A stretch of 64,000 nucleotides of DNA, from contig NC_090291.1 of NCBI RefSeq assembly GCF_037392515.1, forward strand, positions 40,655,501 through 40,719,500, written 5' to 3'. Of this stretch, positions 1-64,000 are shown piece after piece. Source of the stretch: Haliotis asinina (lineage: Eukaryota; Mollusca; Gastropoda; Lepetellida; Haliotidae). A program made the translations under genes and the position numbers. Numbering within the stretch: the stretch's first letter is position 1; every line of letters starts with the position of its first letter. The notes under the pieces were generated by a model, which had not been told where the DNA came from, made no database searches, and saw only the letters and a program-made list of their open reading frames with translations.

Positions 1-540
1 CCCTACCTTGGACCCACACCTTTTCCAATTGGTTTCACACCATGCCCAGGGGCAACGCCATATCCTGGACCCAGCAGATACCCTATTGGATACACACCCA
101 GTCCTGGAGCCACACCCTACCTTGGACCAACACCCTGGCCAATCGGTTACACGCCTTATCCGGGTGCAACGCCATATCCTGGACCCAGCAGATATCCTAT
201 TGGTTACACACCCAGTCCTGGAGCCACGCCCTACCTTGGACCAACACCCTGGCCAATTGGTTACACGCCTTATCCGGGTGCAACGCCATATCCTGGACCC
301 AGCAGATATCCTATTGGTTACACACCCAGTCCTGGAGCCACACCCTACCTTGGACCAACACCCTGGCCAATTGGTTACACTCCTTACCCGAGTGCAACCC
401 CATACCCTGGTCCCAGCAGATATCCTATTGGATACACACCAAGCCCTGGAGCCACACCCTACCTTGGGGAAACCCCATATCCCATCGGTTACGTCCCTTG
501 GTTGGGTGCAACGCCTTACCCAGGACTGAAAATAGGGTGA
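1..540 (+). CDS. Pro/Tyr/Gly/Thr-rich tandem-repeat protein, 3' end (partial)
   Basis: Frame 1 is open from the first base to TGA at 538-540 and has no Met, so an ATG-based search misses it. It reads as tandem 19-residue half-units that alternate as PYPGPSRYPIGYTPSPGAT and PYLGPTPWPIGYTPYPGAT. The full period is 38 aa (114 bp; compare 171 with 285). The last units are more diverged and the chain ends GLKIG-stop. The other two forward frames are also open over the repeats because the period is a multiple of three, but their products are Gln/His/Leu- or Trp/Ser/Asn-rich with no sense of design. Frame 1 keeps Pro-Gly, Pro-Tyr and Tyr-Thr-Pro steps regularly, as extracellular matrix, shell-matrix or adhesive proteins do. 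This is probably the last exon, or the only repeat exon, of a secreted structural protein. The 5' part is outside the window and the function is not known. Confidence 0.7.
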   Translation, partial: PYLGPTPFPIGFTPCPGATPYPGPSRYPIGYTPSPGATPYLGPTPWPIGYTPYPGATPYPGPSRYPIGYTPSPGATPYLGPTPWPIGYTPYPGATPYPGPSRYPIGYTPSPGATPYLGPTPWPIGYTPYPSATPYPGPSRYPIGYTPSPGATPYLGETPYPIGYVPWLGATPYPGLKIG

Positions 541-570
541 CTTGATGTCTCATACTATGCATCATTGTAA

Positions 571-576
571 AATAAA
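571..576 (+). promoter_or_regulatory. poly(A) signal AATAAA of the repeat-protein gene
   Basis: A perfect AATAAA lies 31 bp after the TGA that closes the repeat frame. This supports 1-540 being the true 3' end of a + strand gene. Confidence 0.55.
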
Positions 577-725
577 ACGTGATGATTAAGAATCAAGTCG
601 TTCCATCGGTCGTGTATCTTCTGTTCCTCCTGTGTAGGTAAGTGATGTCTCGATGCCGATACGTATCTCGATACAGACACCATACATCCATTCGTCACTG
701 AAATGTTGTAACCTGGATCCTATCT

Positions 726-1268
726 CTCTTCCTTCCAGTTAACCTGCATCTATTCCTCTTCCCTCTGGTTAACTGTGACAGTACCCCTCTTCCCTCTAGT
801 TAACTGTGACAGTACCCCTCTTCCCTCTAGTTAACTGTGACAGTACCCCTCTTCCCTCTAGTTAACTGTGACAGTACCCCTCTTCCCTCTGGTTAACTGT
901 GACAGTACCCCTCTTCCCTCTAGTTAACTGTGACAGTACCCCTCTTCCCTCTAGTTAACTGTGACAGTACCCCTCTTCCCTCTAGTTAACATTATTCTAT
1001 TGCTGTCCTCCCTAGTTAACTTGGACCAAATCCATCAATATTTCCTCGAGTTAACCTGGATCCTATTCCTCTTCCCTCTTATTAACCTGATCCTATTGAT
1101 GTTCCCTTTAGTTAACCTGGACCATATTCCTCTTTCCTCGAGTTAACCTTGATCCTATCCCTCTTCCCTCTTGTTAACCTGGACCATATTCCTCTTTCCT
1201 CGAGTTAACCCATCCTTCTTCCTTCTAGTCACACTCAATCCTACACCTCTTGCCCCTAGTTAACCTTG
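726..1268. repeat. 31-bp minisatellite (CT-rich with GTTAAC core)
   Basis: At least seven almost identical 31-bp units run from about 770 to 985 (starts at 781, 812 and so on), each holding GTTAACTGTGACAGTACC and CCTCTTCCCTCT. They grade into looser 30-32 bp units (GTTAACCTGGATCCTATTCC type) up to about 1268. A stray half unit sits near 1350. No coding use is visible. Confidence 0.85.
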
Positions 1269-1506
1269 GCCTTCCTTTCACGAAGAACTAAGGTGATCGC
1301 CACTCACTTGTGCAGTGTTACAGAATGGAGAAAGGAACTCGTGGGCCCAATGTCTCTTCCTTCTAGTTAACATGGAGGCTATTAACCACAGTAGATGTTT
1401 ATACTGAATTTGCAATGCAGACGCTTGAATCACCTGAATCATTCATTCACAGAAGCACTTACACATGTGTATTGCCATGAGCAGTTGGTATGGAAGTCAC
1501 AGACGT

Positions 1507-1581
1507 CATTCGTAACTACTCGCCTCTTTCCGTAACTGAACGCCATCCGGCTTTCCGGAATGACCCGAGTAGTTACGAATG
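1507..1581. repeat. inverted repeat with 16-bp perfect arms
   Basis: CATTCGTAACTACTCG at 1507-1522 is repeated as its reverse complement at 1566-1581, with a 43-bp spacer. The motif GTCACAGACGT flanks both arms as a direct repeat, which suggests a small fold-back element or a local inversion-duplication. Confidence 0.6.
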
Positions 1582-1589
1582 TCACAGAC

Positions 1590-2530
1590 GTGTGACAGAA
1601 TATCTTAAACACACAGCAATTATTAACTCGTCTGAATATTGATAAGGGAGTCACGTACAAACGGTTTACGTCAGCACTGTTTAGCGATGTTCGTTTAACG
1701 CTATCTCTGGATATGGTCTGTTTGACTGGTATTTTAGAAGCTGATTGATGATACGAGGCAGTCCTGCTTGACAACGGTATAAGAACCGAAACGTCGTTTC
1801 ATTAAGTAATCAAGAAGCTGTTTTCCATAATGTATTACGCCTTTCTTACATCGAGATGTGCCAAATTAATGTAGGCCAAACCTGCGATTTATATCGAAGC
1901 AATGATACCCGTGGTCAATGATGCTGATGATCTCAATCACTAAACTAACCAGACCACTTCATGTAGTTGGTCGCCGCTTATGACCAGTGGCGGTGGATTA
2001 GCCTGCTGCCAGTATAGTGGTTAAAGAGTTCAAGACAAGCATGGGTTGCTGTAGTCCTATTCTCACACAGACTTTCACAGGTTAATTGTTGATGTAGAGG
2101 AATCCATTGAGAATACGTTGGTTGGCCACACACAATGGGCCCTCTTTTTGATGAAAGAGGCGGCAACTCTCATTTTGCATTGTTGTAAGGGACGGTCCAA
2201 TGTCGCTTCCTGTTAACGTTGTGTGCTGTGGTATGACCGAGTCGATATTACTGAACATTATCCCATGGATTATATTTCTCGCTTCTACCTTTGATTGTTA
2301 ACATATGTACAAGCGCTTTATGCAAACAGTGTGGCGGATGATACCATTGATTTTTAGCGATCACCACGAGTTTTGGCACAAAAAAATAGTTACAAGGTTT
2401 CACGCCAAATGTCAGCCCAGTTATGTTAAATGGGTAGCTCATCCGGGACTCGGCAATTTGTTTTTCATTTAATGTTATATCTTTTTCGTGAAGATCGGGG
2501 TAGTATTGATCCTCGGCAACCAGTGTTTGC
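1590..2530. other. no gene recognised
   Basis: Only short frames occur here and none has a recognisable domain or convincing splice context. I see no repeat of note. Confidence 0.4.
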
Positions 2531-2532
2531 AA

Positions 2533-2725
2533 GAGTGAGTGAGTCAGGTTAGTTTTACGCCGCACTCAGCAATATTCCAACTAACGTTTATATGGCGGTG
2601 GTCCGTATATAATCGAGTCTGGACCAGACAATCCAATGATCAGCAGCAAAGCATCGATTTCGATCTGCGCAACTGGGAACGTGTCAATCAGGTCAGCGAG
2701 GTTCGATTCCTCACATCGGTATAAT
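2533..2725 (-). mobile_element. SINE-A copy, joined to a SINE-B box B segment
   Basis: SINE-A read from the tail: (GAGT)n, then GTTAGTTTTACGCCGCACTC, AATATTCC, the AATCGAGTCTGGACCAGAC block and GTCAGCGAG. In head-first orientation the family starts ACCCGTGAAG, is about 215-235 bp long and ends in (CACT)n. Here the head is replaced after 2700 by GGTTCGATTCC in the opposite orientation, which looks like the pol III box B region of SINE-B. The copy is a mosaic. Confidence 0.7.
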
Positions 2726-3330
2726 CCGTGCAGCCAATTTCTAGTGTTATGCTAATTGTGACGTAAAAACAACGAAGTAAACAAATATTTCAAACGAATC
2801 AAACTAATATATCATTTGAATAATAACAGACCCCTGTAAAATATCTGAAAAATTGCTGGCGTTAGACAATAAACAAATCTTTCCATACATATTAAGTCAT
2901 AATGGAATTGCCCGTGTAGACCGAGTTTCCAGTTGCATGTATGCATAATGGAGAATGTGTGTAATTATGAAAATGGAGCATGTGTCTTGCGTGTTACGAG
3001 TATATTGAACGCTATGATTCGGCTGGTTGGTCATGCCAGGACAACTTCCGGTTTTTGAAACGCGGCAATTCGCTGTACAGATTTGCGTTCCTTCAGCAAT
3101 ATCTTACGTTGCGACTTGTGATAACATACGAGTTGTAGTAACAAAGAAGACCGTAACGACTTTGTTTTTTTTATGAACTTTTGAAGTCGAACACAGCTCG
3201 TATTTCGCGATATGTTATCTTTTCTGAATCGCCGGTATTTTTTCAGTCCTGTCCTGTTTTTTCTGTCTACATAAACAAAATGGACGTGATTCGGAGGTGC
3301 ACGCAGAAATAAGCTTGCCACTTGTAGTAG

Positions 3331-3460
3331 TGAGTGGGTTTAGTTTTGCGCTACTCTTTGCAATATTCCAGCAATATCTCGGTGGGGAACACCAGAAATT
3401 TCTTCACACATTGTGACCACGCGGGGAATTGAACCCAGGGTGACGAGCCCCACCGCCCCA
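3331..3460 (-). mobile_element. SINE-B copy (tRNA-related)
   Basis: SINE-B read tail-first: GAGTGGGTTTAGTTTTGCGC, CAATATTCCAGCAATAT, GGGGAACACCAGAAAT, TTCACACATTGT, GGGGAATTGAACCC (box B complement) and CCCCACCGCCCC head. Head-first, intact copies carry an A-box-like TAGCCTAGTGGTTAAAG and box B GGTTCGATTCC. They end in the same (CACT)n tail as SINE-A. Confidence 0.7.
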
Positions 3461-3482
3461 CGACTTGTAGTAAGATAGGACC

Positions 3483-3645
3483 ACAGGGGCATGTATTGCT
3501 GAAAATTATACGTCCTGGGCCAAACAAGAGTACGCAGATATCCATATACATATAAAGAAGGAAAGGGACGTAACGCGAACAAGGTTGTCAAACACCCCAC
3601 TCTCGATTATGGGCGAATTCTGTGTGGGAAACAACAGGACTGAAC
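3483..3645. repeat. dispersed repeat shared with 37405-37565
   Basis: The blocks CCACAGGGGC, GCTGAAAAT, GATATCCATATACATA, GGAAAGGGA(C/T)GTAACG, TTGTCAAACACCC and ACTCTCGATTATGGGCGA occur in the same order and spacing at 37405-37565. An unclassified interspersed element; ends not defined. Confidence 0.6.
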
Positions 3646-4082
3646 CCAGTCAGGAAACGAGACAGTTGTGTAATCAATGTTTTGACTTACCAAACGCAGT
3701 TCTTAAGCTTTATTCCAAAAGAAATACTTAATACCTAGATACTTTTTTTTATAATACCAAAATGTTTTGATGGTGACATTGTGTCTGTGTTACCAAAACA
3801 CCACAGCAATCTCACCCAGATGGAACTAATAAACCGGCTGGGTGCTTTCTTTTCTTGATACAAACTTTGTCCAATTTTTATCATCCAGAACATCACCTGC
3901 AACATCGATCCTTGAGACCATATTGATTAATCTTTACAAAGTCGTTGCTTCTGTTTGCAGATGTTTTAGTCGACATACTTCTTCATAAATAATTACTCTA
4001 ATTACATAATTTAACATAGTCGCGTTTCGTACTTCAGGTGCGTCGATTAATTGTTTGACAAGAATGGTGTGGATTTTTAACC

Positions 4083-4243
4083 CCAGGTGTAGCGTAATTG
4101 TTAAAGCGGTCGCTCGTCACGCCGAAGACCCGGGTTTGATTCCACACATAGACATAATATGTGAACCCCGTTTCTAGTCCTCCGCCATGATATTGCGGGA
4201 ATATTGCTAAAACGGCGTAAAAATATACACAGTCACTCACTCT
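4083..4243 (+). mobile_element. SINE-B copy (nearly full)
   Basis: Head-first copy: GTAGCGTAATTGTTAAAGCG (A box), CGCTCGTCACGCCGAAGACCC, GGGTTTGATTCC (box B), CCATGATATTGCGGGAATATTGC, and the tail ...GTCACTCACTC. Confidence 0.8.
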
Positions 4244-4762
4244 TAACCGGAAGAAGGTAAATAAATAATTTCAGTATCGCAATGCACATCGCATTTAACC
4301 ATAACGGTCTAGAGACACATGTCTAGGTTTTGAAATAATATAGGAAGTCAACTGTAGTGTACACGTATTTTCAAACGCATTCACAGTATGGCGAGTTGTA
4401 ATACTGTCTTGTTCAATAACAGTAACGATTCAGGATGTTTTTGCTTGCTTTCAGCACGTTGTTACTAAATAATTGATAGATGTTCTTAAACAGCTCTCTG
4501 ATATAAACAGAGGCGAAGTAGTTGGAAGCGATGTTGTTCTGAGGTTGCTAACAGGAGGATATTCCCAAGAGAAAAATTAAAGCGTAATATGAAATATTCA
4601 GGGACGGTGGTCTAACTGAAGGACGGTACATACTGAAATAATAATTGATTTGTCATTCTACTAGGTCAACTCAGTGGGGGTTCGATGTGAAGCAAGTCAG
4701 CGAGCCTGACGACCCGACCCGTGTTACGATAACCATGTTACGATAACCATAGGTTCCTGGAT

Positions 4763-4905
4763 CCCGATTCACAAAACTGTCGTCAGCCTAAGATCTCGTA
4801 ACTTTTCTCGTGGCATTCGTACCTCCTATACTGTAACATAGGAAGTGGGAATGCTGCGAGAAAAGTTACGAGATCTTAAGCTTACGAGAGTTTTGTGAAA
4901 CGGGG
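4763..4905. mobile_element. palindromic MITE-like element
   Basis: Arms 4763-4822 and 4846-4905 are inverted repeats: CACAAAACT..., AGATCTCGTAACTTTTCTCG, GGCATTC, against the complement ending GTTTTGTGAAACGGG. Almost the whole element folds on itself. The right arm is found again alone at 58690-58755, so this is a dispersed family. No coding capacity. Confidence 0.65.
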
Positions 4906-5051
4906 CCCTGATGATCAATTTTAACCCGGATCTTCACGGGTAGAGAGGGTCAGGAAAGAGTACGTCAGCATAGTGAGGTCACATCCAACACATGACAAGT
5001 GCAAGGGAGGGGATGTTATGTACTATCGATGACCATCCCATTCTTCTTCTT

Positions 5052-5287
5052 CGTCGTGACGGTTCCGGGGTAGGATAGGTCTTCAGCAGCCCATGCTTGC
5101 CATAAAAGGTGACTTGGCTTGTCGTAAGACTCGCTGACTTGGTTGACACGTCATCGGTTCCCGATTGTGCAGATCGATGCTCATGTTATTGATCAGCGGA
5201 TTGTCTGGTCCAGATTTGATTATTTACAGACCACCGCCATATTGTTCAGCGCTGCGCAAAACTAATTTCACTCACACACTCACTCAC
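5052..5287 (+). mobile_element. SINE-A copy (full length)
   Basis: Head-first copy with every block in order: CGTGACGGTTCCGGGGTAG, CTTCAGCAGCCCATGCTTG, TCGCTGACTTGGTTGACACG, CATCGGTTCCCGATTG, GCAGATCGATGCTCATG, GATTGTCTGGTCCAGA, ACCACCGCCATATTG and the tail CACTCACACACTCACTCA. Confidence 0.8.
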
Positions 5288-5457
5288 GTCTGCGTCATAA
5301 AACACGTGGAGCCCCTAATGTGCATGTACAGATGAACATGTCACCAGACATTCCGTGTTGTCTGAAAATCGATGTAGTCGGCCAAGACAGCAAGCGATGT
5401 TCATTATAAGTACCTGTAGAGTGCTGGATAGCTGCAACTCGCTTTCATTCCAGGAGG

Positions 5458-5763
5458 ATGTCTAATTATGGTGATATTGCTTTCCTGATTTGGGGGATTG
5501 TGAAGCTTGTCCACTGTGACAGTTGTTTTGACGTGGCTACTGTAATACAGCGTGACAAGTACATGGAACACCAGGCGTTTAGGAAGTTCTGGAGTCCGTC
5601 TTTGTATACTTGTGCCTCAGAATGTCTCATGTCCTCAGGATGTCTATCCTTTGGATTTGACGAGAAAACGCGCACCTGCCTTCTCAACGATAAGGACAAT
5701 GCCAATGGAAACGTTGTTGAGAGAACGGGATTCCTCTTTAGTGACATTCTTCACTGGCCAAAG
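5458..5763 (+). CDS. paralog 1 coding exon 1: signal peptide + PAN/apple
   Basis: 102 codons from MSNYGDIAFLIWGIVKLVHC to ...ILHWPK, then donor AAG^GTTTGT. The ATG was chosen because it begins a hydrophobic leader ending VHC-DSC and matches the start in paralog 2. Five cysteines and the SFGFDEKTRTCLLND stretch are typical of PAN_1. About 80% identical to the paralog 2 exon. Confidence 0.85.
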
Positions 5764-8700
5764 GTTTGTGTCCGTTTGATAAATTAAATTTAAAAACAGA
5801 AAAACTTGAATGTATTATTTTAAGAAGGAAAAATAATTTCAAACTTGATTGTTTCATTACGCTATGGTTTTCACTGATGATATTGCTTCAGGTTTTCTCT
5901 TGGCATAAATCACTTGATTTGTTAGTAATAAATGTAAACCTTTTTAGAACTACAATACCTTTTCTGTAGAGCGATCGACGTAAATAATTTGTGTTTTCGG
6001 AGTTTTCTCACAAGAGGAAACGTTGACTTGTTAAGCGAATGAATAAGTATGGTTTTACACCGCTTATCACGGCGGGGGACACCAGAAATAGGATTGCACA
6101 CATTGTACCCATGTGGGGAATCGAACCTGGGTCTTCAGCGAACGCTGTAACCAATAGGCTACTCAACTGCCCCGACGTATTAAGGAGTATACAAGTACAA
6201 AACTTTACTTCGTAAAGTAGAACTGTACAAGACAATGTAGTCTGTATGTGGAGAAGTACAGGGCGTCTCATGTCCCCGAGAAGGTCAGCTGCTTGTAGAG
6301 TATGCAAGGAGACAACAGTCGATTCATCTAGTAGAGCTAGCAGAGGTATTGTTTGAGACAGAGTCTATTGTTTGGCAGATATGTAAGTGGGCGATATAGT
6401 TGACTAACTGATGGATTAAGCACTTCAAGCAACTGAGCATAAGAAATGTTTCAAGCAATACTTAACTGTTTCCTTGACTACAGTACGCAAATCAATGAAA
6501 TCTGGATATTTCATTATGGAACTATAAGTGCATATCCCCACTCAACTCCGATATTATACCCATGAAACGTTTGGCCATGGCTCAAACTCCTGCCGCACTG
6601 ATCATCGATGTTACTGTTGTAGTTAGGACCAGCAGGATCCTGATTGCATTGAAGATAATAAATGTGTAAACTGAAGTGGCGACCATGTTTCTTGCTCAAA
6701 AGTTTGCTTGACAGGCGGGTCCAATCATGAGAATTCTGAGGTTAAAATATAAAATAATGTATCTTTCTTTGATTTCCCCAATATCGACGTTTCACATCAG
6801 ATTCAATCAAAGTCATCTGAAACAGTTAATTATTCAACTGGTATCTCGAGAAAAACGAAATCAGTGTCTGATTCCCGCCAAACTGACATGGAAAGAATCT
6901 AAACAACCTCTTACTGTACAAACTGCTCCTGACAGCCAGTCTACTATAACACATGCTTCCCATACTATATCAGTCGCAAGGAACGATTGCTTAGTCGAAT
7001 GTTTATCAATGTCGACCACAATGTTGCAATATCAAAAATACAACGAAAGCGCCTTGACCAAAGACAATCAAAAACAATTTAACAATATTAGAATCCGGCA
7101 TTCCACACCGAGTGGTTGCTCGCAGATTCAATGTCAATCGAAATTCAACAAGGAACTTGTGGCAACGACACCAACAGACAAATCACGCCAGAAACCGTCC
7201 TCGTACTGGTCGACATCCTTGTAACGACCCGACGTCAAGACAACTGAATTCGACAGACCTCTGGAACTGCTTCTAATCAGCAACAGCCACAGCAGCAACC
7301 GTCCGGGATTTCAACACAAACTGTTCGTCAACGTTTACGGCGATTTGAGATCATCGCAGGACGCCCATCAAGATGGCGGATTTTGACGTTACAACATTGT
7401 CAACAACGTCTACAGTGGGCAAGACAGCATGTGAGGTGGAATCATGCCCTCTCACGAATAAGTTCAGGTTTGCAATTGAATTCTTTAATCTCAAAAACCA
7501 CCTTGGTGGTACAAGAGCATATACTCTAAACATACATACAAATACAAAATCAGCTGAGATCCAAGATGGCAGGAAAACAACATGTTAACATCTTCTTCTG
7601 ATAAGGGATGATATTTTTACAATATACTAGTATTTTGATAGGTTCACTATATCTTTTAACAAATAATATTTTTTATTTCATTAGGAAAAATGATTAGATG
7701 GGTGGGTAGATATTGCTTCCTCAAAGTATCTAATGCTTAACAATAGTAAGGAAATATAAATTAATGATACTTGTCCGCAATGTTTTTAGAAGTGCATAGC
7801 TGGCAAGTTCTCTCGTCCCTTAGAATAATATACCAGCGCCCCGCCTCAATAGGTAAATTATGGTTACATGTTCTAAATCGCTTCACAGAGCTGATGACCG
7901 TGTGCGAGATCACCGTCGACGTGGCGAACGTCATGCTGACAATTGTGTCAAGGAAACTGATCGGTTTGGAGGCGGTAGGGAGATTCTGGTGCAGAACTGC
8001 GGCTACACACAAGACAGGCGTTCCCATCATCGCTGGTAATCTGACAGGGGAGCGATATCATGAAGGGGTTCTATAGCCAATCGTTTTACCGTCCATACGG
8101 CAACCTGGACCTGGGGCGGCGCTACAGCAGGACAACGACAGACCGAACACTACCCAATTTGTTCAACGTTTCCTGGCTCAGAACAATGTTGATATGCTTC
8201 TCTGGCCAGCTAAGTCACCGTAGATGTCGCCTATTGAGCACGTTTGGAATGAAATGAAAGGACGCTTGCGACACTCATCAAATCCTCCTGTAACGCTGCA
8301 GTAACGGCAACAACATCTTCGTGAGATCTGGGACTACATCCCACAACGATGTCATACACAACTGATTCGTTCCATGCCACGGAGGCGTGTTGCTGCAACA
8401 TCTCTGCTGGTGGCCATACTGGAACTTTTCATTTTACCCCAAGCTTTCAGATCGGTGTTTCTACTCTTTGACATTGTCACTGATCCAAAATGATGGTTGT
8501 CATCAAGCGGTCAAATATCTGTTCTATGACATAAAAGTGTTTGTATCAACTTCGTTCTGTTATTTGTTTTTTCTACACCGTTTTAACAGCGTCACAAGAG
8601 CTTTTGTTGTTGAGTATAATTTCAGTTAAGTTGGAAGTTATTTCCACGACACTGGGGTTGCAACTATTCTGCACTCAATATGTCGCTCACAGATCGAAAT

Positions 8701-11700
8701 AATTATTTGATGACCATTGTGGCAGTAACGACGTTCACTTGTACTTGTACTAACAGACAGAAATCTGACCTTTCTGTTAATGTTATAATGGACTGAATAT
8801 TAATACAGACGAACTGAGGAATAATGCTGATGCATAGAATTATTATTCAAAAAGTCCTCATGTTTTCAGAAATGAGCGGGCCAAATTGATAATGCCCCCA
8901 AATTGGAAGACTACGGGCCGTTATCATGCCCGGTGCTAGGTAACGTCATAAGCGAATTATCAATTATAAAGGATTAATTTTTACGGGAGATTCGTTCGAT
9001 GAAGAGCGAGCTCTCGCGGGACATACGTGACGTCAAAGCAGACACCAGGAAGCTGAACGCATCGGTGAGTGAAATTCAGGATGACATAGAAAGCATAAAA
9101 TCTCAACAGAACAGCTTACGTGCTGAGATGGATGCGATGAATGACCGTTTATCGTCAGTAGAATATAATGACAATCTTTGTGAGAAACTTCAACTTCAAC
9201 TTCAGATATTTGTGACATTCAAAATAATCTACAACGAATCGAACAGCATAATCGTCGTAATAACGCTCTCATCCATGGTCTGAGCGAACTACCAGATGAA
9301 CTTAATTGCGATATTAAAGAACTTGTGTATGAATTCTAAATAAACATTCCACGGATTACAGTTTTAACCAGGACAGCATCTTAGAAGCCTATAGAATAGG
9401 GAGTTTTTCGAAACGCCCTAGACCACTCCTGGTGAAGTTTAAAGTTACAAGTGAAAAAATAATTCCTCTGTCAAAGAAAAATCTCCGATCTCAAGCAGCA
9501 GAATAAACATGGTTATTATAAGAATGGCAAGTTGATCGTGGTCGACCGTCGCCCGGCTGGGGGTACACAGGATGAAAGGAACAACGAGTCTACACATGAG
9601 GAGGACACGCCTTCCAGGGGGGATTCACCCCTACGCATCACCTGACAGCAACTCCACGCGCGCATAGGGGTGGGGCCGACCCATGACACTACGCCCGGAT
9701 GTAAACACTGTGATAAACTGTCTTTTTTGGAATATAGCAGGATTTCAGAATAAAAGTGGTGATAATAATTTCTTAGTATTTTTCAAACATTATAATATCA
9801 TTGGTCTCTCTGAAACCTGGACTGTAGGAGTTGATTACTCATCAATATTTCATGATTATAAGTGTTATTGTGTTGACGCTGTGAAAACTTCTACTACAGG
9901 CAGACCTTCTGGTGGTGTTGTGCTTCTAATAAGATCCAATTTAATCAAATATGTGAAATTTGATAAAATCATTGATAATGCTGCTTTTTTACTACTAGAT
10001 AAGTCCATGTTTGGCTTTGATAAAGATGTCCTTTCGTCAACTGTGTATCCGGTTCATCATGGTATGACCATAAACCATTCTCTTGCGGATTGTTATTTTA
10101 TTTTGAAACCTTGCTCGCCCTATGGTGTGATTTAGAAGACCCAAATGTTATCATAGGTGGTGACTTTAATGCAAGAACTGGCGAAGAACCCGACAGTGTT
10201 GAAGATAGTATCGCTGAAATCATTGGAGATGAACACTTTAGTATAGAGTCTGATATAATAAATACAACACGTAAATCATGTGACAAAATTGTTAATGAAT
10301 CAGGCAAGAAACTTCTAAGATGGTGTGCTACTTTAAACCTGTTCATTATGAATGGCCGTTGTGGACAGGATGCCCATGGCGATTTTACAGTTACAAGTCA
10401 TTCTGGAAGGAGTGTCATTGACTATGTTATTGCCTCACCGCTTGTACTCAGAAACTGTAAACAATTCTGCATTCCCTCTTCAGAGTGTGACCACTTACCG
10501 TTATCTTGTCAATTTCAACCACGTGATATCCATGTAGAAAACATGCATGATGAAGAAGCAGGCACAGCACGTGCTAATCAATATCGTTACGTCTGGGATG
10601 ATAGCAAAGCTGAACTCTTTCGTGAAAATTTATTGTCAGAAAAAATTGTAAAAAAGATGACTGATTGTTTAGATCTCATGTTTGATAATGTTTTTGATGC
10701 TGTTGAACTATTTCCTACAGCGATTTGTGTAGCTGGTATATGTATGGAACGTAAAGTTTCTTCTGGTTTTACCACTTCTAAACCATGGTACGATTCTGAA
10801 TGTAGCTATTATCGCACAGAGAGGGAAAGGCTTTTACGTGTCTTCAGAAGATGTAGAGATGATGAGTCCCTTAGAGATTATTTAAATATGAAAAATAAGT
10901 TTACGTCTGTGACGAGAAATGAGCAACGCTCCTACCACGATAAAGTCGTACAGGCTCTGAATGATAGCCTCAATAATAGCAAGGAATTTTGCAATGTTTT
11001 GAAAAAGGTTTTCTAATCCGATCCGTATTAGCCACTCCGGGAATGGTATGATTATTTTTCTGGTATTTTCATGGCCTCCAATTCTAATAATATAAATGAA
11101 TTTTTTTATGCATCTGAGATTTGTGACGATAATGCTACATATATTCTGGATTCCCCTATTTCAGTTGATGAAGTGTTAAAAGCAATTGATGCCCTTAAAA
11201 ATTCTAAATCGGCTGGTGATGATAAAGTAATTGCAGAGTTCTTCAAGCACTCGCGTGATATGGTGGCCCCTATAATAACTACTCTCTTTAAGATTCTGTT
11301 TGATAAGGGTATTTTTCCTGAAAACTGGTCTGTCGGTATAATTGTTCCCATACATAAGAAGGGTGATGTAAATGATGTCTCCAATTATAGAGATATCACT
11401 GTTCTCAGTGTTTTTAGTAAGTTATACATTTCAATCATTAAGGAAAGGCTGCAATTTTGGTCTGATGCTTTTGGTAACATTTCTGAGTCGCAAGCTGGAT
11501 TTAGAACTGGGTACTCCACTATTGACAATGTTTTCATTTTATATAATATTGCAGAAAGAATTCTTTCCAAAAAACAAAAATTGTATGCTATTTTCATAGA
11601 TTTTTCCAAGGCTTTTGATTTGATTAATAGGTCAAAGTTATGGTTGATTTTGAATAAAAAGGGTCTGTCTCCTAAAATGGCGAGGTCAATTAAGTCCATT

Positions 11701-14700
11701 TATTATAGCGTCAAATCTTGTGTCAAAGCTAATAATATGTTTACAGAAAGGTTTCAGTGTAACATTGGTGTACGGTCGACCACGATAATATTGAATCCGT
11801 GTGTTATCCAGGCATCCAAATGCACCCCGAGTTGACAGAGTTATTTCTCCTACTCTTTGCTGATGATGTTGTCCTCTTCTCTGACACAATATATGGTTTA
11901 CAAAAGCGTATTAATGTTTTGAAACAGCACTGTATTGATTATGACCTTACTATAAATTTAGATGAATCTTAGTATTTAGACACGGTGGCAAGCTTTCAAA
12001 AAAAAAGAAAAATGGTTTCTTGGAGATATCCGTATTGATTGTGTATCTTCTTACAAGTATTTGGGTATTCAATTTTCGCAAACATTAGCTTGGTATAAAG
12101 ATTTTGATAACTCAGTTTTACAAGCTAAAAAGGCTTTGTTTATTATACTCAGATCTATTTCCAAATTGCAGTCTTCGAATAGTCATTTCTTCTTTAAAAT
12201 CTTTGATTCTAAAGTTATACCTATTCTGCTTTATGGCGCTGAGGTATGGGGTCTAGACTGATCTTACTTCTCCCATCGAGACTGTCCACACTTTGGCTTG
12301 TAAAAAAGTATTAGGTGTTAAAACTACCACCTCTAACCAGGTTGCTAGGGGGGAATGTGGAAGATTTCCTGTATATAACTATGCGTATAAGCGCTGTATT
12401 AAATTTTGGCGCAAGTTGTTGAAAATGACATCATCACGTTTTCCTAGAAAATGTTATAATTTAATGTTATTGGAATGTTATTGAAGCTGTTGGTGCCTCC
12501 CATCGTAAACTTACGCACAAAAGAAAGTACACACATGGTGCTTCTGGATTATTTTCCTATAAACACACAAAAAGTACCTAAAACAAAAAAGAACAAAAGG
12601 AATAAAAAGAAAAAAAAAAATCAAATTCAATAACTCAGCTTACATTGTTTTCATTGTGGCGTGCTATTCACGTGTTAATGGAATCAATGGAATCATGTTT
12701 GGGAATGGGTCTACAAAATTATGATCCTAAAGGCTTTGAAACTCGCAGAACTTGAATATAGTCAGTGTGTTTTCAGACCCATTGATTCGTTGTCTTTGAA
12801 ATACGTTTCAGTAAGCACAAATAGAGTAAGTAAGCACAAACATGGTAAACAACATAAGTCAAAGTCAACTGCTCAGAAAGCAAGCTTGAGGAGCCCAAAC
12901 AGCCACTTAATTAGTCGTCGTTTGCTTGCTCCTAGCCACCGGCGTGTCCAACAAGACCAGAAATGTTCTGCTTGCTCGTCCATCGTGTATTGTTGTACCG
13001 TTGACATATCTTGCTTTAGGATGCCAGATTTAGTGCTGATCATATAAAATTACTCTGAATTTACCAAATACCCTCGGCCTTGACATGATCTTGTGAACGT
13101 CAGGAAAGCGTTGATGTTGGGTTACAGAGTTAAGTGTGTGTAATGCTATGGGTGGGAACCACTGTGACTGCCAGGATACCGCTGTAAATAGTACACGGAA
13201 GAGTAAGTCGAGAGTGTCTGAGTGAGTTTAGTTTTACGACGCGTTTAGCAATATATGAAGACGATAGGAGGAAGGGAACACCAGATTATGGGCTTCAAAC
13301 ACTGTTCCGAACGATATGGGGAATCGAACCAAGGCATATGAGTGTCGTGATTGGTAAGCCACTATCTTGGCAAGGCGCTGCATTAGGAGTGGGGAGGTCT
13401 CGATTAATTCGCAATAGCAAATTCATTCAGGCTCTACCATTTATGTTTAACCATACAAATGGACGCATGGATCATCTCAAGCGTTCACCCATTGACTTAG
13501 TACATCTGTCTTGCATGTTTCTTTGCACCATTACAACATACTCGTGCCATTAACACGTTGCTCATGTTCCTACTAGTCCCACCATCTTTATTCATCTGTC
13601 ACATTCACTCAGTATATGTGTTGAGAACCAGTGACGAACCGGGTTAGAAACTGTCTTGCTAGACACGACGGATATGGATCTAATTGCAACGATATGACGT
13701 GACAGATTAAGGTTGGACCAAGCACGATGTGAGGCGTTGATCATGCTATCAGTCACTGGTTTATCGGCTCCAGATTTTGTAGAGAACATCTCTGACTATG
13801 GCGGACCCGTGAAGATGCGGGTTAGAATTGGTCTTCAGTAACCACTGCTTGTCGTAAGGGGCGAGTAACGCGATCGAGCGTTTAACCTCGCTGATTTGGT
13901 TGACATTGTCATTGTATCCCAGTTGTGTAGGCTGATGCTTATGCTGTTAATCACGTGATTGTCTGGTCGTGACTCGATTACTTACAGACCGATGTCATGT
14001 AACTGGAATTTTTGCTGAGTAGGCAACAAGGAAACAAAACATTTTAAGTATAGAGGAGACACAGTGGTACTAAAGCAATATAACAAAGAAACTTAAACAA
14101 TTTAACAAATCATCTGGGTTCTACTGAGCCCGCAGGGTATCGTTATTAGCAAAAACAGGATACTTATCTTATAAAGGGATCCAATGAAACGTATTAGCTA
14201 ATTAAGACTAAAGAATAAATGAACCATTACATATTCATTGAACGTGCAATTTATTGTTCCTGGTACTTTCTTATCACCAGGGAGCGTTGGTGACTCAGTC
14301 GACTACAGCGTCGCGATTCGCTGGACGCAGGTGTTTCTCGTGAGTACGCCGGAAGCCAACAGGCATTTTAATCCCGCGTCGTCCTACTCGAGTTCCTACA
14401 AACCCGTACTTTGGATTCTCCAAAGTGGGAATCGTTCAAGACCTGCATAAGTTGGGTTTTCCTACCACATTAAGCTTGTACATAGTGAAGTAACTGCTCT
14501 ACTGTTCAAGGTGGTTCACGTTAAGTCATGCACTTGCTCATAACATTGCAGGGGTTCAAAATTATCACCGTCGGACGCCAGGGACAAGTCAGTTTTCATT
14601 TCGGGCAATCAATTAATGTTATCTTACTTGTTCGTGGGCTAGATAATTTCTGCTTACGGTTTCACTTTCACTTAAATATACTTGTGTTTCATTTCATGTC

Positions 14701-17700
14701 TGCTCAAGATGTAGCTATTAAATTTCACAATGATAATAAAGTAGAGTTATCTTTCTTTGCTATTTATAAATAGTCCACTAAACATTAACATCAAATACCA
14801 TGTTGATTTATTCTTTCATATTTTCATTATCGTGATTATGTCATAAAAATCAAGGCAAGGGGAAAGTTACTCAGGACAAGTTACTTTCTTAAAGTCACGT
14901 GACCTTTGGCAAGTGGCTTTTGAAAATGTGTTTTGAACCCCACGTCATTTGGTTTAGATTTGATTAAGAGTTACAGGTGTTAGATCTGAGATGGAGCTGG
15001 GGTTGGAGTTAGTGATGAAAATGAAGACATTGGTAAAACATGGATTAAGGATGATTTGAATCAAACAGCAAGCATCAAATTGCCACTTCACTACCACTGA
15101 CTTATGCCTCCGAAACATGGCCGAAAGGAAGATGTGGGGCCGCCTCCTGTGTTTCATGACTGTTCAGATCTACATCTACGCAGAAGCGGCAGAAGAGTGA
15201 CATAAAGACTCCATCCTCTACCCACCGTCACCACACTCACACACGCACACACACGCACACACGCACACACACAGACGCCCAACCAATTGGGGGTAGCCTA
15301 ATGGTTAAAGCGTTCGCTAGTCACGCCTGAAGACCAGAGTTCAGCTGCCCTAATGGGTATATTGCGTAAAGTCCATTTCTGATGACCACCGATATCGCCG
15401 AGACCCGAGTAGAGACCATGTAACCATGCCCACAAACTAGTGATCTATGTTAAAGGTGTGTCGAGGATAGGTCATTTGTTCTTTATCGACTAGGATCCTG
15501 ATCAAGGGGGCCAATTTCAGATATGGGCTCAGAGGAACTTTGAGGGATGTCTTGACTCAGCTGCGAGTCAGAATTTAGCGGTATTTACAATGAGTATATT
15601 GGAAATAACCACCTTCATACAAATAATTAGAAAAATCTGTTGCTATGTCAACGGTAATTTGTATAGTTTATATGATTACGGTCCGCATTGTCGATTGCTT
15701 ATCATCGTACCCAAACTGCATGGATCATACCTCAAATCATCTACCAGTGGATTATCTTGTTCACACACGATCCAACAACTGCTGTCATATTGAATGAAAG
15801 ATCACTGAGAGCTTTAACACATACACACACACGCACGCACCACACGCAGGCATGCCTACACACATGTGCGCTTATTCGCACATGATAACGCACGCACTCA
15901 CGCACGCACATAAACAACGCATACATACATTTACAGACACACACCTTGACTCAGACTTTAAAACTGAATTAGTTATGGCTGCGTCTAGAATTTTCTGTTA
16001 CATGTGTGATTTCTATGGCGGTTGCCGCACGCATGCATGTACGCACGTTTTAGTTGGTTTTGAATAGTGCTGTTAATGGAATAATGAAATCGCACCAGCG
16101 AACAAATGCATTCCGCAAAAGACTTGTCAATCAGTAGCTCAAATGTTTAGGTTTTACTTGAAAAAAGGGAATTGTTGCATTTTTGTCGTCCCCTTCAATC
16201 AACCTATTTGGCAATATTTCTCGCCACCTCTTTACTGCCTGTGAACGAGAACCCTTCTTTAATCTCGTGTTTTCTTACTTACACGAGCGCACAGACCAGC
16301 ACAAAATTCATCTCGAACGGTTTCTTCACATTTTCTTCACATTGTCCGTTATATTTTGTTCCAGTCCTTCGCAGGGCCATGTTCTCCGATGGCGTGTCAA
16401 GGGACCGACCGATGCCAAGTAGATCGGCTTCATCGTGCCACTTGTGTTCCAGGTAAACGGACTGCATCCTTCTAGGTTTCACCTTTTATTGTTAACAGTC
16501 AATAACTGAAAACAGCTGGTTATTTTGACCATACCTTCCCCCAAAAGAAACGCATATGCGACATTGATCTTTTAATTATGTGTCAACGTTAGAGTTCATT
16601 GTTATTATTTCACCATTACAAATGAATACATTTGCCCTAAAAGCATCATCGGAAACGCCAATGCACATTTATGTTCTGAAGTAATAACTTGCGTAGAAAT
16701 GTCATGGAGAAAACGTGCACGTGCGGGTTTCAGGAATCGAGAGCAGGACATTGTCTATATAAGACCGTTTTGCTATGAGACGGTCATTGGAATTTTTTGC
16801 TAAATGAAAGAATATCGTTATGCGCGACTCTATCCCGTAAATTAAAACAATGTCATTGAACATCTGGAGTACTATCAATCTACTGTTGCATCGCACCTCA
16901 ATATTCACCAGCTTCAGTCGTTTATGGGACGGATTTGACAGAACTAGTGCTACGCGCGATCGGCCTCGAATTGCTACTGCAGCGCAAAATAGGTACATCT
17001 GGGTACTTCATTTGCGGAACCGGACCGTCACTAGTGCAGTTGCAAGTGAAAACCATTTACGAGAAGCTTGACTTGGAGTCAGAAGCCGTATTTTGGCCCT
17101 GTGCTGCGACGAATACATCTACGTCGACGGGCGCAATGACGTTCAGTTCTGGAAACTACTGGCGACGTGTATGGCTCTGACAAATAATGCTTTCTGCTTC
17201 AGTCACGTGACGGAAGACTATCTTGTATCAACGTCAAAATGGACCTTCCGCCCAGAATTCTGTCGCCCAGATTTATCGATTTGGTATTGGAAGTGTCATG
17301 ATGTGGGGAATCACATCCCAAAATTTGTGAGCCTTCAGGGCAATTTAACTGCTGTGCGGTGCAGAGACGAAAACGTAAGGATTCACATAATTCCAATCAC
17401 AGACCGCTGGTGAAGCAAGATAACGACAGGCCTCACACAGCACATGCCACCATTCAGTATTTTCAGAATGAGAACGTTACAGAACTTCCACGATAATCCA
17501 AACCTCAACCTCATCAAGTATTTGTAGGATGACCTCGACGCGTACGTAAATATCACCGTTAGACTGACTGTTGCTGGGGTGTCAAATGCTGATTTAGTCC
17601 ATGTGTTTGTGGTGGCCACAACAGATACTGAAAACAAGGCCCAACTGGGAACGGACACTTTCACTTATTGTTCCTTTTATAAGCAAAACATGAATTACAG

Positions 17701-20671
17701 GCATTTGATCTTTTATACTGAGTACTGTGGCTGCATCTGATCCAGAATTACATGTGTTTTCTCACTTTAAAGGTGAAGCATATTGAATTCGTGAAAATGC
17801 ATTAATGCATCTTTTTTGTGACAGTACATGTCCAAATAAGAGTAATACTATTGTTTAACGCCACATTCAGCTATAGCCAGTGGTTAACTGCTTTAAATTA
17901 TAAGAAGGAGCGTCACATACTGTATGCGTTTGAGACAGCAATCCGAAATATATTTAAACGTTTGTTGAGATGTTGCAATTACCGATATTAGAATGATTGA
18001 GATCGTTTGTATCGATCTGCGGAAGTAGAATACCAAGACATTCATCAGCCGGCAGACATCCTGGCCAGCCGATCCCATTCAATGCCTCGTCCGAAAAACG
18101 TGAATTGCTAAAACTTAATTCTAATCCGGATCTTTACGGGTTCTATAATAGTAGTAGCTTTACTTCTTCTATTGAAAAATATAGTGATTAAATCAACTCG
18201 CATACCTTGCCAACAGAGCCCTGAACCAACACTATGAACAAATAACAAATACATTATTGACGTACAGACGCATCTGTGAAGACAAAACTATTGATCTTTT
18301 GATCTACTCACGCTTCCATGACAACCGAACAACCATGACCACGACTTTTAAATCATCAAATGCTTCCACCCTGGCTGACCCATATTTATACCGGAATATA
18401 TTATTTTATCTTTGAGAGTTCAAAGGGTGTGGTCAGCCCCCAGAGGTGACGGGCGCCAGCAAAACGTACGAGGGCCATGACCAGGGTGCTGTAACAACCT
18501 ACACCTGCAAACAGGACTTCACAGCCTGTCATGACAAAGTTACCAGTATCTGCCAATCCTCTGGACACTGGGAGAATATGACGACTGGCTTGTGTACTCG
18601 GAATATTTGGCACAGTCCGGTAAGCGTAAGCTTATATATTCAAAGAATGTATCATTGTCTACTGACTATAAATATTATTATCAGAAATAATTGATGTAAG
18701 TTTTGGATCGTGTTTAGGAGTAATCTAAAATATATTCTTGAATACAAACGGAAATGGAAAGGGAAATTATAGGTCGCTTGCGTGTCTGAAAACCAGATTA
18801 ATTCGTTGTTTACGTATTTTTGAAGCTATAGGTGTAAAGCTAAAGAATACAACCACGTTTCTGATTGCAATCACACGCACGAAAGCAAATCTTTCATGAA
18901 CTTCTATTTTGTCTAAATATTCATAGTTAAATAAAGCAATTACAGAACACATTACCACCATCAAACTCTTTTGATAAACAGACGAGTTTGTTTGTCGCCT
19001 GCAGACCTTGGGCAGTCTCTATCCACTACCTTGTGGACCATCAAGCAAGTTCACGGCGACTGTCATCGGAACACCGATATATGCCGCAAGGTAATATTCA
19101 TGCATGAGATTACAGTACATAGAATAATACCGTTCATGATATTTTAATGATATGTCCTCCTTATGTAAGAAATGTAACACATTCTCTGAGCATGTGAACA
19201 TTTCATGGGTGCAGGTGTAGTTCTGGGTGTGGGATGGGTGAGCTTATAGGTGGGCTGGTTCTGGTTTGGAAAAGGGGCATTGGAGATTGTGGCGGAAAAT
19301 GAGTGAAGGTTGATATGTAAGAAAGCACACACGCGTACACGTACACACACGTACACGTACACGTACACGTACACAAACACATACACACACACGCTCACAC
19401 GTGAGCTGGTCATCATGAGGGCCATGCATTGAATATAAGAGGTTGTAATGTGTGGTTGGGATGTGTATGATTGTGGTGTATGGTTGTGATGTGTGTTATT
19501 ATGATGTGTGTGGTTGCAGTGTGTGGTTGTGATGTGTGTGATTGTGGTGTGTAGTTGTGATGTCTGAGGTTATGATGTGTGTGGTTGTGATGTGTGAAGT
19601 TGTGACGTGTGTGGTTGTGGTGTCTGATTGTGATGTGGTGTTGTGGTGTGTGATTGTGATGTGGTGTTAAGGTGTGTTATTGTGGTGTGTGGTTGTGATG
19701 TGTTGTTGTGTGTGGTTGTGACTTTGGTGTGGTTGTGATGTGGTATGTGGTTGTGATGTGTGGTTGTGGTGTGTGAGTGTGATCTGATGTGATTGTGATG
19801 TGTGATTGTGATGTGTGGTTGTGATGTGTGTATATAGAGCTGTCACGGCATCCCTAATTCTTGCCATGTATGATTTCAGCCAGCACAGATGGAATATCTG
19901 GCTTTGGAAAGACACCGACGTACTTTTGATATCAGAGTTCAGATTTCAATTCGATACCTACGTAAATACAACAGTAATGAACAGTCGAATTGGAGGTTCT
20001 TGGTTAGTACCGACCCGTACTCCAAGTTTACCTATGTTGGTAGGACAAGAAACAGAGGTCAGGATAACACTACACAGTGGAATATACAGGGTACGTGTCA
20101 GTCTGACTCCGTTTATATTCAAGTTGTGAGATTTGTAATGTAGGTATTTCTTGGCCACAACCATCTGCGTTTTTCGGGATTACGTTGCATGGGGCTGGAC
20201 ACTACCATACCTTTAACATGACCTGCATTGTATGTTTTGAAGATACGTACAGAGAGTAATCCAGCATGGCCTGGAACGAGTACTTTGTGGTGAGGCTCAC
20301 ACGGGAATTGGAGCATGAACTGGTATAATAGGAATGATTTCCTGCAATAAAACACTTGAAAGCTTTGGGATCATGATTTTGTGACAGGACGTTCAGCATG
20401 GCTGAAATACGTCTCTCATATGGTGCTGACAAACCTTTAGGATAGCATCACTATAATACAGTTCTCTTTGTTGGGTCGGTATATGATCTCTGGTTGGAAA
20501 TGATAAAGTAAAAAAATTATGTGTAATGATGACTCTTTATTTTACTTCCAGCTGCAAATCGATGGCCAGAACATGATCAACTACACCGAGAAAGTGCCAG
20601 GAGCGGGGCCTGTATCCATCTCTGTAGAGGGTCATGTGTCACTTCGAATGATAGAAATCGTATTGTATTAA
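5458..20671 (+). CDS. secreted PAN-sushi-galectin protein, paralog 1 (six coding exons)
   Basis: Coding exons: 5458-5763, 16365-16452, 18417-18619, 19005-19090, 19889-20090 and 20552-20671. They join to 1005 nt (334 aa) with intron phases 0, 1, 0, 2, 0 and GT..AG borders. Residues 1-20 are a signal peptide. About 22-102 form a PAN/apple domain (CASEC...GC...C spacing). About 103-132 form a four-Cys EGF-like module. About 135-192 form a sushi/CCP domain (GCGQPPEV, YTC, SICQSSGHW, GLC). About 205-334 align with galectins: RWNIWLWKDTDVLL matches the galectin RFxINLxxxxDIAL strand, and VMNSRIGGSW aligns without gaps with VCNSKDGGAW of galectin-1. In galectin-1 numbering Arg48, Asn61, Trp68 and Arg73 are kept, while His44, Asn46 and Glu71 are not. 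N-glycosylation sequons are NMT, NTT and NYT. A 5' non-coding exon is likely, because an acceptor (CATTCCAG) sits 4 bases before ATG. A secreted lectin or recognition role is inferred; the exact ligand is unknown. A tandem paralog with the same structure lies at 43242-52626. Confidence 0.82.
6037..6174 (-). mobile_element. SINE-B copy, tail-truncated, in intron 1 of paralog 1
   Basis: GTTTTACACCGC, CACGGCGGGGGACACCAGAAAT, ACACATTGTACCCATGTGG, GGAATCGAACC and GGCTACTCAACTGCCCC in tail-to-head order. The GAGT tail is decayed. Confidence 0.75.
7070..8440 (+). mobile_element. Tc1-like DNA transposon, decayed, with inserted segment
   Basis: Transposase pieces recur in order across frames. Near 7090-7200 is a helix-turn-helix N terminus. 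At 7306-7465 GISTQTVRQRLRRF and QQRLQWARQHVRW are classic Tc1 sequence. At 7885-8060 come ADDRVRDHRRRGERHADNC, the ETDRFGGG region and NLTGERYHEGVL. At 8140-8420 are the NNVDMLLWPAKSP-like stretch, the PIEHVWNEMKGRL-like end of the DDE core and the C terminus. Stops and frameshifts make it non-functional. About 390 bp (roughly 7475-7870) unrelated to transposase splits the DDE domain. It lies in intron 1 of paralog 1. Confidence 0.75.
7475..7870. other. unidentified segment inserted in the Tc1-like transposase
   Basis: Transposase similarity stops after the CCTCTCACGAATAAGTTC region and resumes near CGCTTCACAGAGCTGATGAC. The AT-rich stretch between has no recognised motif, and I could not see clear terminal repeats. 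It may be a short non-autonomous insertion. Confidence 0.4.
8999..9540 (+). pseudogene. LINE ORF1 remnant (coiled coil + RRM-like)
   Basis: Residues 1-60 (from ELSRDIRDVKADTRKLNASV) form a heptad-rich coiled coil. Farther on, in shifted frames, come RRNNALIHGLSELPDE and AYRIG..KRPRPLLVKFKV, which are typical of the RRM/C-terminal half of LINE ORF1 proteins. The reading frame shifts near 9180 and stops interrupt it afterwards. ORF1p would bind the element RNA. Confidence 0.7.
9683..12484 (+). pseudogene. LINE ORF2 remnant (EEP endonuclease + reverse transcriptase)
   Basis: The endonuclease shows WNIAGFQNKSG, GLSETW (catalytic Glu) and, after a frameshift near 10110, GGDFNARTG and SECDHLPL. 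The reverse transcriptase at about 11130-11990 shows SAGDDKVIAEFFKH, PIHKKGDVNDVSNYRDIT, the FIDFSKAFD catalytic motif and, in another frame, LFADDVVLFSDT. The QG..SP strand that should lie between GVR and FADD is missing, so there is an internal deletion near 11775-11830. The C-terminal region (YGAEVWG, KKVLGVK) follows at 12225-12480. Confidence 0.85.
12641..13212. other. intronic stretch, no gene recognised
   Basis: A 108-codon frame at 12721-13047 is rich in Ser/Lys/His and matches nothing I know. It has no splice or promoter support and lies inside intron 1 of paralog 1. Confidence 0.35.
13213..13378 (-). mobile_element. SINE-B copy (full, diverged)
   Basis: Tail GAGTGAGTTTAGTTTTACGA, CACCAG, GGGCTTCAAACACTGTTCC, GGGGAATCGAACC and the TAAGCCACTATCTTGGC head region in order. 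Confidence 0.7.
13804..14025 (+). mobile_element. SINE-A copy (full, diverged)
   Basis: Head GACCCGTGAAGATGCGGGTT, CTTCAGTAACCACTGCTTGTC, GATCGAGCGTTTAACCTCGC, TTGGTTGACATTGTC, TTGTCTGGTCGTGACTCGA and the TAACTGGAATTTTTGCTGAG tail region. Confidence 0.75.
14026..15236. other. intronic stretch, no gene recognised
   Basis: Short frames only (for example 14238-14450, 70 codons). None shows a domain, and none is flanked by acceptor and donor sites in a compatible phase with the surrounding gene. Confidence 0.35.
15237..15275. repeat. (AC)n microsatellite
   Basis: Repeating CACACACGCACACACACG-type dinucleotide tract. Confidence 0.85.
15287..15400 (+). mobile_element. SINE-B copy (5' half)
   Basis: GGGGGTAGCCTAATGGTTAAAG (A box), CGTTCGCTAGTCACGCCTGAAG and GTCCATTTCTGATG. 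Box B is mutated to GAGTTCAGCTG, and the tail is missing. Confidence 0.75.
15815..15945. repeat. CA/CG-rich low-complexity tract
   Basis: Irregular ACACACACGCACGCACC, CACGCACTCACGCACGCACA and ACAGACACACACC runs. The frames across it are compositional only. Confidence 0.7.
16365..16452 (+). CDS. paralog 1 coding exon 2: four-Cys EGF-like module
   Basis: An 88-bp exon between TTTTGTTCCAG and CCAG^GTAAAC, phase 0 in and phase 1 out. It encodes SFAGPCSPMACQGTDRCQVD followed by RLHRATCVP. Cys spacing is C-x4-C-x5-C-x9-C, like half an EGF module. Same length and phase as 47770-47857. Confidence 0.82.
16860..17670 (+). mobile_element. Tc1-like DNA transposon remnant (intron 2 of paralog 1)
   Basis: The frame from 16850 gives SFSRLWDGFDRTSATRDRPR and TAAQNRYIWVLHLRNRTVTS, the helix-turn-helix and linker of Tc1-type transposase. 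Next come the diverged DDE core (17093-17413), ending GNLTAVRCRDENVRIHIIPI, then NPNLNLIKYL-DDLD and C-terminal scraps to about 17660. Frameshifts and stops make it dead. I did not find convincing terminal inverted repeats. Confidence 0.75.
18417..18619 (+). CDS. paralog 1 coding exon 3: sushi/CCP domain
   Basis: A 203-bp exon after ATCTTTGAG, before CCG^GTAAGC, phase 1 in and phase 0 out. Cys framework GCGQPP, YTC, FTAC, SIC, GLC with the sushi Trp in SSGHW; the FTAC cysteine is extra to the usual four. An NMT sequon is present. About 82% identical to the paralog 2 exon. Confidence 0.87.
19005..19090 (+). CDS. paralog 1 coding exon 4: galectin N-terminal strands
   Basis: An 86-bp exon after CGCCTGCAG, before GCAAG^GTAATA, phase 0 in and phase 2 out. 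It encodes LPCGPSSKFTATVIGTPIYA, the first beta strands of the galectin fold. Confidence 0.8.
19322..19402. repeat. CA/ACGT microsatellite in intron 4
   Basis: CACACGTACACGTACACGTA-type run between exons 4 and 5 of paralog 1. Confidence 0.8.
19437..19835. repeat. GT-rich minisatellite (TGTGGTTGTGATG) in intron 4
   Basis: About 400 bp of degenerate 11-13 bp units such as TGTGGTTGTGATGTG. The array ends about 50 bp before galectin exon 5. A smaller array of the same unit is at 22615-22700. Confidence 0.85.
19889..20090 (+). CDS. paralog 1 coding exon 5: galectin sugar-site exon
   Basis: A 202-bp exon. By comparison with paralog 2 the acceptor is CCAGCACAG^ATGG, giving ...YAA-R-WNIWLWK; an upstream TTTCAG would add four residues. 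It ends GIYR before GTACGT. It carries the strands that form the galectin binding groove: SEFRFQF, VMNSRIGGSW and VGQETEVRITLHSG. His44, Asn46 and Glu71 equivalents are Ile, Glu and Pro. Confidence 0.83.
20552..20671 (+). CDS. paralog 1 coding exon 6: galectin C-terminal strands and stop
   Basis: A 120-bp exon after TTTACTTCCAG. It encodes LQIDGQNMINYTEKVPGAG, then PVSISVEGHVSLRMIEIVLY and TAA. This matches galectin F/G strands of the KVxVDGxHLxEYxHR..xxISVxGDVxLxSV type. Confidence 0.83.
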   Translation: MQIDGQNMINYTEKVPGAGPVSISVEGHVSLRMIEIVLY

Positions 20672-21118
20672 TTTAAGTGACACAAGCTAGACTCAAACAC
20701 TCCTAGGCTTGCGTTTACGTTAATACTACGACTCACGTAGATTCAGATGTTTCAGTGAGGACAACCTAAGCCTCAGATCTATTGTGACAGAAAGAGACGC
20801 CAAAGCGTTTTTTTCAGATTAATACTTAATATAATGTATGAATGATCCACTGATTAATACCTGATCAAATCTGGCACAACATACAGAAGGTGAAGGTCAC
20901 TTGTTCTCAAGATCGTATCTGGGCCCCATGAGTGCCAACTTTTGGAAGTTCTGTTGCTGACGCGATCGTGGACGTTTCTCAAGAGGGTCTGATAACGGTT
21001 CCACAATTTTTTGCGGTGTTTGACGATGCGTAGATACAATGGCGTTAAAGGGTTGAAAATTACCATTGCTCAACTCCTTTAATTCTCCGGTCGGTCAAGT
21101 AAATATCCACATTCAATG
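20672..21118. other. intergenic, no gene recognised
   Basis: 3' flank of paralog 1. No AATAAA close to the stop and no domain in the short frames. Confidence 0.35.
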
Positions 21119-21350
21119 ATTACACAATGCCATTTAGAGAGTGGTCAAATGCAGCATATGTCATATTTGGGTTTACACTTTCTTCGTAAAGAACAAATTC
21201 AAGTACACTTATCAGAGGGGTACACAAAGTATGCAGTCTAGACTACCAGTTGTCCGACTTCCTATCTTGTGGGTGTCACGGCTGGTAAGACGACTGACTT
21301 TGTATGCTGGTATGTATACTTTATTAAGAAAGTGTAATCCCCAGTACGGC
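21119..21350. mobile_element. decayed copy of the hairpin element seen at 38700-38961
   Basis: GATTACACAATGCCATTTAG, GTGGTCAAATGCAGCATATG and TCATATTTGGG match 38696-38750. A complementary arm (AAAGTGTAATCCCC...GGCATATGCTATG) lies near 21325-21360. Confidence 0.5.
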
Positions 21351-21894
21351 ATATGCTATGTCCACACTAAACTTGACCATGGTCAATTTTTAATTTGTCA
21401 AGTGGATTTTGAACGATTACTTGGCCTGGCCCAGTAGAATATTGAAAGAAAATCAACCCCTGGTGTTGTTGACTGAGTTTCTGTCAGCCGTGACATGTTC
21501 TTACTTTTATTTTTTACTGCACAAAAATTGAAAAATATCAACATCCCTTGTTGGTGTGTTTGGTCGCCACACCACGAGGCTGCTTTCGTGCCCTCCCCAA
21601 CATTTAGCTTTTAGGGGTTGTACTTTATCAATCCCGATCAGGTCACGCTTCAGGTAATAATGATTGGTGTTCATTTTGTATGAATATTATCAAAACTCCT
21701 TCAGATATTTCCATTTTTCAGCTTTGGCGTGCTTTTATAATAATATATGTAATAGTATAATAGTATATAATAAGCAACTCGCTTAGACTAAGATATTAAA
21801 TATACAGCTCACGTAGCCTAATACCTTTAGTTTGCCTTGGGGCCGATAGTTTGTAATTCTTGAGAATGGGATAATGGAGCTGGACCCTCATCAC

Positions 21895-22012
21895 TGTTAC
21901 ATTACCATGAACTTAAGACTGACGTAGTGCTAAGTTGATCGTTAATCCTATGCGTTAATATAGACTTACGACTGTCATAACGCTTAGATCGCTTTCTAGA
22001 ACGGGTTCCTGG
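21895..22012. mobile_element. palindromic MITE-like element (decayed)
   Basis: ACTTAAGACTGACGTAGTGCTAAG is imperfectly complementary to CTTACGACTGTCATAACGCTTAG. The motif group (cttaCGACTGTCttagcGCTAAG) is shared with the cleaner palindrome at 47200-47295. Confidence 0.45.
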
Positions 22013-22224
22013 CTACATGAGTTTTGTTTGGTCAGTAATCCACAGACAAATCCTATCATCACTTACACTCTAGTTCCATGTTAGTAACCACTAAAACTGC
22101 GATTTAATCTTTTATGTGTTGAACGTCACGTTTATTAATACTCAAACTACGCAAAGACCTGCGCGTAATCGAGTCTAGTGGTTGATACTATGAGCAGCAT
22201 ACCACAAAAAGGGGTTATAATGAT

Positions 22225-22370
22225 CAACCGGCCAAGTCACCAAGCCTGACATCTGATCCATATGGCAGGGTTCGATTCTCCAGATAGGTACAACGTGTAA
22301 AGCCCATATCTGGGGTCCCTCCATGATATTGCAGGAACATTGTTAAAACCGTCCTCATTCACTCACCCAA
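22225..22370 (+). mobile_element. SINE-B 3' half joined to a SINE-A fragment
   Basis: Bases 22225-22262 read as SINE-A in reverse (AAGTCACCAAGCCTGACATC). Then GGTTCGATTCTCC (box B), GTACAACGTGTAAAGCCC, CCATGATATTGCAGGAAC and CATTCACTCACCC are SINE-B in the + direction. The same mosaic type is seen at 2533-2725. Confidence 0.65.
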
Positions 22371-22614
22371 GAGGTTACTTAAAGCATATCTTTTGTAACA
22401 TAATTATTCAATTAATAACAAAAAAACCCACCTGTCTCATGGGCATCGCGTAACGATTGCTTTCACGTAACTAATTTCATTTCGTCAAATGGTTTGTATT
22501 GTCATCGGTTCTTAAGACCGGTCCCGGTGGATAATTCTGAATGGTTATCTTACTGCATTTCGTCAGACCATGCTTTGTCTTTATGGTTGGGTGAAAGGGG
22601 AACTTTTGTAACCA

Positions 22615-22700
22615 TTGTAGTGTGTGGTTGTGATGTGTGGATGTGACGTGTGTGGTTGTGATGTATGGTTGTGGTGTTTAACTGTGATGTGTGTTTATGA
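22615..22700. repeat. GT-rich minisatellite, same unit as 19437-19835
   Basis: TGTGTGGTTGTGATGTGTGG and variants; a short second array downstream of paralog 1. Confidence 0.75.
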
Positions 22701-22754
22701 TGTGGTATTGTCTTATTTACCTGTAGCTAACTCTACCAAGCATGCATATATACG

Positions 22755-22789
22755 CGCGCGCGTGTATGTGTGCCTGTTTGTGCGTGTGC

Positions 22790-22865
<76 letters not shown>

Positions 22866-22990
22866 GGGGAGAAGGTGGGATTCTGTCATGTTTCTCTCTC
22901 TCCCTCTCTGTGTCTGTCTGTCTGTGTGGAGGGGAGAAGGTGGGCTTCTGTCATTTTGTGTGTGCGTGCGTGCGTGCGTGCGTGTGTGGA
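22755..22990. repeat. (GT)n microsatellite and related GTGC/CT tracts
   Basis: Pure (GT)n runs from about 22796 to 22862, flanked by TCTCTCTCTCCC, CTGTCTGTCTGTG and GTGCGTGCGTGCGTGCGTG tracts. Long frames across it (for example the 208-codon frame at 22624-23250) are artefacts of the repeat. Confidence 0.9.
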
Positions 22991-23250
22991 GGGAGAGGAG
23001 GTGGACTTCTGTCATTGTGTTTGCCTATGTGTGTGTTTACATGTGTATACTTTCGTGTCACTTTAGTTATGAGGATCATGAATGTATTTCGTCGATGTCA
23101 ATCTTCTCTATGTATGTTTGTACTTTTGCCTGTTTCCAGTCTATGCGAGCACACACAAACGCACACAGCACGTTGAAATATATCACTCTTCATACAGTGT
23201 GCGTGTATTGCATTGTAGTGTTTATGTATTCCTCTGTTTTAATTAACTGA

Positions 23251-24390
23251 GAAGCTAATACCACTCAGTGGCCATCAATGCTGTTGTTAACTGTTTCTAT
23301 CCTGATTTCTGTGGAATGTAAGACATTACAGGCAGGTGCGATGTCGATGCCTTCACTGCAGTGCCGGTGTCGGCAGCAAATAGCTTTCACAGTTACCGGT
23401 CTTGTACACATGAACAAACAGGCTTGATCGTCTGAGAAGTTTCCGGATGGGTCAGTTTCCAGAAGGCCGCCTGCACCTATGTAAGAGCTTGCAACTTGCG
23501 ACATGAGCGCATAGCAAACCTTATTGTGAACACCGATTGCCTTTCAGCTTCGAACACTTTCTTGAATGTTTCAAGATGTTTGACAAAAACACAAATCTGA
23601 AGATATTATTGAATATTTAATAAAATGCTCTCTACTATTTTTTCCACCTAATCAATCGATTTCAATGTTTTTATTGTTTGTGAACCTAAACTGCGTGTGT
23701 CAACGCAACTGACTGATTTTTCATTGATCGTCTGTCATGTGTCCTGGTTCAGTACGAAACGATTTCTTGGTTAACCTTTCCGTTTCAATTTTTCAATCAA
23801 GCACTAACTGTAAACATACACTATGTTGTCAGGTGTGTTATACAGTGTATTCCCAAGTCTTTCGGCTTTTCTTGTCTACAAATACCTTGGCATCTGTCTC
23901 CGAGTCACTTATTGACTTGAACTGTTCTGTTCTTTTAACTGCTCTACGGTTTGAAACCACATAATGCTGTTTTTATTGATGGCCATCAATGTTGTCGCAG
24001 TAGGTAACTACAAAACCGGATGTTTTTTGTTACCCAGCTCTTGACAGCCATTATCCCCATTTCATACCCAGCACAGTGATTTTACGCCAACAATTAAAAG
24101 CTATATTTGGGATCATTAGTCTTTATGAGTGTAAGCTAGAAATTGGTTCTATCTACTTTGCTTTTCATTGAGACGATTCCACAAACATATCGCAATGTCT
24201 GTACACTGAAGAACATCGAACTGGTCAATAGCAGTACATGATTGTCAAATGCTTGGCGACTACTAGCAAATATTGATATAAGCGTTCTCAGTTGTATAAA
24301 TGATGTCTCAGTAATGAAGCATAATGTTTGAAGCACGTACGAAATGATACATTTTCCTCATATTGTTCCCTTTGATTACAAATGAACAGA
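23251..24390. other. intergenic, no gene recognised
   Basis: Only short frames without domains, and no clear repeat. Confidence 0.35.
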
Positions 24391-24580
24391 CACATGAAGA
24401 ACAGGGTTAGAATTGATCCTCAGCAAAACCCATGCTTGTCGTAAAATGCGACTAACGGGATCGGGTGGTCAGGCTCGCTGTCTTGGTTTACACATGTCAT
24501 CGAATCCCACGTGCGTAGATCGATGCTCGTGGTGTTGATCATTGGATTATCTGGTCCATATTGCTGGAATATTGTCGAAG
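24391..24580 (+). mobile_element. SINE-A copy, central block shortened
   Basis: GAAGAACAGGGTTAGAATTG, CCCATGCTTGTCGTAAAATG, GATCGGGTGGTCAGGCTCGC, CATGTCATCGAATCCCACG, GATCGATGCTCG, ATCTGGTCCATATTGCTGG. A further GATATTGCTGGGATATTG tail-like piece follows at 24609-24635. Confidence 0.75.
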
Positions 24581-25504
24581 GTCTGGTTCACCACATGGAT
24601 AGAATGTGATATTGCTGGGATATTGATAAAATCATACTACATCATTCCTACCACGACGAACATAAACGCTTATTGCTTCATGTTAGCGAGGCCATTGTGT
24701 GGGATTTCGATCTGAACACAACAAATGCTGAGAATAATCATTCAGCAACGTGTGGCGGCTATGTTGACTGTCCATGCTCAAAAAAAGTTTCTTTCCACAT
24801 TTCTAGGAAACTGTCGCTAATGTGACGGATGTATAATCTGAAAATTGTGCATGTAATATATATATACTGAAGAGATCTGCAAATAGTAATTGTTCATCCA
24901 GCACATACATGCATTTATTCAAATACAATTATGTTTAAACAGACGGAGCTCTCTTAGAAAGTTGGGAACCACACAGGAAATGAATGGAAAAGGTGATCCA
25001 TCATTCTGTTGTCTGGTTTGTTTGCCTGCTGACATTCGTCAGCCAAACTGAGCACGATTCTTTTTATTCTGTCTGAAGCGACGTGTTGTGCTTTCAGACA
25101 AATCCATTTAAATGACACTGAAATAAATGAAAACAGACATATTTGCTGCATGGCATGTCAAGCACCAAAACATTCAATGTTAATGCAAACTTTCCATTTT
25201 TTATCTTAAAATATGTGTATTTTTAATGTGTGGCTTGATTTGTCGAATTTGCTAACAGCTGAGTATGGAACCCTCGAAAGGACACTGTCTCGTTGTCGCC
25301 CTCTCAGATTCAAACAAAATGAGACCGAAATTAACCAAAGCACGACAATGCATCAATCCGATAATGCGACAACGGGACCTTTTACTTGTGCAATTGTCTT
25401 AAATCATGTTATCAACACGTTTGTTAAATATTTTGACGATTGTTTGAACACGTAATTAATAGATTTTAAAAATACAAATCGCACATGCGTTTCTTTTTTC
25501 GATA

Positions 25505-25545
25505 GCTAGCTAGCTAGCAAGATAGATGATAGATAGATAGACAGA
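25505..25545. repeat. GCTA/GATA tetranucleotide repeats
   Basis: GCTAGCTAGCTAGC followed by GATAGATGATAGATAGATAG. Confidence 0.8.
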
Positions 25546-26835
25546 AGTATTTTAGTTGATACAGCCAGGGTTTTCCTATTAGTTTTATACATTTAAGCCA
25601 CATTTCTTGTTTAACATCCAGAATGTCAACTATTGACTCAACCAAATGATTTCTACTATTATCTGTGAGAGAACAGTGTAGAAATACGCGTTTCACAATA
25701 TGATAGGCAACTGTGCCACATTCATACTCAGGAGACTGAATGCTAAGTGTGCCGATACGTAGAAGTGCAGCAATATCACAGAAACATTCTGGCATTTTAT
25801 AACATGTAGGCCACAGTGTGTGAACATTTTAAGGATACCTTATAGTCAGATATCGTTCAAAATTAAGTCTTGATTTCGTCACAGAAGCACCATATGATCC
25901 GTCAGCTTTAAGTATACTTTCTTTAACCAGCACAGACCACTCAGCCTCCGTTACGAAGGAAGATTGGTTTACATAGTTGTGCAAACATATATCTAAGTCA
26001 TACATTGTTGCCAGATTAAGCATGTGGAACATTGGTGATGACTTGCTCAATCGTTCTTTCTTCAGTGATGAAGTATGTCTGTACTGACAAAGCCTATGCA
26101 CAAACCCTTTCTTAAATTTCAGTAAACATACTAAGTCAGGGCTGTGATCAGACACAGAATATGGGACGCTTGTATCAATGTAATAGCCTACAACACTACT
26201 GCGAAGTTCACGGTCTATGAACACATAGTCATACTTCTAACATTGCCACTTTTACCCCTAAATGTGTATATACAGCTGCTGTTTAGGGGCACGACTAAAC
26301 TAAGGTTACGTGCTGAGGTTACGTGCGCGCGCGCGAGAGAGAGAGAGACTTTGCCCTACCTCTTAAGTTATCGCGTACACATATATTGGCATTAAAATCA
26401 ACAAGTAAGATAGTTGTACCTAGTTGCGAGCATTCATCATACACGTCTACCATATCATACATGGCATCAAAGTACACACTGTCTAAGACGTTTGGTGACG
26501 GTAAACGAACGCCAATAATGTACAGGGGTGTACCGGTTTTGATTAATTTAGCACCAGTGATATGGTTGCTTACATTTACATCAACATCACTGATACTCTG
26601 TCATATACTCTTTCTCACAAACAGAGCAACACCGCCTGCAACTCATTTTTGAGGAATTTTGTAAACACCTTAAAGTCATTGTGTAGAGTCTCAAGGACAT
26701 GCCACTGAGAGGGTCTAGTTAGTGTTCACTCAGAACCATGACATCACTGTATCTAGCTTGGCTTCAGTGTCGCCAAGACAGATCTGAACTCCACGAACAA
26801 GTGGTAAAGCAAAGCACCATTGTAATAAGGCACCA
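25510..26835 (-). mobile_element. LINE remnant, reverse transcriptase domain deleted
   Basis: Reading down the - strand, endonuclease pieces appear first: GGVALFVRKSI near 26630, SISDVDVNVSNHITGAKLIK, a diverged LLVDFNANI (for GGDFNA) near 26400, and then VSDHSPDLVCLLKFKK (SDH motif) near 26130. The chain then passes straight into a C-terminal type segment (AEWSVLVKESILKADGSYGA, TKSRLNFERYL) and ends in CGTVAYHIVKRVFLHCSLTD and EMWLKC at 25514-25795. The RT domain is absent, so it is an internally deleted, dead copy with stops and shifts. Confidence 0.6.
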
Positions 26836-27064
26836 TTGAAGAATATACATGGTTGTTGAGGTCATGAACGGGTTTGTTCGTTGTACCAAACTTTTCCGGG
26901 AATCCATTCGCGACACAAGACATTACCAGAAATCATCACGGAGATTGTGAATAGTTTGTCACGATACAGCGATTATTATCGGATATGTATCATGTCCAGT
27001 GTCCCAGTGTTTTAATAATAGTGCATTTGTGACAGTAACATCCCGTGATTTGGCGTAGTTAAGG

Positions 27065-27460
27065 AACTGCGTCTTCCGCAGAAACTACCAATGTATCCAG
27101 GATGGGAAAATCTAAGAAACTTCGAATGCACCTAGAATTGGAAAACTAAGAAACTACCAATGCATCTTGGATGGGAAAACGAAGGCAGGGTAACAAAGAT
27201 ACTACTCACGCATCTAGCACAGTAGGAAGCTAAGAAACTGCCCATGCATTTGGGACAGGGCAACTAAGAAACTACCAATGCATCTTAGACAGAAAAAAAT
27301 AAGAAACCACAATTCATCTTAGGCAGGATAAATTAGAAACCACTGATGCATCCTAGGCAGGATAAATAAGAAACCACTGATGCATCCTAGGCAGGATAAA
27401 TAAGAAACCACTGATGCATGTAAGGCAGGGCAACTAAAAATTTACTAATGCGCATTTCCC
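27065..27460. repeat. 34-bp minisatellite (array 1)
   Basis: About eleven units of the form AACTAAGAAACTACCAATGC + ATCTTGGACAGGG. The period is exactly 34 bp in the clean part (27361 to 27395). The unit is clearly related to the 34-bp array at 48352-48900 inside paralog 2. Confidence 0.8.
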
Positions 27461-28160
27461 ATCTTGTTACGCTTTTGTCTGAATAATTGACTTTTGATGT
27501 TGACGACAGTAAGACAGGATATGCTCAGTTCTTCCCGAACACCTGGTATCATCACTATTTTATAGTCAACAAAAGGTATAAAAGATAATTATGCAGCAAT
27601 TGGTTGCTTGTTTTCATTACCCATGCCATTTCTTTTATGCCTTGACAATCCCGATTGATGTTCAGCTCGCTTGATTTTCCTTAAGGGGCTAAAAACTACA
27701 AGGAAACCCTTGAGCAATCTGAATAGAAACATTGTCACCCTTACAAATATTTAGTATTCCATGTATACAATTCGAAACATTTCACACTGTGGTAATTGTG
27801 TATTTTGGGATTTTATAACTTGTATTACGTGATGGGTTAGGCTATTTATACAGCTAATCATAGAAAACATTGTTTAGCGTTCAGCCAGAACTAGTTTAAT
27901 TCCTAGTTTGTTTCTTCATATCCATATGCCACATGCCTCAGAAGAAACAGTTGATAAATTGAATGTGCATAGTTATGGGAAATGCCGTTCACAACTAAAA
28001 GACCGGATATGGACTCTCTGAAATATTGATTACGTTGCTGCAAGCGTAATATGACTTGGTGTAAATTATATAAATGTCTCCCCGAATTTATTTATGGATC
28101 ATGGAAACCCAGGTATCTTTGTCTAAAATGTTTTGGGAATCCCAACTTTATTGCTAAGCG
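27461..28160. other. intergenic, no gene recognised
   Basis: AT-rich, with no domain-bearing frame and no visible repeat. Confidence 0.35.
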
Positions 28161-28164
28161 GTCA

Positions 28165-28260
28165 GGCCCCCGATCCATAAAGCGTTCGTAACATTACGGT
28201 CTATCGTAAACTCTATACTACATTTAGCTTACGGACGACGTAGTGTTACGAACACTTTGC
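28165..28260. mobile_element. palindromic MITE-like element
   Basis: GATCCATAAAGCGTTCGTAA near the left end is complementary to GTGTTACGAACACTTTGCCC near the right end, and TCGTAAACTCTATACTACAT lies between. About 95 bp, non-coding. Confidence 0.5.
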
Positions 28261-28369
28261 CCAGGATCTGAAAGATTGAAATGAAGCACCAGTATGCTTC
28301 ATTGACAATGCGGAACGGGGACTATGTGTTCAGCTGGGTCTGGGCGTATGCATGTACGTCCCGATTCTT

Positions 28370-28580
28370 GATAACGCGATATCTCATGAACTGTTGTACT
28401 CAATGTCTTCGAAATTGGTGACAGCCTTCATTTGGGGATTACACAGACTCCAGTCAATTTCGGTGACCCTCTCCATTTTTTGACCGATGACCCCTTTTCA
28501 AACTGATGTAATTCAATATTTTGCACCAATGTCTTCAAATGTGGTGACAGCCTTCATTGCCAATTTACGCGAATATCGTT
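28370..28580. repeat. imperfect direct repeat
   Basis: CAATGTCTTCGAAATTGGTG plus ACAGCCTTCATT at about 28401 recurs as CAATGTCTTCAAATGTGGTG plus ACAGCCTTCATT at about 28528, a spacing of about 127 bp. Two units only. Confidence 0.55.
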
Positions 28581-29247
28581 CTTTGAAATTTTGTATTCTT
28601 TTTGAAGATTTAGACATAATTTACAATCACCTGTTTTGAATATATTACTTGTTAAGATATGAAAAGAATGTGTCCCCAGACTAAAGACTATATTGCCATT
28701 TCGTACTAATTTGATGTCAGGAATTAATATGAATGGTGTCAGGGTAGGGTAGGGTAAGCGGGGTCGGGGTACCCGGGTAGAAAATTTGGACCCGTCACAG
28801 CCCTAATACACACTGACAGTGGGTACCTGCATCTGTAATTTCATATATATATAGATTTTGAGGACTGACCATGACTAAACTCTCCACCACATAAAAGGTA
28901 ATCATCTGTGAGATCAAAAGATAAATAGCGAATATGTAACAGTCACATTTTATATTTCATTCTTCTCTAGCTGTGGCAGGCATTGCCATGTTATTGGCAA
29001 AGACTATTTGTATATAGACTATGTATCCAGCAAACAGAGAACAAAATGACCTGATTGTACGCAACAGGAGATGCACATACTGACGTAATTCCAAAATCTT
29101 GACGGTTACATGTGAACGAACATAACTGACAATTCATGTGTTGATTAAAAAAGAAGCAAGATGCAATTACAAATATGACGATAAGTCCAATGACGGCAAG
29201 TAACCGTACATGCATAGAAGAGTTTAGGCTTTTTATGCTTTGCAGTG

Positions 29248-29294
29248 GTGTATGTGTGCGCGTGCGTGTGCGCGTGCGTGTGCGCGTGTGCGTT
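29248..29294. repeat. GTGCGC-rich simple repeat
   Basis: GTGCGCGTGCGTGTGCGCG run. Confidence 0.8.
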
Positions 29295-29989
29295 TGGTGG
29301 GGGTGGGATGGGTGGGTGATGATTTTCCATGGAGTTGTATCAAAAAAGTTGGAGTTCAAAATAAGCACTGGTCCGGAGGCCCGGTGCCGGTTATTGTATC
29401 GGGCAGGCAGTTTAAAATACACTATGGCCTTCAGTAAATTATTTGTCAATTAGTTTTTGCCAAGTACAAAATCAATGACAAAGACACCAACAACCCGGAA
29501 ATGTCGTGGAGTCGCATCGATGCATCTCGAACAACTTTGTCAATACTGGATACAGATCCATTAACAAGCGTGTGAACCAGGTCAGCCCAGTGGAGGTTAC
29601 GGATGTAGCTGGCGCAAACGGAGATTGCACTGTTACATGGAGACAAAGATTCGATATACCCCGCCACGGTAGATTTAATCCTGTTGATCGCATGTCAAAT
29701 GGAACACCTCATTATAAACATTACAAAAAAGTACCATTACCCTATTATTTATGGATCAAATTTTCGATCTTCGTTTCATGTGAATTTTGTTTTTTACCAC
29801 CTTGTATACATCATTCCAATGTTCACTGTCAACAGTTCTCTTTGAACCTAACCCTGGATGAAATAACACAGACACAAAGCTTCTTGGACCGATAAATTTG
29901 AGAATGGCAGTCTTGTTCATTGATCCGATCCGTTTGGAAATATTTCACCCTGGGGGATAGTTCACATTCTTCTCCGTAAAAATCACCAT

Positions 29990-30720
29990 AATCTCTGGGC
30001 CATACATTATGAACGGCCCCTTTGCTTCGGCGCAAAATGGATTTAGAAAAATGTTACTTTATAACTGATACCATCCTCGTCTTGAAGATACATGTCCTTT
30101 AACTAAGTAGGAGAAATTATACTGCTCTTGATTTCTCAAAAGGCTTCCGAAATTGTGTGGGGAGTTGACTTGTCGCATTAAGTACGAAACTGCGGTGTTA
30201 AATATTTCCAACTAGTTCAAATATGTATGCAGTTATGAGATTATATGTGTCCATAAATGGTGGTGTACTAGAGTATGCGCATTTTGCATGTTATTTAGGA
30301 GTGCGGAAAGGATATAGTTTGTCACCTCTATTGGCCTATTTCTTCATCAGTGATCTTGAAACGTTCCTATTTCAAGACGGATGCCAGACTGTTGGAATTT
30401 TCATATTTGGAAATGGGATGTAGACTGTCCAAAAACTGAAGGTAATCATTATGTTTGGAAAATAACGAATTTGGGATTGTACATGCTAATGTGTTATATG
30501 TGTTGAAACGGAAACCTTTGGTCTGCAATCAAATGTCGAATCAGAGAGTGTATAGAAAGCCATGTTCTGTCTTTTTAAGAAACCAAGAAAGTATAGTGCC
30601 CGTTTTGACTGATTACTTGGGGCTTTTCACCGATATTATATGGGCTTACGAAATTATATACATGGTTTATGAGGAATTAGGTAGATTATCCTTATCGATT
30701 TTTGAAGCTGAGGCGTTTTA
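29990..30720 (+). mobile_element. LINE reverse transcriptase remnant
   Basis: Near 30013 the sequence reads FASAQNGFRK (RT motif region AQxGFRxG). Near 30110 it gives ALDFSKGF (for DFSKAFD). At 30223-30420 MRLYVSINGGVLEYAHFACY + LGVRKGYSLSPLLAYFFISD + LETFL matches the RT thumb/palm segment GVRQGCxLSPxLFxxFINDLE. Downstream scraps to about 30720 are less certain. Frames change several times; the copy is old and truncated at both ends. Confidence 0.6.
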
Positions 30721-31235
30721 GATTCTGGAAGAAACGATGAAGACCTAGGCATTCCTCGAAGGTATCGATGATTATCTGTCAGTTTGCTCATTTGCAATCT
30801 GTCTGTAATAAAGTCTGGATAAGTGAAACGGAGCCTCGCTTACAGATTTACGGTGGTAAGCATACTAGTATATCAAGAACCAGTTCTGGTTCAAAATTGC
30901 GCGACCGCCAAATATGACTTTCCTTGACCAGACCAGAGGTGGTTGGCTAATTTGGGCATGGGTAGGTAGAAAATTTGTTATCCCGGCAAGATGTTATGGG
31001 TTCCTTAGTGTCTGCTGGCAACTTTGAGACCTTTCGAAAAGGTATGAGACGTTGAGACCATCTGCACGTATAGAATACACTCTTTTTTTATCAAAACTGG
31101 AGGTCTGATGTCGAGAGGAGATATTCCTTCATTTGAAAACGTTCCCATTATCCTATCCTGAAATATAGAACTTGTAACGATAATTTACTTGTCGAAGTTG
31201 GCCTTTGGTTTGGCATAGAGATCTTTAAATTCAAA

Positions 31236-31755
31236 CACAGGCAAACTGTAGCGCAAATGGGTTGCGCGGCATAGAGAAAATGACCAGTTTTCTTACATGC
31301 AAGTGAAGGTTGGCAATGTACTTTCCTCGTTTCGGTTCGAAAAATATTTTTCATGTCAAAATAAAATAACATCATCAGAGGTATACATCCAGTTCTTCAG
31401 TGGGTTGTGCTTGCACATTTCCAACCCCATGTTGAACAATTAAATATGGTTTATTTAATATTTTAAGCTCAACTCGTGGCATATCAGACCGTTCTTCGCC
31501 TCCATTCCTCCTTCCAGCTTCCGGTTCAACGGAGTGAAGGAACAGGAGAGTACTACTCCATATGGAATACTTACAGTTATCTGAGAGCACAACTAAATGA
31601 GGAAATGGGAGTGTACCTTTGATGGTGTCGATATTTTATTTTGATCCGAAGCGATGGAAGCACGTAGTCAACCTTTGCTCGCTTCACTCTCATATAACTA
31701 GACTTGTCATATTCTCTATGCTGCGCAACGCCATTTGCGCTAAAGTTTGCCTGTG
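31236..31755. mobile_element. MITE with ~90-bp terminal inverted repeats
   Basis: Left end CACAGGCAAACTGTAGCGCA, then GGTTGCGCGGCATAGAGAAA and ATGACCAGT. The right end is the complement: GACTTGTCATATTCTCTATG, CTGCGCAACGCCATTTGCGC and GTTTGCCTGTG. About 520 bp, with no transposase. A 190-bp relative with the same termini is at 38086-38275. Confidence 0.7.
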
Positions 31756-33480
31756 ATTTTAGTACCTATTTAAATGTGAAAATTTCTATTTATCCAGATA
31801 CACATTTATTTCAAATAGATATAGATGTACACAGTTCCCTAAAATAATAAAATTATAAAATATGTTGAGTGCCACATATGTACAAGAAATCAAGAACCTT
31901 GCAAATTCATATGTATAATAGATAAAAACCTTTGAGTGTGACTGTTTATATGTATGTCGAATTTCTACTTCGGCTTTTATGTTTATCTGTTTATATTTAA
32001 ATATTTATGGTTGTTTTCAAGCAAACTGACGTAATGTCGTTTGTGTTACTTTCTCAATACAGCCTTCAGTCTGTATTTTGTTGTAACATTAACAGTCACT
32101 GTATTAATTTCAGTGTTTGTATTAATGTACATGTTTTTGTTGTGACGCTTCATTCATCACCCTTTTCCATAACACTTTCAAGGATGTTTTATTTTACATT
32201 CGTCAAGGCAATTTTGTCTTTTATCCCCAGTACAAACCGGTTATTTTTGTTCGTTTGCACGGTTGGTGTCATGTACTATCAACCAAGTCAGTTTGTCAGA
32301 TCATTTTGTCGTCTCCCATGATAGCGTAGGTCTCTCCTAGTCATATGGCTGTAATATTAACTATTTAATTTTGAATATCAACTCACTTCCTATAGGCTTC
32401 TGGGAACCTGAATTAACAACTAACATCCAGTACTAGTTTCAAAGAAGAGACATCAGTTGTAGAAGATAAGTTTTGGTAGAAGATCGTTTTTGAACGTTTT
32501 GAGTAATAGCTGATTGGCCAATGTTTTCTGACTACTTTCATCTCCCCTAATGGTAAACAATTAAATTATTTTTGTTCATGAGTTTTTCTTACAACATAAA
32601 GTCTACTAAAATGCCACCAAGAAACAGTTTTTACTTATGCATTGCAGAATGTAAAGCCATAAATATTAGCACAACAGTTTATGTGTTTTTTATGCCGTAA
32701 TGGTATCACTCGTTCTCTTTTCCATCACCCTTGTTCATTTAGATGTATTCTATACAAATGAAGTTGTTACAGCTGGCGTTTAGTTTTCAATTTCTTTTGA
32801 AGGACAAATTAAGCAACGTATTCGATCATAAACAGAAGTGCACCCTCGTATCTTTTGAGATAAAAAAATCACCCCTCGATAAAAGTGAGAAAACTCCTCA
32901 CTCCTCAACAAGCCTCAGTGTATATTTACTTTTATCAACGCGTGATGATATGTATGATATCAAAAGAAATATCGTCTGAGATTCTCTATGTAACGAAGAA
33001 TATAGTTTCGTGAAAAGGGAACTGGGATGGGCATTAATAAATTATTTCGGAATACGTGGCGTAGCTTGCCTTTCAGTTTGTTAAATATTTACATCTTCAG
33101 CATTGAAAATAGCCCCGAAAAATATGCACAGCTGCAATATGCGACACTCACTGGACACAACAATCCAGTGATCAGCCTCATGAGCATCGATATAAGTTAA
33201 TGTTTTCATCCATAAATGAATCAATTCTAGATCTTCAAAAAGTATTGTAATCCTCCCAGTTACTGGCTCTCCGTTTATACGTGTATGATTCAATATTTGG
33301 AATAATTAGAATAGGCCAGAATAATGGGAATAGGCCAGAGAACCTGATCAGTCGTGTTCTGGTTTTGGTTTTCGTATAAATAATGGTATCAAGTTGTAAT
33401 ACATTAGTGAAATTACTGTTAGAAGTACCGCTCAAGAGCATAAATAACCATTTCAGCCTGAAAGATCTGACTTATCATTG
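31756..33480. other. AT-rich intergenic stretch, no gene recognised
   Basis: Frames of up to 104 codons (32007-32321) are Phe/Val/Ile-rich by composition and lack a domain. Nothing else noted. Confidence 0.35.
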
Positions 33481-33486
33481 CTGAAG

Positions 33487-33565
33487 ATGGTCCGTGTTGT
33501 TTGTTCCATGTTGTGTGTTCTATGTTGTGTGTTCCATGTTGTTTGTTCCATGTTGTTTGTTCCAT
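33487..33565. repeat. 14-bp minisatellite
   Basis: Five or so units of GTTCCATGTTGTGT / GTTCCATGTTGTTT. Confidence 0.8.
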
Positions 33566-33896
33566 TATGATGGATAAGTTTTCTGCAGCTGTTGCTGACC
33601 ATCTGACGTACAAAACCCCATAGTTCCTCCATTGAAACAATGTGGACTTAATCTCAAATGTTTGTATCCGTTCAATATCCTTTAACAAAAAATGGCAGAT
33701 ATATCAAACAGATCCCGAATTTTTGCTATTTATGGATTCTTGGCATTTATAACTTTCTCGGTTTCCATGGAAACTAACTGGACTTAGTTTGACGCGACTA
33801 GACTCGATAATTACAAACCTTGGGATTTTGCTGTGTGTTTCGTTAGACAACATACAAATAAAATTAAAAAATTTTCATTACAATTGGACCAAACAA

Positions 33897-34012
33897 AAAG
33901 TGAGTGAGTGAGTGAGTGAGTTTTACTCCGTTTTTAGCAATATTCCGGCAACATCAGAAGTAGACTTCACACATTCTACTCATGTGGGGATTCGTACCGG
34001 ATCTTCGGCGTG
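33897..34012 (-). mobile_element. SINE-B copy, head-truncated
   Basis: (GAGT)5, GTTTTACTCCG, AGCAATATTCCGGCAACAT, TTCACACATTCTACTCATGT, GGGGATTCGTACC and CTTCGGCGTGAGG; the A box region is missing. Confidence 0.75.
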
Positions 34013-34339
34013 AGGACATATTTTTGCTTTACTGTGCATATTGTTCAAAACCATTTTGTCAATTTCCTCTGTTGTTTATGAATTATTCAACAGTCTGTCC
34101 CATCGAGATAACTGGGTAAAATATGTGGTTTGATTATGTTTTATTGAGTGGCATGAATTGCAGATTAAATGCATGGAGTTATCGGAATTGTGCAGCAGAT
34201 GTACTTGAGTGGGCTCGAGAAAGGCAAGACCGCATTTTGACCAGCAATATGTTCCTCACTACCTCGAATGGCTCTATTGTCAAGGCACTGGAGATGTCGT
34301 CTACATTTCGGAGTGGTTAACTAGCTGTATTATACTTAC

Positions 34340-34485
34340 TCTGTTTACTCAGCAATATTCCAGCTATATGGCGGCGGTCTATACCAGACAATCAAGCGAT
34401 CAATAGCATGAGCATCGATCTACGCAATGGGGATACTATGACAACTAAGTCAGCAAGCTTGATCACTCGATCCCGGTAGTGTCCA
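34340..34485 (-). mobile_element. SINE-A copy, 5' and 3' truncated
   Basis: CAGCAATATTCCAGCTATAT, GGCGGCGGTCTATACCAGAC, GCATGAGCATCGATCTACGC, AAGTCAGCAAGCTTGATCAC and TCGATCCCGG in order. Confidence 0.75.
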
Positions 34486-34522
34486 GATATTATATTCCAA
34501 TTGTTTTTTCAAGTACACGTTC

Positions 34523-34660
34523 CCCGTGAAGATATCGGTTAGGACTGACTTCAGCAACCCATGCTTGTTGTAAGAAACGACTAACGGGATAGGGCGGTCA
34601 GGCTGGCTGACTTGGTAGACAGTGATGTTGCCGATGCTCATGTTGTTAACCACTGGAACG
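34523..34660 (+). mobile_element. SINE-A copy, 3' truncated
   Basis: CCCGTGAAGATATCGGTTAG, TTCAGCAACCCATGCTTG, GACTAACGGGATAGGGCGGT, GACTTGGTAGACAGTG and GATGCTCATGTTGTTAACCA. It stands head-to-head with the copy at 34340-34485. Confidence 0.75.
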
Positions 34661-35104
34661 CAGTCAAGGGAAAGTGTTCTTTTAAACTGTCTGTCTACAA
34701 AGGACATTGAAGATCACAGTTTTAGAATAATACCAATCTGATTTAAATGAAAATAGAAAGATAGACAATAGATCCAGCCTTGAAGCCAGGCTATAAACCA
34801 GATATTAATCTCCATATTTTCTTAGATTTTAGTTTAGAACGCTCTATATGAATGCCACAAAGGTCTTTGTATTCTGAACTAGTCCGACCAGAGTGGCCGA
34901 AATTGATTCGGACGGGTCTCTCGCCTTGTCTCAGAGTAAAGCATACCAATACGAATGAAATTAATCCCGTTACAAATCTGAAAGACGCATTTTAAATGAA
35001 ACTGTGAGCAGCATGATACTTAAGTTGTTACCAATGTGTATTTTGTTTCCTTAACCTCCATACATTTCAAAGAAAAGCCATTGCAAACAACTGCTCATCA
35101 AAGA

Positions 35105-35375
35105 GAACATGCACCACCATCACTCACGATCTTACAGCTCAGAGAAAACCACGGTAAACAACTACCTAGAGACACCTGAGGATAATGGACTTTGAAACAA
35201 AACACTAATTTTTCATAAATGAGAGAAGGCGCTACCATCGTCCACGGTCTCACAGCTCAAAGAAATCCATTACAAACCCCTTGTCCCGTGACACCTGAGG
35301 ACAATGGTCGTTTAAACAGAACATAAGTTATTCATAAATGAGACAATGCACCACTATCGTTCACGATCTCACAAC
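35105..35375. repeat. 119-bp tandem repeat, ~2.3 units
   Basis: CACGATCTTACAGCTCAGAG / CACGGTCTCACAGCTCAAAG / CACGATCTCACAAC recur at 35124, 35243 and 35362, together with GACACCTGAGGA(T/C)AATGG and TTCATAAATGAGA. Confidence 0.7.
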
Positions 35376-35379
35376 AGGC

Positions 35380-36115
35380 AGTCAGTGTGGGTTGAGATCT
35401 ATCACTTTCACTTAAGGTGAAGTTAGGATTGCAGGATAACAGAGTTAGATTCATTGTGAAGAAAAACACTGAAGTCAATTGGTCCAATATGATTACATTA
35501 TTGTTCACACCACATATCATCCCGCACTTCACATGTATATTCCCGTTAAGATGTGAGACAAGGGATCTGAAAAGAAGTTACCACAGTGTTCGCACAGATA
35601 CTCCTCAGATTTTACCAGTTTTAAACCAGCAACAATATTCATAAAATTCTCTACAGAAGGTCTAAGGATTGGGTTCTTCTGCATAGCTACCCATCTGAGT
35701 GAGTGAGTGAGTGAGTGAATGAGTTTAGTTTTACGCTGCACTCAGCGAGCCTGACCACCCGATCCCGTTAGTCGCCTCTTACGACAAGCATAGTCGTCTT
35801 TTATCTCAAGCATGGGTGTCTGAAGGCCTATTCTACCTCGGGACCTTCATGGGTCCCCATCTTAGTGCACTGATAATGAAGTGTGAATGTGCTTGAAATC
35901 TTGAACATCTGGGTCGTTACGGATCCACCAGCCCAAGATCTGGATTGGAAGTCTAATACTGCAGATTGCACCTTTTTTCATAAGGTACAGAATTGTCGTG
36001 GTCGAGAAAGGTCTGGTGTGTTTCATTAAGTCATACGTATCACAAAGTCTATAGATATCTGGCTCAAGACCTCGTTGATTTGGTGGACATTCATGTGGAT
36101 AGCTGAGCAACGGAG
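35380..36115 (-). mobile_element. LINE ORF2 C-terminal remnant, interrupted by a SINE
   Basis: The - strand frame 36110-35862 gives YRLCDTYDLMKHTRPFSTTT and ILGWWIRNDPDVQDFKH. Beyond the SINE it continues in another frame as WVAMQKNPILRPSVENFMNI, SEEYLCEHCGNFFSDPLSHI, then DICGVNNNVIILDQL near 35510. A CxxC...H...C end with a preceding helical segment is usual for the C terminus of CR1-like LINE ORF2 proteins. This assignment is by pattern only. Confidence 0.45.
35697..35855 (-). mobile_element. SINE-A copy with internal deletion and target-site duplication
   Basis: (GAGT)n, GTTTAGTTTTACGCTGCACT, then directly CAGCGAGCCTGACCACCCGA, TCCCGTTAGTCGCCTCTTAC and ACCTTCATGGGTC. The flanks CCCATCT (35690-35696) and CCCATCT (35856-35862) are a 7-bp duplication. 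Confidence 0.8.
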
Positions 36116-36119
36116 GAGT

Positions 36120-37400
36120 ATCTTGTATGGAAGATATAGCTTTTTGACAGGCTAGTTGTTATATCCTTTAGGTTTTCATCGTAATAGTCAGGGGTGAGGA
36201 CACGTGCATGTATCGTTGTGCATGATTTTGTGACTGTCACGGCTGACGTTATGATAAATTGTCTTCAACCTTCCAAATCATATTTAATTACTCATGAGTT
36301 ATTAGACGCACAGGTCCCTCTCCCTGTTAGCAAATGATACTTTCTGTAATTTGTTTGTTTACTCTTCACAATTTCTTTCGAGCTTGACGTTAGCTTTCAT
36401 GCCTGAATAATAGATGCATCTCGTTGATTTAATCGAGATGCCTGGTATTAGTGACAAACACCATTTATCGTTGTATTGTAGTACGCGTGGGAATTTCAGG
36501 GACGTGTGTAATGGAAGTGGTGGGTCAATTGTCCATGATGTAACAGGCGCATCTGAGCCATCCAAGTTCACAGGGCGTTCGTGTTCTTGCATGTTCCAAA
36601 ACACCCCAAGCGATTTAAGGACCACTGACGTTTCAGAATAATCACTGGTGAAAGATTTCGTATATATGCTTCATTTGTAAAAGTTCAGTTCTTTAAGTGA
36701 ATCTTCAGGTATTTAGATTTCAAAACATGCATTATGTAAAACTGTCAGTGGACTTTTGTAATGTGTCAAAATTGGCTAGATTTCTGATGCATGGATTTTC
36801 ACTAATTTTGCCCTCCTTACAATATGCGGATGACATCACAGAAGAGGGCATTTGACACAGAATCCAAAGCTGCGAAATATCTTTAATATGTACTTTATGC
36901 ACTTGCAATGAGTGCGCGAGTTAAAACTTCACTATGTCACACCTTTCTAGAACTAAATAATGCATTCTCTCAAAAATAATATCAGCCCTCATGAAAGTCA
37001 CAATATAGTGTATACATATAATGTATGGAAAATAGTTAGATTACAATATTAAATAAACAAGTTCGAATAGATGAATGCAACGTTGCATTAGATCGACTCT
37101 CGCGCCATATACCGTCCGAATATTAATTCAAGCACACCCCATAGCTTTGTGTCCCTTCCCTAACCCTTTATACTCACAACACCGCGAGTGATAGCATTCG
37201 GTGTACCGAGCACTTGTTTACATTCCATATACGGCAAGTGTTCTCTGTTTGCAAGTTGTTGGCCTCGAAGTTTTACTTTTCAACTTCAGGCATGTCGTAA
37301 GCGATAATGAAGACGCAAGATGCTACAAAGAGTGCGTATCTGTAAAATGTATTAAAATACTGTAGAAAATGTGAGATACTGTGACTTGATGTGACCTCGA
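36120..37400. other. intergenic, no gene recognised
   Basis: A - strand frame at 36625-36359 (88 codons, with APVTSWTIDPPLPLHTSL) is not obviously compositional but matches nothing I know and lacks gene context. It could be another remnant of the LINE to its left. Confidence 0.3.
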
Positions 37401-37404
37401 CAAT

Positions 37405-37565
37405 ATTTCAGCCACAGGGGCTTGTAATGCTGAAAATAAAACATCCGGGGTCCCACAAGCCTACACTGATATCCATATACATAATTAAGGAAAGGGATGT
37501 AACGTGTACAAAATTGTCAAACACCCTACTCTCGATTATGGGCGATTTTTGGTTGGGAAATTTTG
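37405..37565. repeat. dispersed repeat shared with 3483-3645
   Basis: Same ordered blocks as at 3483-3645, including GATATCCATATACATA and ACTCTCGATTATGGGCGA. The two copies are in the same orientation, about 34 kb apart. Confidence 0.6.
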
Positions 37566-38085
37566 GAATATACAGCCGCGATTCTTATTGAAATAAAACC
37601 CTTTCGAATAAATCCAAAATTATCAAAATCGGTGCACTATGTACCGAGTAGCTTCGCTTGAAACTCGGGAAAAGACATTTTTTTCATTTGTACGCCAATA
37701 ACCTGAAAATGAAAATCATCGCCTCTCGGAGAAGAAATACTACGTATTTCACTTAAAACACCCGATCCGTGAAAAAACATAACCTTTCCGTAATCGCTAG
37801 ATATTCGGAATCCGCTTTCCTTCTACAAAGTCTCATATGAAATAGGGTATTCCTTTACCTGCAATACACGACTTTACTGTGAAATTAGCGGTATGGAGTG
37901 ATCGAGTCCACCATGTTTGTCCTTCACCCTCAATAGGCTCGAACCAACACGATATTATCACGCCACGAAATGAAAATAATACTGGTGTTTTTGACCAATC
38001 AGAGAGCAGTTCGTCGTTGGTGCAAGGATTTTCTGATAACAGAGTTGAACATCACTTAGAAAACATAAATGGTGGCGACATGAAT

Positions 38086-38275
38086 CACAGGTAAACTGTA
38101 GCGCAAGTGCTTTGCGCAGCATAGAGAATATGACCAGTCTTCTTGCATGCGAGCGAAACGAGCAAAGGCTGGCAAAGTACTTTCCTCGCTTCGGTTCGAA
38201 AAATACTGTATATAAATATGTATAAGAAGACTTGTCACATTCTCTATGCTGCCAGTTTGCAGCAGTTTGCCTGTG
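38086..38275. mobile_element. short MITE, same family as 31236-31755
   Basis: Begins CACAGGTAAACTGTAGCGCA and ends CAGCAGTTTGCCTGTG. GCATAGAGAATATGACCAGT on the left is mirrored by ACTTGTCACATTCTCTATGC on the right. Flanks CATGAAT / CATGAGT may be a near-duplicate target site. Confidence 0.7.
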
Positions 38276-38728
38276 CATGAGTGTATCCTACTTTTTCGCA
38301 TCTGCTTCAAGCATCTCACAAGGAGTTCCGGGTCACGGTGAGTGTACGGTCTGTTGTGCTTTCTCCTCCAACGACGCTATGGGAGTACAGCATTGTTTTC
38401 GATTTTCCTGTGACACTCCACGTACGATGAATGTTTTAGCACTCGAACTGATATCACCCTTGCGCATGTGCAGACAGAATTTGTAATGTGTATTGTGTTG
38501 AACAACTGACAGAACATCGATGTCACTGTGCTTCATTCGTCCGTAAATTACATCAAAGGGGAAGGCAACTTAGTTCGAATCACTTGAAAAGTATCCTTCT
38601 TTCCTGTGCACACTTATGTTTCACTTATAACATTAAACGTCATAATGAAGGTCTATTTCAGAACCTATATTAGTGCAAGCGTATGACTGACTTTGATTAC
38701 ACGATGCCATTTAGAAAGTGGTCCAATG

Positions 38729-38961
38729 CAACATATGTCATATTTGGGATTTCACTTTTTTTAGTAAAGTATAAATTCTAGTACTTTTTTGGTTGAGTCC
38801 CATCCGGAATTCGAACCCGCACCCTCAGAGTCAGGCACGGCTGACTTTGTGTGCTGGCGATTAGGTGCCTGACTTTCGAATTCCGGATGGGACTCAACCA
38901 AAAAAAGTACTAGAATTTGTACTTTACTACGAAAGTGAAATCCCAAATATGACATATGTTG
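38729..38961. mobile_element. long, nearly perfect hairpin element
   Basis: The 87-bp arm at 38729-38815 is the near-exact complement of 38875-38961: CAACATATGTCATATTTGGG... and GGTTGAGTCCCATCCGGAAT. Even the 59-bp loop holds complementary GTCAGGCAC / GTGCCTGAC. The loop start ATTCGAACCCGCACCCTCAG looks like a reversed pol III box B. Relatives: 21119-21350 and 57040-57250. Confidence 0.75.
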
Positions 38962-39541
38962 TATGACTGACTTGTTTATGAGAATGAATCTTACCATGTC
39001 AGTACATTACTAATGGACCATTGTTTGTAAGAAAGAATATGATTTGGTTTCAGGGAAAATAATGTCCTGCATCTTAAGCGTATGAAGAGTCCTTCAAGAA
39101 TGGTTCTCACGTTTGGCTGTAGGTGGTAAATTTAATCTATAATAGTGTCTGGAACTATTATGACTGACTTATGACTTCATTCTACTCACGAGTATATTCA
39201 AGTATGTTGTATGCAGTCTTGATGAAACAAACAGTAAAAACACACATTTTAACACAGAAGGTAAAAATCAAACGTATTTCCTGAGTGTTACCAGGGTTAT
39301 TATTATCATAATATATGTGTTTTTATGTAGCGCTATAGTCCATTCCTACAACCTGAATATTAGCCAGAAATTAGTCCGTAAAATACTCTATGTGAAGCAC
39401 CCCCGCCCCCCTACTCCCCCCAAAAGGAACTTCCAAAAACGAGAAAACCCCAAAATTCACGCGTGTCAAGTTTGCCAAAACTAAGAATCTGCAAGGAACA
39501 GTGATCTTTATTGTGATCTTTACCGGATTTCTTGTAGCATG
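38962..39541. other. intergenic, no gene recognised
   Basis: AT-rich, with no domain or repeat seen. Confidence 0.35.
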
Positions 39542-39712
39542 GACCCGTGAAGATCCGGGTTAGAATTAATCTTCAGCAGGAGGCGACTAACGGGATCGCG
39601 CGGACAGGCTCGTTGACTTGCTGATCACTGGATTGTTTGGTCCCGACCCTGTTATTTAGAGACTGGAATTTGTGGCCGGAATATGGCTGAGTGTGGCGTT
39701 AAGCAACTAACC
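39542..39712 (+). mobile_element. SINE-A copy, internally shortened
   Basis: GACCCGTGAAGATCCGGGTT, CTTCAGCAGGAGGCGACTAA, CGGGATCGCGCGGACAGGCT, ACTGGATTGTTTGGTCC and GGAATATGGCTGAGTGTGGC. Confidence 0.8.
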
Positions 39713-40413
39713 GAACAGCCAACCAACCGTCCGGTGGTACTGATATTAAGAATGGTGAAAAAAAACCCAAGACACTTATCATGTAAATTGTGGGAGCGGC
39801 AGGACCTACCCACGGGGAACGTACCGCTTTCTGGAGCTTCAGTTTGCATCAGTGAGTTTCAGTGAATTATTGACATAATGTGTAGCAAAATCCCAAATCA
39901 CAAGCATGTGTTCAAAGATTTATATGTGCGGTAGTCTGATTTGAACTGAATGTAGTAGACTTCATTGCTGAAACAAGAAACCTAACAGGCTTCCTCAGCT
40001 GGCCAAGACCGTAACCAGTATGACCGTAACACACGTTATAACATGAGAGACATAGATGTTCTTGTCCACACGCAACCCCTTCTTACATCTATGACTGGAG
40101 TTGCCATATTGATAGAATGTTGAGTCGTGACTCTTGATTCACATATGTACTGAACATCAAAAGAAACGCAAAAATGAAATCTCATCAAAGTAAGTGTTCA
40201 TAATCATGTTTCCTATTTTAATAAATGACAATAAACCAGTGTTGAGTTTCTCCTAGTGTTCAAAAGACATCTTTGTTATGGCGCAGTGGTATAGTGTAAC
40301 AGTGTTTCAAGTGTGTGACATTATTTCTGTTAACGTTGACATCCAGTAGTGAGCTGCGGTTGGCCGAGAGATCTGGAAAGTACAACCATTGCAATGTACC
40401 ATTCCAGCATTGT

Positions 40414-41186
40414 CAAACCCAGAATATTCTGCAAAGTTCAAATGTATGTATAAGAGTAAATGAATTTAGTTTTATACCCAAAATGGGCTTCACACATTGT
40501 TCCCATGTTGTGAATCAAACCCAGAATATTCTGCAAAGTTCAAATGTATGTATAAGAGTAAATGAATTTAGTTTTATACCCAAAATGGGCTTCACACATT
40601 GTTCCCATGTTGTGAATCAAACCCAGAATATTCTGCAAAGTTCAAATGTATGTATAAGAGTAAATGAATTTAGTTTTATACCCAAAATGGGCTTCACACA
40701 TTGTTCCCATGTTGTGAATCAAACCCAGAATATTCTGCAAAGTTCAAATGTATGTATAAGAGTAAATGAATTTAGTTTTATACCCAAAATGGGCTTCACA
40801 CATTGTTCCCATGTTGTGAATCAAACCCAGAATATTCTGCAAAGTTCAAATGTATGTATAAGAGTAAATGAATTTAGTTTTATACCCAAAATGGGCTTCA
40901 CACATTGTTCCCATGTTGTGAATCAAACCCAGAATATTCTGCAAAGTTCAAATGTATGTATAAGAGTAAATGAATTTAGTTTTATACCCAAAATGGGCTT
41001 CACACATTGTTCCCATGTTGTGAATCAAACCCAAAATATTTTGCAAAGTTCAAATGTATGTATAAGAGTAAATGAATTTAGTTTTTTACCCAAATTGGGC
41101 TTCACACACTGTTCCCATGTTGTGAATCGAACCCGTGCCTTCGACGTGAAGAGCGAACACTTCAACGAATAGGCTACCCCACCGTC
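40414..41186 (-). repeat. 102-bp tandem array grown from a SINE-B copy
   Basis: Seven units start at 40414, 40516, 40618, 40720, 40822, 40924 and 41026; the first six are virtually identical. Each holds GAGTAAATGAATTTAGTTTT, AATGGGCTTCACACATTGTT and CCCATGTTGTGAATCAAACC, which is the tail-to-box-B part of SINE-B read in reverse. The last unit runs on into the missing SINE-B head (GAATCGAACCCGTGCCTTCG, then GGCTACCCCACCG) at 41129-41186. This shows where the array came from. Because 102 is a multiple of 3, the + strand stays open for 285 codons, but this frame is a by-product. Confidence 0.88.
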
Positions 41187-41267
41187 AATAGTTTTTATTG
41201 TGATTAAGAAGTTTTTTTCAGCACATCTTAGCACAAGTAAATATGAAAACAACGGGGAATGTGACTC

Positions 41268-41520
41268 CAGGAAAAACAAACAAAAAAAACTCAACAAAAA
41301 AACCCCAACAACCCCCCCCCCAAAAACAACAACAACAAAAAAACAACAAAAAAAACAACAAAAAAACAAAAACAAACAAAAAACAAAAAAAAAAAAAAAA
41401 ACACACACAAAAAAAAACCAAAAAAAAACAAACAACAACAACAACAAAACAACAGCAACAACAACAAAACAACTACATCTTCAAATAGCAAAACAACAAA
41501 GAAACAAAACAAGAAAAAAC
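41268..41520. repeat. A/C-only low-complexity tract
   Basis: About 250 bp almost devoid of G and T: CAAAAAAAC, CAACAACAACAAAA, CCCCCCCCC and A17-type runs. The Lys/Asn/Thr/Gln or Phe/Cys/Val frames across it are compositional. Confidence 0.85.
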
Positions 41521-41570
41521 CCAATCAGAATAAAAAAATTTCTAACGTTTGCTGGAAACCATTGCCATTT

Positions 41571-41684
41571 TGACAACTATGACAAATCCTGTATACTTCT
41601 GTGATGTAAGATAACGATACTTCCTTTTGACAACTATGACAAATCCTGTATACTTCTGTGATGTAAGATAACGATACTTCCTTT
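41571..41684. repeat. 57-bp tandem duplication
   Basis: TGACAACTATGACAAATCCT...GATAACGATACTTCCTT occurs at 41571 and again at 41628, virtually without change. Confidence 0.85.
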
Positions 41685-41883
41685 GAATACTGAGTACTAC
41701 TACCAAGCTCATGGTGAAAATGTCCGAAGGTTGCAAAGTAAAACGACTTTTAGCCTCTGGGTCTGTGTCACTTCTCACCAAACGCTCATATCATTTTATA
41801 CGTTTATAGATTGAATTGATTATCTCTGGGCCACAGAAAGGGCAAGAAGAGGAGGAGGAAAAAGAAGAAATCTTTATTACCCA

Positions 41884-42355
41884 CTATAGGAATTTACTTT
41901 ACATGACCACACGTATCAAAATTAGTATAAGATAAATAAAGAAATGTTTATCACAGGTAAATGCACTGTAAAAGAGGGTGGTGAACATAGATTAAAATTT
42001 ACAGGTAGGATTAATGTAGAAATAATAATGTACATATAGACTATAGGAATTTGCTTTACATGACCACACGTATAAAAATTGGTATAAGATAAATAAAGGA
42101 ATGTTTATTACAGGTAAATGCACTGTAAAAGAGGGTGGTGAACATAGATTGAAACTTACAGATAGGATTAATATAGAAACAATAATGTACATATACACTA
42201 TAGGAATTTACTTTACATGACCACACGTATAAAGTTAGTATAAGATAAATAAAGGAATGTTTCTCACAGGTAAATGCACTGTAAAAGAGGGTGATGAACA
42301 TAGATTAAAATTTACAGATAGGATTAATGTAGAAACAATAATGTACATATACAGG
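41884..42355. repeat. 157-bp satellite-like tandem repeat, three units
   Basis: CTATAGGAATTTACTTTACA starts units at 41884, 42041 and 42198 (period 157 both times), each with ATGACCACACGTAT, ATAAATAAAG and GTAAATGCACTGTAAAAGAG. AT-rich and non-coding; near nucleosome length. Confidence 0.88.
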
Positions 42356-43241
42356 TAAGGATACAATTTGTATGCAAAGGCCGGGTGTTTTTGGTTTTCC
42401 TATTACGCGTTTTATGTTTACATGCCCTGTGTTAATTTGTTATTCCGGTTGTTATTAAAGGGACGGCGGTGTTTACTGCTGGAAGCAACATCTATAAGTT
42501 AGAACTGGAACTTGACTCCCCACATACCCTTGTCCTTGTGGTCTGTGAGGAAGTGTGTCGCTCGTAGAATATCAAATTGTTCACTGGTCACGTGGGGAAC
42601 ATGGGTTGATGTACCCTCAAAGTTTGAGAAGTTTATCATCGAGGTTACATAAACACGTGTGTCCCAACGGGCTAGTAAACAACGTATTTATCGTACCGAA
42701 AACTTCAATGTTAATTTTCAACTGTTTGAAGCACGGGTACAAGCGTTTTCGTAGCAGTCGCTAGGTTTTGCAGAGAACAAGAAAAACAGACTTCCATCGA
42801 TTTGCATTCGCAAAACATCGGTAATTTCAGAACATCGTACGTGATTCAATATTATTTGGAATAAAGAATTACTACCACGAAGTACCAAATGAGACCAAAT
42901 GAGTTGGACATTCCTAGTGGCGTACACGGAAATGGGTAGCGGGGTACATTTACAATATTAGAAGAGTGCAACGGCCGATCAGAAACGACATTTATCTGTG
43001 AAGCAAGACAATGTGTGGTGTTTATGTATTATGTATTTGCGTTAACGGTGGTGTCGTGATTTCCCCAAGAGTAATCATACCAGTATTATTATATCACAAC
43101 AACTACAGCCACTTGACAACACTACCTGTTATTACAAATGCACAAGTTAACGGGAGTGTCATCATGTAATCAATACTGTGTACTTAAGTCTTACCAGCAG
43201 GTTGTTTGGATACAGACCTGTTTTCATTTCCTTTCAGGGTG
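42356..43241. other. upstream flank of paralog 2, no gene recognised
   Basis: No domain-bearing frame. The 5' non-coding exon and promoter of paralog 2 should lie here or farther left, but I cannot pin them down. Confidence 0.3.
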
Positions 43242-43550
43242 ATGGCTTCGAACCTTGGTCGAATTGTTTTCGTTCTTGTGTTGATCGTAAAGCTTGTCCA
43301 CTGTGACAGCTGTTTTGACGGGGCTACTACAGTGCAGCACGATAAGTACATGGAACACCAGGTATTCAGGAAGTTGAGAAGTTCGTCTTTGTATACTTGT
43401 GCTTCGGAATGTCTCCAGTCCTCAAGATGTCTTTCCTTTGGATTCGACCAGAAAAGGCGCAACTGTTTTCTCAACGATAAGGACAGTTTCAATGGGAACG
43501 TTGTTGAGAGAACGGGATTCCTCTTTAGTGACATCCTTCACTGGCCAAGG
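43242..43550 (+). CDS. paralog 2 coding exon 1: signal peptide + PAN/apple
   Basis: A 309-bp exon after CCTTTCAG GGTG, ending HWPR before GTTTGT. Same cysteine frame as 5458-5763 (SC, YTC, SEC, RC, NC). Substitutions cluster in the loops rather than around cysteines. Confidence 0.85.
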
Positions 43551-46500
43551 GTTTGTACTAATATTATTTTATACATACAGAGAATTTTGAGGTCACTAGT
43601 GTATACCCCTTGTGACTAGCTGTTTTAGCAGGGCAGGGCAGGGCAGGGCAAGGCAGGGCAAGACAGGGCAGGGTGACCTTATCGTATGTTACTTCTTTTA
43701 GAATTTTGATCATATGCGCCTTTTGTGACCGTTTGGTCTCAGGTGCTTTAGGTGATAAATCATATCCGCTACAATTTGTGACTGCAACCTGATCAAGCAG
43801 GTGTAGAGTGTCAGCACAGACCAAGTGGAATAGAATTGCGCATTGTTGGCGCAATTTCATTAGGATCAACGTACACGATCGGTCAGCAGACATGTCTGTT
43901 CAACCAGAGGTACTGGAACAGGACTGTCTTCAGAGACGCAGGACCTCTCAGTGTTGTCCTATTTGGAGGGACAGCATAATAGTGCCGATCAGTGTTTGTA
44001 ATGCATGTACTTGAATTTGCCAGCTGAGTATCAGGGCCTGCAGACTTTAAAATATACAGGCCCTGAATGAAATCTGCAGGCCCATTTTTTCAAGACAATA
44101 AAAACAAAACATACCGCACTTTTCACAGTTTCACACTGTTTCTACAATATCAGTCCGGGAAGCCCATGCCGCAAATGGAAAAATTTTAATTGTTAAAGAC
44201 TGGCGCTGATATTCCTAGTGAATATGAGTCATCGTAATATCATGGGTCATGGATGATTCCCAAACGTTATTTAGGGGGAAAAACAAGGGAAAAATTCCAG
44301 TTGTGAAAAAAACAGATAACCTACAGAAGGCCACAAGGGCCTGCAGATATTTGAAACTGCCGACCCGATGCAATAACAACCAGCGCTGTGCCGGCGATTA
44401 TTTCGAACGCTGGCTGATTTTGATTTAAACATATTTTATTCATTAAGAAAAGGATTGGGCACAAGTTATCCAACTTAGAAAAGCCCTCTCCCGAAAAAAT
44501 TTGGAACGCTTCACGAATTTGCGTGTCAGATGTGCTCTCATAACGCTGGTTTCGATAGCATTTAGTGCTGATTATCTTCCAGGGGAATCTCACTGTAGAA
44601 TCCAATTTTGACCCTCACCATTCTGACATCCATGCAGTTACATGGTCCTGGATTAACACTTCAACATGACAACGCTAGGTTTAATACAGTAGTTTGACGC
44701 ACTGCTTATATCACGCCCGTGTCGAAATCATGGACTTAACTGCCCCGACTTGAACCTGGGTGACCACATATGATACTTGTTGATACTTGTTTGATACTTG
44801 ATACTGGATGATACTTGTTTGCTGCTTAACGCAGTATTTCAACTATATAGGGACGATCTGTCAATAATCATATAGCTGGAATATTGCTGAGTGCGGCGTC
44901 AAACTATACTCACTCACTCATTCTTTGTCATAATATAGCACACTAAGCTCCCATTGTGTTGTCACCAAGCAAGTATTTAATTTGGCTGAGTATGTTAATA
45001 ATATATGTACGTTTCAGCACTGTCTGTAATTGAATTCTATTTTAAAACTTTGCAATACAGATGTTTTGTTGTGATAATATACACAGGGTACATCCATGTT
45101 TGCGAATCCATTGTCTTATGATAGTTGGTGTAAGTATACTTACACATCAGTAAACACGGTTGTTAACTGTCATAACATGAAGTGTTTGTATATATGGCAA
45201 TTTCTGTATTGACCTGTTTTCAGTCGAGATATTTTTGCTGAGGCTAAAGAAGTTGTGGGTGGTCAATTTTGACAAGGATAAGGAAGAGGGGAGTTGTTCT
45301 CTGTCGCGATATTGCTGGAATATTGCTGAAAAAAACCCACTAACTCACTCACTCAGTTCATATGGTCTGTGCACACATATAACATATGTAGAATTGTTAC
45401 AACATTAACAATAGAGCAATGTCAGCAGAGATGAAATTATACATTCAAATTTCACTTTCTTTGTGCGACTATGCTTGTCGTAAGAGGCGACTAACAGGAT
45501 CGAATGGTCAGCTCGCTGACTTAGTTGGCCACGTTATCGGTTCCCAATTGCGCAGATCGATGCTCATGCTGTTGATCTCTGGATTGTCCGGTCCAGACGC
45601 GATTATTTACTGACCACCGCCATATAGCTGGAATATTGCTGAGTGCGGCGGTAACCTTAACTTACGCAATCACCTCAATTGCAAATAAGGTAGGCCAAGA
45701 AGCCTAGTGGCTAAAGCTTTCCCCGTCACGTCGAATACGTGTTTAGCCCATTTCTGGTGTCCCCGCCGTGATACTGATGTAATATTGCTAAACCCATTTC
45801 CCCCCACTCTTTCAAACATACATACACACACAGACACACACATACACAGACACTGACACATAGACACACACATACATGTATGCATGCATGCACATACATA
45901 CATACATACATACATACATACATACATACATACATACATACATACATACATACATACATACATACATACATACATACATACATACATACATGACCAGAAG
46001 CTTTGAGGGACTTTTACAATCAATGATTAAATGCCTCGAACGCTGTTCCATCGACTTTTAAATCCATGACAGACAGATATTTTATTAAAATCTCATCTCG
46101 TATTTACTATATAAAACAAAAGACAAGAGAGAAAACGAAAATATCCTTTACGAGTAACCCTTATTGAATCTTACGATAGACTATATGTACAATGTAAAAT
46201 ACAGATTAATTAAGAAACGTTACTAAAAATCAATAATGGTTAAATATACACAACACATTCTAAAACAGACTTCCCATCATGATATAAAATACCTTGCCGT
46301 TTTTCCAATGAACGTTTGCAGGTCTTGGCTGCTAGAAATGATCAGCTCTCGTTATGACAATATTTATTTTGTGGACTCAGAAATACCCCATTTTTAACAC
46401 ATCCATGTCAACGTTACCAAGACCATTAAAAATAGAATGTTGGCCAAAACACCTGAAATTACGTGATGCCACATCGATCCCACTCCTCGCTATTGATTCA

Positions 46501-49500
46501 CCTACACGCCCTTCAAACAACCGCCATTTGTCTTGCAATTAGTAGTGTTATTTCACGACTCTGTTCTTTGTGCAAAACTGGACTGTATATGCTCTGAGCA
46601 CACATCAGATGTATGAAGAAAGTGATTTCTCGGGCGGATCTTTGGAGCAGCGTAAACAGAGATAATGTTTGATATTTAAGTCTCTCTTCCTGTACAAATG
46701 CAACGCTGTCTTTGTTTCAAGTAGAACTTAATGAAAAGTGCTTAGCGTGAACTTGAGAGGTCATTAGAATCAATGGAAGCAATTTGGTAGAAATATTATT
46801 GAACTACAAACAATACAATGCAACACAAGCGCACGTAATATCACAAGGCACACGCACATTCTCTCCAAAAAAATACTTACAAACATCATGCATGCACGCA
46901 CATGCATACTTTACGTATATTTTAACATGAGCTGTAGCATCGTACAAACACGTACAAAATCGTTGAAATGGAATACGGTTTATAACTAATGTCATGAGAT
47001 CACATTTGAAACAAATCATGTTCACGAGACAGGGACAATAAAATAGGCATGAACTGATATATGCCAGTTATTAATAGTGTCCATTTAAATATATTCAAAT
47101 CAACAGAACAATGTGCTTGAAGTATGCTGATATTCAGAATTTACACAAACATACTGGTCGTTATTTATTTAACGGTCCCCCCAGCAATATTTCAGAGGCA
47201 AGATTTTCGAAGCTCTCTTAGCGCTAAGATAGTCTTAAGTCCCATATATCAACATTAACATACGACTGTCTTAGCGCTAAGAGAGCTTCAACCATCTAGG
47301 CCAAGGTATACTGGTGCGCTGGATAAGGCTGCAAGAGTTGTATGTTCCCCAGGGAGTTGAGATTGAAAATACGATCTGCCGTTGTGATGAACATCCAGTG
47401 ATCGAGGGAAAAAAACGCTCTTGAGCAGTTTAACTAACTGGATATCGGCGCTATACAAATATCTAGTTATGTTGTTGTAAATCTTCTGAAGTAACAACAT
47501 TTTCACTCAAGTCTGACTTTCTTGTGATTTTAAGCCAGTACTCGGTATTTTGTACAAACATGAATGATACTGTACGATCAAGCAGTATCCTTCAAATTAA
47601 GAATTCTCATGTTTGCAACAAATTAATCTGATCTGTCCTAATCTCATTAAAACCAATGCTTAGTGCTTGCTAGTGCCGGAGTATGAGCTGTGACATTTGA
47701 ATATACTAAAATATGCTATTACTGCAAGATCAAAATAGAATTATACCCAACTGTCGTTTCTATTTCTAGTCTCTCTCTGGTCCATGTTCTGTGGTGGTGT
47801 GCCCGGGATCATTCCGATGTCAGGTAGATCGACTTGGTCGTGCAACCTGCGTTCCAGGTAACCCTCTCCATTTCATATTAGACGCATTAGTGATTATTTA
47901 CATCATTACTAAAGCATCTTAGTTTGTTGATAAGAGGTAACACAGACTGGATGAATGTTAATATTGTTAATATTTGGTAATGTGAGTAGCGGTAGTAGTA
48001 AATGACAGCAACAGTAGCAGTTGTGGTTGTGACGCCTCATTCGCTACCGGCCAGCAAATAGATAAGCCTGAACCTGATAATCTAGTAATTATTAGTTTCA
48101 GCAGCGATCCACGCCTTGGTATCCGTAGCACTAGCAGTAGCTGGAATAGTATTTAAAAGTAATCAAAAGCGGCTAAATGGTGACGACCACTAAATGGTCC
48201 AGGCTGGACAAGATAATAACATCTGTATCGGGGCAAGCTTCAGCATTTGTAGATTAATGTCGGTAGTCCTACAGATTAACTGAACTCGTTTACAAGTAGT
48301 TATTGTTATTTACATGCCCTTGACAGCATGAAAGGAGAGTCATGAACTATTGATGCATCTATGACAGTGAAACTGAGTTACTGCAGATGCATCTATGGCT
48401 GTGAAACTGAGTTACTGCAGATGCATCTATGTCAGGGAAACTAAAATACTGTCGATGGACCTATGACATGGAAACTGAGTTACTACAGATGCAGCTATGA
48501 CGGGGAAACTAAGACACTACAGGGCGAGTGAGTTTAGTTTTACGCCGCAGTTAGTAATATTTCAGCTATATGGCAGCGGCAGTCTGTAAATAATCGAGTC
48601 TGGACCAGACATTCCACTGATCAACAGCATGAGAATCGATCTATGCAAATGCGTCAACCACCCGATCCCGTTAGTCGCCTCTTACGACAAGCATAATCGC
48701 CTTTAATGGCAAGCATGGGTTGCTGAAGGCCCATGCTACCCTGGACCTTCACGGGTCAGATACTACAGATGCACCTATGACTGGAAAACTGAGATACTAC
48801 AAATGCACCTATAACAAGGAAACTGCGTTACTACAGATGCACCTATGACAAGGAAACTGCGTTACTAACGATGCACTTATGACAGGGAAACAAAGTGACT
48901 GCTGATACGTCTAGATCAGAGAAACGAAGAGCCGTGCATTGGCAAGAAGACTATTTTCCCTCGTCATATGTGGCAAATATTTCAGAATTCCTTGGGTGTC
49001 GTCAGCCTCCAGAGGTGATAGACGCCAGCAAGACGTACGAGGGTCATTACCAGGGTGCTGTAACAACCTACACCTGCAAACAGGACTTCACAGCCTGTCA
49101 TGACAAAGTTACAAGCATCTGCCAATCCTCTGGACAGTGGGAGAAAATGACGGCCGGATTGTGTAGTCAGAATGTTTGGCACAATCCGGTAGGTCAAATC
49201 TTTCAGTAATTATGTATTTTCTCCTCGTAAATGAAATTGTACGTCTGTACAAATATACACTCTAAATACATTATATGTAAGTGGTACATAATGTATGTTC
49301 ACAATCTATAAGACATGTGATACAAATGAATTCTTTCTTGTGAAATATTTTGGTGTAATTCCATTGTTTTTGTCTTAGGCTCTTGACGTAAAGCATCCAC
49401 TTCCGTGTCGGCCATCAAGAGCGTTCAGAGCAACAGTCATTGGAACACCAAGCCAAGCTACGAGGTAATCTTGATCGGTGTATTAAGAAAAGGGTACAAT

Positions 49501-52500
49501 AAAATCAAATGCAACACAGAAAACACCTACGGGACCAGATGTCTTCGGAAAACCAACAAAGACTGGCCATGATTATTAAATATAGAACTTCCGTCTTGAC
49601 CATTCTCAGATTCCATTTAGTATAAAAGTTTAAACTGTGAGAACTGTCCACTGCAAATAGGACCACTGAAAATGAAAGTGTTTTCACAAGCGCTCAATAT
49701 ACCCTGCTCCACTGATAGGACCGTTCATACAATTTGACTAAACGAGTGAAGGTTTGCTCAGAAGCGCTTTCGCTGAATCTAGCTCACAGCAGATCTTAAC
49801 GTATGATTCCGACTATTATCATTAGCATTTGTTAATGACACCAGGTGTTGGCAAACAGGCGAGCGTAGCCTGTCCCACCGGTGTCACCCGTGCCTAGTCA
49901 AGTCGATTGTTCTCATAAAACAGTCGTGGCAACATCATAATGTGTAATTCAAAATAGTGAGTGAGTTTAGTTTTACGCCGCACTCATCAATGACCATCAG
50001 TCGGCATGATCATCAATCTGCGCAATTGGAAACCGATGACACGTTTTAAATAAGTCAGCTAGCCTGACGATCCGATCCCGTTAGTCGCCTCTTGCAACAA
50101 GCATAGTCGCCTTTTACGGCAAGCATGGCTTGCTGAAGGCCTATTCTATCCCGGACCTTCACGGGCCTTTTCAAAACAGAGAACTGCACCATACACAGTT
50201 TGTTTCATTGATATGACACATTTTAAGTGATTAAAAACTTGACAGAGGCAATGGATGCTGTTACCCTGAACAAACATGTTTTTTCCGGAAATATCAAAGC
50301 CGACAAGAAGGTGTTTTTCTCCCAGAAACATACAAGTTTATGTCGAAACGTAGGGTATGTTTTCAGACACTACTGGAGTGGATATTAGAAAAATTATTCT
50401 AAAAAAGGTGTTAATTCTTGCAAGACAGGCCGTTTTAACACCCAGCGTCATTCATCCTTGAGAAACAGGCAGTTGAAACCATTTCCCATGATTCATTCTA
50501 AACACTCCACGTTATAAGCGATCAATCAAACGCGGAAACTCGGGGCAGCCGTCCTTGCAAAAACAGACCAGTTTATTACCAAGGGTCCCTAAGAGAGACT
50601 CTGTCGGAACACCGGTCACTCAATTATTCTGGACACTCTGTAATCCGTCATTCATTCATGCAAGACACGGAGTGGATGAGTGAGTGAGTTTAGTGTAACG
50701 CCGCACTCAGTAATATTCCAGCTATATGGCAGCGACAATCCAGTAATCAACAGCATGAGCATCGGTCTGCGCCATTGGGACCCAATGACGTGTCAACGAG
50801 CCTGACCACCCGATCCGCCTGTCGCCTCTTATGGCAAGCATGGGTAGCTGAAGGCCTATTCTACCCCGGATAGACCTTCACGCGTCCAAGACACCGAGCA
50901 AACTCCAGGGTCGCAAAACAACCTCGGTGGAAAGCAGCACTGATTACTTTTTCTGGGCACTTTGTAGTCGTAAACCTAGTTGAAATAAATCTTTAGCTTA
51001 ATGATAGGAATATGAAATGGACTTTAGGCTGCACTGATTCTGATGTCCACTGCTCTGTCAGTCAGAATGAAGAGATTTTGGAGAATGTTTGATACTGTGT
51101 TCCAAAGGATTCTCCTCGACGATCTGGAATGTGGTTTAGGTCTTTGGCGTGAAAATTCGTGCCTTTGCAACTTTCTGTTATATGGATATGTATTTGCGTG
51201 ATTTGATGAAGCCAAGCAAGGTGTATGCGTGTGTGTGTATGTGTGCGTGTGCGTGTGCGTGTGCGTGTGCGTGTGTGTGTTTACGCGCGCGTCTGTGTGT
51301 GTGTTAGAGAGTGTAAGTGAAAGTGTGACATTCTCTCAACTCTGATAAATGTCAATTGCAGATGGAATATATGGCTGTGGAAAGACAATGATGTACCTTT
51401 CTTGTCAGAGTTCCGTTTTGTCTATCACACGAGTAGACATGAAACCGTCGTGAACTCTCGATTTAATGGACTGTGGGATGAACATGTAATTGCTAGTGTC
51501 CCTCTACCCATGACCGTAGGACAAGAAACAGAGATCCAGATAACCTTACAGAAAGGAGTATACGGGGTAAGTGGCGAGGGCACCGGGAACGTGGGAACTG
51601 CTACATGGTCATCTCTTTGCCTGTTTAAAATGCAGCCTTTGCCTTTGTTGTAAGTGTACAGAGTTTCGCATCACTTTAAAGAGCTCCAGTGGTCAGAATG
51701 AGCTTCTGTGGTCAGCTAAATCAACTGGAGTAGAGCTTTACAGAGATGTCTGTTGTCGGAAGGTTAAATCTGTTATTACGTTTGACCGCAGGCTCATATA
51801 AGACAACATGAACATACACGTATATAATATCCATGAACGTACTCCAGTATTTGTAAGACTTTGTTCCATTTCATATCTCTCAGAAAGGTATTTACAGTTT
51901 TCTTAGTGAGTTAGTAAGAATCGTTTTACGCCGGTTTTAGCGATATGCCAGAAATGTCACGGCGGGGGACACCAGAAATGGGCTTCATACATTGTACTGA
52001 CATGGGGAATCGAACCAGTGTCTTCGGAGGAGCGAGCGAATGATTTATCGGCTAGGCTACCCGGACGCCGAGTCTGCATGATCTAACAGATTTTGACGAG
52101 TATTTAAAGTAAGCGTGTGTAAGTGGCATATAATATTGACGGAAGTTGGCTTGAGTGAATGAGTCGATTTTACAAACGAATGGATACAAAAATATCACAA
52201 AGGACACCAGAAGTAGGCATCACATGTGCCTACATTCGAGCCTGGGCCAGACTTGAATCAGAGGACAACACACCGATGTGCCATATCTTAACCAGTTGTG
52301 TTCGTATATTATCTGAGTTTTAAGGGACGGTGGGATAGTCGAGTGGTTGCGGCGTTCGAAGACTTTTGGGTTCAATTCCCCACTTGAAGCCCTTGTGTTA
52401 CTCAGAGTGATATTGTGGAATATTGCTAGATACTCAAAGTAAAATCGCTATCGAACGTTAGCCCCAACGAAATTATCCTTACAAATGTTTTGGTCTGTTT

Positions 52501-52626
52501 CTTCTCTTCCAGCTGGAAATCGATGGCGCGAGTATGTACAATCTCACTGAAAGACTGCCGGGAGGGGAACCTGTATCTATCTCCATAGAGGGAGCTGTCG
52601 CAGTTCGACTGATGGCAATCCGTTAA
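43242..52626 (+). CDS. secreted PAN-sushi-galectin protein, paralog 2 (six coding exons)
   Basis: Coding exons: 43242-43550, 47770-47857, 48986-49188, 49379-49464, 51362-51566 and 52513-52626. They join to 1005 nt (334 aa) with intron phases 0, 1, 0, 2, 0, the same total length and phases as paralog 1. Start MASNLGRIVFVLVLIVKLVH is a signal peptide; an in-frame ATG 36 bases upstream lies before the TTTCAG acceptor and is less likely. Domains: PAN/apple (about 23-103), four-Cys EGF-like module (104-133), sushi/CCP (about 136-193) and galectin (about 206-334). In galectin-1 numbering Arg48, His52, Asn61 and Trp68 are present, while His44, Asn46, Glu71 and Arg73 are replaced. One NLT sequon. Transcribed in the same direction as paralog 1, so a tandem duplication. 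Role as a secreted lectin-like recognition protein is inferred from domains alone. Confidence 0.82.
43627..43675. repeat. (GGGCA)n tract just after exon 1 of paralog 2
   Basis: Nine or so GGGCA/AGGCA units start about 75 bp after the exon 1 donor. Runs of GGG spaced by two bases could form a G-quadruplex in the transcript; this is inference. Confidence 0.8.
44575..44765 (+). mobile_element. Tc1-like transposase fragment (intron 1 of paralog 2)
   Basis: FQGNLTVESNFDPHHSDIHA at 44578, then GPGLTLQHDNARFNT at 44644, are the NGNLTxxxYRDEIL...PH and GPxxxFQQDNARPHT segments. ARVEIMDL-TAP-TW follows in another frame (for VEVMDWPAxSPDLN). Only the middle of the DDE domain remains. Confidence 0.65.
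44860..44922 (+). mobile_element. SINE 3' tail fragment
   Basis: CATATAGCTGGAATATTGCT, GAGTGCGGCGTCAAACTATA and CTCACTCACTCATTC. Only the tail common to SINE-A and SINE-B is left, so the family is open. Confidence 0.7.
45305..45358 (+). mobile_element. SINE 3' tail fragment
   Basis: CGCGATATTGCTGGAATATT, GCTGAAAAAAACCCACTAAC and TCACTCACTCAG. Confidence 0.65.
45466..45665 (+). mobile_element. SINE-A copy, head-truncated
   Basis: GACTATGCTTGTCGTAAGAG, GATCGAATGGTCAGCTCGCT, TCGGTTCCCAATTGCGCAGA, GATTGTCCGGTCCAGACGCG, CCACCGCCATATAGCTGGAA and TATTGCTGAGTGCGGCG. Confidence 0.85.
45692..45800 (+). mobile_element. SINE-B copy, box B region deleted
   Basis: GGCCAAGAAGCCTAGTGGCTAAAG (A box), CGTCACGTCGAATACG, then directly TTAGCCCATTTCTGGTGTCC, CCGCCGTGATACTG and AATATTGCTAAACCC. 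The (CATA) tract follows the tail. Confidence 0.75.
45823..45990. repeat. (CATA)n tetranucleotide microsatellite
   Basis: About 23 uninterrupted CATA units (45893-45990) after a CACACA/CAGACA lead-in. Met-Tyr-Val-Cys or His-Thr-Tyr-Ile frames across it are artefacts. Confidence 0.92.
45991..47195. other. intronic stretch, no gene recognised
   Basis: Part of intron 1 of paralog 2; short frames only. Confidence 0.35.
47200..47295. mobile_element. palindromic MITE-like element
   Basis: CGAAGCTCTCTTAGCGCTAA + GATAGTCTTAAG on the left is mirrored by CATACGACTGTCTTAGCGCT + AAGAGAGCTTC on the right. Arms about 35 bp, loop about 22 bp. Confidence 0.65.
47770..47857 (+). CDS. paralog 2 coding exon 2: four-Cys EGF-like module
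   Basis: An 88-bp exon after TATTTCTAG, before CCAG^GTAACC. SLSGPCSVVVCPGSFRCQVD then RLGRATCVP. Same Cys spacing as paralog 1. Confidence 0.82.
48352..48900. repeat. 34-bp minisatellite (array 2), split by a SINE
   Basis: Units such as GATGCATCTATGACAGTGAA + ACTGAGTTACTGCA at 48352, 48386 and 48420 (period 34), continuing after the SINE to about 48900. It lies in intron 2 of paralog 2 and ends about 85 bp before exon 3. Same unit type as 27065-27460. Confidence 0.85.
48523..48757 (-). mobile_element. SINE-A, full length, with 11-bp target-site duplication
   Basis: Complete 235-bp copy from the GAGTGAGTTTAG tail to CCTTCACGGGTC head, sitting inside the 34-bp minisatellite. Flanks AGACACTACAG (48512-48522) and AGATACTACAG (48758-48768) are a duplicated target with one change. 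This is the best guide to the true ends of the family. Confidence 0.9.
48986..49188 (+). CDS. paralog 2 coding exon 3: sushi/CCP domain
   Basis: A 203-bp exon after ATATTTCAG, before CCG^GTAGGT. GCRQPPEV, YTC, FTAC, SICQSSGQW and GLC. The acceptor in phase 1 joins exon 2 as ...VP-E-FLGC. Confidence 0.87.
49379..49464 (+). CDS. paralog 2 coding exon 4: galectin N-terminal strands
   Basis: An 86-bp exon after TTTGTCTTAG, before CGAG^GTAATC. ALDVKHPLPCRPSRAFRATV then IGTPSQAT. Confidence 0.8.
49957..50167 (-). mobile_element. SINE-A copy (intron 4 of paralog 2)
   Basis: GTGAGTGAGTTTAGTTTTAC, GCCGCACTCATCAATGACC, CATCAATCTGCGCAATTGG, CCCGTTAGTCGCCTCTTGC and GGACCTTCACGGGCC. The SINE middle block is shortened. 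Confidence 0.85.
50673..50886 (-). mobile_element. SINE-A copy with 12-bp target-site duplication (intron 4 of paralog 2)
   Basis: GAGTGAGTGAGTTTAGTGTA tail to AGACCTTCACGCGTC head. Flanks CAAGACACGGAG (50661-50672) and CAAGACACCGAG (50887-50898) differ by one base. Confidence 0.88.
51210..51312. repeat. (GT/GTGC)n tract in intron 4 of paralog 2
   Basis: GTGTGCGTGTGCGTGTGCGT runs ending about 50 bp before galectin exon 5. Paralog 1 has a GT-rich array at the same place. Confidence 0.85.
51362..51566 (+). CDS. paralog 2 coding exon 5: galectin sugar-site exon
   Basis: A 205-bp exon after AATTGCAG, before GGG^GTAAGT. WNIWLWKDNDVPFLSEFRFV, ETVVNSRFNGLW and MTVGQETEIQITLQKG. One codon longer than in paralog 1; only about 55-60% identical to it. 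Confidence 0.85.
51904..52072 (-). mobile_element. SINE-B copy, full length (intron 5 of paralog 2)
   Basis: TAGTGAGTTAGTAAG tail, GTTTTACGCCGGTTTTAGCG, CACGGCGGGGGACACCAGAA, ATGGGCTTCATACATTGTAC, GGGGAATCGAACC and GGCTAGGCTACCCGGACGCC head. Confidence 0.85.
52155..52260 (-). mobile_element. SINE-B copy, heavily decayed
   Basis: GAGTGAATGAGTCGATTTTAC, AATATCACAAAGGACACCAG, AAGTAGGCATCACATGTGCC and CATTCGAGCCTGGG in tail-to-head order. Confidence 0.6.
52322..52436 (+). mobile_element. SINE-B copy, tail-truncated (intron 5 of paralog 2)
   Basis: GACGGTGGGATAGTCGAGTGG (A box), GGGTTCAATTCCCC (box B), GAAGCCCTTGTG and GTGATATTGTGGAATATTGC. Confidence 0.8.
52513..52626 (+). CDS. paralog 2 coding exon 6: galectin C-terminal strands and stop
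   Basis: A 114-bp exon after CTTCTCTTCCAG. LEIDGASMYNLTERLPGGE then PVSISIEGAVAVRLMAIR and TAA. Two codons shorter than in paralog 1; ATTAAA variants lie just downstream. Confidence 0.83.
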   Translation: MEIDGASMYNLTERLPGGEPVSISIEGAVAVRLMAIR

Positions 52627-54400
52627 ATTAAACGTAATTAAATTGATCAAATTATAAAACCGGTCATTCGTGTGCAATGTAACCTTTTCTCACCAACATG
52701 AAAAGACAGCCTTGACGTTCCGATACGACTACGTATAAGCTTATTGGTAGTTCAGCTTGACCTGACCTCTACATATGCATGACCCGTGAGGTCAAATGGC
52801 ACAAGTTAACTTCAATAGCATGTCGAGTTAACTTCATTAAATAGGGGAGTAGGGAATGTTGTTATTGTTGCATTCGTGCGAAACATACATACACGGATTC
52901 GTCACAGTCCCTGAAAACAACTCTTCTGAAGAACTCTTTTAATGGAATCATTAGCTGTCTCGTTGGGTATATATCTTTACAACGTTAAGTCAGTTACCTT
53001 TCAAAATCCGATTCACTGCTACCTAAAAACCCGAAAAGGAAACATTAAACCATCTGTAATTAATTGTTTAAAGTTAAACTTAGCTGCACAAGCCTTGCTC
53101 ATAAGACTCACACGTGGTCGGTGTAGCTCACAATGGCAAGCACCAGTGGACGGCACTCATTTATACTAATACAGGTCATTTTCAGGTCGATGCTCAACTT
53201 GTCCTTGTTTGCCAGAAGCAAACACTTAGCATCAACCCCCACGACCGACATGTACTGTGATCGCAATGATCCCAAACAATCAAGGAATACAACGGACAGA
53301 AAACCAAATCAGAACGTGATGCACGTCTTTAGAGCACCGGGTGTCCTCAAATCCCACAGTGCTGTCTGATGGGTTTACAACTCAGACGGGATGGCAAAAA
53401 TGATCGATAATCGATAATCGATGTGAAAATAGTGTCGTCTATTATATCGAAATATATCCCTTTCTTTTGGACTGTCTTCGGTATGTTTGCTCAAAGCTAC
53501 TTCTACGGTATTTGCTGATAATCGATCGATATTTAGTTGTTTGAAATCGATGGCAGGTTCGATTCTCAGAGATTAGGTCCATTAGGACTCGTTGTTTAGC
53601 TTATAATTTCAATCAGTATGTTTTCGTTCTGCCTGGACTGTTATGTTTGTGATACATAGAGAATCTCAGCCAAGTTTAAGTGTCTACTGATATCTACTAT
53701 GTCAACATGAGTTGGTCAAGTGACACAGGATACGTTTTCTTTTCTTTCTGATTCTTTTCATAAATGACCAATCGTCATTAGTTTCCAATGGACATGTACA
53801 TCTCTGAACACGTTACTGCAGTCAGACATACAGTGCTGCGATGTCACAGCATGCTGACTTCATCAAGTTTATGACGTCATGGCAGTGTCATCGGATTTCT
53901 TTATGCCATAGCAGGGTGAGTCATGTAACTGATGACTGTCTCAGCATTGTGACGTCATATAGGGCATTGTACAAAACCTAGTAGACATCACACCTCCAAT
54001 ATGTCCAGTGAAATACATGTGGGGTGATAAATAATGTTCTTCTGTGAACGTTTACAGTTGGCATGGGGGGTGATGATACACGTTTCATCAGATGCGATTC
54101 CCCATTCCTTATTCTGCCTTTATATTCAGGAACATAGCTGCCACGTCATTGTGGTGTGTTCAACTGGTGAGACAGCAAACGGTCATCTAGTCTTCTCCCA
54201 CCAAGTGATAGTGAATCAAAACACATTCTTCCCATATGGTCCGAATGGACCGCAAATTTTCACAGCAATTATGGAATGATTTTAGTTTTCATCTGAATAA
54301 TGTCACGTGTGACATTGAACAACAAATACATCGAACCAAAAAGTCAATTTCAAGTTTTCATTGACTTTCATGAAAACGTCACTGGGAGTAGATTTTTCCA
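52627..54400. other. intergenic, no gene recognised
   Basis: The frame 54034-54279 (81 codons, with SHQVIVNQNTFFPYGPNGPQ) is not plainly compositional, but I know no family for it and see no gene context. ATCGATAATCGATAATCGAT repeats occur at about 53401-53425. Confidence 0.3.
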
Positions 54401-54438
54401 GAGTGAGTGAGTGAGTTTAGTTTTACGCCGCACTCAGA
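54401..54438 (-). mobile_element. SINE tail fragment
   Basis: GAGTGAGTGAGTGAGTTTAG followed by TTTTACGCCGCACTCAG only. Confidence 0.75.
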
Positions 54439-54718
54439 TGTTCAAGAGCAAGAAGTGTGTCGCCATCGACTTTGTGTAGGATATAACATGACCCGAGGGC
54501 ATTTTCAAAGGGAACTTGTAAACCGACCCAAGACAAACTTTAGATATAATTTCAAAATTTCAATATTTGGTATTCACTGATGAAATCAACTGGGATGAGC
54601 CTGGCAGCCGACGCCCCGCCTTGCACGCCCAAAATGCACGTGCTCCACTCGTTACCCGTGCCCTGCACGTGCGTTGCCAGCGCTACCCTTCTTGCGAGGA
54701 TCATACGGTTCATACCGA

Positions 54719-54790
54719 CCCTTCGTAGTCTAGTGGATAAAACCGACAAGCCATTAATCGAAGGGATGCTGGTTCGAAACCAGCTGTCGG
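54719..54790 (+). other. tRNA-like sequence (pseudo-tRNA or SINE head)
   Basis: An A box TAGTCTAGTGG begins at about 54726. A perfect T arm, GCTGG-TTCGAAA-CCAGC, sits at the correct distance for a tRNA. The 3' acceptor side (TGTCGGC) does not pair with the seven bases before the A box (CCCTTCG), and no clean D stem forms. It is therefore not an intact tRNA gene. The 7 bases CCCTTCG pair instead with CGAAGGG just before the T arm. Confidence 0.4.
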
Positions 54791-54849
54791 CACTACGAGT
54801 TGGAAATGGTCAGTAATGTCATATTTTACGATCATATTCAGCGATGAAT

Positions 54850-54977
54850 TCGTTGCTTCTTGTAAGAGGTGACTAACGAGATCGAGTGGTCAAGCTGATA
54901 GCTGTCACCTAAATTTGTCTGGTTGGCACTCGATTATTTACAGACCAAACTCACATAGCTGGAATATTGTCAAACAA
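54850..54977 (+). mobile_element. SINE-A copy, decayed
   Basis: TTCTTGTAAGAGGTGACTAA, CGAGATCGAGTGGTCAAGCT, CTCGATTATTTACAGACCAA and CACATAGCTGGAATATTGTC. Confidence 0.7.
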
Positions 54978-55374
54978 CAAAGAAAGAAATACACACAATT
55001 TTAGTGTACAAAATTTAACTGTATGTTTTCATAACTCACTTCGTCACTTCGATTTCAAAGTCACGCATTTATAAATCGACTGATGGAATCTTCACTTGAT
55101 TATATTCTCTACTGAAACCGAAGATCAGTCTAAACAGAGACATTGTCTCCCATAAAGTTATTTGGTTGTCAGCATGTAGGCAGCTGTGCTGATATATAGA
55201 TTTTATATGCGCATCTCGGTAATTATGCAGTACGGTATAAGTCTGGTTATTTACGATGCTTCCGATGAAAACCACGTGCTATGATTGTTACAAGCAGAAC
55301 TGCTAATTGCTAGAATTTGACAGTCGTTAAAGAAAATCACACGGCAACAGATAAGCGACCATACGAGCTCTTCG

Positions 55375-55495
55375 ACGTTTTGAAACGTATCAGACAGGAG
55401 ACAATGGCGCTGATACTAGTCGTCAACGTTTTGAAGCATATCACACAGGAGACAATGGCGCTGATACCAGTTGTCTGACGTTTTGCAGCATGTCG
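55375..55495. repeat. 51-bp tandem repeat, ~2.4 units
   Basis: ACGTTTTGAA(A/G)C and AGGAGACAATGGCGCTGATA recur at 55375, 55426 and 55478. Confidence 0.75.
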
Positions 55496-55774
55496 TTGAG
55501 GAAAAATTGTTATGAGAATCTGATATCTTCCAAGAAGAGAATATTTATCCTTTCATAAACATCGTTCCTAAATTTTCATCTTGTAAACTGGAGATTGTCA
55601 GTGATTAACACTGACAAGTGACATAACTTTCCATTGCGTATGTTTATGATGGGGTACGTTGATAGTAAAGGGGAGTTACTGAATTGACGTTTGGCGTGTT
55701 GTCTTTTTCAAGATAGATGATCATAGATTATTCAGTTCCCATCTTGGCGGCGGTAGTGAGCGAAATTCAAATTT

Positions 55775-55925
55775 AATATTCCATGTCGGCAATGAATGAA
55801 ATTTAAATTGAATATGCCACGTCGGCGTTGAATAAAACTTACACGGAATATGCCATGTCGGCAGTGAATGAAATATATGCCTCGTTCGAGTGATTGAAAT
55901 TTAAATTGAACATGCCATGTCGGGA
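55775..55925. repeat. degenerate tandem repeat (ATGCCATGTCGGC)
   Basis: ATTCCATGTCGGC, ATGCCACGTCGGC, ATGCCATGTCGGC and ATGCCATGTCGGG alternate with AATGAAATTTAAATTGAA, period about 38-45 bp. Confidence 0.65.
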
Positions 55926-56880
55926 TAGTGTGATCAAAGTACTTTGTGCCTCAAATTTTATTTAATGGATTAATGTGTTGATATATAGCGTATCTTGCGG
56001 AGACATGGAGAACGATTTTATCTTGACGTAAGACATTTTACGTGTTCTCATTTATACTTGCTCACTTATCATGTACCTCATGCAAAACATACTTACTCTG
56101 TTAAAATTAAACAGTTTATTAACTGTTGTGTGATGGATGTCGGGTTGTGAATCCACATGTAACAAGTGCTTCTGCACTTGTATGTAGGATTATTCTAAGT
56201 GAGTGAGTTTAGTTTTACGCCGCACTCTGCAATATTCAAGCCACATGGCGTCGGCCAGGCTAATCAACGCCTATTTATATATAAGAATTTATTTGAAAAA
56301 AAAATTAGAAGTCCAGCACCGATTTGTTTATAACGTTTTGGGTCTATATTGAACCCTTGTGGATGACATTCAAGCGAATACAAGAGCTGATTGAAGATAT
56401 TCTAGGGGATATTAACATACTCGGCTGATAGTTCAATACGTTACACGAGAGATCTTAATGCGCCTTCTCTTCAAGCTTTGCATATACTGTGACTACACAA
56501 ATGACGTGAGGAATTAGATTTTTTTCAGTATTTTCGAAGCAAGTACATCTGGTCACGTGTGGTGATGAAATCATCACCAACATGCGCTACACTTAGAGAA
56601 AATACTCAGTTATAAGACACTGGATTAACACATTTAAGCATGCAAATGTTAGGGACCTTTTTGTGGTCCTGTGAAAAGATACATGCCATACAGTACAAAT
56701 TATACACATGGCACAATGATAATTCAAATAACCATAGTAAAAAAAGAACACCATACATACACTGAACACTGAACATCGAACAAAGATGAAACAAAGATGA
56801 AAAGAAAGCGAATAATAAATTGTAATTCGAGCCAATAACAAATTGTCCATATGTAAATACTTACGGTGTAATAATATTAT
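55926..56880. other. intergenic, no gene recognised
   Basis: A - strand frame of 85 codons (56850-56593) is Phe/Ser/Cys-rich with no domain. A SINE tail lies at 56198-56272. Confidence 0.3.
56198..56272 (-). mobile_element. SINE-A 3' fragment
   Basis: AAGTGAGTGAGTTTAGTTTT, ACGCCGCACTCTGCAATATT and CAAGCCACATGGCGTCGGCC. Confidence 0.75.
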
Positions 56881-56885
56881 TCTTT

Positions 56886-57020
56886 GAGTTAGTGAGTGAG
56901 TTTAGTTTCACGATGCCTCAATATTCCAGCAATATCACAACCGGCTTCACAGATTTTACGTACATGGGTCTTCGGGGAGACGAGCGAAGACTTTAATCAC
57001 TAGGCTACCCCACCGCCCCA
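56886..57020 (-). mobile_element. SINE-B copy, nearly full
   Basis: GAGTTAGTGAGTGAGTTTAG, CAATATTCCAGCAATATCAC, GGCTTCACAGATTTTACG, GTCTTCGGGGAGACGAGCG and CTAGGCTACCCCACCGCCCC. Confidence 0.8.
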
Positions 57021-57039
57021 ATTATCCTTTGAAAACACA

Positions 57040-57250
57040 ATCCCCTTGGAAAGTGGTCAAATGTAAAATATGTTATACCTCGGATGATACATTCTGACTC
57101 TCTCTCTTTCCTTTCTCTCTCTCTCTCTCTCCTAATCTTCAGCACACGACGTCAGCCATCTACCCACCTCTATCCCTGGAATGCAAGAATCCTTACTGAT
57201 AAAGTGTAAACCCACATATAACACATATTACAACAAAACTTAGTTCTGCC
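57040..57250. mobile_element. diverged relative of the hairpin element at 38729-38961
   Basis: GGAAAGTGGTCAAATGTAAA and ATATGTTATACCTC on the left, AAAGTGTAAACCCACATATA + ACACATATTAC on the right, with an expanded (CT)n (57108-57132) inside. Confidence 0.45.
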
Positions 57251-57334
57251 CTCTTGTTGAACACAATGAAGAGTGGTCTTTCAAAACACAGCGACGTTTT
57301 TCTGTTTACCCAAAATGATTGCCATCGTCAGTTG

Positions 57335-57404
57335 TAAAGAATCGAACCTGGGTCTTCGATGTGATGAACGAACGCTATCACCACTGGGCTACCTCACCGC
57401 CGAT
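57335..57404 (-). mobile_element. SINE-B head fragment
   Basis: AGAATCGAACCTGGGTCTTC, GATGTGATGAACGAACGCTA and CCACTGGGCTACCTCACCGC. Confidence 0.7.
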
Positions 57405-58007
57405 AATGTTCATGAACAGAGGGCAGAAACATTACTTATTGTGCTGCAGTTTAACATACCGTATCAAATGAGAATAAAAAAAATGCCAAAGGAACATGTT
57501 TTATACTAATGTGATATTGTCATAAAATAACAACGAAACGCTATGAGACCAAATTAAAATGTTATAGCCTGTACTGATCCCATATTTTATATTTTATTTT
57601 CAACTGACATACATGAAAAGTCCGTGTGCCAGTCTTTGTGATAAAAAAGTTATCCTAACAAATTTAGTAGTATGTATGTAGAGGGTCTCCGACCAGCATG
57701 CCCTAGAAAGGAGAGATTGGGCTGTTCCTTTTGTGTTAACATCCTAGACAAGGGTGACTAGGATGATAGCATAAATGGCGGATAAGACGTGTGGCTCGAA
57801 ACTTCCATTGTCAGTTGTTGACAATGGATATGGAAAAAATGAGATGGTGGATCCAGGCAGATATTTTGCTGTTTAGGTGACTAGTGGTAGATTAGTGAGC
57901 ATGCAACAGGAGAACTGTCTAGAACTGATACTAGTTATGGTAGACTGACATGTCATTTTACGTAGAAAACGGGAGATTATTCAGGTCAGACCCTGGAAGA
58001 GTGAAGT

Positions 58008-58160
58008 TAGATCTATGTCGCGTTTTAGCGATATTTAAAGCAATATAATGGTGGGGGACACCAGATTTGGGCTTCACATACTGTACCCATGTGGGCAATC
58101 AAACCCGGGTCTTCGGCGTGATGAGCGATCGCTATAACCACTGCGCTACCCAACTGTCCA
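58008..58160 (-). mobile_element. SINE-B copy, nearly full
   Basis: GTCGCGTTTTAGCGATATTT, GGTGGGGGACACCAG, TTGGGCTTCACATACTGTAC, GGGCAATCAAACCCGGGTCT, TCGGCGTGATGAGCGATCGC and CACTGCGCTACCCAACTG. Confidence 0.85.
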
Positions 58161-58628
58161 GTGTTCCATTGTCCAAAACATCCGTAGCTAAGATAAACCT
58201 TAAACACTAAGGTTAGAGTTACAATCACCTTAACAAAAAGATACACCCATTGCAACGAACAACCTTAGGGCAACTTTAACTCAGATCCCAACCTTAGCCG
58301 TACCCTTAACTAAGGCTTAACTCTTCAGCGCAGGAGTAATGACAGTGTCCGTAGTTACCACATGAATTCAGCATTTCCAGTTGACTCGTTCCGTCTCTGT
58401 ACACTCTCTGCTTCCTCAAACTTCTCTCAATCTCGTTGCGTAAAATAAAAGCAGCTGCCATATTCCCTTCCCAACCTTAGAAACGCTAATGTTGGGTCAG
58501 ACCAACTTTAATTATCAACCTCAACTTAAGGTTAACCTTAGTTAAGGTTGTTTCATGCAACGGGAAGCTAACCTTAGTGAAGGTCTAAGGTTATAATCTT
58601 AGAGATAAGGCTGTTCTGGACAACGGAG
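58157..58628. mobile_element. MITE with long imperfect terminal inverted repeats
   Basis: GTTCCATTGTCCAAAACATC, GCTAAGATAAACCTTAAACA and CTAAGGTT at the left are mirrored by AACCTTAGTGAAGG, AATCTTAGAGATAAGGCTG and TTCTGGACAACGGA at the right (roughly three quarters matching over about 55 bp). The motif AACCTTA and its complement recur inside. No transposase. Confidence 0.6.
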
Positions 58629-58689
58629 CATTGACCCTGCAGTGGCCAGATGGAGACATGGCAACCTGTCTCCAGTGTTATGGCATAGG

Positions 58690-58755
58690 AGAAAGTGATG
58701 CTACGAGGAAACTTACGAGATGCCAAGCTTACGAGAACTTTGTGAAACGGGACAC
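58690..58755. mobile_element. solo arm of the palindromic element seen at 4763-4905
   Basis: AGTGATGCTACGAGGAAACT, TACGAGATGCCAAGCTTACG and AGAACTTTGTGAAACGGGAC match the right arm at 4846-4905. It lies just downstream of the SLC6 stop codon. Confidence 0.6.
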
Positions 58756-58888
58756 TGGTAATCAAAGGACTAAAACTCTGTATAATTATCAAGATAGTAC
58801 CATGTCTTTCATCACTATGTGTTTTCACTATTGCCATTTTGTCCCTAGTCATCTGCTTGGTCTAGTGATCACAGCATACAGCGAACAT

Positions 58889-58999
58889 TCAAGCATCGCA
58901 CGTTTCAAACGAGATTTGGTTTCTTAATTCAGTTGTCATACAATCTCTGATATGACGTGGACCCCAGGAACTGTCAGGCTGCAGGGACATCCTGACTCT
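58889..58999 (-). CDS. SLC6 last coding exon: cytoplasmic tail
   Basis: 111 bp after CCTTTCCAG to [23 protein letters not shown] then [16 protein letters not shown]. The [10 protein letters not shown] motif is typical of SLC6 C-terminal tails. Confidence 0.85.
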   Translation of the reverse strand, partial: RVRMSLQPDSSWGPRHIRDCMTTELRNQISFETCDA

Positions 59000-61900
59000 C
59001 TGGAAAGGAATAATTTTACAATCACCTTCAGTTAACACCAACTTTGAAGTACTAATGTCAAATGATATGTTCTCTGTGCTAAAGCATTCAAAGCATAGGT
59101 TCCAGTTAAAGGAAAACATTTTCACAACGTAAGTCCGTATCCCCTCAATTTTAGTACGATATATTCCATAGAAAGGAGACATTTTTCTGAACATTAATCA
59201 GGCATAAACAAAGGATAATACACAGATGAAGAATATCTTCATTACGTTGCTAGTTACGTTTTGGTGTAGGTTCTAACACTGCTATGAAGCAACTAAATAG
59301 CTTACACTGAGAGCCACGTTTTCCGTGTAGGTTCTAATACCGTTATCACGTAAGAGCATCCTTAAGCACCAAAACGTCGCTCTCACTGTAATATCGAAGT
59401 TGTTCACCCATATTTTGTAACCCTTCCTTACCCCTTGAACTTCTAAATATATCAGATCAGACATTACCGGCTGAGGTACAATAAATGTGTTGCTGCCTCA
59501 CTAGAAATAATGTAAGCAAGATATGTGAATGCGTTTACTTAAACCGTAATCTCTCAATCACGGTTTGTCGAACACCAGAGTGTAGTGAACTGATTTTTTT
59601 CAGGGTTGAACGAACTCAGCATGACCAAAAACCTTAGATAATGAATAATTATCACTAATAATAGAGATTGCATATTTAATGAAGAATCAAATCACCTGTA
59701 GAAAGCTTCCCTCCTTTCTGAAAATTGCTGTAAACATCATCACTACCAAAGGGACGCATGGAATGGTTGCTAGGCACCAGCCAATAGTCGCAGCATAGTC
59801 AGGATAAACATAACTGTCGTATGTTGGCAGTTTGTACTGAACAAGAGTGACAATGGATATTGTCTGAAAATGGAAGGAATGATGGATGACGCGTTGTTCT
59901 CAAAGGTTCAACTCTCGATGATTGAAGTTTGTACTGAACAAGAGTGACAATGGATATTGTCTGAAAATGCAAGGAAGGATGGATGACGCGTTGTTATCAA
60001 AGGTTCAACTCTCGATGATAGAAGGTTGTACCGAGCAAGAGTGACAATGGATATTGTCTGAAAGGCCAAACAATGTGGTCATTATCAAGGCAAATAAAGT
60101 TCGAAAGGTTTGAATAAAACAAACAAACAAAAAGAACAAACAAGAAAAAAATGTCTCTTACCAGGAGAATTGTGGGCGTGATAAAGCGCCATGCGACCTT
60201 GAAGAACAATGGAGCAGGTTTTCCTGTCATCAGTTCAATGTTCTCACTCACACGATCCACTCCTGAAGGTATAAGACAATCAAGATTATGTTGCATTGTA
60301 GCTATAACACATAAAAGCAACATAATCACCAGTTCTGGCCATTCGTATACTGAAAAGGCCATGTAGCTACGGAAACAATGGACCATGTGAATTAACCATT
60401 GATATATCAGTGATGAATCTTTGTGTTTCTGAAAGTGTACACGTCTGGTCCGACCAGCAACCGCCTTACAGTGTAAATGTGTATTGCCTGACTCCACATT
60501 GACGTTCTCTAGTCTGTCTGACAGGCCCTGAATCACATTTTCGATTATTGCCTAACGCTCTCTGCAAGCTTAAGTAAATACATAATAAAGCAAGTCAAGA
60601 GTTTTTGCCTACATTGTCTGTAAAACAGTATTGTACAGTATATCATCAACAGACCTATAAATGTATCACGTTTGGTGAAGAAACAATGAATAATTATGTT
60701 TTGCCATGGAAACGCAAACAAATGTAAAATTCTGAAATCTCAACCTACAACCTGTCATATCTATGTACCACGCCTGGTCAACAAACAATGACCAGTTTAA
60801 AAGTTCTGTTCCGGAAAAACGTCCTACCATTTTCAGTCGAGGTCAAAGTATCGTGGAAACACACAAAAAATTATTATATTCCGAAATCCAAAACTACCAA
60901 AAAGCACAAGTTCACCACCAGTGATACGTTTGGTGAAGAAATATTGAACGGATTTTATGTTCTGCTCTGGAAAAGACGAATTTGCACGGACGGATAGAGC
61001 CCAAAATAATATGACCATCAAAACGCGGTGCGGGGGAACAAAAACGTATCTTTCGGTTCACTGAACTGCCCGTTAACCTACATTTAACAAAATTCCGATA
61101 TGCCGATATGTTAAAAATGCTTCGTTCTGCTTTCGTGACAATTACAAAGCTTATCGAGGTGGATTTGTCGACTCAATGGGGTGGTATGTTTCAGATGAAA
61201 TCATTAAATGAGAAAGCTCACTGATAGACACAGTGAACCCGATGACATGCTCTGAACAAGTGCCAAAAAGGTGTGTTGGTTTATCTTGCAGAAGAATAGA
61301 CCCAGAATAGACTGTTTACCATAAACCCATCCCAGAATTGTACACTCCAGAAAACCACCAAAGATGAAGAATATCGCGATGAAGTACCAGTCACAGATCG
61401 TGAAAACGTACATTCCACCCTGCAAAATATGGAGTAAGTTAAAATATTAAATCACATCTGCAGTGTTTCAGCCATATCCTGACAGAAACAAGTTTATATT
61501 TCACAATAAGCAAAGGTAAGTTATTAAAAGCGAAGGACAGTAACAACAGCTAGAATATTAGAGATATAATTGTAAAACTAGTTTGAACATCTAAAATATC
61601 TGAACTATGAAAGACAATACAATGCAAAAACAATCCCCTTAAACGGAATGTAGATTGCCAGCTGCAAGTAGATCGCCATACAAGAGACCGCATTATGTGG
61701 ACATAATGCAACCTGTTATCTCTCCATGATTTGCTAAGCTCATCTCGGTTAAATGATCTTGTTTATCTATATGTACTGCATTACCTCAGTGGTGAATATG
61801 ACGCCCAGTAGAAAACTTGAGACACAAAACACACCATTTACAGTTAATCTCCATTTCAAAAGCACGGGGTATTCATCTATGATGGCAGATATCACAGTTT

Positions 61901-62504
61901 CAACCATAGACATCTGTGCAGAAAAATACTTATTAAAGTTAAAGTTTCCACTGCAAGATCGCAAGACCTATGGAATAACACGAGGCATGTTAGTATTGTG
62001 CGGTTGAGTCAAATGATATAGTTATAGAGTTTAGGCTTTTTCACATGTATGAATTTCTTATATATTTATATGGATGTGCAAATATTGTCTTTTAACGTTA
62101 TCGCAAATTGTATCTCACCAGGAAATCCAGGATTAAGAGAAGAAGCTTTATAAAGAAGACAAATTGTGCTGAGTCAAATTATATAATTCGGTGCTGTGTT
62201 TTTACAGATGTTTGTACTTCTTATATGTCATTATAGATGTGCAAATATTGTCCCCACCAGAGAATCCAGGATTAAGAGAACAAGCATTGTAAAGACACAT
62301 TGTGCTGTTTGAGTGAAATGATATAGTGCAGTGTTGTTTTTTACAGATGTTTGTATGTCGAAATGGAAAGATTGTCTTGTAATATTCTCACCAGAGAATC
62401 CAGGATTAAGAGAATAAGCATTATAAAGAAGACAAAACTCCATATCTGGGGAAGAGGAAGTTGAGCCAGTGCTTCTGGATAAATAACAAATCCTAGACCT
62501 GGGC
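58889..62504 (-). CDS. SLC6-family Na+/Cl- coupled transporter, C-terminal half (partial)
   Basis: Six exons on the - strand: 62504-62392, 61913-61785, 61419-61320, 60262-60162, 59863-59696 and 58999-58889. All have AG..GT borders and compatible phases, and they encode about 239 residues. The chain covers TM8 ([40 protein letters not shown]), TM9, TM10 ([32 protein letters not shown]), TM11 ([13 protein letters not shown]), the SYVYPDYA loop, TM12 ([20 protein letters not shown]) and a short tail with [10 protein letters not shown]. The Asp and Ser of LDS in TM8 are the Na2-site residues of the family, and the TM10 Glu is kept. Plasma-membrane symport of an amino acid, amine or similar substrate is expected. 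The substrate cannot be told without TM1, TM3 and TM6, which lie beyond the window or were not found in 62505-64000. Confidence 0.9.
59696..59863 (-). CDS. SLC6 exon: TM11 end and TM12
   Basis: 168 bp after CATTTTCAG, before CTACAG^[46 protein letters not shown] and [16 protein letters not shown]. The acceptor and exon start are repeated twice more upstream in the intron. Confidence 0.9.
59832..60062. repeat. 97-bp tandem triplication spanning an SLC6 splice acceptor
   Basis: TTGTACTGAACAAGAGTGAC + AATGGATATTGTCTGAAA starts at 59832, 59929 and 60026 (period 97). On the - strand every copy carries TTTCAG or TTCAG^ACAATATCC, the acceptor and first codons of the TM11-12 exon. Only the 59832 copy leads into the full exon. 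Confidence 0.85.
60162..60262 (-). CDS. SLC6 exon: TM10-TM11
   Basis: 101 bp after ACCTTCAG, before CTCCTG^[26 protein letters not shown] and [13 protein letters not shown]. Confidence 0.9.
61320..61419 (-). CDS. SLC6 exon: TM10
   Basis: 100 bp after TATTTTGCAG, before TTATG^[26 protein letters not shown] and [13 protein letters not shown]. Confidence 0.9.
61785..61913 (-). CDS. SLC6 exon: TM8 end and TM9
   Basis: 129 bp after TTTCTGCACAG, before CTGAG^[26 protein letters not shown], then [20 protein letters not shown] and TTE. Confidence 0.9.
62100..62432. repeat. tandem copies of the 3' end of an SLC6 exon
   Basis: AATCCAGGATTAAGAGAA recurs at 62124, 62263 and 62397 (spacing 139 and 134) with flanking CACCAG donor context. 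On the - strand each copy encodes a version of [12 protein letters not shown] plus a GT donor. Only the 62397 copy belongs to the complete exon. Confidence 0.8.
62392..62504 (-). CDS. SLC6 exon: TM8 start
   Basis: 113 bp after CTATTCCAG, before CTCTG^GTGAGA, phase 1 in and 0 out. [20 protein letters not shown] then [18 protein letters not shown]. Two partial copies of its 3' end lie downstream. Confidence 0.88.
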
Positions 62505-62559
62505 CTGGAATAGATTCACAGATGGTAAATAATGAATTAAAGTACAATTAAAAGTGACA

Positions 62560-63310
62560 GAATCCTTTTATGGAAGCTTAGTACAGCCACCGTGAACATT
62601 TGTTTTAGTCTCATTAACTCGACGTAATAGAAGACACTATTATGGATGACAACTTCTTTAATTCTTTTAACACGACGTTTTAAGGCTAATTCTTGCCCCT
62701 TCGTCAGGTGGATAATGAGCATAGGTAACATTGCAGAATATATATAGGTATACATGAAGCCAGAGAGGTACGATTTATATACAAGCACATAAATGTAGTT
62801 AGGTATGTACAATCACAGAGGGGAGATGAAAAGGAGGAATGTTTTAACAGTACATGGTTGTTTACACAGCTGATAAATTGAGAGTCTATGAGTCCTTATT
62901 GACACACCAGGCAGAGGGTAGGTACACGCCTTGATCTCTATTGATCTGAGGTTCTAATCTTCTGATGTTGATTGCTTCCCAAAGCTTCCTTCTCCGCCAA
63001 CCACTGATGTTGGAAGCCAGGATCTCGGTGTTTTTCCAGTCGATGGAGTGGTTTGAATAGTTGACGATGTGTTCAGAGAGGGCCTATTTCAGATCTAATT
63101 TTCTTTCTGAAGTTTTGTGCTCTTTGAGTCTGATGTTGAATGGTCTGCAGGTTTCACCTATGTAGCTGCTGCCGCAATCACAGTTTATCTTGTAGATGCA
63201 GCCTCTGGGGTTGGGGTTGGTTTGATCACTGCCACCTCTTCCATTTGCTCTAAGGATGTTTTTCAATGTCGTATCAGAATAAAAGGTCACATCAACACTG
63301 GCCATTATTC
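62560..63310 (-). mobile_element. Penelope-like element remnant with GIY-YIG endonuclease
   Basis: The - strand from 63305 gives [20 protein letters not shown] + [19 protein letters not shown], then EHIVNYSNHSIDWKNTEIL, EAINIRRLEPQINRDQGVYL and the C-terminal end near 62885. This is the GIY-YIG endonuclease end typical of Penelope-like retroelements (IYK...YIGET.R....R..EH). The piece is broken and the reverse transcriptase part is not seen. The downstream part (62560-62880) includes a CTGACGAAGGGGC...AAAACGTCG stretch like the hammerhead-bearing terminal repeats of the group. Confidence 0.75.
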
Positions 63311-63474
63311 AGAGGAGTCGACTGATTTGATGACTTATCGTGCCTTGGTATGGAATGTTGACTCGGATGGGTGCAGGCTCAGGTTTAGGGAATTAATAGA
63401 ATTAAAGAAGTTGTCATCCATAATAATGTCTTGTATTACCTCACCAACTTCTAAATGCCTTTTGAAGATCTCCA

Positions 63475-63620
63475 ATGTAGTATCCTACATAGTATTTCCT
63501 ATGTAGGACTTAGTATCTCCCATGTAGGACACACTATCTCCTACATAGGACTTAGTATCTCCTACGTAGGACATACGTAGGACTTAATATATTCTACATA
63601 TTTAACATTATCTCCTAGGA
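63475..63620. repeat. tandem palindromic motif (CCTACATAGGA)
   Basis: TCCTACATAGTATTTCCTATG, TAGGACTTAGTATCTCCCATG, TCTCCTACATAGGACTTAG and TCTCCTACGTAGGACATACG: each unit (about 28 bp) holds a short palindrome. Confidence 0.75.
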
Positions 63621-64000
63621 GATTCTGGTTTTAACACGTCCTTCGTAAGTTTTTGCTTGTCTTTAGATGGGGCCAGGTTGGAGTTGATACAACACTCGTT
63701 CGCGGTTTGTTTTCTCGTGATTGTTTACACGTTGACATGTCTGGGCTGGAAAAGTGTGGCGTAAATCAATATGAAATTCAAAAAGACAATAAATTGTCGT
63801 TATAGTTGTTTGTATAAGAATAAGGGAATATGTACGCATAGGTTGCCACCGATAGTCTAAACCACGTCTGTGCAGGCAGATTATGACTCATGTGCAACGA
63901 CCTCTGAAATATCCAACACATAACAGTAAAGTGCAACATATAACAATGAACTAATTGCAACGCGTAACAGTAGAGCAACCTGAACGCCAGTCAGTAAAGT
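63621..64000. other. no gene recognised at the right edge
   Basis: Upstream SLC6 exons could be expected here, but none of the conserved TM6-TM7 motifs was found. Near-repeats of AACA(T/C)(A/G)TAACAGTA occur at 63915-63975. Confidence 0.35.

Follow-up and report, generated by a model that had tools for sequence, protein, structure and literature searches.

Predicted abalone proteins that join PAN, sushi and galectin modules, and their family in the Haliotis asinina genome

INTRODUCTION

Do two same-orientation genes in the window (the whole stretch of Haliotis asinina DNA analysed here, 64,000 nucleotides long) encode galectins with a leader-like N terminus and further extracellular modules? 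According to a 2023 review (PMC10343441), galectins of deuterostomes and bivalves as a rule have no classical secretion signal, and the secreted ones of bilaterians leave the cell unconventionally. If gastropods have a large family that combines a leader-like N terminus with disulphide-rich modules, a whole gene family would depart from this pattern. Such a family would also show the galectin CRD moved through exon shuffling, and it would supply candidate recognition proteins outside the IgSF that can be tested in a group of farmed snails.

RESULTS

Two six-exon gene models in the window

The initial annotation had described two genes, here called A and B, each of exactly 1005 nt with the intron phases 0,1,0,2,0. 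Both were reproduced at the same coordinates on the plus strand, with GT..AG borders at 10 of 10 introns. With the stop codon included, each predicted transcript would encode 334 aa, and the two proteins are 69% identical. Exon 4 was located blind to its sequence by scoring AG..GT interval pairs that fitted phases 0 and 2; the top pair scored 76 and the runner-up 20. Constraint as the reason for the equal total of 1005 nt was rejected: the lengths of three exons are unequal (+3, +3 and -6) and the differences cancel out, so the equality is a coincidence; unlike A and B, the close paralogs C and D measure 1008 and 1011 nt. A pyrimidine tract with CAG, ending 4 nt 5' of the ATG, was present in A, B, C and D, which points to a likely additional non-coding 5' exon in all four. 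Elsewhere in the window, the best further match to a family exon reached 13 bits (E of 0.007), and none had a comparable score.

A leader-like N terminus and the PAN, four-Cys and sushi modules

Exon 1 (A, 5458..5763, 306 nt; B, 43242..43550, 309 nt) encodes a hydrophobic leader and a PAN/apple domain. PAN_1 of Pfam was above its cut-off of 21.4 in A, B, C and D (30.8 bits in A and 34.4 bits in B), in agreement with the PAN call made at the outset. The N terminus was hydrophobic, with a best 19-residue mean of 1.35 in A, and by hydropathy alone A and B begin with a segment resembling a secretion signal. In D, the most hydrophobic 19-mer (1.51) was near residue 317, not at the N terminus.

Exon 2 (A, 16365..16452; B, 47770..47857; 88 nt each) encodes the four-Cys module, for which A and B as single proteins gave no Pfam match. 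A 16-row profile that included three GON-type rows (see below) had an eggshell membrane protein as its top match (4.4e-5) and also matched SPARC (7e-4) and follistatin (0.01). When the 13 galectin-type rows were used alone as a control, the eggshell protein was found at 0.016, follistatin at 0.21, which is not significant, and SPARC was no longer matched. The follistatin label is weakened by this control. The annotated four-Cys module is present, and its exon is probably follistatin-like, a weaker call than those of PAN, sushi and galectin.

Exon 3 (A, 18417..18619; B, 48986..49188; 203 nt each), the middle exon, is assigned to a sushi/CCP module. Pfam Sushi matched 11 of the 11 family exon-3 sequences scanned (E up to 0.1), the B exon alone scored 23.4 bits, and the sushi profile matched complement receptors (CR1), DAF and factor H. 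When whole proteins were scanned, the scores were below the cut-off of 20.7 in B (19.4), C (19.3) and D (17.5), and A gave no match. The earlier sushi call stands for the exons and falls short in whole-protein Pfam scans. Folded alone, exon 3 of B gave a pLDDT of 58.5, too low to inform on the sushi fold. A fifth Cys is conserved in the sushi module and stands in the exon of A; we infer that its partner is a Cys likewise conserved in the galectin N-exon.

A three-exon galectin CRD with altered sugar contacts

The CRD is split over a small exon 4 with the N-terminal strands (A, 19005..19090; B, 49379..49464; 86 nt each), a large core exon 5 (A, 19889..20090, 202 nt; B, 51362..51566, 205 nt) and a last exon 6 with the C-terminal strands and the stop (A, 20552..20671, 120 nt; B, 52513..52626, 114 nt). 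Gal-bind_lectin exceeded its Pfam cut-off of 22.1 in A, B, C and D, with 36.5 bits at residues 206-330 of A and 23.8 bits at residues 218-328 of B. The Pfam galectin model matched 10 of the 10 family CRDs scanned, and a profile built from ten family CRDs retrieved PDB galectins at 8e-20. These matches uphold, by sequence, the annotation of residues 205-334 as galectin. In a single-sequence PDB search, galectin-9 came first, followed by galectin-13 entries and then galectin-10 entries, the last two being atypical binders. Scallop galectins have a large S3-F4 exon (PMC10343441), and the same mollusc-type CRD of three exons with a large S3-F4 middle exon was found in A and B, with strand limits read by eye. 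By alignment, the core exon of the chimeric family starts and ends at the same places as the cores of the classical galectins of C8.

Sugar contacts were scored at eight positions in Gal-1 numbering, which we take to be the canonical galactoside contacts. A keeps 5 of the 8 and B keeps 4 (range in A-D, 3 to 5), positions 71 and 73 of A depending on where a two-residue gap is placed. The full set was present in 0 of 25 family cores versus 3 of 8 C8 cores. Asn46 was missing from 25 of the 25 family cores and Arg73 was retained in 5; Trp68, Arg48 and Asn61 were retained in 25, 18 and 21, respectively, and the paralog L020 retained 7 of the 8 contact residues. The C8 cores (n = 8) retained H44, N46, R48, N61, W68 and E71 in 8, 7, 8, 7, 8 and 8 cases. 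The C8 galectins, which belong to the same CRD family, thus largely keep the canonical contacts, whereas the chimeric family does not. Because several of these contacts are missing from A and B, galactoside binding by the two proteins is doubtful; because Trp68, Arg48 and Asn61 are largely kept and L020 is nearly complete, binding with an altered specificity is possible. Hypervariable sugar-contact sites were not supported family-wide, as the eight contact positions were less variable (1.62 bits) than the other core positions (2.23 bits).

Many further family members, partly in tandem, across the genome

As judged from exon matches, A and B belong to a large, partly tandem family. The 1.14-Gb genome gave 121 family exon matches, of which 64 began before query position 60 and were taken as PAN-type. 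Galectin linkage was tested for 38 of these 64, the 26 omitted being genes with one large exon and PAN rows that were weaker or broken, and 27 of the 38 PAN exons lead into a galectin core; a companion tally with the same 38 PAN rows took in 80 of the 121 exon-match rows. Apart from the classical C8 galectins, 48 galectin-core exons were counted, drawn from 19 of 31 rows of one search (12 on C8 excluded), 10 galectin rows of the 121-match set, 37 of 38 rows of a further search and one separate exon; chassis linkage, that is, linkage to the leader, PAN, four-Cys and sushi modules, was checked for part of these 48. Stops were found in 4 of the 48 cores; the PAN exon C12:38611814, among the 27, leads into one of these four.

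Of 23 stretches modelled, 21 yielded exon models, and in every one of these 21 the exons were in order; none was obtained for L025 and L026. The full six-exon set recurs with unchanged order in the genes A-D and in six other stretches, with a broken sushi exon in L012. The initial description of one predicted polypeptide per gene, with a module order unusual for a galectin, is supported. The 19 stretches outside C8 had an upstream sushi model in 15 cases and a PAN model in 8; L010 showed a partial sushi match and L014 exons 4 and 5 only. The A5 set comprised 10 of the 13 genes having exons 4-6 (D, L012 and L013 excluded). Phases were imposed when the more distant paralogs were modelled, and their phase agreement is not independent evidence. 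Exon probes from A and B gave no match at E<0.01 in nine stretches with classical C8 galectins (L001-L008 and L028).

Related genes carry another head. By alignment to B, L041-L044 have a similar N-terminal order of PAN, four-Cys and sushi. Unlike A and B, they encode PAN to sushi in one large exon and carry a GON head instead of a galectin. The Pfam scan covered three of these proteins: L041 had GON and PAN with no sushi match, L043 had GON and sushi with PAN below the cut-off, and L042 had PAN and four sushi matches with no GON match within the piece scanned.

Common history of chassis and head

The distances in exon 1 correlated with those in exon 5 (r=0.81, 13 genes, p=1e-4), and so did those in exons 3 and 5 (r=0.80, 21 genes, p=1e-4). 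After near copies were dropped, r was 0.74 for exons 1 and 5 (10 genes) and 0.70 for exons 3 and 5 (16 genes). Chassis and galectin head have a common history. Omega over exons 1-3 was 0.24-0.37 in the six pairs of A-D, indicating coding constraint. Faster amino acid change in the head at a similar dS was clearest in the close pair C-D, with a dN of 0.136 in the galectin core versus 0.038 in exons 1-3 (p=1.4e-4) and a dS of 0.124 versus 0.105. In the pair A-B, dS was also raised in the core, and omega was alike in exons 1-3 (0.33) and core (0.35). Positive selection on the head was unsupported: omega of the C-D core was 1.10 on 25 changes, and its N:S contrast with the chassis was not significant (p=0.15), so relaxed constraint fits as well.

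DISCUSSION

Comparison with known systems

Secreted multi-domain galectins are already known. The GREPs, IgSF-galectin plasma proteins of Biomphalaria glabrata, belong to the VIgL family, a set of gastropod lectins that combine IgSF modules with varied heads (PMC5433772); GREPs and CREPs are described as restricted to Heterobranchia (PMC8878817). As in A and B, the galectin head of a GREP is preceded by additional extracellular domains, but in GREPs these are two IgSF domains instead of PAN, four-Cys and sushi modules. No Ig match was found in A and B with Pfam at E up to 10, and IgSF domains of mollusc VIgLs are hard for software to detect (PMC9334734). In the shell matrix of Haliotis laevigata, signal-peptide proteins annotated with sushi and galectin have been reported (the CLC_3878/idb_2768 group and idb_982; PMC6003135). 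They resemble A and B in these two domains, with a signal peptide there and a leader-like N terminus here, and have, in addition, chitin-binding_II together with FA58C or fucolectin-type domains; the available text does not name PAN for them. Slug and bivalve galectins have been published without a leader (PMC4795696, PMC10343441), and galectins of the sponge Amphimedon carry a signal peptide (PMC10343441). The sponge galectin is a lone CRD, where A and B have PAN, four-Cys and sushi modules instead. Hydra nematogalectin reportedly joins galectin to GlyXY, with these repeats in place of such modules. Among the freely accessible literature matches listed, no description of PAN, sushi and galectin in combination was found. 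The proposal of a distinct class of secreted lectin holds for the unusual architecture; it is tempered by the GREP and H. laevigata precedents and, in the galactose-binding sense, is doubtful for A and B. What appears new is that the PAN/four-Cys/sushi/galectin design has expanded into a family, and that related genes bear a GON head.

What the two proteins may be

A and B, which join modules of the blood-clotting and complement types to a galectin fold in an uncommon design, are most likely extracellular recognition proteins. We lean towards the view that they are two members of a lineage-expanded extracellular-protein family of a vetigastropod, formed as chimeras by exon shuffling, in which the leader, PAN, the four-Cys, probably follistatin-like module and one sushi make a chassis on a three-exon galectin CRD. 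The leader would take the protein into the ER, from which it would be released to mucus or haemolymph. Its chassis would anchor it to partner proteins or matrix, and the head would touch glycans or glycoproteins of target surfaces. Recognition may differ among copies through a change of ligand, and the role might be immune or lie in recognising surfaces, foreign or self, outside the cell. A wider and more tentative proposal is that vetigastropods possess dozens of secreted galectins, partly in tandem, that have so far gone unreported. They would parallel the VIgL lectins of Biomphalaria but stand on a PAN - four-Cys - sushi chassis with galectin or GON heads, and the galectin head would have moved away from galactose specificity and diverged between individual copies as a means of recognising surfaces.

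Other readings fit parts of these data. There is a minor but real chance that A and B are structural proteins of shell or another extracellular matrix, with sushi and galectin bound to glycans or glycoproteins of a matrix that the mantle secretes, as the chitin-binding, sushi and galectin proteins with signal peptides in nacre and prismatic matrix of the greenlip abalone would suggest (PMC6003135). Against this stand the missing mention of PAN in the available account of those proteins, the absence of any Pfam chitin-binding match in A and B, and the dozens of diverging copies, which would seem to exceed the need of one structural role. The head could instead be a retained fold without sugar binding, serving as a protein-binding or dimer surface while the protein acts through chassis contacts. 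The loss of Asn46 and of most Arg73, the few contacts left in A-D and the PDB ranking of galectin-13 and galectin-10 behind galectin-9 speak for this, but the retention of Trp68, Arg48 and Asn61 and the contacts of L020 make it unlikely. Reproductive recognition, with A and B in egg coat, jelly or sperm and paralogs diversifying like abalone fertilisation proteins, would agree with the faster head of C-D and with the presence of egg-lysin genes in the same genome. We consider it quite improbable, since no egg-coat domain was matched in A-D with Pfam and rapid change equally fits immunity or relaxed constraint. The long introns (10.6 kb for the longest mentioned, in A) might suggest that unrelated adjacent exons were joined by eye into an artefact of gene prediction; the recurrence of the same ordered exons, the constraint on exons 1-3 and the correlated chassis and head distances make this extremely improbable.

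Uneven synonymous divergence between A and B

Between A and B, dS was low in exons 1 and 3 compared with exons 2, 4 and 5 (p=1.3e-4; exon 6, with a dS of 0.49, was excluded). Gene conversion is a candidate cause, and it is kept at that level because the blastn similarity between the two genes ends near exon borders.

Domain architecture of genes A and B

Two six-exon genes in the same orientation, gene A (5458-20671, + strand) and gene B (43242-52626, +), had been annotated initially with a spliced length of 1005 nt each and the same intron phases, and these models matched the sequence to the base. The module order putative leader, PAN, four-Cys, sushi and galectin was likewise found in the sequence of both. 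The encoded proteins, of 334 aa each, were 69% identical. Exon 4 was located blind to its sequence, by searching two gaps for AG..GT intervals of fitting phase; the top pair scored 76 and the runner-up 20. The shared total of 1005 nt is fortuitous because length differences in exons 1, 5 and 6 cancel out. In A, B and two close paralogs outside the window (C and D), a pyrimidine tract plus CAG ended 4 nt before the ATG (5458 in A, 43242 in B), which suggests a 5' UTR intron upstream of the start codon.

When the spliced proteins were searched with HMMs, the PAN and galectin calls were upheld in both: PAN_1 scored 30.8 bits in A and 34.4 bits in B (cut-off, 21.4), and Gal-bind_lectin scored 36.5 and 23.8 bits, respectively (cut-off, 22.1). 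The sushi call failed on the whole proteins, with 19.4 bits for B, under the cut-off of 20.7, and no Sushi among the Pfam matches for A, and it held at the level of family exons and profiles. Exon 3 of B by itself reached 23.4 bits, all 11 family exons scanned matched Pfam Sushi (E up to 0.1), and a family profile of this exon retrieved complement receptors, DAF and factor H. Given the family profiles, the assignment of exon 3 to the sushi module can be considered firm. A structure prediction for this single exon of B (pLDDT, 58.5) gave no usable information. The four-Cys exon (exon 2) is probably follistatin-like, a call less certain than the others. A 16-row profile that included three GON-type genes retrieved an eggshell membrane protein (4.4e-5), SPARC (7e-4) and follistatin (0.01); a profile from the 13 galectin-type rows alone retrieved follistatin at just 0.21 and did not retrieve SPARC. 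A profile of ten family CRDs retrieved galectins (galectin-9, 8e-20), and all ten matched Pfam galectin. The CRD was divided over three exons, of which exon 4 is small, exon 5 carries the large core and exon 6 encodes the remainder, with strand limits set by eye. A review describes a large S3-F4 exon in scallop galectins, four-CRD galectins being an exception (PMC10343441).

The N-terminal hydrophobic stretch of A to D had a best 11-residue Kyte-Doolittle mean of 2.2 to 3.3. Downstream, 19-residue means were 1.1 to 1.5 at most, under 1.6, the usual threshold for a membrane helix; in D, the most hydrophobic 19-mer was not at the N terminus. A fifth sushi Cys was present in A to D and in 18 of 19 sushi models (the exception being stretch L023), and all 16 models of the N-terminal galectin exon carried a Cys, which their seeds already contained. 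We infer that these two cysteines may pair.

A gene family with more than one head

The window lies on chromosome C12 (G000:C12:40655501-40719500) of a 1.14-Gb genome, in which protein B gave 121 exon matches. C and D, on the same chromosome, had six exons each with identical phases. Exon modelling, with phases imposed and on the galectin strand only, gave exons in 21 of 23 stretches, in the correct order in 21/21, and the complete six-exon set in L011, L012, L013, L020, L045 and L046. The sushi exon of L012 was broken off after about 44 residues; this copy is possibly a pseudogene. Several searches pooled gave at least 48 galectin-core exons outside chromosome C8, the site of the classical galectins; four carried stops. 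From 64 PAN-type matches, we followed the 38 resembling the multi-exon type; in 27 of them a galectin core followed before another PAN exon of this type was reached, and one of those 27 cores contained stops. As a control, A and B exon probes were run against nine stretches surrounding the classical C8 galectins and gave no match at E<0.01. The two-gene observation is confirmed and extends to a gene family.

Distances in exon 5 correlated with those in exon 1 (r=0.81, 13 genes, p=1e-4; 0.74 without near copies) and in exon 3 (r=0.80, 21 genes, p=1e-4; 0.70 without near copies). Judged from these correlations, the chassis (exons 1 to 3) and the galectin head have a common history. The N-terminal module set appears with at least two kinds of head, galectin and GON, because some large-exon relatives bear a GON domain (L041, 8.5e-32; L043, 1.5e-19). 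GON was not found in the piece of L042 scanned. Pfam matches on the GON-type chassis varied, L041 lacking a sushi match and PAN in L043 being under the cut-off. In L041, L042, L043 and L044, the PAN/four-Cys/sushi set lay inside one large exon.

Divergence and sugar-contact residues

Between C and D, dS was alike in exons 1 to 3 (0.105) and the galectin core (0.124), and dN was 0.136 in the core versus 0.038 in exons 1 to 3 (p=1.4e-4). The core omega was 1.10, from 25 changes; core and exons 1 to 3 did not differ significantly in N:S (p=0.15). Between A and B, the core exceeded exons 1 to 3 in dN (p=1.8e-5) and also in dS (p=0.011), with similar omega values (0.35 and 0.33, respectively). Positive selection on the head was not demonstrated. 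A hypervariable binding site as a family-wide rule was opposed by the lower variability of contact positions relative to other core positions across the family. By exon, A-B dS was 0.41 in exon 1, 0.26 in exon 3, 1.00 to 1.11 in exons 2, 4 and 5 and 0.49 in exon 6 (exons 1+3 versus 2+4+5, p=1.3e-4, exon 6 excluded), which may stem from gene conversion or from synonymous-site constraint. The blastn similarity between A and B ended near exon borders.

Contact positions were counted in Gal-1 numbering. The 25 family cores retained H44 in 14, N46 in 0, R48 in 18, V59 in 21, N61 in 21, W68 in 25, E71 in 13 and R73 in 5; the corresponding counts among eight C8 cores were 8, 7, 8, 7, 7, 8, 8 and 3. 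Of the eight canonical residues, A kept 5, B 4, C 4 and D 3, and the best paralog, L020, kept 7. Despite retained Trp68 and Arg48, A and B are poor candidates for ordinary galactoside binding.

Precedents and likely role

Slug galectins are described as lacking a leader (PMC4795696), and Amphimedon sponge galectins as having one (PMC10343441). The GREPs of Biomphalaria occur in plasma and combine two IgSF domains with a galectin domain (PMC5433772), and the greenlip abalone shell matrix contains signal-peptide proteins annotated as chitin-binding, sushi and galectin (PMC6003135). Multi-domain galectins with a leader are thus already known. No description of the PAN-four-Cys-sushi-galectin order was found among the titles and excerpts listed by full-text literature searches. 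A, B and their family most likely act outside the cell in recognition, with a galectin head that has been altered. An immune function would be our first choice of role, with a shell matrix role and a reproductive role of the PAN-sushi-galectin family as its rivals.

Other elements

A 57-nt tandem repeat (1-570) had several open frames, one + frame giving a Pro/Tyr-rich 19-aa repeat, and no Pfam match at E up to 0.01. LINE-type retrotransposon pieces lay in intron 1 of gene A in the gene's orientation (9668-11832, +), with an endonuclease (Exo_endo_phos_2, 10027-11013, +) and a reverse transcriptase (RVT_1, 11035-11832, +). Between A and B was a 102-nt tandem array of seven copies (40311-41222), the middle ones near-identical. 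Elsewhere in the genome, an egg-lysin-like exon cluster (L054, C14:26671878-26918244) had 6 Pfam Egg_lysin matches, two with stops; these genes point to a vetigastropod, probably a Haliotis. Sperm lysin is known from abalone, and one egg-lysin-like exon on C14 aligned to sperm lysin structures (2.6e-11).
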